A stretch of 64,000 bases of DNA from Tetradesmus obliquus (Eukaryota; Chlorophyta; Chlorophyceae; Sphaeropleales; Scenedesmaceae): assembly GCA_030272155.1 (NCBI GenBank), contig CP126197.1:4952001-5016000 (forward strand), in the 5' to 3' direction. The notes under the pieces are model-generated. The model had not been told where the DNA came from. It searched no databases and was given only the letters and a program-made list of their open reading frames with translations. The position numbers were made by a program, and so were the translations under genes. This document shows, one piece after another, positions 1-64,000 of the stretch (positions are counted from its first letter, which is position 1; the number at the start of each line of letters is the position of its first letter).

Positions 1-2171
1 TCTGGGGAGCAGTGTTATGGCGGCGCCGTACACGCCCCCATCTATTTCACATCAGCTAGTAGCAAGGGCAGCCTCGCAGAACAAGAGGTGCCTACTGTTG
101 AGGTTATTGTTGTCAAGGAACAAATTCTTAAGTTGCTTGAGGTTAACCAACTCTGGTGGGAGCCTGCCAGTCAGGCGGTTGTGGCCCAAGTTCAGGTCCT
201 CCATTTGCAGCCAGCCTCCATAGGTTGATGGTATGCTGCCAACTATGCCAGAACCCTGCAATGCTAGCCTTGTCAGGTTCGGCGCAATCACCGGCAACTT
301 GGGTGGTAGCCTGTTAATCACATGTGCAGGGGCCCGATGGCAGTTCAAGCACCCGAACCCCCTCAGCTGTGGTAGCTGCTGCAGCATTGGCAGCAGCCGC
401 CGCAAGTTGAGGCCGGCTGCAGGATAGCTTGGCTCTGTGGCTCCCACATCAATGCCTGTTATGTATTCGATGCCATCAACCAACGACACAGAAACGCTGC
501 AGTAACCCCGCTGCCGGCCTTGGGGGTGGATGTGCAGGAAGGTTTTGCTGACCTGGCCGGACTGCACAGATTTCCCCAGCGTGTTGTTGATATCCGTCAC
601 AACAGCGCGCAGCATGAAACTAAAATTTGGCTCAACATTGACACTCAGCAGTGGCAGGAAGTTGTCGGAGAGAGCCTGCTGCTGTTGCTTGTGCATCAGG
701 TCGCGCGCAGAGCTGCCAGCGCACCTGCCGACGATCTGCGTGCCAGTGAAAGTGACTGTTGTGTACGGACTAAGTGGCACGCAGCCTGCCAACTGCTCAT
801 TGCCGTCCAGTTGCAGGAAGGCCAGCTGGTACTCCAAGCTGCTGAGGGACATTGGCAGCGGCCCCTCAAGCTGATTCTGCGAAATGTTGATGGTGGTAAT
901 TAGATACGGCTGATAATTGCTGTCTCGGGGCTGCAGTTTTGACCAAGCCTCAGGCACCTGCAAGCAGTGCAAAGCAACACCGAGGAACTGGCAGTGAAAA
1001 TCAACTCTGATATCACCAGTAGGGCTAAGGAATACTCATTTTTATAAATAGCCGGCAGTATGAGCCTTGCGATTTTCAAACTATAATGACTAGACAGCCT
1101 GTCTAGTCGCTGAGCACCGAGTGAGGGACGCCATTGTGCTGAGGTCTTGCACCACTTGCACCACTTCAGGAATGCAGGGTGTGTCTGCTAAATTGACAAG
1201 CGGTGCTAGCTAGCACAAATGGGTACCAACACCAGGTCAAACGCCCATGGTTGTGACAATTATAAGGCAAACATGGCAGGGTCGACCGCCCACTCACTCT
1301 GCCTGTGAACTTGTTGCGCTCTAAATACAGGTAGCGCAGGTTGTAAATGACGTCATTCCCGCCGATGATCTCTGGCAAGCTGCCGCTCAGCAGGTTGCCT
1401 GACAGGTCAATGTGAGACAGGAAGTGTGGGAGCTCTGCGGCAATATCCGTACGCGATACGTTCTTCCATTCTTGGGGTATGATGCCACTGCAAGTGCAAA
1501 GTAGTGCAGGGAGCGGTCAGAGCGCACACATGTTGTCTGGCGTGCAAGTACCTTGTGCAAGTAGCATGAGCAATTAAGCATGTTGGCACCAGAACTGCTA
1601 GCCTTGCCAAATACACCATGCCGCATGGGGGTTGGGGCCCACGCCTACAGTATAGAACCTAGCTATCACAGGTGGGTCGCTGGCGTCCGTTTGCGCCCAC
1701 TGTAGCTGACAGTTTAGAAGGACATCAGCCCCTAGCACGCTATCTCACACCCAGCAGCCGCACCTAATGCCGCACATGCCAATAATAGGGTCAGTGTAGT
1801 CTAGAGCATCTCCCTGCCGCGTAATTATCAGCTGTACAAGTTCAGGCCAGCCGTACAACAGGTTGGGCGGCAACTTGCCGTCCATGCAGAAGTGCTCGAC
1901 TGAGAAGGCATATAGATTCAATGCTCCAAGCTGCGGGGCGACCTGGCCTCCGTAGACGTTCATGAACAGCAGTCCCAGCGCTGGTAGGTCTAGCAACGCC
2001 AATACAAGTTGCTGGTTCAGGTTAGGGTGCATGCGTGGAGTCACGCCATGGTGGCCACGCAACACCCTGAAGACTAGGCCCGTCACGTCCCCACCCTTGG
2101 TATCATTGCGACAGACAATGCCCAGGGAAAACTGGACGCCGTTGCTTGTATTGTGGGTGCGGCGTAACACC
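1..2171 (-). CDS. Leucine-rich-repeat exons of a secreted or surface protein (3' part, runs off left edge)
   Basis: Three exons are visible at about 2171-1775, 1487-1298 and 957-96. They encode plant-type leucine-rich repeats, for example HIDLSGNLLSGSLPE, LRYLYLERNKFTG and MEDLNLGHNRLTGRLPPEL, with a longer non-LRR insert in the third exon. LRR stacks of this extracellular type bind proteins or sugars; no ligand can be inferred. No start codon lies near this block and the phases fit entry from upstream exons, so it is probably the continuation of the LysM and papain exons at 2.5-7.7 kb. A separate LRR gene with an unseen first exon is the alternative. The exon ending at 96 has a GTAGG donor, so more sequence lies beyond the left edge. 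No kinase domain is visible in the window. Confidence 0.7.
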
Positions 2172-2526
2172 CTGCAAGACATAGCAACATGACGGAACCT
2201 GGTTAGGGGTGTTTCAACGACAGGTGCAGCATTCACAACAACTAGCGCAAGACGCAGCAAGCACATAGGTGGTTTCTGTACGTTGCCAGCGGCTGGTGAC
2301 GCTTATGCTAGACGCCTGATGTTTCCTGCTTGTCGCTGCTGTGCCAAACCACGGTGCGGCTGCAGCTGCCCAGCGCGTCTACGTGTTTTTATATCAGTCC
2401 AGGGTTTGCCAACTGCTGGATCCGTGGGCTAACCAGCTATGCCTACACCTGCACCTGCCCTAATTAGACTGGCAGCAACATGCCCAATGCCTCGAAAACA
2501 GAGAGAAGTGCAGAACTTGGTGTCAA

Positions 2527-4656
2527 CTATGTAACAGACAGCCTACGTTGAATCTGAGCAAACACAATGAGGTCGAGGCCGGCGCACCAGTTTGTGTCGC
2601 GCTCCACAGCGGCGCAAGTGATGAAGCTGCTGGCCTCCTTGTCAGTCAAGGCCGGGTCGATCACCTGCAGCACCTTGCGCAGCGCTACCTGCAGCAACGC
2701 CGTTTTGTTGATGACAGGAAGCATAACACACAATTTAGTGACATTGAAAAACTGTTGTACTACGACCTGTGGTTCCGATGCCTGCTGATGTGATGCGTGA
2801 GACGCCGGTTCCGCAATTACGTTGCGCTGCACTGACAACAGACTCTATGTCAGAGGGCTAAGCTGGTACAACGGTTGTTTCAGCCGCTGCAGCCGCTGCT
2901 GCCAGCAGCGCATAGGCCTGTCACATGCGTTGCATGATCACATACACGTACCTCTTGGGTCTCTGGTATGCGGCGGTAGGTGCCCGAGCCGACCTCATAT
3001 GCGACCTTGTTGAACACGCTGGTACTGCTCCAATCAGAATTGCAGAGCCTGATGATGCTGCCAGGTGCGGGCTGCGTCACGTTCACATCGCTATAGAAGA
3101 GGCTGCACGCCACCTGCAGACGGTGGGGTAGAATTGAACAGCTACAGGTGTTTAAAAGACGGTCACATCATTGAGTTATGTTTGCGCAACATGTACAACA
3201 CGCTTTGCAAATAAAAGAGCTAAGCGTCAAATGCGTAACCACATCGCTTGCCTCCCACTCACTGTTCCGCTGCGTGTGCAGATCGCGTGGTTTGACTCCA
3301 ATAAAGCTTTGTCACACTTCACTGGTGTGACCTTGCCAACATCGTCAAAATAGGTGCACATGAAGTAGGGCTCCATGGCACCGCCTGCAAGCAATTGCTG
3401 TGGTGTACTCAGCATCTGCTGCGTTACAGACTGCACTGTGCTCAATGTGTCGAGCATTTCGTCAGTCGATAGCGTGGTCTGGTACTTGTAGGTTGTGTTG
3501 TGCATGACGCTGAACAGCCCCAGATTGTCGCTGACGACTGTCCGTATGTCCACATCAAAGTGGTCTGCGACAGAAGCAAAAGCTACATTGTGAGCCGTTA
3601 CACACATGCATTAACACACATACATGCGTGCAAGGCTACAGGCCACTACAAACATAGTATGTTTGCAATGCCTGTTGTACCAACCCATGATTGAGCATTC
3701 AACACAGCAATTGATTGAGAGGGTTGAGAGGGGTTGAGAGGGGTACCCCTCTCCTGAAGCACCGGTGCTTCATAAGGGTCCTAGACCCATGTTATGTCAT
3801 TTTAGTAAATAACGCTTTTAGAGTTGATCAATGCAACTTATGGAAACGCTTGTAATATATCAACTTATACATCAGTTTATGCAGGAAAAAACATGGTGTG
3901 ATTTGACACCCTGGCAGCGCTCTGCATATACATGACACACCTGGTGAGCAGAGGCACATATCCAAGCCTTGCAGCTTCCATGGCCGCTCGTCGTCATACA
4001 GCGGAGACATAGCCCATATATTGCCTCAAACTTGATATTCAGGCAGTTGCATATGCTTGACGGTTGAGATCTGGCCTTGCCCAGCCAGTTGACAAGATTC
4101 TTGCATACGTGTATACATACATGACACATGTGTACACATATACATAAGATACATGTTGACCCCAACATTGTCAACATATCCAGGCTGTTGAAAGCTGTTG
4201 TCATCATATCCAGGCTGTTTCAGCTATTGTCATCATACCTAGCCTGTTGAAGCTGTGTACAAGGTCATCACCAGCTCGTTGCAGCCAAACTTGCAGCACC
4301 TAACACCAGACACGCACGAACCAGATGAGTTTCGGCCGCACTCTAGACGCGGCAGCCGGTACCTGCAGCTCACCTGCAACATATGCCAGCGTGTCATTTT
4401 CACCCATTTTGTAGTTATAACAATTGGGTGTGTCTGCTCGTGACAAATTGAGCCTGCTCTTGCGCAGCCAGGGCTTGTTGACATGCATGTTGTCAACAGA
4501 ACCTGGGGCAGGCTCGCACTCAACGCCATATGTCACTTCTGCACAAGCGCAGCAACACCAGCATGCACCGGGTCTGAGTGTGACAGTGCCGCGGCATGCT
4601 TGTGCGCAGGCATTGAGGCCGCGCTGCACCAGCTGGTGCAGTGGCATGCCCGGCAT
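2527..4656 (-). CDS. LysM-domain exons (peptidoglycan/chitin-binding module), middle part of the protease-LRR locus
   Basis: Exons read about 4656-4374, 3564-3263, 3113-2952 and roughly 2838-2535. The key observation is a LysM motif split by an intron. One exon ends with CYNYKMGENDTLAYVA and the next begins DHFDVDIRTVVSDN; the donor at 4373 (GTGAGC) and the acceptor before 3564 join in phase. The joined text fits the Y-x-V-x-x-G-D-T-L-x-x-I-A pattern that binds N-acetylglucosamine polymers. The following exons are Cys-containing and probably extracellular (LCNSDWSSTSVFNKVAYEVG) but I recognise no family in them. In Volvox, papain-family proteases with LysM modules are known (VCP), and that is the nearest architecture I can name. 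Whether these exons join the LRR exons downstream is inferred only from strand, order and compatible phases. Confidence 0.6.
3736..3788. other. Three consecutive perfect palindromes/hairpins
   Basis: GAGAGGGGTACCCCTCTC (3736-3753) and TGAAGCACCGGTGCTTCA (3755-3772) are perfect 18-bp palindromes. They are followed by GGGTC-CTA-GACCC (3776-3788), a 5-bp stem with a 3-nt loop. They lie in a presumed intron between LysM exons. Function is unknown. Confidence 0.8.
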
Positions 4657-5620
4657 ATGACAGCAACGCTAAGCGTCACAATCGAGGCACCCACACATCC
4701 TCGAGCATGGAACCCGACTCAGCTGCTTGGTTTGTGTGTCAAACCAATTAATACTGAAATCGGGAATCTGCATCAGTCCGACTGAGCGCATGGCCTGCCT
4801 CAGGCAGTGTTGGCGTGCACGTGCACTGGGTTGTTGTTCAGTGGTTTGAAAACGACGTAGTGAGCCACATATGGCGCAACCTCACCTGGCGTCCCAACTC
4901 CTACAACAACAATATGTGTTGCATGCAAGCCCGTTGTGGTGTACACCACATGTGATAGCCACCACCATGGGCAAAGCAGCCGCAGCAACAGCAACATGAG
5001 CAGCAGCAGTAGCAGTTGTCAAGGACACAGCAGCTTTCAGGAGGCGTCGCAGGTCCACACAAACGTCTCGCCACTGTGGCATACGAATATCAAGTGTTGA
5101 GAGAGCACAGCAGCGGCTGCGTGCAACCCGCAGTATTTTGTGTCGCTCAACGTTCCCTGCCATCCTCTCCGTTGTACAAGAAAAGCATACAACACAACAT
5201 TTTGTAAAGCCCTGCCATGTAAGTGTGCAGACATTGGTGTAGTGGCAGCCTGCTGCTCTGGACGCTGCACACGCCCCCGCACCTGCCACGCCCATGCGTA
5301 TTTTGAACATGCCGTCTGCTGTGGTGCCGCCTGTCTTGCGGGGGCTTGAGGGGTCGGTGCCGGAGCCCCCTGCAGCAGCACCACCACCACCAGCAGCAGC
5401 AACAGCAGCGGAAGCAGGATCGCAAGCAGAAGCCCTTGAAATTGTCCTACACTCAGCACCGCAAAACTTTGCTGTTGGAGCCGGCCGCCATGGTTTCTCA
5501 GTCATACCCAGTGAGCAAAAGAGCTTGCAAAGCGGTTGCTGCTGTTGCCCCCGCATCCCTTGAAGCATTGTATGCGTAGACGCTGTGACAAACAGGAATA
5601 GCACCAGCCAGCCCTCTTAC

Positions 5621-7716
5621 ATGAATTGAGCACGGTCCAGGTGAAGTCAGTGTTGTTGTATCCCACAATGACTGCGGCATGGCCGTATTGTAGCTTGGCC
5701 GTGACGTTGCGCCTGTACGGGGGCAGCTCCATCGCAGTGAGTTTCGCAGCGCTGCGGTTGAACTGCACATTGAAGTCGTCATACACAGCAATCCTGCATC
5801 CAGTTTCATCCACAGCAGCCAAGCAGCATGTCTGTAGAGGTGGATCGTGAGGTGTGTGTTGTCTTTGCCAGCTGCAGGAAGGCCGTCTGCGGTGCAACCT
5901 TGCAGGGGACCATGCAGGCGCAATTGCACGGATGAAAGTGGTCGCAAGCAGCCACTGAGCGCAGTATCTATAGCGAATGCATTCATATGGCTGTTGTGCG
6001 TTCAGCATGGCTGCTGCCTGGCGGTGGCAGCACCCTTCATGTGTTGGGTTGATGCCATTGCGAACCAGGACGCTTTTGTAATGACAAGCAGCATAACTGA
6101 ATCAAGCGACGCCCACCTGGTGATGACTGAGCCGTGTGTGCGGATGTGCTGCTGAATCTGGGAGAGATATGTAGCCATCAACACAGCACGCTGTGAGTCA
6201 GCAAGCACTGCTGCCAGGTTGTAAAGTGCATACGCAGCTACACTAGCTGACATGATAACGTTGTTAGCGCGCCCTATGCCGGCTTCTTTGCCGCATGCCA
6301 TTGCCAGCTTGAGGCTACATGCAGCTGAACTACTCAGTGTTTGCTTGCAGAAGACCCCTGCAACAGCTGCGGCAATATCAAGCAAAACTTTTCCCCATTG
6401 TTGGGCATCTTCCGGCAGCATAACTGTTGTTGTGGCCAGTGCACCGCTCTACAGCAGCTCTGAATCACACTGCACTGCCCTGCACCCGCACCTGCCAGAA
6501 GCTGCTGAGGCTCTTAAAGCTGCAGTTGTAGCGCGGCTGCTGCGGCGTGACGGCTAAGCACTCCGGGTCTTTTGACCCACTGGTGGTGCCAAGGCAGATG
6601 CCCTTGAAGTCACTGATGTCTGGCTCAGCAGCACCTGCTGAGTTCAGGCTGAGCGCTTTGTCAAAGCACTTGCTCGGTAGCATCCACTGCGGTGTTTGCT
6701 CCTGCATGGGAGTAAGTGTTTGGCAACGCAAATCCAGATGTTGAGCAGGTCATCGCCATGTGCCTGCCGCTGCCACTGGTGAGTTGAACGCGGCAGCTGT
6801 GGCGTGGCGGTCGCTGCAGGGCTGTATGCCAGAAGGTGCTGCGACGCGCAAAACAAAGGCAACAGGCAGTTGCCTGTCGAGGGCTTAGTTAAAATCTACA
6901 TCACTGACAGTGGTGCTTGCTGCGGCTAGCCTTGCTGTTGCTGCTGCTGCTGCTGCTGTACAACTACGGAAATGCCGCAAGAGCTGTTGTGCTGCATGCT
7001 CACCAGGGCCCGCAGTGCTGCTGGAATGTCCCACCCTGCAGGCACGGAGGTGCAGACATGGCCAGGTCATCATGCAAATGACAGCCCTTTTTGTTTCGCT
7101 AGCATGTGCAAGTGGTGCATCCATGCACATTTCGCAGCAGACAGCAACGCCATAGCAGCGCCACTTAGGGAACGCGCAGTTTTGTATGTTCCTAACTCAC
7201 CTGTTTTACATGTGCGCCCGCCAGCCGCGCAATAATACAGTGCGCCAGCCGACACATTAAACTCATTCACTGGCTTCCGCGTCGTGTACGCCAGCGACAT
7301 CTGCACTGCCGCTGCAACAGCCTGCCCCACGCATGAGTTGCAAGAGCCTTGCTCACGAGCCTTTGGCACATAATCCAAGCCGCCTGGGGTTTGCGAACTG
7401 TTGAAGCTGTTATACACCGGCAAACTGCCGCCAACGTAGTACGTTGAGGTCTGCAGCTGCTCAAAGTCGCGAGCTTCCCTGAAAGATGAGCCAAGGTTGC
7501 CGCTGCTGCCGCGGCCGCCACGCCCTCTACCGCCTGTTGCAGCAGCAGCAACAGTAGTAGCAGCAGCAGCAGCAGCACCATCAACAGCAGAACAAGCAGC
7601 AGGAGTAGCAGCAGCAGCAGAGCACGTGGCAGCAGCCGCGGCGGGGGCGGCAAAAACCAACGAGACAGCGATCAGGGTGACTTTGGTTCCACCTGATTTG
7701 GGCCAACCAGCTTTGG
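5621..7716 (-). CDS. Papain-family (C1A) cysteine protease exons
   Basis: Five exons join in phase: about 7716-7201, 7035-7004, 6701-6492, 6190-6117 and 5793-5621. The first contains a hydrophobic Ala-rich stretch (VTLIAVSLVFAAPAAAAA) that could be a signal peptide, then QGSCNSCVGQA, the papain active-site block with the oxyanion-hole Gln and the nucleophile Cys (second Cys of the motif). The fifth carries the catalytic His in YGHAAVIVGYN and the catalytic Asn in TVLNS. The usual Trp after the nucleophile is Val here, and the NSWG block is interrupted by a donor (GTAAGAG) right after NS. Downstream, a Leu/Val run near 5.4 kb could be a membrane segment but is partly a CTG repeat. The start codon is unclear because the frame stays open to 8149, under the divergent gene at 7903. 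LysM and LRR exons follow on the same strand and may belong to this gene. Confidence 0.72.
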
Positions 7717-7902
7717 CTGTGATACTCTGATGCTTGTACTTTTGAGCTGCAGGCCCCGTGTAGGCAAGTGGATGTTGCTGTTGCTGGGCAGCTGCCCGAG
7801 CTGTCAGTGCACCGGCAGGGTGTTTGTGACCTGCAACCGCGCTAAACCTGCCACTGACATGGATGATCTGTGTCCTGACATTGTGATAAGCAATCATGGC
7901 TG

Positions 7903-8906
7903 ATGTCCACATCGCCGGTATGGCAGTACAGATGGAACTTCTTGAAAAACTCATCATCAGGCGTTTGTGCTCATGTGTGCTCCAGTTTGCAAACTGGTCC
8001 TGCTGCCCCCACTGTACCGCAAAGAGCTCGCAGGGCTGTGCGCAGTGAGCAGCAGCGGCGCACGGGACAGCAGCAGCCGCAGCAGCAGCCACAGCAGCAG
8101 CCATCAACAGGTGCACAGGCTGCAGAGGCTGCGGCTGTCGCTGCAGCACAGCCAGAGTTCGAGGACGCTGTTGCTATGATGGAGGCTTTCCGTGCAACAG
8201 GCATGAGCGAGGAGCAGGTCAAGGAGCAGATCGTGCAGTCCTTTGGCGGGGTGAGTTGCAGGCCAGGCAATGCGCAGTCAAGCAGCAGACCAGGGATTGG
8301 CAGCCACAGCTATCTATGCCAATGCATGCTCTTCTGCTGCTGTGTATGACCGCCACATAATGCAGTGTTCTCCTGCAAGCTCGACCATGTATCTCCTTGG
8401 CTGTGCCTGAGCAGACGCCTTTCTTCTGTTTGCTTTACCATGCCCTGCAGGTAGAGATATATGAGGCACTGGTGGCTCAGCGGCAGCCAACTGACGCATC
8501 CATGCGCGTGCAGCACCCGTCTGACCCGACCAAGAAGTGCCAGAAGCTGCCGGGACACGGCCGCAGGAAGGGCGCAACGGCTGCTGAAGAAGGGGCTGAG
8601 GCGGTGGCTCGACTCACGCGGGCGCAAAAGGCAGCAGCTGCAGCTGCCGCCGAGCGCCCCAAGCCCAACAAGAAGCAGGTGTTGTCAAGTGAAGGCAGCG
8701 AGGACGAACAGGGTGCTATGGAGGGGGTAGAGTGCAGCGAGGGTGATGTTCCAGGGGACGAAGAGGCTGCAGCAAATGATGGCAGCGATGATGGGGAGTT
8801 AGAGCAGCAGCAGCAGCAGCAGCAGCAACAGCATGCCTGCGCGGGTGCAGCATCCGCTCAGCGGCAGGGGCGCCGCAGTGTTGGGCGGCCCGTCAGGTAT
8901 CAGTAG
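7903..8906 (+). CDS. Hypothetical protein, Ala/Gln-rich with acidic tail
   Basis: Two exons (7903-8250 and 8451-8906) join in phase 0 across a 200-bp GTGAGT...CTGCAG intron, giving about 267 residues. The N-terminal half is Arg/Gln-rich and low in complexity. A short structured part follows (FEDAVAMMEAFRATGMSEEQ, then VEIYEALVAQRQPTD). The C-terminal third is basic (KKCQKLPGHGRRKG), then acidic and Gln-rich, and ends GRPVRYQ. The basic patches and acidic tail suggest a nuclear protein, but I recognise no domain. The start is uncertain: an upstream ATG at 7896 is in another frame and hits a stop. The 5' end overlaps the open frame of the papain gene on the other strand, so the two are probably divergent with a very short shared promoter. 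Confidence 0.55.
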
Positions 8907-9570
8907 GGCTTGTACGGGGTATACACTGGTTGTTGATTATCTGGTTTGTTCATGCTGTCTGTTGCACAGTGGTGGGTGTTCGTACTTGGTGCATGATTTG
9001 CCAACATGGCTCATGCCCATGTAGGCTGAGTGCACTTTGAGTTGACTCACAGCAATGCTGTGCATGTGTATGTCATCGATCAAGTGTTGCATTGCTTTTG
9101 GTATGGTATTTGTTTGTACTGGTGCAACACTGCTGTGGTTATGGGAGCAGCAGCTGCTGCCCCGAGCTCGAGCGTGCCTCCATTGGCTCGAAGACACATG
9201 CTCTGTGGGCACGTGCGACGCATATATGGCCCTATTACGATGGTTATATGTACAATGAACGTTATCAAGCGTTTCTGGCGCTGTTTGTGACTATCCACAT
9301 GATCATCCAGTCGCATCCAGTCACCGCAGCAGCCCGTCCACAGGCTCGCTGGATACGTGCAGTCTATGGATGGGCGCTGGACGCCATCCACGGGCCCACT
9401 GGACGGCTGCCAGTGGACGCTCACTGGATGCTGTGTGGATGCGGCTTTGTCACAGTGTTGTGCTGAGTGTGGCTGATGTAATTTGCAGCATGGCTGCTGC
9501 GCTGCTCCTAGTTTTAGCACCAGTGCAGACTGCAATTGCCGTCATTACACCCCTGCCCTGTCACATCACC
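8907..9570. other. Intergenic, with a TGGAC/GTCCA-rich patch
   Basis: No convincing gene is seen. Positions about 9305-9450 contain many short copies of TGGAT/TGGAC and their complements, resembling but not matching the subterminal repeats of the CACTA element at 21-36 kb. A TGTAA at about 9475 could serve as a distant poly(A) signal for the gene ending at 8906. Confidence 0.4.
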
Positions 9571-10024
9571 TGTGGTTGACAGTGCCAGCAGGTCCTCAAA
9601 GGTGTCAAACTCTGTCGCTGTGGCTGCCGCATTGGCGCCCAGCTGCTCGCTTGTAGCAGACAGGCCCTGCAAAGGCATGGTACAAGGCATTGTTACTGTT
9701 TTTGTACATCTTGCGCAGTAACTTAATCCTCTGATGCGCGCTCGCTAGCAGCGGCACGCTGCAGCTTCTGCATGCTGCCCGGCAGCGAGGGGTCCCGGGC
9801 CGCGAGGCTCGCGCACAGCTTCAGGTTCAATATACTCTGATAGCAGCTGCTGTCAGATGAGGATGGGTTCAGCACGCTAGCGGCGGTATGGTCACGTGTT
9901 CTGGCACCTGCACCTGCCATCATTCTCACCTGGCTTGCAGTAGGCCGGGGCCCAGCCAGCAGCAGCAGCAGCAGCGTGCAGCACGCCAGTGCAGCTGCTA
10001 GCAGCTGACCGCGTAACGTGGTCA
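9571..10024 (-). CDS. Small putative secreted protein (model incomplete)
   Basis: An ATG at 10024 opens a frame with a clear signal-peptide-like start: MTTLRGQLL, then a long Leu/Ala core (CCTLLLLLLAG) and a polar region. The frame stops at 9723, giving about 101 residues. Immediately downstream on the same strand, 9672-9571 reads as a clean exon between a CAG acceptor and a GTGATG donor (GLSATSEQLGANAAATATEF, then DTFEDLLALSTT). A spliced version of the gene may therefore skip the stop, but I could not find a good donor that joins the two pieces. No family is recognised. The Leu run is partly encoded by a CTG microsatellite. Confidence 0.4.
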
Positions 10025-10099
10025 TTGCGCGACAGTGCCGCGATGGTAGAACGTGTGCGGGACCTACAAATGCCGGGGCCACACGCGTTCTCTGCCGGT

Positions 10100-11130
10100 T
10101 TGGTCAGGCTGCTGTTGAATCCCGGGCACCAGAGGGGCTGTTTTGCCCCACAGAATGCAAAAACAACTTTTAAATTGGTGTTTACCAGGTCAACTGGCAT
10201 GTGTGCAGCACGTACGCTCCGCTGAAAGCCAGTGTGGAAAAATGCAAGACATTACAGCAATGATCTGGCAGTCCTGACACTCACAGAAGGATCAGTGTAA
10301 GCCGTATGTACCACGCTGTTGATTATGCACGCAGCCTGCGTGAAGCTCCGAAGTGCACGGAGCAAAATTAAGGCGAAGCTCGTAGGTAAACAAACCTGGG
10401 GATGTCAGCGGATTAATTTCAACTATAATCAGTTGCAATTGGCATTCAAATAGGGCAGGGTCCCAGAGGAACGGCATATCACAAGAACATGTGGCGAACT
10501 CCGTCCTGTGATTGGGAAGGGTTAGTCTTCGTTTTAGCCAGCGCCGCCACATACAGTAGTTTGAGCACTAGTCTAATCTCATTTTTGGTTTAATGGCAGA
10601 CAGTCTCAAGCTGTAGACTGCAGAGTAATACCAGGGCAGTCTTTGCTGCCCAGTCACCTGCACCACGCGTGGTGAGTGCACATGGCGTGCACGTGGTGAG
10701 TGCACATGGCCGTCAGTGGTGACACCGCTGCTGCGGTGCGCCACTGCTGCGTGAAGCATGCAGCACTCAGGGTGTCAGACCACGTGAGCTCACCTCGATA
10801 GGCACCCCAAGCTATAGCTAGCTAGCTGCTCAGCAGTGATTTCAATGTTGGCGTCTTGCAGTGCTTCCTCTCACATGTACATGTCTACAGCGGTCATCAT
10901 GACCAGTGGTCATCACTGCAACGCTTTTGCGCTGATTAGCCGCTGCTGTTCTGCTGCTGTGCAGCGGTTGCACATGCGACATGCAGCAGCTGACACTCGG
11001 TGGTACTACCGAAGTAGTACTTCATCAATCTGATTCCTCTTCATGAAGATGATCATCCCCTTGTCGACAACGAAGGACGTCCTTCTGCCAACTTGGGAAG
11101 TTGAACTTCAGAACAACGCAGTGTTGCTTG
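10100..11130. other. Intergenic region without a supported gene
   Basis: Open frames are present (for example about 10552-10292 on the minus strand, with several Cys) but none has domain support or consistent splice sites. Short palindromes cluster near the right end, such as CTTCATGAAG and GAAGTAGTACTTC at 11.0 kb. Confidence 0.4.
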
Positions 11131-11134
11131 TGTA

Positions 11135-11212
11135 GCTACGCTTGTACACGTCACGTGCACAAGCGTAGCCACAGCAGCAAGCCCCGGTGACAGCAGTGCT
11201 TTCACCGGGGCT
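11135..11212. other. Two adjacent perfect 11-bp-stem hairpins
   Basis: GCTACGCTTGT (11135-11145) pairs with ACAAGCGTAGC (11159-11169). AGCCCCGGTGA (11180-11190) pairs with TCACCGGGGCT (11202-11212). They lie just upstream of the CPSF30-like locus. They could be promoter elements, a processed RNA or remnants of a small inverted-repeat element. Confidence 0.75.
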
Positions 11213-11241
11213 GTGTCAGTCGAACCCATCATGCCTGAACT

Positions 11242-11288
<47 letters not shown>

Positions 11289-11292
11289 GCAG

Positions 11293-13925
11293 GGCAACTT
11301 GCAGCTGGCAATTGTCAGTGCGGATGATGAGGCAGCAGCAGCACAGCAAGTGGCAAAGGAGAAGAACTACGGACAGGTCAGTTGCTGGCACTGCTAATGC
11401 TCCCGGCCGCAGCACCAGCAGCAGCAGCGGCCGCAGCACCAGCAGCTGCTGTCTTGGTGTCGGCAGCAGCAGCAGCAGCAGCAGCAGGCAAAACATGGTT
11501 GGTTGAATCAGCTGCACCTCTGCTACTGTGGCAGCATACAGCGTTCATGCTGCATTGCGGTGCTCCCTGCAGGGTGTGGCAGCAGGCGCAGCGGCCATTG
11601 TGCATGCTGCTGTACTGCTTGCGTGATGCCTTTTGTGCGGACAGCCGTCATCGCCTCTTGTATCCCCAAGTTCAACCACAGCCCTGGGCTACTGAAGATA
11701 GATGCTTTGGACAGCAGCAGCAGCAGCAGCAGTTTGCAGGCATGCGACAGCTCAGCAGCACTCATGCAAACGATGTCACAGAAGGCAAGTGTGCAGTCAC
11801 AGCGTGTACCCGCAATCTGCAGCACCATCTGTCACCACCAGAGCCCGCAGCATGCAGCACCGCCCAACTGCTCCTTGTGTGCTTTGTGGCCTACATGCCC
11901 ATATGCTTGCAGTGCTTCTTCGGGTACTGCCGGCGCCGCTGCTTACACAATTCTGCCTCACGTGGTGTCGCTGAACATCTGTTTTGTTGTTGTTGTCGCC
12001 TGCTGCCGTGCCACAGACGTTTGCGCGTTCTGGCTGCGTGGCATGTGCATGAAGGGCGAGTCGTGTGGCTTCTTCACAAGTTTGACCCCGGGCGCATGCC
12101 CGTTTGCAGGGTTTGGATGAAGAATGGTGAGGGTTTAGGATGGTGTTCAGGGTTCAGGGTTCGACCCATTTGGGGTTTTGCAGCGGCTTCCTGCACAAGT
12201 GCGACCCTGAGCGCATGCCCGTGTGCCCCGTGTGGATGATGCCAGGCGAGCTGGGCAGGGGCGGGGCTTAGCAAGCAGTTTGATGCACACCCTTGCCCCT
12301 TGTGAATCGTGTTGATGTGCGTGCTTCAACGTGTGCGCTGTGCTGCGGAGGTTGTGCCTCGTTGTTCAAGCTGGCATGCAAATCCACGTTCCAGCAGCAT
12401 GCACACAGCTCAACTTGCCAGGCACGCTACAGTGGCTGAAACCAATGATTCATGAATGATCAGGGATGCAGTATGCCCTCATCATTGCTTTGAAATGTAT
12501 CTTTGTCATCTGAAATCCCCCTGCACTGCACTGCCCACCCTTAGGCGAGTGCAAGGAGCTGAAAAGTGCCCCTTCAAGCACAGCCTTGATGACATGAAGG
12601 AGTGCAACATGTACAAGCTGGGCTTCTGCATCTACGGGCCCAACTGCAGGTACACGCACACCAAGCAGCCATGTGAGGCGGGGATATGCTTCTGTGCTCT
12701 TGTGTAGGGGATTGTATTGCTGTGTGTGCTGTGTGCGCTATGTGTGCTGGCACTGCTGTCAGCAGCCACACCAAGCAGCCAGCGACCATCAACGCCCGCT
12801 GCTGCTGCGCTTCCTATTCTGCTTCGTCATCTTTGTCCCCAGCCCCTGATGGCGTCGAGGCTGCACAGCCGGCTGTCTCAGACACACCTTGGCGCTTGTT
12901 GCTGGTCACCGTTGGCTCGCTGCTGATGTTGATGATGATGCTGCTTTGTCGTCACATGCCCTCCCCCAGACCCATATGGCGTTGAGGCCGCATAACCTCG
13001 CGAGCACCGCGACTGGCGCAAGATAATGGCGGAAGACAGCGCACGGCCGGGGCAGCAGCACCAAGACCACAGAGGTCACAGGGACAGGGACAGGCAGCAT
13101 GGCACCAAGCGGCCACGGTGAGTTGTCGTGGCTGCAAGATTGTGCTTGGGTGCATATGGGTTTTTTTACTAGCTGACACATGGAACAGGCATGAGATGGT
13201 GTAGTTGCAAGAAATGAAGCAAAGGGTTGGGTGGTGGGTGGAGGGGGAACGTGTGCAGTGCCTCCCATAGAGCGCTTCACAATCGTATCATGGTACCTGC
13301 TGTAATGCGGCCGGGGCAGCAGCACGACCATAGGGATTATAGGGACAGGGACGGTGGGCGGCAACACGGCAGCAAGCGTCCATGGTGAGGCTACGTGGCT
13401 CCTGTAGCTTGTGCTTGGGAAGAGGTTGGGTTTGCAGCCTTGGATCAGCATTTGCATCCTTGGATCAGCACACAAAACAGGCATCATAGAGATACTTTCA
13501 TGCGTACATGCTATATGCAAACTCTCTGTCAACAGTGTATCTGCAAGGGATAGCACAAGGTTGGGTGTGTGTGTGGAAGTGCAGTTTGCATTTGGATCGC
13601 CCTGGGATAGGTTTGTGTTCAAGCAAATGGTACCTGAACTGTTGTGTTCAAGCACTGCCACGCACCATGTGGTCATAACACTGCTGTGGTGCCATTGCTG
13701 CTTTGCTTCTGCTGCTTCTGCCACAGGCCCGATGCTGGTGGAAGCAGGGAGCAGCAGCAGCAGCCAATTCTGGCACTGCCAGCACCACCGCCGCCGCCGC
13801 AGCAGCAGCAGGACCCGCAGCAGCAGCAGCAGCAGCAGGTGCTGGCCCGACCTGGTCCCCCTGGCATGGGCATGGTCGGGCATGGCATGCAGCAGGGGCC
13901 TCACTCTATGATGATGGGGGCCTCG

Positions 13926-13971
<46 letters not shown>

Positions 13972-14252
13972 GTGACATGATGCAGCAGCAGCAGCAGCAG
14001 CCAGACACGCAGCAGCACATGACGGGTATGATGGGACCAGGTATACCTGGTTACATGGGGCCGCCTGGTGGAGGCTTTCCAATGCCTGGGATGCCTGGTT
14101 TGGCAAATCCTATGATGGCAGCACAGGCAGCAATGATGATGCAGATGAACATGATGCAGCAGCAGCAGCAACAAGGTGGGCTGTCGCCGCCGCGGCCTCC
14201 CGGCGGGATGCAGCAGCCGTGGGGCGGCGGGCGGCCCATGAATCGCTGGTAA
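11293..14252 (+). CDS. CPSF30-like CCCH zinc-finger protein, with frame lesions
   Basis: CPSF30 is the zinc-finger subunit of the pre-mRNA 3'-end cleavage and polyadenylation complex in the nucleus. The exon at 12017-12126 encodes VCAFWLRGMCMKGESCG, then HKFDPGRMPVCRVWMKNG. The exon at 12545-12672 encodes GECKEL, CPFKHSLDDMKECNMYKLGF and NCRYTHTKQP. Together these give three consecutive CCCH fingers very close to plant CPSF30. Later exons add His/Arg/Asp-rich text (HRGHRDRDRQHGTKRPR) and a Gln/Met/Gly/Pro-rich tail ending GGRPMNRW at 14252. Three lesions are visible. One base is missing near 12073 and one near 12562, each breaking a finger, and an in-frame TAA sits at 12993. Partial exon duplicates lie at about 12180-12260 and 12835-12890. 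An upstream exon at 11293-11376 (28 codons, phase 0) and the start are uncertain. It is a decaying copy or contains sequence errors. Confidence 0.65.
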
Positions 14253-14338
14253 TGATCACCTGGTACCTACCGGCTGGTCATGGTCACCTGGCGTGGTTGG
14301 TTGGGGTAGATTGCGGTGTGTCATTCGTCAATGTTTGT

Positions 14339-14343
14339 TGTAA
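14339..14343 (+). terminator. TGTAA poly(A) signal
   Basis: TGTAA, the usual poly(A) signal of chlorophycean algae, lies 87 bases after the stop of the CPSF30-like gene. It supports both the end of that gene and the algal assignment. Confidence 0.6.
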
Positions 14344-15403
14344 ATTTTGAGCTTGCAGGCTCGCTGGTGGGCCTCGCGCAGACTTGTCGGGTGACAGCAC
14401 AGTGAGTGCAAGCTGAGGTGTGATGGCACGTGGTACTGTAGATGTGTTTGGCGGTGCCCAGGGCCCACTGCTCAGCAGTGCAAGGCTTGCCTGCCTCTGA
14501 TGCTCGGGACTGGCAACACGTAACCTGTGTTGGCTACATGATGTGCACAGGCAGCTGTTGTTGCGCTGCTGCTGCTTGAGCTCGCAGTGCCAAATGGGTT
14601 TCAGCGAGCCTGTTACACATCCAAGCAAGCCATAACATGCCCCAACCAAGCCAGCCACCATTAATGCAACTTGGCATAGCGATTTACAGTGGTCTGCAAT
14701 AAACGGGTGCATCACACAAAGGTGCCTGTGCTCGTGCTATGATTGAATGCCCTGCGCTGGTTATTCATGTTGGTTGCCAGACACACTGGTGTGGCAAGAA
14801 GATGTAGTAAATTGTCACTGCTGCAGGTGGACCATTACTCTGAAAGAAATGACAAATTCACATCAAGCGATAGCCGATGCTGGGAATTTCTGCATGTATA
14901 AGAACGAATTTACACATCCGCTGAGTCCTCACGGACTGCATTGGATGCGAAACATGCAAGCAAAGCTGCTCCAGAAGACCTCTCGTTCTAAGTCTCCTGA
15001 CCATCTGCGTGGGCTGCAGCTGGCACGCATGCAGGCAGTCGCAAGCTCGGCTGGCATGTAGGCATAGCACCCAACGACATCCATACCTTCAAGCAATGCT
15101 GAGCCAGAAGCCCCCCGCCCTAGGGCTCCTAGCACTCCGATTGGGCTGGTCATGCAGGCACATCAGTCCAGCACCACGGCTCTCATGCGATAGACATAGC
15201 GCAACGAATATTTACAGGGCAGCAGCAATGTCAGCAAGTGGCACGACCCGGGCGGGAAGGCACTTGCGACTGCTGCCCCCGGCCCATGTAGTCCAGGTAG
15301 TGATTCTACTCGCCGCAGCAGGCAGGGTTCTGGCTTGTAGGAGGGTTCTTAAACCCGAGGGGACCGCTAGTGCCCAGTTCAGTCAACGGGCCTGGGGCAG
15401 GAG
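14344..15403. other. Intergenic region without a supported gene
   Basis: Only short open frames without domain or splice support are present. One acceptor-like site near 14825 precedes a short open stretch, but it stops quickly. Confidence 0.4.
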
Positions 15404-15754
15404 CAGGGGTGTTCCATTTCAGGTTTTTGGCTCCTCGTGAAAGAAATTTCATGAAATCTGAAATGAAATGAAAAGTGAAACGCGGAACGTGTAATAGTGA
15501 AAGATGGCTGAGCAGCAGCAACAACCAGCGGAGTAGCTGGACAGCACCATAGAAGACGAGGAGCAGCAGCAGCAGCAGCAGCAGCAGGGAGAGGGGGAGG
15601 AGCAGCAGCAGGGGTAGCGCAGCATGCTAGCTGGATCATGACACAAGATGAGCAGCAGCAGAGTGGCACTGAGCTGGGAATGTGGCTTTGTTTTGCATAT
15701 GTTCATGCTTGCTTGTGCTAACCGGTGATGTGTACAGTTATTGTTGGCATAAGT

Positions 15755-15787
<33 letters not shown>

Positions 15788-16108
15788 GTTGGTCTTGACA
15801 GGAGCGCCCTCCTGCCCCCCACGTGGCAGCAAGCTGCAGGGAGCGTCTTGCAGTTCACTGCAGTAGGTTGCTTTGCATGGGTTCCAGGGGCCTCTGCTAT
15901 GCTGTAACCCCTAAAAGATATATTGCAATGCTAATCGACTATTTCTGATATATCCTTGCGTGAGCCAACGCGTTCCTCGCTCTCCAAAAGCCCATTTCGC
16001 TGTCATTTCACTTCGCGCAGTGGAGCCCAGATCAATTGAAATTTGAAATGAAATTTCAGTGAAATTACTGAAACAACTAAAAGTGAAATCTGTAACGGCA
16101 CACCCCTG
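15404..16108. mobile_element. Non-autonomous hAT-type element, 705 bp
   Basis: The left end is CAGGGGTGTTCC and the right end, read on the other strand, is CAGGGGTGTGCC, a match of 11 in 12. The flanks are a perfect 8-bp direct repeat, GGCAGGAG, at 15396-15403 and 16109-16116. Terminal CAGGG-type repeats with 8-bp target duplications are the hallmark of the hAT superfamily. The subterminal regions on both sides are built of GAAAT/ATTTC repeats. The interior holds a short CAG run (15563-15586) and a GAT run near 15755-15787 and no transposase, so it would need an enzyme supplied in trans. Confidence 0.85.
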
Positions 16109-16116
16109 GGCAGGAG

Positions 16117-17913
16117 CTTGAGAGCGCCTGCCCAGCTTCCTGTAACGTTACTATGTAAATGTAAGTTCAACTGAGCTGTCGCGCGGCGTAGAGAATTACT
16201 GTAAGTACTGAAATCGTTATCGAGCTCCAGCAGCTGTCCGTTGGCCTTGCACTGCCTGAGTTCGGTGAAGCATCCCGAAGCAACCCAGCAGCGGCTTTCA
16301 CAGTAGAAGGATGTAGTGATTGCCAGCACTCGTGGCAAGTTTCAGCCCCTGAATTTACCTATGGTGAGTACACGGGACATCGAAGTGCTGGCGCCTGTGA
16401 GCTGCTCCCGTGCAGACTGGGTGGTGGTGTTGGGCACCATACGTGTCTAGCGCAGCTGCGATCTCGCTGTGTTGCGGCTTTACATGACATAAGCAATCAT
16501 TTTGTGCCAACCCTGGGTCTGCTCTTGTTTGTCCTGCTAGCAATGCTGCTGCTGTCTGTGAATGCTGCTGCTTGGGTGCTGCCCCTGCTGTTGCAGTGAT
16601 GCCTGCTGGGCTTGTATTCACACTCGTTGCTGCCCAAGTTTCCAAGCCAGTCAGCATCAGGCCTCAGCTGCCAGCAACAGGCAGCCATGGCTTTTGCGCT
16701 GTACGCGGAGTGCAGCAGCCCAAGCGCAGGTGGTGCAACGCCACCGTCTGCAGGCAGCAGGGCTCTGAATCTCTCCTGCAGCTGTGCAGGAGAGATGGCA
16801 GACCACTGCCAGGTCCCCTTGTAGCAGTTGCTGCGGCGTTTATCAGCAGCGTTACTGGCTAGCAGCCCACAGCTCTGTAGCAGCAGCTGACCCAGCAAGT
16901 GCAGCAAACTGGCGAGGAGCATGTCATTCAAGCACAGCAGCAAGCTCACAGGGGTACGGTCATCAATCTTCCAGGTAACAGCAATAATAATGATAGTCTT
17001 CTTGTAAGCCATACCTTGTCATCGGCATCGGCAACCGCGCCCCATATGGAGCGGAAACTACGACTAGGTAACAGCAATGTGTGGTACCTCTACAATGCAA
17101 GCCTATTGTCGCTAGTAACCAACAGGAATGGCAGGCGCGCCAACCATGATGGCCACTGCAGGGCTTGCACAAGCCCTGCAGCGTGCTATGGTGCTGGTGG
17201 TGGGTTCAACTCCCACCCATTCCAGGTTTCACAGTTTTGTTTAAGGAGGATTGGGTGTGCAGCAAGGCAGCCAAGCAGGCAGTCAGCGAGGCACGCGAGT
17301 GCACTGGTTGGCCCCTACAGCCCAAGCAGTAGTAGTGCAGCAGCTGCCAGGGCGGGCCTAGGCTGCGAGAGAGGTCTGTTACAGGAGTGGGCAAGCTATC
17401 ACCCTAGAGTGAGTCACTTGCCCCTCTTTCAGCTCACGTATCATGAGAACCCGGTAGGCTGCCACCAAGGCCAAGTATGTGGTGAGAGGGGCTATTTCTT
17501 TTGTTCAGAGGGTTGTAGGGTAAAAAAACCAGCCAGCTATTGTCAGGAAACCACTGTTGTCACTTGTTGTGCCTGAGGTCCCGGGTTCAACCCCCACCCT
17601 GCTCCAGCACCTTTTCGGGTAAGATGTGGGTTTGTGTATGTACTATATGAAAATAGATAATATGGATAATTATAAGAACATCCGTGAAGTTGGTTTGTCT
17701 AGATTGTTTGCAGCGCGTAAGTTATTAGCGTTTCAGCTGGTCAAACTTGGTCAAACCTGGACGCCGTAAATAACAGCAGATTCTGACCGTGCGCTGTGCC
17801 CAGGTGACTGATGCTTTGGCATCTTAGTCTTTTCAGGAGTTTTGTAATGCAATAGACTTTCATTTTTTGCGCTCATCACGGACATTGGTCAACTTTGTTT
17901 TTTTGAGTAGAAT
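16117..17913. other. Intergenic region left of the tandem array
   Basis: No gene is supported. An open minus frame at 17012-16497 has a plausible-looking middle (QLQERFRALLPADGG) but no recognisable domain or clean splice sites. A tRNA-like structure lies at 17125-17224, and a second B-box-like GGGTTCAACCCCC near 17585. Confidence 0.4.
17125..17224 (+). other. tRNA-like structure with an internal 12-bp hairpin
   Basis: GGAATGG (17125-17131) pairs with CCATTCC (17217-17223), followed by an A as discriminator. The T arm is canonical: GTGGG TTCAACT CCCAC at 17200-17216, directly abutting the acceptor strand. In the centre, CTGCAGGGCTTG and CAAGCCCTGCAG (17156-17181) form a perfect 12-bp stem around CA. 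No acceptable D arm or A box is seen and the length is 100 nt. It may be a tRNA pseudogene or a tRNA-derived repeat; an intron-bearing tRNA is less likely. Confidence 0.45.
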
Positions 17914-18104
17914 CCTGGATGGTTGGAAGCCGCCTGAAACAGCCGCTGGGCCGTGAATCAGCCGTTGGTGACAAGAGCAACAGGGGGCAAGCAGCAATTG
18001 CGGCTCGTGTCTTGCATTGCGTGCAGCTGCGCATGGCTGGTTGCACAACTTATTAGGTGATGTCCCAGCAGCTGCGGTGAAACTGACAGTGCTGGCAGCA
18101 CAGC

Positions 18105-19414
18105 CTAGAACCCACTCATTGATTGGGGCAGGCATGCGCAGTTGGCGTTGCACTTGCAGCCGCCTTGCGATGCTGGCAGGTTGCACTTGGCGCACGGGCC
18201 ACCAGGAGGGGTTGGGCCGGGAGGGGTGGGCCCGGTGCCTGGCAGGCAACCGCAGTTGGCGTCGCACTTGCAGCCGCCCTGTGATGCAGGCAGGTTGCAC
18301 TTGTCGCAGACGTTACCACCACCAGGGGTTGGGCCAGGAGGGGTTGGCCCAGTGCCTGGCAGGCAACCGCAGTTGGCGTCGCACTTGCAGCCGCCCTGTG
18401 ATGCAGGCAGGTTGCACTTGTCGCAGACGTTACCACCACCAGGGGTTGGGCCAGGAGGGGTTGGCCCAGTGCCTGGCAGGCAGTTGCAGTTGCCGTCGCA
18501 CTTGCATCCGCCTTGCGATGCAGGCAGGTTGCACTTGGCACAGCCACCGGGAGGGGTTGGGCCGGGAGGGGTGGGCCCACCGTCGCCATTGATGACCACG
18601 TCAGCACAGTTCCTGCAAGTCCATGGGGCCAGGGGACAGCAGCTGGGTCAGTATGTGCATGCGTCATGCAGGCGCGCCGCTGACAAGACAGATATGCAGC
18701 AGCCTAGCAAGTTTCCAACCTTTTGTTGCTGTGTTGTGACCTGCTAGCATTGTGCTGGGCCTTGCCTGCCTGCGCTGCACGTGTCACACACAACACGGCT
18801 GTGCTCTATATGCACGGTGTGTTGTCAGCGTGACTGAGCAACTGATAGAGCGCTCACAGGAAGATCTCCTGAGGACCGCCTGCGCGGCAGAAGTCCAGCG
18901 GGCCGGGCTGGTTGGTGATCTGGTTCCTCCTGTCCGCGTAGAAGCCGCAGTCCTCCCTTGGGCACGGCTCAACGCTGCGCATGGACACAGCAGCAGGCGT
19001 TACACAGCACATGTCATTGACTCTGGGAGGTGGCTGCTTGGTTTGTTGTGATGTTAGCTGCCCTGTGCGCCAATACGTATTGTGCACGGACGTGCTGTCA
19101 TGTTCATGCTTGCTGCACAGAGTGGAGCCATTCATCAATCGCATGCTGTGCCAGGCAGGCAGTCCAATCTGCGTGAACCAGCGCCAGCAGGGCAGCAGCC
19201 TCGCAGCACTCACCAGCTGTTGTAGGTGTAGTACTCCCTGCAGCCACACACAACAACGGCACATGTCGGTGAGTAACAGCTCATGATGGCGCGTGTGATG
19301 TTGGCTGTGCTCAGGCCTGGCAGCAATCTGTGTAACTGGTATATGGTGAGCTGTCGGCAAAGATCGCTGGTCAACCCCTCTGTTGTGAAGCATGATTGCA
19401 GCACCAAGATATAT

Positions 19415-19472
<58 letters not shown>

Positions 19473-20639
19473 GCACTGCAGGCAAAGCAGACATCGTGCG
19501 GCTTCCTGCATGCTGGCGCAAGGACCCCAGAGCCTGCACTCACATCTGCAGCACGCATCCGCCGGGGCAAGAGAAGCCGGACGGCAGCCTGAGGTCAAAC
19601 TCAGCGGTCTCGGGATTGCCGTTACGAGTGCTCTCAAAGCTGCCCTGCGTGATGTACCAGTGGGGCCTGCCGTTGTCGGCCCTGTGAATGGCAAGAGGGC
19701 GCAGGTCGCAGGCAGCAGGCGCTGAAGGTGAGTTCATGCAAGTGTGGGACTGGGCAGTACAACAGTGCTACAGGCGACCCGCCACATCGTGCTGTCGGAA
19801 GAGGCCGCGGCCACGAGCATTGAAGAACCAGCCCTGGCAAGGCGCGCCCTTGGCTCCAGTCTTGCTGCATCGCTGAGTGATTGCTGTTTGTTCACACCAT
19901 CTGCTGCTGCAGGGCAACAGCAGCCAAGCGATTGATGCTTCGCGATACACAATCAAGGCTGCAGAGATTCCCACCTGACAAGGGTGCGAGCATTGAAGCA
20001 GGCCTGGTCCAGGTTTGTCCTCCTGTCACAGAGCCTGAAGGTGAGGCGGCCTCCGTGGTTGACCTGCAGCCTCACGTTGACCCTGAATACCTGGCCGGAC
20101 CGGTAGGTGGTCACCGGTCCTCGGATGTTTGCCATGTTGCTGGCGGGCGCTTCTTGGTAGGGGTCTCCGCACACACCTGGAAGCAGCAGTAGAAGGAGCG
20201 CATAGCAGTGGGCCAGTCGCACACATGAGCGCCTTGCTGCGCGGCGCGATGGTTTGTACCATGTGCAAACAGCAGTGCTGCTGGTCACGGGCTGCTGAAG
20301 CTGCTTTGAAGTACTAGTTAGCTGTGTGGGCAGAGCTGCAGTGACTGTCACACTGTGACAGTGGCAGTGGCAGTGGCAGTGCAGCGCCGCTGCAGACCTG
20401 GCCACAAGCAAGAACTCACCAGGGTTGCCAGGAGGCCGGAAGTTTGAAGCCGGACCCGGACCCAGACCGTTGCCAGCGTTGGCGTACCAGTTGTTGAAGA
20501 AATTCTCGTTGCGGCTCCTGGGATTCGTCAGAGATGCGTGTGCATGCACCGCAGATGGCAGGCTGCCGAGTACGCAAGCAACCAGAGTCACCAGCAACAG
20601 CTTGCTGTGAGCAGACGGTTTTGCATGTCCTGAATACAT
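18105..20639 (-). CDS. Secreted LPMO_10 / chitin-binding type-4 protein with four Cys-rich repeats (unit 1)
   Basis: Seven exons (20639-20420, 20176-19975, 19864-19779, 19721-19544, 19237-19214, 18974-18858, 18612-18105) join with consistent phases into 444 residues. Residues 1-33 are a signal peptide ending SAVHA. Cleavage there leaves His34 as the mature N-terminus (HASLTNPRSRN), as lytic polysaccharide monooxygenases need for the copper histidine brace. His114 in VNHGGRLTFRLC is the likely second ligand. The core continues with CQGWFFNARG, RPHWYITQGSFE, GFSCPGGCVLQ, YYTYNSC and FLNCADVVI. Residues about 299-440 hold four repeats C-x2-C-x8-C-x-C-x3-C-x-C on GPTPPGPTPGGG-type linkers. LPMOs oxidatively cleave chitin or cellulose outside the cell; the substrate is unknown here. 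I start at 20639 because a TATA box lies 87 bp upstream, although the frame stays open further up. Confidence 0.85.
19413..19470 (+). repeat. CAG microsatellite in LPMO intron 4, variable among units
   Basis: CAG copies number 18 here, 16 in unit 2 (about 40468-40518), 22 in unit 3 (about 46021-46089) and 14 in units 4, 5 and 6. It lies between exons 4 and 5 and reads CTG on the gene strand. Confidence 0.9.
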
Positions 20640-20725
20640 CGCGTTGATGACGATCGAGTTGATGATGTGAAGCTTCAGCTCAAGCGTTCGACAAGCAAGT
20701 GTACTGAATTGGCGAATGCAGCGCA

Positions 20726-20733
20726 CTATATAG
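20726..20733 (-). promoter_or_regulatory. TATA box of the LPMO-like gene
   Basis: CTATATAG lies 87 bp upstream of the ATG at 20639, read on the minus strand. It is conserved at the same distance in every unit (for example near 41774 for the gene starting at 41687) and decides the start between this ATG and longer open-frame alternatives. Confidence 0.6.
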
Positions 20734-21125
20734 CGCAACAGTGACCTTCCATATGAGCCTTCAACCACTTTTTGGCTGCCGGCCATGGCCGGCCGGCCAT
20801 GACCTTCGCTGGACTGCTGCACCGTCGGAGCTTCGCAGCGAAGGCCCAGTCGACCTTCCTCTGTTGGCAGCATGTCACCTGGCCCAGCGTTGCACCCTCA
20901 CCGAGTCACAAAAGTTCACAGACTATCAATAAACGATGGAAGTCTTGTAACGACGTTGTATCAATGCGTGAACGCGTGGGCGCAATTGCAGAAGTCACCG
21001 TGGCTGGAGAGGCATGAGGATAACAAAAGAAACCGCTATAGATGGTGAATCTCTATGCATGGTCCATATGCATGGTTGGCTGACGTGAAGTTTGGTGGGG
21101 TTGGGCGGTGAAGAGGCCTTTCAAC

Positions 21126-21128
21126 CAC
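21126..21128. other. Left target-site duplication CAC
   Basis: CAC precedes the CACTA terminus and matches CAC at 36607-36609; a single copy is present at the empty site in sister units. Confidence 0.9.
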
Positions 21129-21325
21129 CACTATGGTCACTGAAATGTCCAGCTGGATGTCCAGTCATGTCCAGTTGCTGGGGTGCAACTGGACATGTCA
21201 AGTGGCATGTCCAGTGTGAGACTGGACATGGCCATGTCCAGCGTGTGACTGGACATCAAGTGGTAGACTGGACAATCAACTGGACATGCAACTGGACACG
21301 CAACTGGACGTGTATTACAGCACAC
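21129..21325. repeat. Left terminal and subterminal repeats of the CACTA element
   Basis: After the 12-bp terminus, a dozen or so copies of CTGGACATG and its complement CATGTCCAG occur in both orientations at spacings of roughly 10-20 bp. In plant CACTA elements such subterminal motifs bind the element's own DNA-binding protein (TNPA in En/Spm). A TGTAA on the minus strand (21315-21319) may end the accessory gene's transcript. Confidence 0.85.
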
Positions 21326-21695
21326 AAAATGATGCTGATGCGTGCATATCTCATGGTAAAAGAAGCCACAGCATGCAATCGCTTGCCTTTGTCGTGCCAA
21401 TAGATGGCTCTCAGCACTGGTGACCGGTCATGCATGCTGCTACAATACTGCACTAGTGCAGTACTTGCTTGAATGCAGTACACAAGAGCAGACTGCAAAT
21501 AAAAGGCTTGCAGGACAAACAAAACACAAGCAGCAGCATCAGCCATACAGTCAAATGCAGCTGATACAGACCTCTACTGCTCAGCAGCACCTGCTGCTAC
21601 CATCAACCAGCAGCAACTACTCCACATCAACTTGTACTATCCACCAGAGGTGTGAACCAACCGCTGTACCTGCGAATCAACAACACACCCTGTTG

Positions 21696-24436
21696 CTACG
21701 TCTCATACTCTGCAAACTTGTTATTTACTCCCGCCCCTGCCCTCCTACGCCTTCCACCTGCTGCTGCTGTTGCTGCTGCTTCCGTAGCATCCAAGTCGTC
21801 ATCTCCGTCACTGGCTGCAGCCTCAAACTCGTCCTCTTCGCCGCCGCTGCTGCTGCTGCCTGCTTCTGCCTCCTCTTCTGACTCCTTAGACTGCTTCTTC
21901 TTCCTGGGCGGCTGCTTTCCCCCCTTGCCCCCCTTGCGCTTCTTCGCTGGTGCAGCCTCTGCAGCAGGCGCTGCAGCGGATTTTGGTGCTGCTGCTGCTG
22001 CTGCTGCCTTGCGCTTCTTCAGGGCCTTAGCTGCAACACTGCTGCCCTCCAGATCCTTGCCCTGCTGCTGAGCTGCCTTGGCCTCTGCAGTTGGCAGCAT
22101 CGCCAACAAGCCCTTTCCAGCGTCCTTGCGCAGCTGCTCAACAGTTGCGCGCTCCCCTGTCTCGAGGGCCTTGCCCAGCGCAGTTCCCTGCAGGACAACA
22201 TGAGTAGCAGCAGATGCAGCGGCATGCATACCTGTCAGACATGTTGAATGAGCTTGAAGTACACAGAGCAGCATGAGCCCGGACCAGCGTATCCTGCAGG
22301 GAAACAGGTGAAGCAGCAGCTGCAGCGGCATGCACGTAAGCCAAGTGCTGCCTGAATGAACAGCTTGGTGAAGAGCACTGTGCAAGAGCGACAGTTATGT
22401 TGCAACACTTTCGTCATTGAACTGCAACAAAACGCCATCGGTGCACAACTTCACTTACCTTCGCCTGCTTGAACCGCAATTTACGCGCCCGTGCTGTCTG
22501 CGGATCACATCATGTGGACCGACCCCTTTGGGTTGGCTCACAGGCTCATTGGGCACATTCAAAAGCATACCAGGATAAAGCAAACAAAGTAAACAAGCCC
22601 CCTGAAACACAATAACACTTACCCTCGACAGTCCCAGCCGCTCCCGTGCTGCAGGAGGCATGTTGCGCCTCCCCAGCATCTCAGCCATCCTACTCCAAGC
22701 AGCACCGCCTGGCGAGCCCTTGTCAGCACCAGCCTCGCTGGCTGTGGCAGGCTTGGCTGAAGACGGTGGGTGCTGGTCATGCACAGCAGGCCTGCTGTGC
22801 GCTGTGCTAGGGGTGCGACCTACACCTGCTGCTGCAGCAGCTGTAGCAGCTGATGCCCCACCGCTGGCGAAGCTCTGCGTCTGACGCTGTTGCACCTGCT
22901 GCTGCTGTTGCTGCTGCTGCTGGTATGCTTGCGACTGTCTGTCAGCGCTGCGCAGCTGCTGCTGCTGCTGCTGCTGCTGCTGAACAGTACGGCTGATGCT
23001 GCTGCTTGTTTGCAATGGTGTCGCCTGCTGCAGCTGCTGCTGCTGCTGCTGCTGCTGTTGCTGCAGCTGCTGCTGCTGCTGAGTCGCACTGCTGCTGCTG
23101 CTGCTTGTTTGCAACGCTGGCGCCTGCTGCTGCTGCTGCTGCTGCAGCTGCCGCAGCTGCTGCTGCTTCTCAAGAGCCTTGTCCAGCACTGCATCTAGGG
23201 GATCTAGCTCTTCACCTGCATCTGCCGCCACAGCAGCCATGCTGCCGGTGCTGACACTAGCAGTGCTGAGTCTGCCTGCTGGCGCTGCCCCGGGAGCCGA
23301 ATCGAGCCCTGCCTCAGTCACTGCACCACCACCTAAGTCCTGCATGCTGCCAGGTGCCTAAAGCGGGGTTGATCAATGTAGCACAGGGCACATCGTGTTA
23401 CTTTCACGAACATGAGCGAAGACGACTGCAAGAGAGCGCACTGCTGGCTAAACAAATGCCAATACACCAAGAAAGAACAAGTGCAGATGAACACCAACTG
23501 TAATGTGATCTGAGCATCCTTGTAAACACAGGGGCTGCAGTAGCTGTGGTTGCTATCATTGCTGCATTCTGCATGGCATTGAACGCCTCTGCCTGGCCTA
23601 TGCTGCCAAACATGGGTTTACCCACCTGAAGGTGGCCTGCGGGTGTTGTGCCACCTCCAGTGCTGTCTGGTGCCTTCTGCCATACAGTGGGCATGGCATG
23701 CATGTCACGTGCAGAGGAGGACGACACAAACGGGCAAGCTCAGCAAGTGTGTGAGTTTCGAGTTGTTCAAGTCCTTCAGCAGGGTACAAATGACAGGGTG
23801 ATTATGCTGCATCGATTGCTGCCGACTGCCCGACTCAAAGTTGCTGTATCTGCCAAAGCAGAATGTGCACTTTCCTCAACGTCAGCAACTACCAACGTAC
23901 ACCTCGTCAACCTTGCAGAGCCATGAAGCTGCCAACAGGCTCATGTTAACAAGTTTCTGTCCAAGCATGGTTGTTCATCACTTCACCTGTACTGGGAACC
24001 AGCAGTCAACTAGGCTGACTGGGCCTGGCTGCTGGCCGGTCATGGCCTCCTCTGCGCTGACAGCTGCCGCCAGCTGACGTGCTGTTACACCCTGTGCTGT
24101 GCCTGCATGCTGTTTGTCGGCAAACTCGGCCAACGGCCTGAACTCATCTGGCAGCGGCGCAGGCTGCTCATGCCGCCGCTGGTAGAGGTCCCAATACTTC
24201 TGCTTCCATGCATCTGCTGCTGCTTCAGCCTCGCTGAGGTTGTTGCGTTTGTTGGCATTAGCTGGCACTGCTGCTGCCGCTGCTGCGTTCGCTGCTTGCA
24301 GAACACCCTCTGCTGCCTCTTCGCCCAAGCTGCCCTCTTCGAGTGAATTGGCTGCCGCTACAAGAGCACCTGCCGTCAGAGCGTCAGCGGCAGCATGGGC
24401 GTTCTCGATGCTCTTGGCCTGCTGGCAGGCCTTCCT

Positions 24437-24479
<43 letters not shown>

Positions 24480-25771
24480 GAGGTTTGCAGCGATTGATGT
24501 ATTTGGAATCCTTTCTGTGATCATCAGTGGTCCTCCAGGTGCTGTACGCTGCTGCTGCAGTGAGATAGCAAGTAGGGATGATACAAATGCCCTTGCCCTT
24601 GCTGCCACTTTCCCATGCCACCGCTACTACTGCGCAGCTCTTAGCACTGTACAGCAAGAAGACACATGGGAATGCCTGCCACATCTAGTTTTCAGGCCTT
24701 TTGTCACTTGCCTGTAAATCAACCTCACAGCATCCTTGGGGCTCATGCCACAGCCGCGCTGCTGATGGCATCCTTCAGTGGCACCCACTGCAGGCCCTCG
24801 CCATCAGATGCCGTGATGAACTGCCCCTTGAAGCTGCTGGATGGATAGTCAATCTCGGGCTCGCTCTCGCTCTCGCCCTCGTCCTCCAGATCGTCTTCGT
24901 TGGTCTTGAGCACCTGCAAGGCACAAAGCAAACAGGTTGCTGCCCGCATGCCGTAACATGCAAGTGCTGCCACTTCAGCTGCATCTTGTTCACTGCGCGA
25001 CTTATGGTGGGGTTCTAAGACATTGCAGCTGCTGTTCACAACACCATGTGGGGATACCAGTAGACTGCGCACGAATACGCTCTTGTCCATCAATGCTCTG
25101 CTAGCTGGTGGGTGTGCTGCTGTCTCTTTGCAGCTGCAGGCGTACATCTGTAGACGTGCATGCTAGAGAGGTGTATCATGTAGCTGATCCCACCCGAATA
25201 GTCTTTGTGTGCATCGGCCACATCTTGAATGCTATGTTGAGCAGCTTGTTTGGCGTTGGCTGCCCTGTCAGTGCTGCTGCTGTGCTGCTGCTGGCCCTCC
25301 TGCCTATACTCCTGGCCTTGCTGGCACCTGCAGCGCATCGTATCAACAAGACGCTGAACGTTGTACAAACGACAGCAGCACTTTACAGTGGGTGAGGTTG
25401 GCCGTGTGGAGCAGCTGCCTGCAGCTAGGCCCTTCACCTGCAGGTGCCGCAGCTGTGGCCCTCCCCTTGCTTGCCACCTTGCCCAGCACCTGCAGCTGCA
25501 GCCGCAGCTGACCCTCTTCTACTGTGGAAACCGCTGATGCGTTACCCTGCAGCACGTTCTTGAGGCACCTCTGCAGGGGAATTACTGCGCCGTTTGTGCT
25601 GGAGATCTGGATGTCGTCCTGGCTTTCTACGCCTGTTTCCTGCCTGATCACGGACAGCACCTCCGCGAGAACTTCTTCTAATGTGTCTGAATCATTGTAA
25701 AGCCAAGCGATTTTGAAGGGAGTGCCACCGTCGATGGCAAACACAATCTCCCTTATCATTGTTCCTGCCAT
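21696..25771 (-). CDS. Second CACTA-encoded protein, unknown family (possible TNPA-like accessory)
   Basis: Eight exons join with consistent phases: 25771-25438, 25327-25194, 24913-24789, 24434-23987, 23676-23626, 23357-22623, 22497-22459 and 22187-21696, giving about 785 residues. The first ~105 residues look folded (MIREIVFAIDGGTPFKIAWL, VLSVIRQETGVES) and could be a ubiquitin-like or PB1-like fold, which is only a guess. An acidic stretch (EDEGESESEPEIDYP), a charged helical region (WKQKYWDLYQRRHEQ), a long Gln/Ser tract, and a C-terminus with several KKRK-type nuclear signals and an acidic patch follow, ending NNKFAEYET. By position it may bind the subterminal repeats, but I see no known DNA-binding domain. 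Less certain points are the exon 3 donor (TGCA-GTGGGT) and whether exon 5 extends beyond 23626. Confidence 0.65.
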
Positions 25772-26204
25772 GATCTCCACCACCGATCATTAGCAACGCA
25801 ACCGAAAAAAAACGTGCTGCGAGAAACAAACCGGTCACATCTGCGGGGGGGACTCCAGGAGGGGGAAGCATCCGCCATCTGGATCTGGTGTTTGAACCAC
25901 AGAGCAGTTACATAACACCTCGAGTCATAAATGGCCAGCTTTGCCCTATAGAAGACGAAGACTAGTATATCAAAGGTGTTAATTGATCCCCATGTGGCTG
26001 GAACAGTTGGTATGAGTGTTCCTCTCACATGATGTGCCGTCTTCAGTTGTGCACAAAAGGCTGCACCTGCGCGAGCTGCACATGCAGCGCCTACATCTGT
26101 AAGGAATTGTCAGCAGAACCCACTGCTGTTATGCAGCTGTGTCACCAACTTACCGCTGCACATGTGTGTGTGCATGCAACAAGCGTGAGGCAGCCATGAA
26201 CAGG

Positions 26205-28320
26205 TCATCCGCTCCACAACAGCAGCAAATCAGCGCTGCTCTCAACAGGCATAACAGGAGCATGCGCTGCGCAGCACGGCTGCAGCTTGCGCTTTCTTGT
26301 GAGTGGCACCTGTTTGGAGCCTTGCTGCGTGCATGCTGTGGCAGCCGGGTGTCCTAAGAGTGTCTTGCAGTGCTGTAGATGCAGTGTTGCCGCTGCAGCT
26401 GCTGCGCAACGCCAGCAGGTGGCAGGGGAATGTGTGAGCAAACGGTGTTCAAGCGTGCACACTGCCAGCAGCTGCCGGCCTGTGATGGCGCCTCCATTAC
26501 CAGCACGGCTGATCCGCGCTGCTCTCAACAGGCATAACAGGAACACGCGCTGCGCAGCACGGCTGCAGCTTGCGCTTTCTTGTGAGCGGCACCTGTTAGA
26601 AGCCTTGTTGCGTGCATGCTGTGGCAGCCGGGTGTCCTAAGAGTGTCTAGCAGTGCTGTGGATGCAGTGTTGCCGCTGCAGCTGCTGCGCAACGCCAGCA
26701 GGTGGCAGGGGCATGTGTGAGCAAGCGGTGTTCAAGCATGCACGCTGCCAGCAGCTGCCGGCCTGCGATGGCGCCTCCTTCACCAGCACGGCTGATCCGC
26801 GCTGCTCTCAACAGGCATAACAGGAGCACGCGCTGCGCAGCACGGCTGCAGGTTGCGCTTTCTTGTGAGTGGCACCTGTTTGGAGCCTTGCTGCGTGCAT
26901 GCTGTGGCAGCCGGGTGTCCTAAGAGTGTCTTGCAGTGCTGTAGATGCAGTGTTGCCGCTGCAGCTGCTGCGCAACGCCAGCAGGTGGCAGGGGCATGTG
27001 TGAGCAAGCGGTGTTCAAGCGTGCACACTGCCAGCAGCTGCCGGCCTGTGATGGCGCCTCCATTACCAGCACGGCTGATCCGCGCTGCTCTCAACAGGCA
27101 TAACAGGAACACGCGCTGCGCAGCACGGCTGCAGCTTGCGCTTTCTTGTGAGCGGCACCTGTTAGAAGCCTTGTTGCGTGCATGCTGTGGCAGCCGGGTG
27201 TCCTAAGAGTGTCTAGCAGTGCTGTGGATGCAGTGTTGCCGCTGCAGCTGCTGCGCAACGCCAGCAGGTGGCAGGGGCATGTGTGAGCAAGCGGTGTTCA
27301 AGCATGCACGCTGCCAGCAGCTGCCGGCCTGCGATGGCGCCTCCTTCACCAGCACGGCTGATCCGCGCTGCTCTCAACAGGCATAACAGGAGCACGCGCT
27401 GCGCAGCACGGCTGCAGGTTGCGCTTTCTTGTGAGTGGCACCTGTTTGGAGCCTTGCTGCGTGCATGCTGTGGCAGCCGGGTGTCCTAAGAGTGTCTTGC
27501 AGTGCTGTAGATGCAGTGTTGCCGCTGCAGCTGCTGCGCAACGCCAGCAGGTGGCAGGGGAATGTGTGAGCAAGCGGTGTTCAAGCGTGCACACTGCCAG
27601 CAGCTGCCGGCCTGTGATGGCGCCTCCATTACCAGCACGGCTGATCCGCGCTGCTCTCAACAGGCATAACAGGAGCACGCGCTGCGCAGCACGGCTGCAG
27701 CTTGCGCTTTCTTGTGAGCGGCACCTGTTAGAAGCCTTGTTGCGTGCATGCTGTGGCAGCCGGGTGTCCTAAGAGTGTCTAGCAGTGCTGTGGATGCAGT
27801 GTTGCCGCTGCAGCTGCTGCGCAACGCCAGCAGGTGGCAGGGGCATGGGTGAGCAAGCAGTGTTCAAGCGTGCACGCCGCCAGCAGCTGCCGGCCTGCAT
27901 GGCGCCTCCATTACCAGCACGGCTGATCCGCGCTGCTCTCAACAGGCATAACAGGAGCACGCGCTGCGCAGCACGGCTGCAGCTTGCGCTTTCTTGTGAG
28001 CGGCACCTGTTAGAAGCCTTGTTGCGTGCATGCTGTGGCAGCCGGGTGTCCTAAGAGTGTCTAGCAGTGCTGTGGATGCAGTGTTGCCGCTGCAGCTGCT
28101 GCGCAACGCCAGCAGGTGGCAGGGGCATGGGTGAGCAAGCGGTGTTCAAGCATGCACGCTGCCAGCAGCTGCCGGCCTGCGATGGCGCCTCCTTCACCAG
28201 CACGGCTGTTCCGCGCTGCTCTCAACAGGCATAACAGGAACACGCGCTGCGCAGCACGGCTGCAGCTTGCGCTTTCTTGTGAGCGGCACCTGCCAGGCTT
28301 CAAGTTTAAGGCTTGTTGCG
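26205..28320. repeat. 283-bp satellite, eight monomers in 566-bp dimers, inside the CACTA element
   Basis: The marker CTCAACAGGCATAACAGG recurs at 26241, 26524, 26807 and 27090 and continues at the same 283-bp step to about 28220. Odd and even monomers carry different variants (GTTTGGAGCC versus GTTAGAAGCC), so the true period is 566 bp. The block lies between the two genes of the element. The stretch 25772-26204 before it shows no gene. Confidence 0.9.
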
Positions 28321-28943
28321 ATAGCCCTACAAGCATGCTATGGCAGTCTTGTCTCTTAACAATGTCTTGCAGTGCTGTTGATGCAGATTGCATCAAATGC
28401 AGTGCACCTGCAGGTGTTATGCACAATTGTACCATATGTGCATGTGCTATGCATCACCACGCAGAATGGTTCTGTGCTGGCCCATACATCACCTGCATTG
28501 TGTGCTGTGATTGCTTGTTTGCATATTGTGACCGTGCAGCACGATCATGACTGTTAGCATGTGTTGATATAGCAGCGTTGCTACCAGCTTGCTGTATGAC
28601 GTGCCGGCACAAGTGCTGAACTGCACGTCAATAGCCATTGGCCGCTGTGAAAGCTATGTATGCAGAGTTGAGACGCCTGCCAGGTTGCCTGAGCAGCTGC
28701 GCAATGTTTTGGCAATGACTGACTCTTCTTGGTGTTGCGCACTCAAGCCCTCAACTTCAAGCCAAGCTATGATAGCTCAGCGCGCACCAGCACGCGTATG
28801 TACACATAGTTCATGGTTCAAAACACAGTCATTACATGACACGCTCAGCAAACTTTCACATAAAGGAACCACAGACGTGGAGTACTCCACCTACTGGTAG
28901 GTGGCATGCAGCAGCCCCTGCACTGCAGGTGGCACCAGATATT
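28321..28943. other. CACTA internal spacer without a supported gene
   Basis: Only short open frames on either strand are present. Nothing recognisable lies between the 283-bp satellite and the 57-bp minisatellite. Confidence 0.4.
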
Positions 28944-29215
28944 GCAGCGCACACGCACCAGGCAGACACGAGCTGCCGTGTAAGCCCTGAACTAATATCT
29001 GCAGCGCACACGCACCAGGCAGACACGAGCTGCCGTGTAAGCCCTGAACTAATATCTGCAGCGCACACGCACCAGGCAGACACGAGCTGCCGTGTAAGCC
29101 CTGAACTAATATCTGCAGCGCACACGCACCAGGCAGACACGCGCTGCCATGTAAGCCCTGAACCAGCTGCAGCAGCACCCACGCACCAAGCAAACACACG
29201 CTGACATGCAAACCT
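28944..29215. repeat. 57-bp minisatellite, about 4.5 copies
   Basis: The unit starts GCAGCGCACACGCACCAGGC and repeats at 57-bp steps from 28944. The last copies diverge. The 57-bp length keeps frames open, producing a 19-residue repeat on both strands, but no gene signals accompany it. It ends about 80 bp from the transposase stop. Confidence 0.9.
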
Positions 29216-29297
29216 AGCTCAATGCACTGTGCATGCCACAATGGTCACAAGCGGCGCTCACAGCGCCTCCACCGATGTACTGCTGCTGCTTGCACAC

Positions 29298-30264
29298 CTA
29301 GCGCAGCCGGCCGGCCCCACCAGTTGTGAAGCGGAATGGCACAAAAGCTAGGCTGTTGCCTTCTTCGAATGCGTGCACAAACAGCGGAGCTGCTATGTTC
29401 TGCAGCAGGACAGGATAGTTCTGGCCTGCAGTGAAAGAGGACTGCAAAATGCCACCCTTGCTGTCCCTGCTCACAGTGCTGAACAGCACCTGATCACAGA
29501 TGTCAGGGTCAGTCAATGGCTGCCGGTACGGCAGGAAGTCACACATTGCCAAGCGCAACACCTGCTCACCGGCAGCTGCCGGCAGCGACAAGCGCAGGTA
29601 GTACTTCACACGCGCAGCGTACGGCTTGACTTGAGCACCTTCCATGTACAGCACCATCACCCATTTACCGTCCCTACTGCGCGATAGTGGGTACAGCGTG
29701 CTCGTCGCATAAGTGCCCCCTGGCAACACTGCACGCTGGTACTGCTGCACCACAACCTCATCCCACCTGCCACTCCACCGCTGCCACTCAGCTTGCGTCA
29801 GGTTGATGCGCAGCTTCTCCCTAACAAGGTCCTTCACAGTGCCCCAAGCCTCAGCCCCGAACGGCTTTGGCGCACCCATGAGGTGCCCCTCAGCCCGCAG
29901 TACACTGCGCGGAACACCCAGTGGCGCATCCCTGCCCACATGCTCCTGCCACGTCTGCAGGTTCAGGTGTGCATACTTGAGCCGCGCCCTGCGCAGCGCC
30001 CTGGTCACCATCTCATCAATGATCATCGTCACCTCTGGGTGCGACTTGGTGCCACCCTTAGAGCGGCCCTTCTTGCCGCCGACCAGCCGCTCAATCCATA
30101 GCTCACCCAGGGGTGCAGTCAGGCCTCGGGATGCAACTTGCATCAGCAGTTGGCAAGCCAACAAGTGGAGGTTGAAGGTGCACAGCTTGCCACCCGAAAG
30201 CTCCTGCAGACAGTGCATGGTAAAGTTGAATCAGCCAGGTGGATGTCATTTGAGAGGAAGCCGC

Positions 30265-30342
<78 letters not shown>

Positions 30343-33300
30343 CCATGCACCACTGCACAATGCCTGCCAGCCTACGTTAACTGAGACATGCATGCCAACT
30401 GAAAAGATCAACAGACCAAAACAAACTGTTGTCGGCTGCATACTCGCATGCCACACGATGGTTGCTACAGCACCAAAGCGGAAAACCTCACATGCAATGC
30501 TTGATCAAAACGTAATGCAGTGCAGCGTAACAAGCTCACCCCCTCAGCCGCCTTGCAGTAGGCCAACAGCTCCTCGTGCGCCTCCATTGCAGCTAGCAGC
30601 ATGTGGTCCTCGCTGTCAAAGGAGTGGTGGGTCATGTGGAACAAGCCAAAGCGCCGCAGGTGACCAAAGCTCTTCTTGACAATGTCCGGCTGCAGCACCT
30701 CCTCAGAGGTGTTGCCGCTGCGATGCGGACGGAACAGCAGCGGCAGGAAGCACTCCAGGGCCCGCGCAAAATCTTCAATCTGCCAGGATCCCTTGCTGCT
30801 GCTCAGCACATCCCTGGCGGGCCTGTTGAAGTTCGGGTGCAGGCCAATGCCAAGGCCACGGACACGGCCCTTGATGATGCGCCTGGACTCATTGGGCACT
30901 TGCGGCACCTTGCTCTCCTGCAAGAGACAAAACAAGAAGTGCGCAGAACACGGAAAGCAGAAAGGCATGTCATGCTGAGACGTGCACTAAACGCAGAGAG
31001 AACAAAGGTGGGCAGCTAGCAAGCCTGCTAGCAGATGACAGCTAAATCTGGGCATGTACAACAACACCGCTTTGAGTTGCCAAGCATGCTGAGCGCATGC
31101 TGGTTGAACTATGACATGCTGCAAAGTTTACACTGCATAATATGCAAATGCGTGTGTGTACACATATCGTTGTGGTGTAGCGCAAGGTTTTTAGCTGGAC
31201 ACATAACATTTTGTGACACTTGCTCACCTGTGCTGCCGCTCCCTTGGCAAAGATGGCCTCCAGAAAGTCCTTAAACACGCCCAGGAAGAACGCGTGACAG
31301 AAGGGCACGATCCACAGCCGGTTGGCATCCACCCAGTACAAATCCTCGCTGAGGAAAGGGCTCAGCCCCTTGAAGGGGGAGTTGTCAGGAGGCTGCACAC
31401 CAGCAACACGGTACTGCTCTGCAACATGCGCGCGCACGCGGTTCACAAACACATCCACGTAGCGGTCATCGCCACCGGCAGTCATGCTGCACGTTTTGCC
31501 TGCTCCGTAGCCCTTGGTGATGGCCACAGCATGCGCATACCCTAGATACCGCACCACGTCATCAACCTTGGTCCCCACCATGATGCAGAAGGGGCAAACC
31601 AGGTACGCTGTCCAGGAAGCCACAGTGTACATCAACTTGGCACGCGCAGGGGAGTCCGCGTACACAGCCCCCAGCACAGCAAAGTGCAGGAAGGCTGTGC
31701 CTGCCAAGATGGCGGACGTGTTGGGGTCCCGCTCAGCAGGAGTGACATACACGCCATGACCACCTGCAGACAAAGCAGCAGTCATGTGCAGAACAGTAGC
31801 AGCACTCAGTAATGGATCCATTACTGATACAAGTATACAGCATGCCGGTTTTGCCGCTATACCGCCGATATTGATGAGAACATCATCAAAGCAGCATCAG
31901 CAGCATCAGCAGCAGCAGCAGCAGCAGCGACAGCGGCAGCAGCCGCGCCAGCAAGTACTTCATATATTGCGTAACACAACACCTGCGGCACCACCATCAC
32001 CAGCAGCAGCGGGCGCAGCTGCAGACACACACAGCGCGCCAGTGTCGGTGCTGCAGGCATGCCTACCAAGCAGCAGCACACCGGATTGAAAGAGAGACAA
32101 GTGCTGGCTGTGCACCTGTTGCGAGCATGACATGCAAAGCAGCGCGGATCTGCACATAACACAACTGCTTCCAAATGCCGCTACACAACGCTGCTGCGCG
32201 CACCTGCGCCATCTGAGGCGACGCCGCCACCTCCAATAGCAGCAGCAGCAGCAGTTGCATCACCAGCAGCAGCGGGCGCACCTGCAGACACAAAGAGCGC
32301 GCCAGTGTCAGCGCTGCAGGCATGTCTTTCAAGCAGCAGCACACCGGATTGAAAGAGAAACAAGTGCCGGCTGTGCACCTGTTGCGAGCATGTCATGCAA
32401 AGCAGCGCGGATCTGCACATAACACAACTGCTTCCAAATGCCGCTACACAACGCAGCTGCGCGCACCTGCGCCATCTGAGGCGACGCCGCCACCTCCAGC
32501 AGCAGCAGCAGCGGCGGCAGCAGCTGCATCACCAGCAGCAGCGGGCGCACCTGCAGACACAAACAGCGCGCCAGCGTCAGCGCTGCAGGCATGCCTACCA
32601 AGCAGCAGCACACCGGATTGAAAGAGACACAAGTGCCGGCTGTGCACCTGTTGCGAGCATGTCATGCAAAGCAGCGCAGATCTGCACATAACACAACTGC
32701 TTCCCGATGCCGCTACACAACGCTGCTGCACGCACCTGCGCCATCTGACGCGACGCCGCCACCTCCATCTTCAGCAGCAGCAGCAGCTGCATCACCAGCA
32801 CCTGCAGACACAAACAGCGCGCCAGCGTCAGCGCTGCATGCATGCCTACCAAGCAGCAGCACACCGGGTTGAAAGAGAAACAAGTGCCGGCTGCGCACCT
32901 GTTGCGAGCATGTCATGCAAAGCAGCGCAGAATTGCACATCACGCAAATGCTTCCAAATGCCGCTACACGCTGCTGCGCGCACCTGCGGCATCTGAGGCA
33001 ATGCTGTCATCTTCAGCAGCAGCAGCAGCAGCGGCAGCAGCAGCAGCACCACCACCAGCAGCCGCAGCAGCCGGCGCACCTGCAGAGACGGACACAACGC
33101 GCCAGCGTTAGCAATGCATTAGCGTGGAACAAGCACCAGCTGGAAGACTGAGCAGTGCATATCAAACCATGCAATTCAACATGCACGTTCAAAACGTGTT
33201 GTGTACCTGGGGGCTGAGGTGGCGCAAGCCGCACTATGTCCGCCGTCAGTGGTTGCAGGAAGGCATCCATCACTGTGGGCTCTGTCGGGCCCTCGATCAG

Positions 33301-36068
33301 CACCGTGAGGGAGTGCCACTCCGCCCATGCTGACGCGCCATCAGGAAGGCACTCGTACCTGCAGCCCGGCAACGGCAGTGGTGTTAGCATTGCGCCATGC
33401 CGACACACAGTTGTGGCTCCACAGAATGTTTATTTATGGCGCTCTTCTGCAGCATGCAAGCATCATTGTGTTTCATCAACTTCAGCCACACATAGCGCTA
33501 GTATTTATGGTTGCGACCCTGACATACCTCCACCAAATGCCGCCTGTGGACCACTGTCTGTTCTTGAACGGCTGGAAGAAGTCGCCGCCCACTGCGATCA
33601 CGCCATGGCCTGGTCCAGCTGCCGCACCACCTGTGGCTTTGTTGACGCGCTCCCATTCTGGTGAGGCCCAGAGGGAGCCAACCACCTTGGCCTTGGCGGT
33701 CCTGATGGCTACCACGAAGTCTGGGTCCATCATCAGCTCCTCGATGGACTCCTGTGGACGGATGTACCAAAACCTCTGCAAGCAAACAGTCACAATCATC
33801 AGGGCAGCAAGACACTGCTGCTGATTTGCTAGTCAGCCTCCCTAGGCGCTGGCGTTATGAAATGCCTGCGTAGAATCAGGCAAAATGCTAGCCCGTGTCT
33901 TGGACTGTTTCGCGTCAAGCGGCGTCATCAAGAGTGCACCATGATTGACTCACACAGCTGGAGGACTTATGGCCAGAGCATCTGCCGAGACACCACCAGC
34001 CCTGTCAAGCACCCTCCTGCTCACTCACCCTCACAGGCACCTCCTTGCCCAGCACAATGTTGAAGCGCTTGCCTCCACACTTGCCGCAGCAGTCATGCCG
34101 GTGAGCCTTCCACTCGGAGTGCGGGGTAGGGGGCCAGCCGGTGCACCCCAGGAGGCAGGAGTGCCACTCGTACTTGCTGGCAGGCGCCACATCCAGCACC
34201 TTCTTCATCATGTACAGGCTCTTGGGGAGCGTGTGGTCCTGCAGCAGAAGACAACAGAGCTTCACCACCGCATGCACGGCACCATGCCAGCAGTAACTGA
34301 GCCAACATAATCCGCGTGCACATCATCAATGTCGATATCGGCTGTTACTTACAGCTGTGCATACCATATCAACAACACCAGCCAGCGCTAGCTAGCACCT
34401 GCACACATGCTGATATGTATGCCTTGCCTCACAATATACATGTCACGACAGCAAAGAGCATTCCAATGCAGCAGCTCTCACCTGAGGCAGCGCAAACTCA
34501 GTCATGAAACCAAGGATGTCGTTGAAAGCCGCATTGGTCATGCTGTGCTCATTCCAGATGGAGATCAACTTGTAGACAGCATCCATGTTGTTGACACGTG
34601 CTCCTGGGAACAGCGGTTTGTCAGCATGCTCCTGCCACCAAGTGTGCTTGGGCAGGCAGCGTGGCATGTCCTCTGGCCTGGCGTAGTCCTTGGCGGTTGT
34701 AGAGGGGTGATCCCAAAAAAAGCCAGAAGATGACATGCTGGCCCGAGCTGCAGACGCAGCAGCATCACCAGGAGCGGCAGCTGCTGCTGCTGCTGCTGCA
34801 GCGTCATCACCAACAGCGGAGGCAGCAGCAGCGGCAGCAGCAGGAGTATGCATACCACCTGCTGCTCCAGCTTCGCATGCACCACCAGTCACTGCTGCCC
34901 CGTCAGCAGCAGCTACTGTTGCATCACCAGCACCAGCCGCGGCAGCAGCAGCGGCAACAGCAGCTGCGGCATCTTGCCCGGGTTGATCGGTACCACTGGC
35001 TTCATCATCTCCCGCTGCCTCGTCTTCCTCAGGCTCACTGCTAACATCCAGGTCGTCCAGCTCCTGGAGATGCTGCTGCGCCAGCTGGCGCACCCACGCT
35101 TCCTGACCAGGTGTGAACTGCTGCTGCTGAATACCAGACTCCAGCTCTGACCCAAGGTCAACTTGCTGCAACTGCTCGTCGTCGTCGTCATCATCACTGC
35201 AGACTGCGCGAGCACCGAGCCTGACAGCCCCGGCTGCCACAGCAGCTGCGACCGCTGCGGGTGCTGCACGAATGTCGGCAGCAGCAGCTGCCACCACCTG
35301 CTCGCCAGCAGCTGCATGCACTGCTGCTGCAGCGGTTGCAGGGGTGCCATTGGCTGACACAGCTGCTGCAGCAGCAGCTGCTGCTGCAGCAGCAGCAGCC
35401 TGAGCATCACCATCACCATCATCAGCAGCAGCAGCCACATCAGCAGCCTGCTGCTGCAGCTGCTGCTCGTATGAGGCAGATCCGCCAGCGTCATCTCCAA
35501 GTGATCCACTTGCTGCAGGCGATGCTGCTGCTGGCGGCGGTGATGGTGCTGCTGCTCCTGATGGTGGTGCTGGTGCTGCTGTTGCTGCGGTTTCTGCTGC
35601 GGCTGCTGCCGCTTCTGCTGCTTCTGCTGCTGCTGCTGCAGCTGCTGCTCCAGCTGCTGCTGCTGCAGTGTGCTGTCCGCCACTTGCAGCCTGCTGCAGC
35701 ACACCTGCAACAGAAGGCAGGCAGCCCACATGACATGCCAGCAGGTGAGTGAATGTTCATGGAAAATGGCGGGCAGGCAACTTCTTCTGGCCATGGGCCT
35801 GCAGGCCAGACAGCTGGCTGACAGCTGCAGGTGTCACTGCATCTGTGCATACGGTACCTGCGAGTTCCTGGCGCTCCGTGGCATCTGCTTGTGTGTTTGC
35901 AGGTTGACATTTTTCAGGCCCATGCTTTTTGTACCATGAGGAATAGCTGCAGTCCTCCCATTTGCGGCAGAGGGGGCATTGCCTCTCCACCGTCTCAGGT
36001 TGGAGCGTTGATGGACGCGTAGGCGCGTCGTGGTAAGCATTAGGACGTTTAACTTTGGTTTTAGGCAT
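29298..36068 (-). CDS. CACTA transposase, tnp2 / TNPD type
   Basis: Eight exons (36068-35858, 35704-34482, 34238-34029, 33775-33528, 33358-33207, 31763-31228, 30917-30540, 30203-29298) join without a frame break into 1,287 residues. An N-terminal zinc-finger-like block (CPLCRKW, then HGPEKC) is followed by about 340 residues rich in Ala and acidic residues, which is unusual for the family. The conserved part begins near residue 440 with YKLISIWNEHSMTNAAFNDI, then a zinc knuckle (WHSCLLGC, DCCGKCGGKRFN). VGGDFFQPF near residue 613 matches the DGFNPF block with the first catalytic Asp. LTVLIEGPTEP with DAFLQPL matches LLIPGPxSP with DVYLQPL. SWTAYLVCPFC and CTFNLHLLACQL follow. The enzyme should cut and rejoin the element's ends in the nucleus. 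No stop or frameshift is seen, so it may be active. Confidence 0.85.
30266..30341 (+). repeat. Uninterrupted CAG run of about 25 copies
   Basis: This is the longest pure triplet run in the window. It lies in transposase intron 7, close to the acceptor of exon 8 (30203). Confidence 0.95.
31860..33110. repeat. ~250-270-bp tandem repeats in transposase intron 5
   Basis: The marker CCGGATTGAAAGAGA recurs at about 32083, 32344 and 32613, with the variant CCGGGTTGAAAGAGA near 32866. Each monomer also has a CAG/GCA-rich stretch of variable length, which explains the uneven spacing. About five monomers fill most of the 1.44-kb intron between 33206 and 31764. Confidence 0.85.
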
Positions 36069-36469
36069 GTATCACTTCATCCAGGCAACTACTCAGCGGA
36101 GGTGGCCGTGAATGATACTGCAGGCCTGGCAGACCGAACTGCTGTCAGTGAAACCTGAACGGCCTTAAAATCTATGTTATTGTACTGAGCAAGCTGAGAA
36201 ACAGCCAATGCGTTGTCCGATCAACAACACATCGCTTGCACTGATGGTTACATGACACGGTAAGCACTGTCGCGCATGTTGCCACAGTAAGGACTCTGGT
36301 TCAACTTCTATACAAATAATTTCATATTCAGCTGTACAGAGAACAGAGACCCCGCATGGTCTGACAAACCCTACAGCAGGCGTCCGTTAGAGCATATATA
36401 TGCGGTGAGCTTGTATAAACACAATTTCTATACGTTGTAGGTTGCTTTCAGGCCATGTATCACAAGTCA

Positions 36470-36606
36470 ACGCTCCAGCAGCAGCACATGTCCAGTCGCA
36501 AAGCGCACAGGACATGAGACTGGACCTGCACACCCACCAACTGGACACGATTTGGTGCGACTGGACATGCCTGGACATGCAGCTGGACATCTCGGTGACC
36601 ATAGTG
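36470..36606. repeat. Right terminal and subterminal repeats of the CACTA element
   Basis: About seven CTGGACATG/CATGTCCAG-like motifs precede the terminus GTGACCATAGTG. The last 36 bp mirror the left end with about three mismatches. Confidence 0.85.
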
Positions 36607-36609
36607 CAC
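36607..36609. other. Right target-site duplication CAC
   Basis: CAC directly follows TAGTG at 36602-36606 and pairs with the left copy. Confidence 0.9.
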
Positions 36610-38403
36610 AGGTCCTTTCGGTACCCGCCCGCCCGGTATTCATCATGTCTGCGGGCTCAAAGCCATTGAAACGCTGATGTAGTTGAATCTCCATTCGCTT
36701 CTGGTTCGTGGTTGACACGCGTGGCTCCTGCGTCATGACAGCAATCGCCTGCTCAGTCTGGTTGTCCGGCCGTGCATCAGACGCCTGAATGCCATGAGCT
36801 ACGCAGCCAAATCATGTCAGAAGCAAATTATAAAATGTTTTGTTGTTTTTAACCATAACATGTTTGGTCCAGCCAGGTTCAGCCCGCACCATAACCCCTT
36901 CAGCAGCACAGCAGTACTATCAACCAACACAGCCCTGCCAGTGTATACACAGCAGCCAACATTGCAAGTCGCACACATGAAAGGAAACTAGGAACGGCCG
37001 TAAAGTGTTTACAGTGGTGCCCACTCGCATGCAGTTGGGTTGGCTCCACCAGCAGCAGCATGGCTGGCCCGCGCTGTACAGCGCGGTTCACATGTGAACC
37101 TGTTCAACAGCGGCACATGTTGTGCCTTCGAGTTGCAGCCCTGCTTACACGCGCGCCACGCTGCACAACTGCCACCAGGCCGCATGCATGGCCAACTTCG
37201 ACGCTTGACTGAGCTGCTGAACGTGCTGCTTCAGCTGCAGGCAGCAGCAGCGCACCCGGTGCTGAGCCTGAGTCAGCGTTTGTGTTGTGATCATCAAAGA
37301 GAAGAGTCTTCCAATAGGAACAGGAACACCAAGACATGTGCTGGCAAGGTTGCATCCCTGAGTTGCAGAACAAGCTTCCCCTGTGCTAGCAGCAGAGCAT
37401 GGTGTAGGAGCCGTCTGATTGGAGCCGTCTGATTGGACACTTCACACTTTTCTGCAGATGACGGGATGAGACAAGGCAGGTGTAATCGACACAGACACCG
37501 TGTCACTGGCATTGTTGCTGCGCTTCTGCTGCTGGAGACTGCACGGTGTTCAGCGCGCCTGTTACATTTGCCAAGCAACCCAACCAACAGGCCAAAAACA
37601 ATGACGCTAGCGCACTGGACAAACACTGTTGTCTGGCAGGCATGTTGGACAAATGCGCCAGTCAATACAAAACACTGGCAAAACGTTCTTTATCATGCAA
37701 GCTCAACCAAGCCTACTGGTGTTGCCAGCGACATGAAATGATGAATGACCACTGCTGCATGCGCAACATATGCATCAAGCAACATGCTATGTGATGGCCG
37801 TTGCTCAGAGCTGGGCATGTGCCATACTGGTTTACCAGCCATGCAGTTCCATGCTTTGAAGTAACAGGCACCCACAGGCGATGTGTTATCCTGACGATTG
37901 AACTGCGCCACTCCGCCCATGAAGTAGGACATCGCACCATGCACTTGCAGGCATCCGCAGTCGACGCTGACAATCTCACCACCACACCACCGCAGTCGCT
38001 TTTCTCCACCATGCAGACGACATCACGGCTGCTGGTGTGGGCAACACATTTGGCTGCCAATTACACTTGATGCTGCCGCTCAACAGCATCTTTCTGTCCC
38101 TCCCACATTCAGCTTGCTACATACACTGTTTGTAAGGAAGTGGCACTTCCTACAGCTCACAACGTTTCCACATCATTGCTTGAACTGGCTGAACATCCAT
38201 AACTACAGTGGCACTCATCAATACAGCTGTCATCGCTCAAGGTGCAACAGTCGTGCGTTTCTATGTAAACAACTTTATCAAGAGATGATCTCTGGAGGTG
38301 CGCTGCCCCTACATGCAGCCGCAGCTCAGCCAGCAGTTGCCATAGACAAGCTAGCTGTGAGACACAAGTAGAACCGCCTGGCCACACAACACCCCTGTCT
38401 GGC

Positions 38404-38819
38404 TTAAGGTGCCACAGCAGCAGGTGCGGGATCCGCCACCAAGGCTCCTGCCTCAGTACCCGCTGCGGCAGTAGCTACAGCGGCAGCGTCAGCACCCGGG
38501 GCAGCAGCAGCAGCAGCAGCAGGCTCTACCACTTGCACGCCCTCAGCACCAGCAGCTGCAGGAGCCACCCCAACAGCAGCAGCCTCGCCGGTCACACCAG
38601 GGGCTGCCGTTGCAGCAGCGGCAGCCACTGCAGTGCTGTCAACAACGCCAGCAGGCTGGGCGGCAGCACTGCTGCCAGCAGCGGATGCAGTCTCGGCGAC
38701 AGCGGCTGCCTCTTCGGCTGTCTGTGCGGGCACCCTGGTGACGCCGGCCCTTGCGCGGCGGCTGGCCCTACGTGCAGCTGCGGCTGTCACAGCCACGGTG
38801 GCGTTGGCAGCGCGGGCAC
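38404..38819 (-). CDS. Ala-rich terminal exon of an unidentified gene (unit 1), probably truncated
   Basis: An open stretch follows a good acceptor (CCTGCGCAG before 38819), enters in phase 1 and ends at a stop at 38404. It encodes about 138 residues: a short basic part (AAAARRASRRARAGVTRV), then an Ala/Val/Gly-rich tail with acidic residues. No start exon fits between it and the LPMO stop 340 bp upstream, so its own 5' exons may lie beyond the duplication breakpoint. Splicing from the upstream LPMO gene is a formal alternative. The composition is low in complexity and the opposite strand is also open, so coding status is uncertain. Confidence 0.35.
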
Positions 38820-39158
38820 CTGCGCAGGTGGTGGATAGGGCAGGGCAGGAAAAGGCAGGGTATGAGTGCCGTGCAATACAACAATTGGCAAGGACAAAGA
38901 GGTCGCCATGCAGTGCACATCTGCGCATCGAAGGTTACTGACATTTAGGTGATGGCATGAAAGGCTGCCTGGATGGTTGGAAGCCGCCTGAAACAGCCGC
39001 TGGGCCGTGAATCAGCCGTTGGTGACAAGAGCAACAGGGGGCAAGCAGCAATTGCGGCTCGTGTCTTGCATTGCGTGCAGCTGCGCATGGCTGGTTGCAC
39101 AACTTATTAGGTGATGTCCCAGCAGCTGCGGTGAAACTGACAGTGCTGGCAGCACAGC

Positions 39159-40468
39159 CTAGAACCCACTCATTGATTGGGGCAGGCATGCGCAGTTGGC
39201 GTTGCACTTGCAGCCGCCTTGCGATGCTGGCAGGTTGCACTTGGCGCACGGGCCACCAGGAGGGGTTGGGCCGGGAGGGGTGGGCCCGGTGCCTGGCAGG
39301 CAACCGCAGTTGGCGTCGCACTTGCAGCCGCCCTGTGATGCAGGCAGGTTGCACTTGTCGCAGACGTTACCACCACCAGGGGTTGGGCCAGGAGGGGTTG
39401 GCCCAGTGCCTGGCAGGCAACCGCAGTTGGCGTCGCACTTGCAGCCGCCCTGTGATGCAGGCAGGTTGCACTTGTCGCAGACGTTACCACCACCAGGGGT
39501 TGGGCCAGGAGGGGTTGGCCCAGTGCCTGGCAGGCAGTTGCAGTTGCCGTCGCACTTGCATCCGCCTTGCGATGCAGGCAGGTTGCACTTGGCACAGCCA
39601 CCGGGAGGGGTTGGGCCGGGAGGGGTGGGCCCACCGTCGCCATTGATGACCACGTCAGCACAGTTCCTGCAAGTCCATGGGGCCAGGGGACAGCAGCTGG
39701 GTCAGTATGTGCATGCGTCATGCAGGCGCGCCGCTGACAAGACAGATATGCAGCAGCCTAGCAAGTTTCCAACCTTTTGTTGCTGTGTTGTGACCTGCTA
39801 GCATTGTGCTGGGCCTTGCCTGCCTGCGCTGCACGTGTCACACACAACACGGCTGTGCTCTATATGCACGGTGTGTTGTCAGCGTGACTGAGCAACTGAT
39901 AGAGCGCTCACAGGAAGATCTCCTGAGGACCGCCTGCGCGGCAGAAGTCCAGCGGGCCGGGCTGGTTGGTGATCTGGTTCCTCCTGTCCGCGTAGAAGCC
40001 GCAGTCCTCCCTTGGGCACGGCTCAACGCTGCGCATGGACACAGCAGCAGGCGTTACACAGCACATGTCATTGACTCTGGGAGGTGGCTGCTTGGTTTGT
40101 TGTGATGTTAGCTGCCCTGTGCGCCAATACGTATTGTGCACGGACGTGCTGTCATGTTCATGCTTGCTGCACAGAGTGGAGCCATTCATCAATCGCATGC
40201 TGTGCCAGGCAGGCAGTCCAATCTGCGTGAACCAGCGCCAGCAGGGCAGCAGCCTCGCAGCACTCACCAGCTGTTGTAGGTGTAGTACTCCCTGCAGCCA
40301 CACACAACAACGGCACATGTCGGTGAGTAACAGCTCATGATGGCGCGTGTGATGTTGGCTGTGCTCAGGCCTGGCAGCAATCTGTGTAACTGGTATATGG
40401 TGAGCTGTCGGCAAAGATCGCTGGTCAACCCCTCTGTTGTGAAGCATGATTGCAGCACCAAGATATAT

Positions 40469-40520
<52 letters not shown>

Positions 40521-41687
40521 GCACTGCAGGCAAAGCAGACATCGTGCGGCTTCCTGCATGCTGGCGCAAGGACCCCAGAGCCTGCACTCACATCTGCAGC
40601 ACGCATCCGCCGGGGCAAGAGAAGCCGGACGGCAGCCTGAGGTCAAACTCAGCGGTCTCGGGATTGCCGTTACGAGTGCTCTCAAAGCTGCCCTGCGTGA
40701 TGTACCAGTGGGGCCTGCCGTTGTCGGCCCTGTGAATGGCAAGAGGGCGCAGGTCGCAGGCAGCAGGCGCTGAAGGTGAGTTCATGCAAGTGTGGGACTG
40801 GGCAGTACAACAGTGCTACAGGCGACCCGCCACATCGTGCTGTCGGAAGAGGCCGCGGCCACGAGCATTGAAGAACCAGCCCTGGCAAGGCGCGCCCTTG
40901 GCTCCAGTCTTGCTGCATCGCTGAGTGATTGCTGTTTGTTCACACCATCTGCTGCTGCAGGGCAACAGCAGCCAAGCGATTGATGCTTCGCGATACACAA
41001 TCAAGGCTGCAGAGATTCCCACCTGACAAGGGTGCGAGCATTGAAGCAGGCCTGGTCCAGGTTTGTCCTCCTGTCACAGAGCCTGAAGGTGAGGCGGCCT
41101 CCGTGGTTGACCTGCAGCCTCACGTTGACCCTGAATACCTGGCCGGACCGGTAGGTGGTCACCGGTCCTCGGATGTTTGCCATGTTGCTGGCGGGCGCTT
41201 CTTGGTAGGGGTCTCCGCACACACCTGGAAGCAGCAGTAGAAGGAGCGCATAGCAGTGGGCCAGTCGCACACATGAGCGCCTTGCTGCGCGGCGCGATGG
41301 TTTGTACCATGTGCAAACAGCAGTGCTGCTGGTCACGGGCTGCTGAAGCTGCTTTGAAGTACTAGTTAGCTGTGTGGGCAGAGCTGCAGTGACTGTCACA
41401 CTGTGACAGTGGCAGTGGCAGTGCAGCGCCGCTGCAGACCTGGCCATGGCCACAAGCAAGAACTCACCAGGGTTGCCAGGAGGCCGGAAGTTTGAAGCCG
41501 GACCCGGACCCAGACCGTTGCCAGCGTTGGCGTACCAGTTGTTGAAGAAATTCTCGTTGCGGCTCCTGGGATTCGTCAGAGATGCGTGTGCATGCACCGC
41601 AGATGGCAGGCTGCCGAGTACGCAAGCAACCAGAGTCACCAGCAACAGCTTGCTGTGAGCAGACGGTTTTGCATGTCCTGAATACAT
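39159..41687 (-). CDS. LPMO-like secreted protein (unit 2)
   Basis: This is a full copy of the unit 1 gene. Exons are 41687-41468, 41224-41023, 40912-40827, 40769-40592, 40291-40268, 40028-39912 and 39666-39159. I see no amino-acid difference from unit 1. Intron 1 has lost one CAGTGG and gained ATGGCC. All splice sites are retained, so the gene appears functional. Its 3' end is followed after about 340 bp by the Ala-rich exon of unit 1, which the copy at the left edge of the array lacks. Confidence 0.85.
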
Positions 41688-43956
41688 CGCGTTGATGACG
41701 ATCGAGTTGATGATGTGAAGCTTCAGCTCAAGCGTTCGACAAGCAAGTTTACTGAATTGGCGAATGCAGCGCACTATATAGCGCAACAGTGACCTTCCAT
41801 ATGAGCCTTCAACCACTTTTTGGCTGCCGGCCATGACCTTCGCTGGACTGCTGCACCGTCGGAGCTTCGCAGCGAAGGCCCAGTCGACCTTCCTCTGTTG
41901 GCAGCATGTCACCTGGCCCAGCGTTGCACCCTCACCGAGTCACAAAAGTTCACAGACTATCAATAAACGATGGAAGTCTTGTAACGACGTTGTATCAATG
42001 CGTGAACGCGTGGGCGCAATTGCAGAAGTCACCGTGGCTGGAGAGGCATGAGGATAACAAAAGAAACCGCTATAGATGGTGAATCTCTATGCATGGTCCA
42101 TATGCATGGTTGGCTGACGTGAAGTTTGGTGGGGTTGGGCGGTGAAGAGGCCTTTCAACCACAGGTCCTTTCGGTACCCGCCCGCCCGGTATTCATCATG
42201 TCTGCGGGCTCAAAGCCATTGAAACGCTGATGTAGTTGAATCTCCATTCGCTTCTGGTTCGTGGTTGACACGCGTGGCTCCTGCGTCATGACAGCAATCG
42301 CCTGCTCAGTCTGGTTGTCCGGCCGTGCATCAGACGCCTGAATGCCATGAGCTACGCAGCCAAATCATGTCAGAAGCAAATTATAAAATGTTTTGTTGTT
42401 TTTAACCATAACATGTTTGGTCCAGCCAGGTTCAGCCCGCACCATAACCCCTTCAGCAGCACAGCAGTACTATCAACCAACACAGCCCTGCCAGTGTATA
42501 CACAGCAGCCAACATTGCAAGTCGCACACATGAAAGGAAACTAGGAACGGCCGTAAAGTGTTTACAGTGGTGCCCACTCGCATGCAGTTGGGTTGGCTCC
42601 ACCAGCAGCAGCATGGCTGGCCCGCGCTGTACAGCGCGGTTCACATGTGAACCTGTTCAACAGCGGCACATGTTGTGCCTTCGAGTTGCAGCCCTGCTTA
42701 CACGCGCGCCACGCTGCACAACTGCCACCAGGCCGCATGCATGGCCAACTTCGACGCTTGACTGAGCTGCTGAACGTGCTGCTTCAGCTGCAGGCAGCAG
42801 CAGCGCACCCGGTGCTGAGCCTGAGTCAGCGTTTGTGTTGTGATCATCAAAGAGAAGAGTCTTCCAATAGGAACAGGAACACCAAGACATGTGCTGGCAA
42901 GGTTGCATCCCTGAGTTGCAGAACAAGCTTCCCCTGTGCTAGCAGCAGAGCATGGTGTAGGAGCCGTCTGATTGGAGCCGTCTGATTGGACACTTCACAC
43001 TTTTCTGCAGATGACGGGATGAGACAAGGCAGGTGTAATCGACACAGACACCGTGTCACTGGCATTGTTGCTGCGCTTCTGCTGCTGGAGACTGCACGGT
43101 GTTCAGCGCGCCTGTTACATTTGCCAAGCAACCCAACCAACAGGCCAAAAACAATGACGCTAGCGCACTGGACAAACACTGTTGTCTGGCAGGCATGTTG
43201 GACAAATGCGCCAGTCAATACAAAACACTGGCAAAACGTTCTTTATCATGCAAGCTCAACCAAGCCTACTGGTGTTGCCAGCGACATGAAATGATGAATG
43301 ACCACTGCTGCATGCGCAACATATGCATCAAGCAACATGCTATGTGATGGCCGTTGCTCAGAGCTGGGCATGTGCCATACTGGTTTACCAGCCATGCAGT
43401 TCCATGCTTTGAAGTAACAGGCACCCACAGGCGATGTGTTATCCTGACGATTGAACTGCGCCACTCCGCCCATGAAGTAGGACATCGCACCATGCACTTG
43501 CAGGCATCCGCAGTCGACGCTGACAATCCCACCACCACACCACCGCAGTCGCTTTTCTCCACCATGCAGACGACATCACGGCTGCTGGTGTGGGCAACAC
43601 ATTTGGCTGCCAATTACACTTGATGCTGCCGCTCAACAGCATCTTTCTGTCCCTCCCACATTCAGCTTGCTACATACACTGTTTGTAAGGAAGTGGCACT
43701 TCCTACAGCTCACAACGTTTCCACATCATTGCTTGAACTGGCTGAACATCCATAACTACAGTGGCACTCATCAATACAGCTGTCATCGCTCAAGGTGCAA
43801 CAGTCGTGCGTTTCTATGTAAACAACTTTATCAAGAGATGATCTCTGGAGGTGCGCTGCCCCTACATGCAGCCGCAGCTCAGCCAGCAGTTGCCATAGAC
43901 AAGCTAGCTGTGGGACACAAGTAGAACCGCCTGGCCACACAACACCCCTTTCTGGC

Positions 43957-44372
43957 TTAGGGTGCCACAGCAGCAGGTGCGGGATCCGCCACCAAGGCTC
44001 CTGCCTCAGTACCCGCTGCGGCAGTAGCTACAGCGGCAGCGTCAGCACCCGGGGCAGCAGCAGCAGCAGCAGCAGGCTCTACCACTTGCACGCCCTCAGC
44101 ACCAGCAGCTGCAGGAGCCACCCCAACAGCAGCAGCCTCGCCGGTCACACCAGGGGCTGCCGTTGCAGCAGCGGCAGCCACTGCAGTGCTGTCAACAACG
44201 CCAGCAGGCTGGGCGGCAGCACTGCTGCCAGCAGCGGATGCAGTCTCGGCGACAGCGGCTGCCTCTTCGGCTGTCTGTGCGGGCACCCTGGTGACGCCGG
44301 CCCTTGCGCGGCGGCTGGCCCTACGTGCAGCTGCGGCTGTCACAGCCACGGTGGCGTTGGCAGCGCGGGCAC
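43957..44372 (-). CDS. Ala-rich terminal exon fragment (unit 2)
   Basis: Same exon as at 38404-38819 with the acceptor kept. Small changes near the stop (AGGGTGCC instead of AAGGTGCC) lie at the 3' end. Confidence 0.35.
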
Positions 44373-44711
44373 CTGCGCAGGTGGTGGATAGGGCAGGGCA
44401 GGAAAAGGCAGGGTATGAGTGCCGTGCAATACAACAATTGGCAAGGACAAAGAGGTCGCCATGCAGTGCACATCTGCGCATCGAAGGTTACTGACATTTA
44501 GGTGATGGCATGAAAGGCTGCCTGGATGGTTGGAAGCCGCCTGAAACAGCCGCTGGGCCGTGAATCAGCCGTTGGTGACAAGAGCAACAGGGGGCAAGCA
44601 GCAATTGCGGCTCGTGTCTTGCATTGCGTGCAGCTGCGCATGGCTGGTTGCACAACTTATTAGGTGATGTCCCAGCAGCTGCGGTGAAACTGACAGTGCT
44701 GGCAGCACAGC

Positions 44712-46021
44712 CTAGAACCCACTCATTGATTGGGGCAGGCATGCGCAGTTGGCGTTGCACTTGCAGCCGCCTTGCGATGCTGGCAGGTTGCACTTGGCGC
44801 ACGGGCCACCAGGAGGGGTTGGGCCGGGAGGGGTGGGCCCGGTGCCTGGCAGGCAACCGCAGTTGGCGTCGCACTTGCAGCCGCCCTGTGATGCAGGCAG
44901 GTTGCACTTGTCGCAGACGTTACCACCACCAGGGGTTGGGCCAGGAGGGGTTGGCCCAGTGCCTGGCAGGCAACCGCAGTTGGCGTCGCACTTGCAGCCG
45001 CCCTGTGATGCAGGCAGGTTGCACTTGTCGCAGACGTTACCACCACCAGGGGTTGGGCCAGGAGGGGTTGGCCCAGTGCCTGGCAGGCAGTTGCAGTTGC
45101 CGTCGCACTTGCATCCGCCTTGCGATGCAGGCAGGTTGCACTTGGCACAGCCACCGGGAGGGGTTGGGCCGGGAGGGGTGGGCCCACCGTCGCCATTGAT
45201 GACCACGTCAGCACAGTTCCTGCAAGTCCATGGGGCCAGGGGACAGCAGCTGGGTCAGTATGTGCATGCGTCATGCAGGCGCGCCGCTGACAAGACAGAT
45301 ATGCAGCAGCCTAGCAAGTTTCCAACCTTTTGTTGCTGTGTTGTGACCTGCTAGCATTGTGCTGGGCCTTGCCTGCCTGCGCTGCACGTGTCACACACAA
45401 CACGGCTGTGCTCTATATGCACGGCGTGTTGTCAGCGTGACTGAGCAACTGATAGAGCGCTCACAGGAAGATCTCCTGAGGACCGCCTGCGCGGCAGAAG
45501 TCCAGCGGGCCGGGCTGGTTGGTGATCTGGTTCCTCCTGTCCGCGTAGAAGCCGCAGTCCTCCCTTGGGCACGGCTCAACGCTGCGCATGGACACAGCAG
45601 CAGGCGTTACACAGCACATGTCATTGACTCTGGGAGGTGGCTGCTTGGTTTGTTGTGATGTTAGCTGCCCTGTGCGCCAATACGTATTGTGCACGGACGT
45701 GCTGTCATGTTCATGCTTGCTGCACAGAGTGGAGCCATTCATCAATCGCATGCTGTGCCAGGCAGGCAGTCCAATCTGCGTGAACCAGCGCCAGCAGGGC
45801 AGCAGCCTCGCAGCACTCACCAGCTGTTGTAGGTGTAGTACTCCCTGCAGCCACACACAACAACGGCACATGTCGGTGAGTAACAGCTCATGATGGCGCG
45901 TGTGATGTTGGCTGTGCTCAGGCCTGGCAGCAATCTGTGTAACTGGTATATGGTGAGCTGTCGGCAAAGATCGCTGGTCAACCCCTCTGTTGTGAAGCAT
46001 GATTGCAGCACCAAGATATAT

Positions 46022-46091
<70 letters not shown>

Positions 46092-47279
46092 GCACTGCAG
46101 GCAAAGCAGACATCGTGCGGCTTCCTGCATGCTGGCGCAAGGACCCCAGAGCCTGCACTCACATCTGCAGCACGCATCCGCCGGGGCAAGAGAAGCCGGA
46201 CGGCAGCCTGAGGTCAAACTCAGCGGTCTCGGGATTGCCGTTACGAGTGCTCTCAAAGCTGCCCTGCGTGATGTACCAGTGGGGCCTGCCGTTGTCGGCC
46301 CTGTGAATGGCAAGAGGGCGCAGGTCGCAGGCAGCAGGCGCTGAAGGTGAGTTCATGCAAGTGTGGGACTGGGCAGTACAACAGTGCTACAGGCGACCCG
46401 CCACATCGTGCTGTCGGAAGAGGCCGCGGCCACGAGCATTGAAGAACCAGCCCTGGCAAGGCGCGCCCTTGGCTCCAGTCTTGCTGCATCGCTGAGTGAT
46501 TGCTGTTTGTTCACACCATCTGCTGCTGCAGGGCAACAGCAGCCAAGCGATTGATGCTTCGCGATACACAATCAAGGCTGCAGAGATTCCCACCTGACAA
46601 GGGTGCGAGCATTGAAGCAGGCCTGGTCCAGGTTTGTCCTCCTGTCACAGAGCCTGAAGGTGAGGCGGCCTCCGTGGTTGACCTGCAGCCTCACGTTGAC
46701 CCTGAATACCTGGCCGGACCGGTAGGTGGTCACCGGTCCTCGGATGTTTGCCATGTTGCTGGCGGGCGCTTCTTGGTAGGGGTCTCCGCACACACCTGGA
46801 AGCAGCAGTAGAAGGAGCGCATAGCAGTGGGCCAGTCGCACACATGAGCGCCTTGCTGCGCGGCGCGATGGTTTGTACCATGTGCAAACAGCAGTGCTGC
46901 TGGTCACGGGCTGCTGAAGCTGCTTTGAAGTACTAGTTAGCTGTGTGGGCAGAGCTGCAGTGACTGTCACACTGTGACAGTGGCAGTGGCAGTGCAGCGC
47001 CGCTGCAGACCTGGCCACAAGCAAGAACTCATGAGTTGCAGGTGATCACCAGGGTTGCCAGGAGGCCGGAAGTTTGAAGCCGGACCCGGACCCAGACCGT
47101 TGCCAGCGTTGGCGTACCAGTTGTTGAAGAAATTCTCGTTGCGGCTCCTGGGATTCGTCAGAGATGCGTGTGCATGCACCGCAGATGGCAGGCTGCCGAG
47201 TACGCAAGCAACCAGAGTCACCAGCAACAGCTTGCTGTGAGCAGACGGTTTTGCATGTCCTGAATACATCGCGTTGATG
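44712..47279 (-). CDS. LPMO-like secreted protein (unit 3), altered exon 1 donor
   Basis: The coding exons match the other copies. A 17-bp insertion at 47032-47048 abuts the exon 1/intron 1 boundary. It changes the donor from CCTG-GTGAGT to CCTG-GTGATC while keeping the GT. Loss of the G at intron position +5 usually weakens a donor. Reading through instead adds GDHLQLMSSCLWPG after PPGNP and loses the rest of the enzyme. This is the only copy with a visible difference likely to affect splicing. The longest intron 4 CAG run (22) is also here. Confidence 0.75.
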
Positions 47280-49538
47280 ACGATCGAGTTGATGATGTGA
47301 AGCTTCAGCTCAAGCGTTCGACAAGCAAGTGTACTGAATTGGCGAATGCAGCGCACTATATAGCGCAACAGTGACCTTCCATATGAGCCTTCAACCACTT
47401 TTTGGCTGCCGGCCATGACCTTCGCTGGACTGCTGCACCGTCGGAGCTTCGCAGCGAAGGCCCAGTCGACCTTCCTCTGTTGGCAGCATGTCACCTGGCC
47501 CAGCGTTGCACCCTCACCGAGTCACAAAAGTTCACAGACTATCAATAAACGATGGAAGTCTTGTAACGACGTTGTATCAATGCGTGAACGCGTGGGCGCA
47601 ATTGCAGAAGTCACCGTGGCTGGAGAGGCATGAGGATAACAAAAGAAACCGCTATAGATGGTGAATCTCTATGCATGGTCCATATGCATGGTTGGCTGAC
47701 GTGAAGTTTGGTGGGGTTGGGCGGTGAAGAGGCCTTTCAACCACAGGTCCTTTCGGTACCCGCCCGCCCGGTATTCATCATGTCTGCGGGCTCAAAGCCA
47801 TTGAAACGCTGATGTAGTTGAATCTCCATTCGCTTCTGGTTCGTGGTTGACACGCGTGGCTCCTGCGTCATGACAGCAATCGCCTGCTCAGTCTGGTTGT
47901 CCGGCCGTGCATCAGACGCCTGAATGCCATGAGCTACGCAGCCAAATCATGTCAGAAGCAAATTATAAAATGTTTTGTTGTTTTTAACCATAAAATGTTT
48001 GGTCCAGCCAGGTTCAGCCCGCACCATAACCCCTTCAGCAGCACAGCAGTACTATCAACCAACACAGCCCTGCCAGTGTATACACAGCAGCCAACATTGC
48101 AAGTCGCACACATGAAAGGAAACTAGGAACGGCCGTAAAGTGTTTACAGTGGTGCCCACTCGCATGCAGTTGGGTTGGCTCCACCAGCAGCAGCATGGCT
48201 GGCCCGCGCTGTACAGCGCGGTTCACATGTGAACCTGTTCAACAGCGGCACATGTTGTGCCTTCGAGTTGCAGCCCTGCTTACACGCGCGCCACGCTGCA
48301 CAACTGCCACCAGGCCGCATGCATGGCCAACTTCGACGCTTGACTGAGCTGCTGAACGTGCTGCTTCAGCTGCAGGCAGCAGCAGCGCACCCGGTGCTGA
48401 GCCTGAGTCAGCGTTTGTGTTGTGATCATCAAAGAGAAGAGTCTTCCAATAGGAACAGGAACACCAAGACATGTGCTGGCAAGGTTGCATCCCTGAGTTG
48501 CAGAACAAGCTTCCCCTGTGCTAGCAGCAGAGCATGGTGTAGGAGCCGTCTGATTGGAGCCGTCTGATTGGACACTTCACACTTTTCTGCAGATGACGGG
48601 ATGAGACAAGGCAGGTGTAATCGACACAGACACCGTGTCACTGGCATTGTTGCTGCGCTTCTGCTGCTGGAGACTGCACGGTGTTCAGCGCGCCTGTTAC
48701 ATTTGCCAAGCAACCCAACCAACAGGCCAAAAACAATGACGCTAGCGCACTGGACAAACACTGTTGTCTGGCAGGCATGTTGGACAAATGCGCCAGTCAA
48801 TACAAAACACTGGCAAAACGTTCTTTATCATGCAAGCTCAACCAAGCCTACTGGTGTTGCCAGCGACATGAAATGATGAATGACCACTGCTGCATGCGCA
48901 ACATATGCATCAAGCAACATGCTATGTGATGGCCGTTGCTCAGAGCTGGGCATGTGCCATACTGGTTTACCAGCCATGCAGTTCCATGCTTTGAAGTAAC
49001 AGGCACCCACAGGCGATGTGTTATCCTGACGATTGAACTGCGCCACTCCGCCCATGAAGTAGGACATCGCACCATGCACTTGCAGGCATCCGCAGTCGAC
49101 GCTGACAATCCCACCACCACACCACCGCAGTCGCTTTTCTCCACCATGCAGACGACATCACGGCTGCTGGTGTGGGCAACACATTTGGCTGCCAATTACA
49201 CTTGATGCTGCCGCTCAACAGCATCTTTCTGTCCCTCCCACATTCAGCTTGCTGCATACGCTGTTTGTAAGGAAGTGGCACTTCCTACAGCTCACAACGT
49301 TTCCACATTATTGCTTGAACTGGCTGAACATCCATAACTACAGTGGCACTCATCAATACAGCTGTCATCGCTCAAGGTGCAACAGTCGTGCGTTTCTATG
49401 TAAACAACTTTATCAAGAGATGATCTCTGGAGGTGCGCTGCCCCTACATGCAGCCGCAGCTCAGCCAGCAGTTGCCATAGACAAGCTAGCTGTGGGACAC
49501 AAGTAGAACCGCCTGGCCACACAACACCCCTTTCTGGC

Positions 49539-49954
49539 TTAGGGTGCCACAGCAGCAGGTGCGGGATCCGCCACCAAGGCTCCTGCCTCAGTACCCGCTG
49601 CGGCAGTAGCTACAGCGGCAGCGTCAGCACCCGGGGCAGCAGCAGCAGCAGCAGCAGGCTCTACCACTTGCACGCCCTCAGCACCAGCAGCTGCAGGAGC
49701 CACCCCAGCAGCAGCAGCCTCGCCGGTCACACCAGGGGCTGCCGTTGCAGCAGCGGCAGCCACTGCAGTGCTGTCAACAACGCCAGCAGGCTGGGCGGCA
49801 GCACTGCTGCCAGCAGCGGATGCAGTCTCGGCGACAGCGGCTGCCTCTTCGGCTGTCTGTGCGGGCACCCTGGTGACGCCGGCCCTTGCGCGGCGGCTGG
49901 CCCTACGTGCAGCTGCGGCTGTCACAGCCACGGTGGCGTTGGCAGCGCGGGCAC
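49539..49954 (-). CDS. Ala-rich terminal exon fragment (unit 3)
   Basis: Same exon, with one Val-to-Ala change (GEAAAAGVAP instead of GEAAAVGVAP) from CCAGCAGC at about 49706, shared with units 4 and 5. Confidence 0.35.
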
Positions 49955-50293
49955 CTGCGCAGGTGGTGGATAGGGCAGGGCAGGAAAAGGCAGGGTATGA
50001 GTGCCGTGCAATACAACAATTGGCAAGGACAAAGAGGTCGCCATGCAGTGCACATCTGCGCATCGAAGGTTACTGACATTTAGGTGATGGCATGAAAGGC
50101 TGCCTGGATGGTTGGAAGCCGCCTGAAACAGCCGCTGGGCCGTGAATCAGCCGTTGGTGACAAGAGCAACAGGGGGCAAGCAGCAATTGCGGCTCGTGTC
50201 TTGCATTGCGTGCAGCTGCGCATGGCTGGTTGCACAACTTATTAGGTGATGTCCCAGCAGCTGCGGTGAAACTGACAGTGCTGGCAGCACAGC

Positions 50294-51603
50294 CTAGAAC
50301 CCACTCATTGATTGGGGCAGGCATGCGCAGTTGGCGTTGCACTTGCAGCCGCCTTGCGATGCTGGCAGGTTGCACTTGGCGCACGGGCCACCAGGAGGGG
50401 TTGGGCCGGGAGGGGTGGGCCCGGTGCCTGGCAGGCAACCGCAGTTGGCGTCGCACTTGCAGCCGCCCTGTGATGCAGGCAGGTTGCACTTGTCGCAGAC
50501 GTTACCACCACCAGGGGTTGGGCCAGGAGGGGTTGGCCCAGTGCCTGGCAGGCAACCGCAGTTGGCGTCGCACTTGCAGCCGCCCTGTGATGCAGGCAGG
50601 TTGCACTTGTCGCAGACGTTACCACCACCAGGGGTTGGGCCAGGAGGGGTTGGCCCAGTGCCTGGCAGGCAGTTGCAGTTGCCGTCGCACTTGCATCCGC
50701 CTTGCGATGCAGGCAGGTTGCACTTGGCACAGCCACCGGGAGGGGTTGGGCCGGGAGGGGTGGGCCCACCGTCGCCATTGATGACCACGTCAGCACAGTT
50801 CCTGCAAGTCCATGGGGCCAGGGGACAGCAGCTGGGTCAGTATGTGCATGCGTCATGCAGGCGCGCCGCTGACAAGACAGATATGCAGCAGCCTAGCAAG
50901 TTTCCAACCTTTTGTTGCTGTGTTGTGACCTGCTAGCATTGTGCTGGGCCTTGCCTGCCTGCGCTGCACGTGTCACACACAACACGGCTGTGCTCTATAT
51001 GCACGGTGTGTTGTCAGCGTGACTGAGCAACTGATAGAGCGCTCACAGGAAGATCTCCTGAGGACCGCCTGCGCGGCAGAAGTCCAGCGGGCCGGGCTGG
51101 TTGGTGATCTGGTTCCTCCTGTCCGCGTAGAAGCCGCAGTCCTCCCTTGGGCACGGCTCAACGCTGCGCATGGACACAGCAGCAGGCGTTACACAGCACA
51201 TGTCATTGACTCTGGGAGGTGGCTGCTTGGTTTGTTGTGATGTTAGCTGCCCTGTGCGCCAATACGTATTGTGCACGGACGTGCTGTCATGTTCATGCTT
51301 GCTGCACAGAGTGGAGCCATTCATCAATCGCATGCTGTGCCAGGCAGGCAGTCCAATCTGCGTGAACCAGCGCCAGCAGGGCAGCAGCCTCGCAGCACTC
51401 ACCAGCTGTTGTAGGTGTAGTACTCCCTGCAGCCACACACAACAACGGCACATGTCGGTGAGTAACAGCTCATGATGGCGCGTGTGATGTTGGCTGTGCT
51501 CAGGCCTGGCAGCAATCTGTGTAACTGGTATATGGTGAGCTGTCGGCAAAGATCGCTGGTCAACCCCTCTGTTGTGAAGCATGATTGCAGCACCAAGATA
51601 TAT

Positions 51604-51649
<46 letters not shown>

Positions 51650-52810
51650 GCACTGCAGGCAAAGCAGACATCGTGCGGCTTCCTGCATGCTGGCGCAAGG
51701 ACCCCAGAGCCTGCACTCACATCTGCAGCACGCATCCGCCGGGGCAAGAGAAGCCGGACGGCAGCCTGAGGTCAAACTCAGCGGTCTCGGGATTGCCGTT
51801 ACGAGTGCTCTCAAAGCTGCCCTGCGTGATGTACCAGTGGGGCCTGCCGTTGTCGGCCCTGTGAATGGCAAGAGGGCGCAGGTCGCAGGCAGCAGGCGCT
51901 GAAGGTGAGTTCATGCAAGTGTGGGACTGGGCAGTACAACAGTGCTACAGGCGACCCGCCACATCGTGCTGTCGGAAGAGGCCGCGGCCACGAGCATTGA
52001 AGAACCAGCCCTGGCAAGGCGCGCCCTTGGCTCCAGTCTTGCTGCATCGCTGAGTGATTGCTGTTTGTTCACACCATCTGCTGCTGCAGGGCAACAGCAG
52101 CCAAGCGATTGATGCTTCGCGATACACAATCAAGGCTGCAGAGATTCCCACCTGACAAGGGTGCGAGCATTGAAGCAGGCCTGGTCCAGGTTTGTCCTCC
52201 TGTCACAGAGCCTGAAGGTGAGGCGGCCTCCGTGGTTGACCTGCAGCCTCACGTTGACCCTGAATACCTGGCCGGACCGGTAGGTGGTCACCGGTCCTCG
52301 GATGTTTGCCATGTTGCTGGCGGGCGCTTCTTGGTAGGGGTCTCCGCACACACCTGGAAGCAGCAGTAGAAGGAGCGCATAGCAGTGGGCCAGTCGCACA
52401 CATGAGCGCCTTGCTGCGCGGCGCGATGGTTTGTACCATGTGCAAACAGCAGTGCTGCTGGTCACGGGCTGCTGAAGCTGCTTTGAAGTACTAGTTGGCT
52501 GTGTGGGCAGAGCTGCAGTGACTGTCACACTGTGACAGTGGCAGTGGCAGTGCAGCGCCGCTGCAGACCTGGCCACAAGCAAGAACTCACCAGGGTTGCC
52601 AGGAGGCCGGAAGTTTGAAGCCGGACCCGGACCCAGACCGTTGCCAGCGTTGGCGTACCAGTTGTTGAAGAAATTCTCGTTGCGGCTCCTGGGATTCGTC
52701 AGAGATGCGTGTGCATGCACCGCAGATGGCAGGCTGCCGAGTACGCAAGCAACCAGAGTCACCAGCAACAGCTTGCTGTGAGCAGACGGTTTTGCATGTC
52801 CTGAATACAT
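50294..52810 (-). CDS. LPMO-like secreted protein (unit 4)
   Basis: This full copy has all seven exons, the standard donor GTGAGT at exon 1 and 14 CAG in intron 4 (51605-51646). No coding difference from unit 1 is visible. The intron 1 variant TTGGCTG links it to units 5 and 6. Confidence 0.85.
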
Positions 52811-55079
52811 CGCGTTGATGACGATCGAGTTGATGATGTGAAGCTTCAGCTCAAGCGTTCGACAAGCAAGTGTACTGAATTGGCGAATGCAGCGCACTAT
52901 ATAGCGCAACAGTGACCTTCCATATGAGCCTTCAACCACTTTTTGGCTGCCGGCCATGACCTTCGCTGGACTGCTGCACCGTCGGAGCTTCGCAGCGAAG
53001 GCCCAGTCGACCTTCCTCTGTTGGCAGCATGTCACCTGGCCCAGCGTTGCACCCTCACCGAGTCACAAAAGTTCACAGACTATCAATAAACGATGGAAGT
53101 CTTGTAACGACGTTGTATCAATGCGTGAACGCGTGGGCGCAATTGCAGAAGTCACCGTGGCTGGAGAGGCATGAGGATAACAAAAGAAACCGCTATAGAT
53201 GGTGAATCTCTATGCATGGTCCATATGCATGGTTGGCTGACGTGAAGTTTGGTGGGGTTGGGCGGTGAAGAGGCCTTTCAACCACAGGTCCTTTCGGTAC
53301 CCGCCCGCCCGGTATTCATCATGTCTGCGGGCTCAAAGCCATTGAAACGCTGATGTAGTTGAATCTCCATTCGCTTCTGGTTCGTGGTTGACACGCGTGG
53401 CTCCTGCGTCATGACAGCAATCGCCTGCTCAGTCTGGTTGTCCGGCCGTGCATCAGACGCCTGAATGCCATGAGCTACGCAGCCAAATCATGTCAGAAGC
53501 AAATTATAAAATGTTTTGTTGTTTTTAACCATAACATGTTTGGTCCAGCCAGGTTCAGCCCGCACCATAACCCCTTCAGCAGCACAGCAGTACTATCAAC
53601 CAACACAGCCCTGCCAGTGTATACACAGCAGCCAACATTGCAAGTCGCACACATGAAAGGAAACTAGGAACGGCCGTAAAGTGTTTACAGTGGTGCCCAC
53701 TCGCATGCAGTTGGGTTGGCTCCACCAGCAGCAGCATGGCTGGCCCGCGCTGTACAGCGCGGTTCACATGTGAACCTGTTCAACAGCGGCACATGTTGTG
53801 CCTTCGAGTTGCAGCCCTGCTTACACGCGCGCCACGCTGCACAACTGCCACCAGGCCGCATGCATGGCCAACTTCGACGCTTGACTGAGCTGCTGAACGT
53901 GCTGCTTCAGCTGCAGGCAGCAGCAGCGCACCCGGTGCTGAGCCTGAGTCAGCGTTTGTGTTGTGATCATCAAAGAGAAGAGTCTTCCAATAGGAACAGG
54001 AACACCAAGACATGTGCTGGCAAGGTTGCATCCCTGAGTTGCAGAACAAGCTTCCCCTGTGCTAGCAGCAGAGCATGGTGTAGGAGCCGTCTGATTGGAG
54101 CCGTCTGATTGGACACTTCACACTTTTCTGCAGATGACGGGATGAGACAAGGCAGGTGTAATCGACACAGACACCGTGTCACTGGCATTGTTGCTGCGCT
54201 TCTGCTGCTGGAGACTGCACGGTGTTCAGCGCGCCTGTTACATTTGCCAAGCAACCCAACCAACAGGCCAAAAACAATGACGCTAGCGCACTGGACAAAC
54301 ACTGTTGTCTGGCAGGCATGTTGGACAAATGCGCCAGTCAATACAAAACACTGGCAAAACGTTCTTTATCATGCAAGCTCAACCAAGCCTACTGGTGTTG
54401 CCAGCGACATGAAATGATGAATGACCACTGCTGCATGCGCAACATATGCATCAAGCAACATGCTATGTGATGGCCGTTGCTCAGAGCTGGGCATGTGCCA
54501 TACTGGTTTACCAGCCATGCAGTTCCATGCTTTGAAGTAACAGGCACCCACAGGCGATGTGTTATCCTGACGATTGAACTGCGCCACTCCGCCCATGAAG
54601 TAGGACATCGCACCATGCACTTGCAGGCATCCGCAGTCGACGCTGACAATCCCACCACCACACCACCGCAGTCGCTTTTCTCCACCATGCAGACGACATC
54701 ACGGCTGCTGGTGTGGGCAACACATTTGGCTGCCAATTACACTTGATGCTGCCGCTCAACAGCATCTTTCTGTCCCTCCCACATTCAGCTTGCTGCATAC
54801 GCTGTTTGTAAGGAAGTGGCACTTCCTACAGCTCACAACGTTTCCACATTATTGCTTGAACTGGCTGAACATCCATAACTACAGTGGCACTCATCAATAC
54901 AGCTGTCATCGCTCAAGGTGCAACAGTCGTGCGTTTCTATGTAAACAACTTTATCAAGAGATGATCTCTGGAGGTGCGCTGCCCCTACATGCAGCCGCAG
55001 CTCAGCCAGCAGTTGCCATAGACAAGCTAGCTGTGGGACACAAGTAGAACCGCCTGGCCACACAACACCCCTTTCTGGC

Positions 55080-55495
55080 TTAGGGTGCCACAGCAGCAGG
55101 TGCGGGATCCGCCACCAAGGCTCCTGCCTCAGTACCCGCTGCGGCAGTAGCTACAGCGGCAGCGTCAGCACCCGGGGCAGCAGCAGCAGCAGCAGCAGGC
55201 TCTACCACTTGCACGCCCTCAGCACCAGCAGCTGCAGGAGCCACCCCAGCAGCAGCAGCCTCGCCGGTCACACCAGGGGCTGCCGTTGCAGCAGCGGCAG
55301 CCACTGCAGTGCTGTCAACAACGCCAGCAGGCTGGGCGGCAGCACTGCTGCCAGCAGCGGATGCAGTCTCGGCGACAGCGGCTGCCTCTTCGGCTGTCTG
55401 TGCGGGCACCCTGGTGACGCCGGCCCTTGCGCGGCGGCTGGCCCTACGTGCAGCTGCGGCTGTCACAGCCACGGTGGCGTTGGCAGCGCGGGCAC
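55080..55495 (-). CDS. Ala-rich terminal exon fragment (unit 4)
   Basis: As in unit 3; no further difference is visible. Confidence 0.35.
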
Positions 55496-55834
55496 CTGCG
55501 CAGGTGGTGGATAGGGCAGGGCAGGAAAAGGCAGGGTATGAGTGCCGTGCAATACAACAATTGGCAAGGACAAAGAGGTCGCCATGCAGTGCACATCTGC
55601 GCATCGAAGGTTACTGACATTTAGGTGATGGCATGAAAGGCTGCCTGGATGGTTGGAAGCCGCCTGAAACAGCCGCTGGGCCGTGAATCAGCCGTTGGTG
55701 ACAAGAGCAACAGGGGGCAAGCAGCAATTGCGGCTCGTGTCTTGCATTGCGTGCAGCTGCGCATGGCTGGTTGCACAACTTATTAGGTGATGTCCCAGCA
55801 GCTGCGGTGAAACTGACAGTGCTGGCAGCACAGC

Positions 55835-57144
55835 CTAGAACCCACTCATTGATTGGGGCAGGCATGCGCAGTTGGCGTTGCACTTGCAGCCGCCTTGCGA
55901 TGCTGGCAGGTTGCACTTGGCGCACGGGCCACCAGGAGGGGTTGGGCCGGGAGGGGTGGGCCCGGTGCCTGGCAGGCAACCGCAGTTGGCGTCGCACTTG
56001 CAGCCGCCCTGTGATGCAGGCAGGTTGCACTTGTCGCAGACGTTACCACCACCAGGGGTTGGGCCAGGAGGGGTTGGCCCAGTGCCTGGCAGGCAACCGC
56101 AGTTGGCGTCGCACTTGCAGCCGCCCTGTGATGCAGGCAGGTTGCACTTGTCGCAGACGTTACCACCACCAGGGGTTGGGCCAGGAGGGGTTGGCCCAGT
56201 GCCTGGCAGGCAGTTGCAGTTGCCGTCGCACTTGCATCCGCCTTGCGATGCAGGCAGGTTGCACTTGGCACAGCCACCGGGAGGGGTTGGGCCGGGAGGG
56301 GTGGGCCCACCGTCGCCATTGATGACCACGTCAGCACAGTTCCTGCAAGTCCATGGGGCCAGGGGACAGCAGCTGGGTCAGTATGTGCATGCGTCATGCA
56401 GGCGCGCCGCTGACAAGACAGATATGCAGCAGCCTAGCAAGTTTCCAACCTTTTGTTGCTGTGTTGTGACCTGCTAGCATTGTGCTGGGCCTTGCCTGCC
56501 TGCGCTGCACGTGTCACACACAACACGGCTGTGCTCTATATGCACGGCGTGTTGTCAGCGTGACTGAGCAACTGATAGAGCGCTCACAGGAAGATCTCCT
56601 GAGGACCGCCTGCGCGGCAGAAGTCCAGCGGGCCGGGCTGGTTGGTGATCTGGTTCCTCCTGTCCGCGTAGAAGCCGCAGTCCTCCCTTGGGCACGGCTC
56701 AACGCTGCGCATGGACACAGCAGCAGGCGTTACACAGCACATGTCATTGACTCTGGGAGGTGGCTGCTTGGTTTGTTGTGATGTTAGCTGCCCTGTGCGC
56801 CAATACGTATTGTGCACGGACGTGCTGTCATGTTCATGCTTGCTGCACAGAGTGGAGCCATTCATCAATCGCATGCTGTGCCAGGCAGGCAGTCCAATCT
56901 GCGTGAACCAGCGCCAGCAGGGCAGCAGCCTCGCAGCACTCACCAGCTGTTGTAGGTGTAGTACTCCCTGCAGCCACACACAACAACGGCACATGTCGGT
57001 GAGTAACAGCTCATGATGGCGCGTGTGATGTTGGCTGTGCTCAGGCCTGGCAGCAATCTGTGTAACTGGTATATGGTGAGCTGTCGGCAAAGATCGCTGG
57101 TCAACCCCTCTGTTGTGAAGCATGATTGCAGCACCAAGATATAT

Positions 57145-57190
<46 letters not shown>

Positions 57191-58351
57191 GCACTGCAGG
57201 CAAAGCAGACATCGTGCGGCTTCCTGCATGCTGGCGCAAGGACCCCAGAGCCTGCACTCACATCTGCAGCACGCATCCGCCGGGGCAAGAGAAGCCGGAC
57301 GGCAGCCTGAGGTCAAACTCAGCGGTCTCGGGATTGCCGTTACGAGTGCTCTCAAAGCTGCCCTGCGTGATGTACCAGTGGGGCCTGCCGTTGTCGGCCC
57401 TGTGAATGGCAAGAGGGCGCAGGTCGCAGGCAGCAGGCGCTGAAGGTGAGTTCATGCAAGTGTGGGACTGGGCAGTACAACAGTGCTACAGGCGACCCGC
57501 CACATCGTGCTGTCGGAAGAGGCCGCGGCCACGAGCATTGAAGAACCAGCCCTGGCAAGGCGCGCCCTTGGCTCCAGTCTTGCTGCATCGCTGAGTGATT
57601 GCTGTTTGTTCACACCATCTGCTGCTGCAGGGCAACAGCAGCCAAGCGATTGATGCTTCGCGATACACAATCAAGGCTGCAGAGATTCCCACCTGACAAG
57701 GGTGCGAGCATTGAAGCAGGCCTGGTCCAGGTTTGTCCTCCTGTCACAGAGCCTGAAGGTGAGGCGGCCTCCGTGGTTGACCTGCAGCCTCACGTTGACC
57801 CTGAATACCTGGCCGGACCGGTAGGTGGTCACCGGTCCTCGGATGTTTGCCATGTTGCTGGCGGGCGCTTCTTGGTAGGGGTCTCCGCACACACCTGGAA
57901 GCAGCAGTAGAAGGAGCGCATAGCAGTGGGCCAGTCGCACACATGAGCGCCTTGCTGCGCGGCGCGATGGTTTGTACCATGTGCAAACAGCAGTGCTGCT
58001 GGTCACGGGCTGCTGAAGCTGCTTTGAAGTACTAGTTGGCTGTGTGGGCAGAGCTGCAGTGACTGTCACACTGTGACAGTGGCAGTGGCAGTGCAGCGCC
58101 GCTGCAGACCTGGCCACAAGCAAGAACTCACCAGGGTTGCCAGGAGGCCGGAAGTTTGAAGCCGGACCCGGACCCAGACCGTTGCCAGCGTTGGCGTACC
58201 AGTTGTTGAAGAAATTCTCGTTGCGGCTCCTGGGATTCGTCAGAGATGCGTGTGCATGCACCGCAGATGGCAGGCTGCCGAGTACGCAAGCAACCAGAGT
58301 CACCAGCAACAGCTTGCTGTGAGCAGACGGTTTTGCATGTCCTGAATACAT
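55835..58351 (-). CDS. LPMO-like secreted protein (unit 5)
   Basis: This is a full copy with the same exons and splice sites as unit 4. Intron 6 carries the CGGCGTG variant shared with unit 3, so the transcription unit is a mosaic of the two types. The encoded protein is unchanged. Confidence 0.85.
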
Positions 58352-60620
58352 CGCGTTGATGACGATCGAGTTGATGATGTGAAGCTTCAGCTCAAGCGTT
58401 CGACAAGCAAGTGTACTGAATTGGCGAATGCAGCGCACTATATAGCGCAACAGTGACCTTCCATATGAGCCTTCAACCACTTTTTGGCTGCCGGCCATGA
58501 CCTTCGCTGGACTGCTGCACCGTCGGAGCTTCGCAGCGAAGGCCCAGTCGACCTTCCTCTGTTGGCAGCATGTCACCTGGCCCAGCGTTGCACCCTCACC
58601 GAGTCACAAAAGTTCACAGACTATCAATAAACGATGGAAGTCTTGTAACGACGTTGTATCAATGCGTGAACGCGTGGGCGCACTTGCAGAAGTCACCGTG
58701 GCTGGAGAGGCATGAGGATAACAAAAGAAACCGCTATAGATGGTGAATCTCTATGCATGGTCCATATGCATGGTTGGCTGACGTGAAGTTTGGTGGGGTT
58801 GGGCGGTGAAGAGGCCTTTCAACCACAGGTCCTTTCGGTACCCGCCCGCCCGGTATTCATCATGTCTGCGGGCTCAAAGCCATTGAAACGCTGATGTAGT
58901 TGAATCTCCATTCGCTTCTGGTTCGTGGTTGACACGCGTGGCTCCTGCGTCATGACAGCAATCGCCTGCTCAGTCTGGTTGTCCGGCCGTGCATCAGACG
59001 CCTGAATGCCATGAGCTACGCAGCCAAATCATGTCAGAAGCAAATTATAAAATGTTTTGTTGTTTTTAACCATAAAATGTTTGGTCCAGCCAGGTTCAGC
59101 CCGCACCATAACCCCTTCAGCAGCACAGCAGTACTATCAACCAACACAGCCCTGCCAGTGTATACACAGCAGCCAACATTGCAAGTCGCACACATGAAAG
59201 GAAACTAGGAACGGCCGTAAAGTGTTTACAGTGGTGCCCACTCGCATGCAGTTGGGTTGGCTCCACCAGCAGCAGCATGGCTGGCCCGCGCTGTACAGCG
59301 CGGTTCACATGTGAACCTGTTCAACAGCGGCACATGTTGTGCCTTCGAGTTGCAGCCCTGCTTACACGCGCGCCACGCTGCACAACTGCCACCAGGCCGC
59401 ATGCATGGCCAACTTCGACGCTTGACTGAGCTGCTGAACGTGCTGCTTCAGCTGCAGGCAGCAGCAGCGCACCCGGTGCTGAGCCTGAGTCAGCGTTTGT
59501 GTTGTGATCATCAAAGAGAAGAGTCTTCCAATAGGAACAGGAACACCAAGACATGTGCTGGCAAGGTTGCATCCCTGAGTTGCAGAACAAGCTTCCCCTG
59601 TGCTAGCAGCAGAGCATGGTGTAGGAGCCGTCTGATTGGAGCCGTCTGATTGGACACTTCACACTTTTCTGCAGATGACGGGATGAGACAAGGCAGGTGT
59701 AATCGACACAGACACCGTGTCACTGGCATTGTTGCTGCGCTTCTGCTGCTGGAGACTGCACGGTGTTCAGCGCGCCTGTTACATTTGCCAAGCAACCCAA
59801 CCAACAGGCCAAAAACAATGACGCTAGCGCACTGGACAAACACTGTTGTCTGGCAGGCATGTTGGACAAATGCGCCAGTCAATACAAAACACTGGCAAAA
59901 CGTTCTTTATCATGCAAGCTCAACCAAGCCTACTGGTGTTGCCAGCGACATGAAATGATGAATGACCACTGCTGCATGCGCAACATATGCATCAAGCAAC
60001 ATGCTATGTGATGGCCGTTGCTCAGAGCTGGGCATGTGCCATACTGGTTTACCAGCCATGCAGTTCCATGCTTTGAAGTAACAGGCACCCACAGGCGATG
60101 TGTTATCCTGACGATTGAACTGCGCCACTCCGCCCATGAAGTAGGACATCGCACCATGCACTTGCAGGCATCCGCAGTCGACGCTGACAATCCCACCACC
60201 ACACCACCGCAGTCGCTTTTCTCCACCATGCAGACGACATCACGGCTGCTGGTGTGGGCAACACATTTGGCTGCCAATTACACTTGATGCTGCCGCTCAA
60301 CAGCATCTTTCTGTCCCTCCCACATTCAGCTTGCTGCATACGCTGTTTGTAAGGAAGTGGCACTTCCTACAGCTCACAACGTTTCCACATTATTGCTTGA
60401 ACTGGCTGAACATCCATAACTACAGTGGCACTCATCAATACAGCTGTCATCGCTCAAGGTGCAACAGTCGTGCGTTTCTATGTAAACAACTTTATCAAGA
60501 GATGATCTCTGGAGGTGCGCTGCCCCTACATGCAGCCGCAGCTCAGCCAGCAGTTGCCATAGACAAGCTAGCTGTGGGACACAAGTAGAACCGCCTGGCC
60601 ACACAACACCCCTTTCTGGC

Positions 60621-61036
60621 TTAGGGTGCCACAGCAGCAGGTGCGGGATCCGCCACCAAGGCTCCTGCCTCAGTACCCGCTGCGGCAGTAGCTACAGCGG
60701 CAGCGTCAGCACCCGGGGCAGCAGCAGCAGCAGCAGCAGGCTCTACCACTTGCACGCCCTCAGCACCAGCAGCTGCAGGAGCCACCCCAGCAGCAGCAGC
60801 CTCGCCGGTCACACCAGGGGCTGCCGTTGCAGCAGCGGCAGCCACTGCAGTGCTGTCAACAACGCCAGCAGGCTGGGCGGCAGCACTGCTGCCAGCAGCG
60901 GATGCAGTCTCGGCGACAGCGGCTGCCTCTTCGGCTGTCTGTGCGGGCACCCTGGTGACGCCGGCCCTTGCGCGGCGGCTGGCCCTACGTGCAGCTGCGG
61001 CTGTCACAGCCACGGTGGCGTTGGCAGCGCGGGCAC
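60621..61036 (-). CDS. Ala-rich terminal exon fragment (unit 5)
   Basis: As in unit 3. The unit 6 copy, if present, lies outside the window. Confidence 0.35.
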
Positions 61037-61184
61037 CTGCGCAGGTGGTGGATAGGGCAGGGCAGGAAAAGGCAGGGTATGAGTGCCGTGCAATACAACA
61101 ATTGGCAAGGACAAAGAGGTCGCCATGCAGTGCACATCTGCGCATCGAAGGTTACTGACATTTAGGTGATGGCATGAAAGGCTG

Positions 61185-62685
61185 CCTGGATGGTTGGAAG
61201 CCGCCTGAAACAGCCGCTGGGCCGTGAATCAGCCGTTGGTGACAAGAGCAACAGGGGGCAAGCAGCAATTGCGGCTCGTGTCTTGCATTGCGTGCAGCTG
61301 CGCATGGCTGGTTGCACAACTTATTAGGTGATGTCCCAGCAGCTGCGGTGAAACTGACAGTGCTGGCAGCACAGCCTAGAACCCACTCATTGATTGGGGC
61401 AGGCATGCGCAGTTGGCGTTGCACTTGCAGCCGCCTTGCGATGCTGGCAGGTTGCACTTGGCGCACGGGCCACCAGGAGGGGTTGGGCCGGGAGGGGTGG
61501 GCCCGGTGCCTGGCAGGCAACCGCAGTTGGCGTCGCACTTGCAGCCGCCCTGTGATGCAGGCAGGTTGCACTTGTCGCAGACGTTACCACCACCAGGGGT
61601 TGGGCCAGGAGGGGTTGGCCCAGTGCCTGGCAGGCAACCGCAGTTGGCGTCGCACTTGCAGCCGCCCTGTGATGCAGGCAGGTTGCACTTGTCGCAGACG
61701 TTACCACCACCAGGGGTTGGGCCAGGAGGGGTTGGCCCAGTGCCTGGCAGGCAGTTGCAGTTGCCGTCGCACTTGCATCCGCCTTGCGATGCAGGCAGGT
61801 TGCACTTGGCACAGCCACCGGGAGGGGTTGGGCCGGGAGGGGTGGGCCCACCGTCGCCATTGATGACCACGTCAGCACAGTTCCTGCAAGTCCATGGGGC
61901 CAGGGGACAGCAGCTGGGTCAGTATGTGCATGCGTCATGCAGGCGCGCCGCTGACAAGACAGATATGCAGCAGCCTAGCAAGTTTCCAACCTTTTGTTGC
62001 TGTGTTGTGACCTGCTAGCATTGTGCTGGGCCTTGCCTGCCTGCGCTGCACGTGTCACACACAACACGGCTGTGCTCTATATGCACGGTGTGTTGTCAGC
62101 GTGACTGAGCAACTGATAGAGCGCTCACAGGAAGATCTCCTGAGGACCGCCTGCGCGGCAGAAGTCCAGCGGGCCGGGCTGGTTGGTGATCTGGTTCCTC
62201 CTGTCCGCGTAGAAGCCGCAGTCCTCCCTTGGGCACGGCTCAACGCTGCGCATGGACACAGCAGCAGGCGTTACACAGCACATGTCATTGACTCTGGGAG
62301 GTGGCTGCTTGGTTTGTTGTGATGTTAGCTGCCCTGTGCGCCAATACGTATTGTGCACGGACGTGCTGTCATGTTCATGCTTGCTGCACAGAGTGGAGCC
62401 ATTCATCAATCGCATGCTGTGCCAGGCAGGCAGTCCAATCTGCGTGAACCAGCGCCAGCAGGGCAGCAGCCTCGCAGCACTCACCAGCTGTTGTAGGTGT
62501 AGTACTCCCTGCAGCCACACACAACAACGGCACATGTCGGTGAGTAACAGCTCATGATGGCGCGTGTGATGTTGGCTGTGCTCAGGCCTGGCAGCAATCT
62601 GTGTAACTGGTATATGGTGAGCTGTCGGCAAAGATCGCTGGTCAACCCCTCTGTTGTGAAGCATGATTGCAGCACCAAGATATAT

Positions 62686-62731
<46 letters not shown>

Positions 62732-64000
62732 GCACTGCAGGCAAAGCAGACATCGTGCGGCTTCCTGCATGCTGGCGCAAGGACCCCAGAGCCTGCACTC
62801 ACATCTGCAGCACGCATCCGCCGGGGCAAGAGAAGCCGGACGGCAGCCTGAGGTCAAACTCAGCGGTCTCGGGATTGCCGTTACGAGTGCTCTCAAAGCT
62901 GCCCTGCGTGATGTACCAGTGGGGCCTGCCGTTGTCGGCCCTGTGAATGGCAAGAGGGCGCAGGTCGCAGGCAGCAGGCGCTGAAGGTGAGTTCATGCAA
63001 GTGTGGGACTGGGCAGTACAACAGTGCTACAGGCGACCCGCCACATCGTGCTGTCGGAAGAGGCCGCGGCCACGAGCATTGAAGAACCAGCCCTGGCAAG
63101 GCGCGCCCTTGGCTCCAGTCTTGCTGCATCGCTGAGTGATTGCTGTTTGTTCACACCATCTGCTGCTGCAGGGCAACAGCAGCCAAGCGATTGATGCTTC
63201 GCGATACACAATCAAGGCTGCAGAGATTCCCACCTGACAAGGGTGCGAGCATTGAAGCAGGCCTGGTCCAGGTTTGTCCTCCTGTCACAGAGCCTGAAGG
63301 TGAGGCGGCCTCCGTGGTTGACCTGCAGCCTCACGTTGACCCTGAATACCTGGCCGGACCGGTAGGTGGTCACCGGTCCTCGGATGTTTGCCATGTTGCT
63401 GGCGGGCGCTTCTTGGTAGGGGTCTCCGCACACACCTGGAAGCAGCAGTAGAAGGAGCGCATAGCAGTGGGCCAGTCGCACACATGAGCGCCTTGCTGCG
63501 CGGCGCGATGGTTTGTACCATGTGCAAACAGCAGTGCTGCTGGTCACGGGCTGCTGAAGCTGCTTTGAAGTACTAGTTGGCTGTGTGGGCAGAGCTGCAG
63601 TGACTGTCACACTGTGACAGTGGCAGTGGCAGTGCAGCGCCGCTGCAGACCTGGCCACAAGCAAGAACTCACCAGGGTTGCCAGGAGGCCGGAAGTTTGA
63701 AGCCGGACCCGGACCCAGACCGTTGCCAGCGTTGGCGTACCAGTTGTTGAAGAAATTCTCGTTGCGGCTCCTGGGATTCGTCAGAGATGCGTGTGCATGC
63801 ACCGCAGATGGCAGGCTGCCGAGTACGCAAGCAACCAGAGTCACCAGCAACAGCTTGCTGTGAGCAGACGGTTTTGCATGTCCTGAATACATCGCGTTGA
63901 TGACGATCGAGTTGATGATGTGAAGCTTCAGCTCAAGCGTTCGACAAGCAAGTGTACTGAATTGGCGAATGCAGCGCACTATATAGCGCAACAGTGACCT
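61185..64000. repeat. Array unit 6 (partial, cut by window edge)
   Basis: The first 2816 bp of a unit are present, including a whole LPMO-like coding region. It matches unit 4 at the sites that can be compared: 14 CAG, CGGTGTG at 62087 and TTGGCTG at 63579. Confidence 0.95.
61376..63892 (-). CDS. LPMO-like secreted protein (unit 6)
   Basis: The coding region is complete although the unit is cut by the window edge; 108 bp upstream of the ATG are present, including the TATA box near 63980. The sequence is as in unit 4. The second half of this unit and the right boundary of the array are beyond the window. Confidence 0.85.

Follow-up and report, generated by a model that had tools for sequence, protein, structure and literature searches.

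Tetradesmus obliquus carries what looks like a real tandem array of eleven secreted, AA15-like LPMO genes, recently evened out

Why would the genome of Tetradesmus obliquus hold copy after copy of one LPMO-like gene, and are the copies real? The window, as we use the word, is the whole stretch of DNA analyzed, positions 4,952,001-5,016,000 of contig CP126197.1 (C7), 64,000 nt; coordinates above 64000 continue past its end. One D1-protease exon in this genome agrees with PDB 1fc6, a Scenedesmus obliquus protein, at 89 of 89 residues. A 1-kb probe against the alga's own genome (104.66 Mb, 17 contigs) located the window at C7:4952001-5016000 and gave 11 matches of 96–100% identity between C7:4972000 and C7:5043810; three weaker matches fell on C1 and near C7:4948591. 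When one unit was compared with the surrounding 144 kb, 11 head-to-tail copies of the LPMO gene emerged: whole units U1–U10, each 5421–5582 bp long, plus 3575 bp of an incomplete U11. The array spans window position 17914 to window coordinate 92380 (C7:5044380), ∼28 kb beyond the window end, and its two edges fall at differing unit positions, 5486 and ∼3595. A spacer probe of 2049 bases had 12 matches in the genome, all within the array; these correspond to 11 units, each of the two parts of U1 giving a match. Tandem amplification is thereby borne out where the earlier note had placed it, with the left edge at exactly its starting position, and its estimate of at least six copies stands, at 11 units in an array that extends beyond the window. 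The parts inside the window are these:

17914..64000, minus strand: in-window part of the LPMO gene array, which goes on to 92380
17914..21128, minus strand: U1, left part, with gene exons 1-6 only (18116-20639)
36607..39023, minus strand: U1, right part, holding exon 7 of the U2 gene (38404-38819)
39024..44576, minus strand: U2, gene at 38404-41687
44577..50158, minus strand: U3, gene at 43957-47269, in which a 17-bp insertion alters the exon 1 donor to GTGATC
50159..55699, minus strand: U4, gene at 49539-52810
55700..61240, minus strand: U5, the reference unit, gene at 55080-58351
61241..64000, minus strand: U6, first part, gene at 60621-63892, complete inside the window

The window had been described as holding five full units and the start of a sixth. 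U2–U5 are indeed uninterrupted and U6 does begin there, but U1 is split by a 15.48-kb insert. The same holds for the claim of a complete seven-exon gene in every unit, which is right for U2–U6 within the window and wrong for the truncated U1 gene, from which exon 7 is absent. BLAST identity to U5, with gaps counted, was 99.2–99.9% for U2–U4, U6 and U8–U10, 98.9% and 99.6% for the two parts of U1, 99.4% for the main piece of U7, and 98.6% for U11. Such similarity is far above chance expectation.

21129..36606, no strand assigned: insert of 15,478 bp interrupting U1, ∼480 bp upstream of the U1 ATG

By its ends, this insert has the marks of a CACTA element. It starts with CACTATGGTCAC and finishes with GTGACCATAGTG, and it is flanked on both sides by a 3-bp target duplication, CAC, that is single in U5; it thus combines the CACTA terminal inverted repeats and the 3-bp duplication of a CACTA/EnSpm transposon. 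Among 40 scored of 141 candidates, its first 1500 bp occurred at 8 places with 96–100% identity, U1 included, and its first ∼170 bases alone at 32 further places with 86–89%. A Pfam scan of five of the seven insert ORFs of at least 200 aa yielded no match, to a transposase or otherwise, above cut-off. A 259-aa ORF (window 31042-31821, minus strand) had no Pfam match up to E 1; it resembles a piece of an EnSpm transposase. Also within the insert are two tandem repeats, at window 26229-28292 (283 bp, 7.3 copies) and 31995-33048 (263–269 bp, ∼4 copies). Left of the array, minus-strand ORFs at window 52-972 and 7070-8149 matched LRR_8, a leucine-rich repeat model, at 35.4 bits (cut-off 27) and came just short of the cut-off for Peptidase_C1 (18.8 bits, cut-off 20.7). 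An Rfam search of the window at gathering scores returned zero matches.

The array gene reads on the minus strand in exons of 220, 202, 138, 24, 117, 497 and 416 bp, with GT-AG splice sites in U3 and U5, the two copies inspected for them. Exon 7 of each gene sits in the left-neighboring unit, in frame with exon 6. For the reference unit:

58132..58351, minus strand: exon 1, signal-like N-terminus and predicted His1 (VHA|HASLTNP, predicted cleavage)
57693..57894, minus strand: exon 2, LPMO core with the second brace His (QVNHGGR)
57262..57399, minus strand: exon 3, LPMO core
56944..56967, minus strand: exon 4, 24 bp
56588..56704, minus strand: exon 5, LPMO core, with Phe where 5msz has the axial Tyr184
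55846..56342, minus strand: exon 6, end of the LPMO core, Pro-rich linkers and four 39-aa Cys-rich repeats
55857-56309: 117-bp DNA repeat in exon 6
55080..55495, minus strand: exon 7, encoding the Ala-rich tail; it continues the reading frame of exon 6, as it also does in paralogue D
58438..58445, minus strand: TATA-like sequence, ∼90 bp upstream of the U5 ATG

The number of seven exons first proposed is right if the seventh is this downstream Ala-rich exon, and not if unit positions 1791-1883 are counted, which we read as an intron. We rejected 1791-1883 as exon 3 because paralogues D and C1 carry frame-breaking indels of 1, 2 and 4 bp there and because the Pfam score falls with it (25.2 bits for a 433-aa protein, against 34.9 for 246 aa and 32.4 for 537 aa without it); an apparent R160C change in U10 fell together with this exon. 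Paralogue D lies ∼21 kb left of U1 (∼C7:4945965-4949251) and has diverged; it shares its exon order and the Ala-rich exon with the array gene. Its donor, acceptor and stop places for exon 7 match those of the array gene, and its reading contains no stop; the exons of D and the array were compared by eye, over all but part of exons 5 and 6. That the Ala-rich ORF is a separate gene is less likely, since D conserves donor, acceptor, phase and stop and does not conserve the upstream part that bears the ATG. We infer that exon 6 is spliced to exon 7.

An open seven-exon frame is kept in 10 of the 11 copies (U2–U11), nine of them encoding 537 aa and U7 498 aa. U4–U6 and U8–U11 encode one and the same protein, seven of the ten; the proteins of U2 and U3 carry A482V, and that of U7 is short of one 39-aa repeat. 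The U1 gene consists of exons 1–6, and the place where its exon 7 would be expected lies outside the array.

The encoded protein runs from a hydrophobic, signal-like N-terminus through HASLTNPRSR and an LPMO_10 domain to four Cys-rich repeats and an Ala-rich tail (537 aa in all). Pfam LPMO_10 matched the 537-aa protein at 32.4 bits against a cut-off of 23. Against the PDB, a single-sequence query that still included the rejected exon found the AA15 structure 5msz at E 3.1e-6, with cochlin at chance level (E 0.12); with a three-row profile 5msz was the sole match up to E 1, at E 3.4e-11. The second His of the copper brace is placed by alignment of QVNHGGR with QAPHIGF, the site of His91 in 5msz. 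The first would be exposed by cleavage before HASLTNPRSR, a prediction from sequence; the motif follows the signal-like start and is conserved in the C1 paralogue. Phe is aligned with Tyr184 of 5msz; Tyr is not known to be required at this axial position, where Phe is usual in AA10. Family and solved-relative similarity thus mark the array protein as an AA15-like LPMO, and the LPMO-like, putatively secreted product that the earlier note had proposed is upheld by the above-cut-off LPMO_10 match, the secretion-signal-like start and 5msz as nearest solved relative. In NCBIfam, the model SCE4755 scored 27.8 bits, below its cut-off of 75. No confirmed relative came from pattern scans of viral_contigs (16 matches) or genome_contigs (10), collections that by their descriptions are both without algal nuclear genomes. 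The roles of His91 and Tyr184 in TdAA15A (5msz) are treated in PMC5823890.

Elsewhere in the genome, C1, C16 and three places on C9 hold LPMO-like exons, and C2 and C6 gave weak matches. The places on C1, C9 and C16 each hold a single exon set (4.5–10 kb around each was read). The Cys module is not confined to LPMO genes: at C7:5046035-5056435 and C5:3127669-3128609 it occurs in genes that have no LPMO exons. Beyond the window, a second tandem array (window coordinates 92452-105288, C7:5044452-5057288) starts ∼70 bp after the LPMO array; it has a period of ∼5.19 kb and ∼2.5 copies, 91.6–96.6% identical, and the C7 Cys-module genes lie in it on the plus strand, while its minus strand has a stretch resembling LPMO exon 6. 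On C5, pieces of one gene at ∼2640-4900 of C5:3124000-3132000 combine a signal-like start, an Ala-rich stretch and Cys modules with an Arg-rich run that is similar to RRASRRARAG in exon 7 of the array gene.

How the units differ from one another bears on how they arose. Across U1–U10 we counted 28 variable sites, 3 in 1614 bp of CDS, 5 in 1658 bp of intron and 20 in 2269 bp of spacer (CDS vs spacer P = 0.005, CDS vs all non-coding P = 0.035; both values are rough, since variable sites share history). Exons 1–5, nearly the whole LPMO domain, have zero variants in any copy, all three coding sites lying elsewhere. Including U11 brings in 17 further spacer sites, of which 16 lie at unit positions 3353-3521, its diverged edge. 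The variants are shared in a pattern. A single SNP separates U7 from U9, and 5 separate U8 from U10, against 14 between U7 and U8, which points to the copying of a two-unit block; U3 and U5 differ by 2. At the left end neighbors are closest, with 5 SNPs between U1 and U2 against 16 between U1 and U8. Taken in order from U1 to U11, the intronic CAG run measures 18, 16, 22, 14, 14, 14, 13, 13, 13, 13 and 16 units. Patterns of this kind are expected from unequal exchange and conversion, and would not be expected from an assembler repeating one copy. The unequal exchange between units that had been suggested is therefore supported, U7 resembling U9 and U8 resembling U10 as they would after a block duplication. 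By structure and by variant sharing, the locus has the build that a dose array would have, with whole gene units in tandem, homogenized by recombination, and it looks like a real array whose copies were recently evened out.

Constraint was estimated from divergence. For the LPMO exons, dN/dS (Nei-Gojobori) relative to the C1 paralogue was 0.40 over 231 codons; relative to D it was 0.42 over 154 codons, a value that may mix constrained and relaxed time, because the His1 region is absent from D. D, lacking that region, is probably not a working LPMO. Exon 7 gave 0.83 (130 codons), suggestive of weak constraint.

Our preferred reading, to which we give a probability of roughly 60%, is that T. obliquus has 11 tandem genes for a secreted AA15-like LPMO, duplicated, homogenized by exchange and kept because the dose is useful, probably in the alga's own wall. 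An ancestral LPMO gene would have been duplicated in tandem; the resulting 5.5-kb direct repeats would then allow unequal homologous exchange, which would alter copy number and spread variants in blocks, and this block exchange would keep the copies nearly identical, as in concerted evolution. Copies would be retained since more enzyme is useful. The enzyme would probably act on the wall of the alga itself, cutting or loosening crystalline polysaccharide there, for example when daughter cells are released, with the Cys-rich repeats and the Ala/Pro-rich tail holding it in the wall. Selection for dose is plausible, and we infer the role in the alga's own wall. Of the three groups of chlorophyte walls described in PMC10762512, one combines glucan, mannan and chitin with algaenan, in passages that do not state the group of Scenedesmus.

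The array could instead be a passing product of unequal exchange at a duplication hotspot, with no benefit from dose. We regard this as possible, if on the doubtful side. The second tandem array, beginning so close to the first, suggests that the place is perhaps simply duplication-prone, and the units themselves hold 117-bp repeats and a CAG run of 13–22 units; the two array edges at different unit positions fit as well. Neutral instability sits poorly with an open frame kept in all copies save U1, with variant-free exons 1–5, and with fewer variants in coding DNA than in spacer. The low CDS variation reflects few events at sites with a common history, however, and gene-centered conversion could suffice to produce it without selection for dose.

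A role in handling copper, and not in cutting polysaccharide, would give the array another purpose. Here the surface LPMO-fold domain and the Cys repeats would bind copper, and amplification would be a dose adaptation like that of CUP1. The Cys spacing, CxxC-x8-CxC-x3-CxC in a module without aromatic residues, and the repeats' sole Pfam match up to E 10, Metallothio_5, are what prompt this reading, and they lend weak support to a copper-handling gene amplified in the manner of CUP1. That match reached 10 bits (E 1, four stretches), far under the 25-bit cut-off, and the module found nothing above cut-off in Pfam, NCBIfam or the PDB, the last having no match up to E 10. There are precedents: the fungal LPMO-like Cbi1/Bim1 serves copper uptake (PMC9258870) and CUP1 arrays carry copper resistance (PMC4232551). 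Against it, the repeats belong to a protein with a secretion-signal-like start, in which disulphides are as likely, and upstream there is no enrichment of GTAC cores of the copper-response type, with 2 counted over 700 bp and 1.8 expected. We hold copper handling to be improbable, and we put no higher the broader picture of an LPMO domain with metallothionein-like repeats, amplified elevenfold as CUP1 is, whether as copper adaptation or as a wall enzyme with its own copper store.

It is very improbable that the assembler multiplied a smaller number of true copies or joined two haplotypes in series, because, near-identical as some units are (U7 and U9, U3 and U5), the units have lengths, CAG runs and order-dependent variants of their own, one holds a transposon-like insertion, and the last is diverged at its edge; the exact copy number may be off in either direction.

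Returning to the retained-dose reading, if the copies are expressed the array would be a natural high-dose LPMO system in a photosynthetic alga, and would offer a direct route to what LPMOs do in algae, be it wall remodeling, defense or copper handling. The array also provides a recent and clean example of an entire multi-exon gene unit evolving in concert. The earlier note took such an array to be undescribed. Among the literature matches listed for LPMO/AA15 in algae, Scenedesmus/Tetradesmus, metallothionein and green-algal arrays, a coverage mostly outside subscription papers, there was no report of an algal LPMO tandem array, which agrees with that view; algal AA15 LPMOs themselves are already known, from Chlorophyta and in some cases fused to GH18, by the account in PMC5823890.

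Four known systems invite comparison. With TdAA15A (5msz) the array protein shares its sequence family, a second brace His aligned with His91 and a His1 at the predicted mature N-terminus; it differs in its Phe at the position of the axial Tyr184, in carrying an Ala-rich tail as well as four Cys-rich repeats, and in being encoded by 11 gene copies in tandem. LPMOs with disordered, Cys-enriched C-terminal extensions, as described in PMC8615602, likewise have a Cys/Pro/Gly/Ala-rich module of unknown kind behind an AA15-type domain, whereas that of the array protein is built of ordered 39-aa repeats with fixed Cys spacing, common to nearby non-LPMO genes. Cbi1/Bim1 (PMC9258870) resembles it as an LPMO-like histidine-brace protein at the cell surface; the matches of the array protein are to AA15 and Pfam LPMO_10. 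The yeast CUP1 arrays (PMC4232551) are alike in amplifying a copper-related gene as whole units in tandem; CUP1 is a metallothionein, whereas the array gene is multi-exon, with a putatively secreted, LPMO-like product and a dose effect that is putative.
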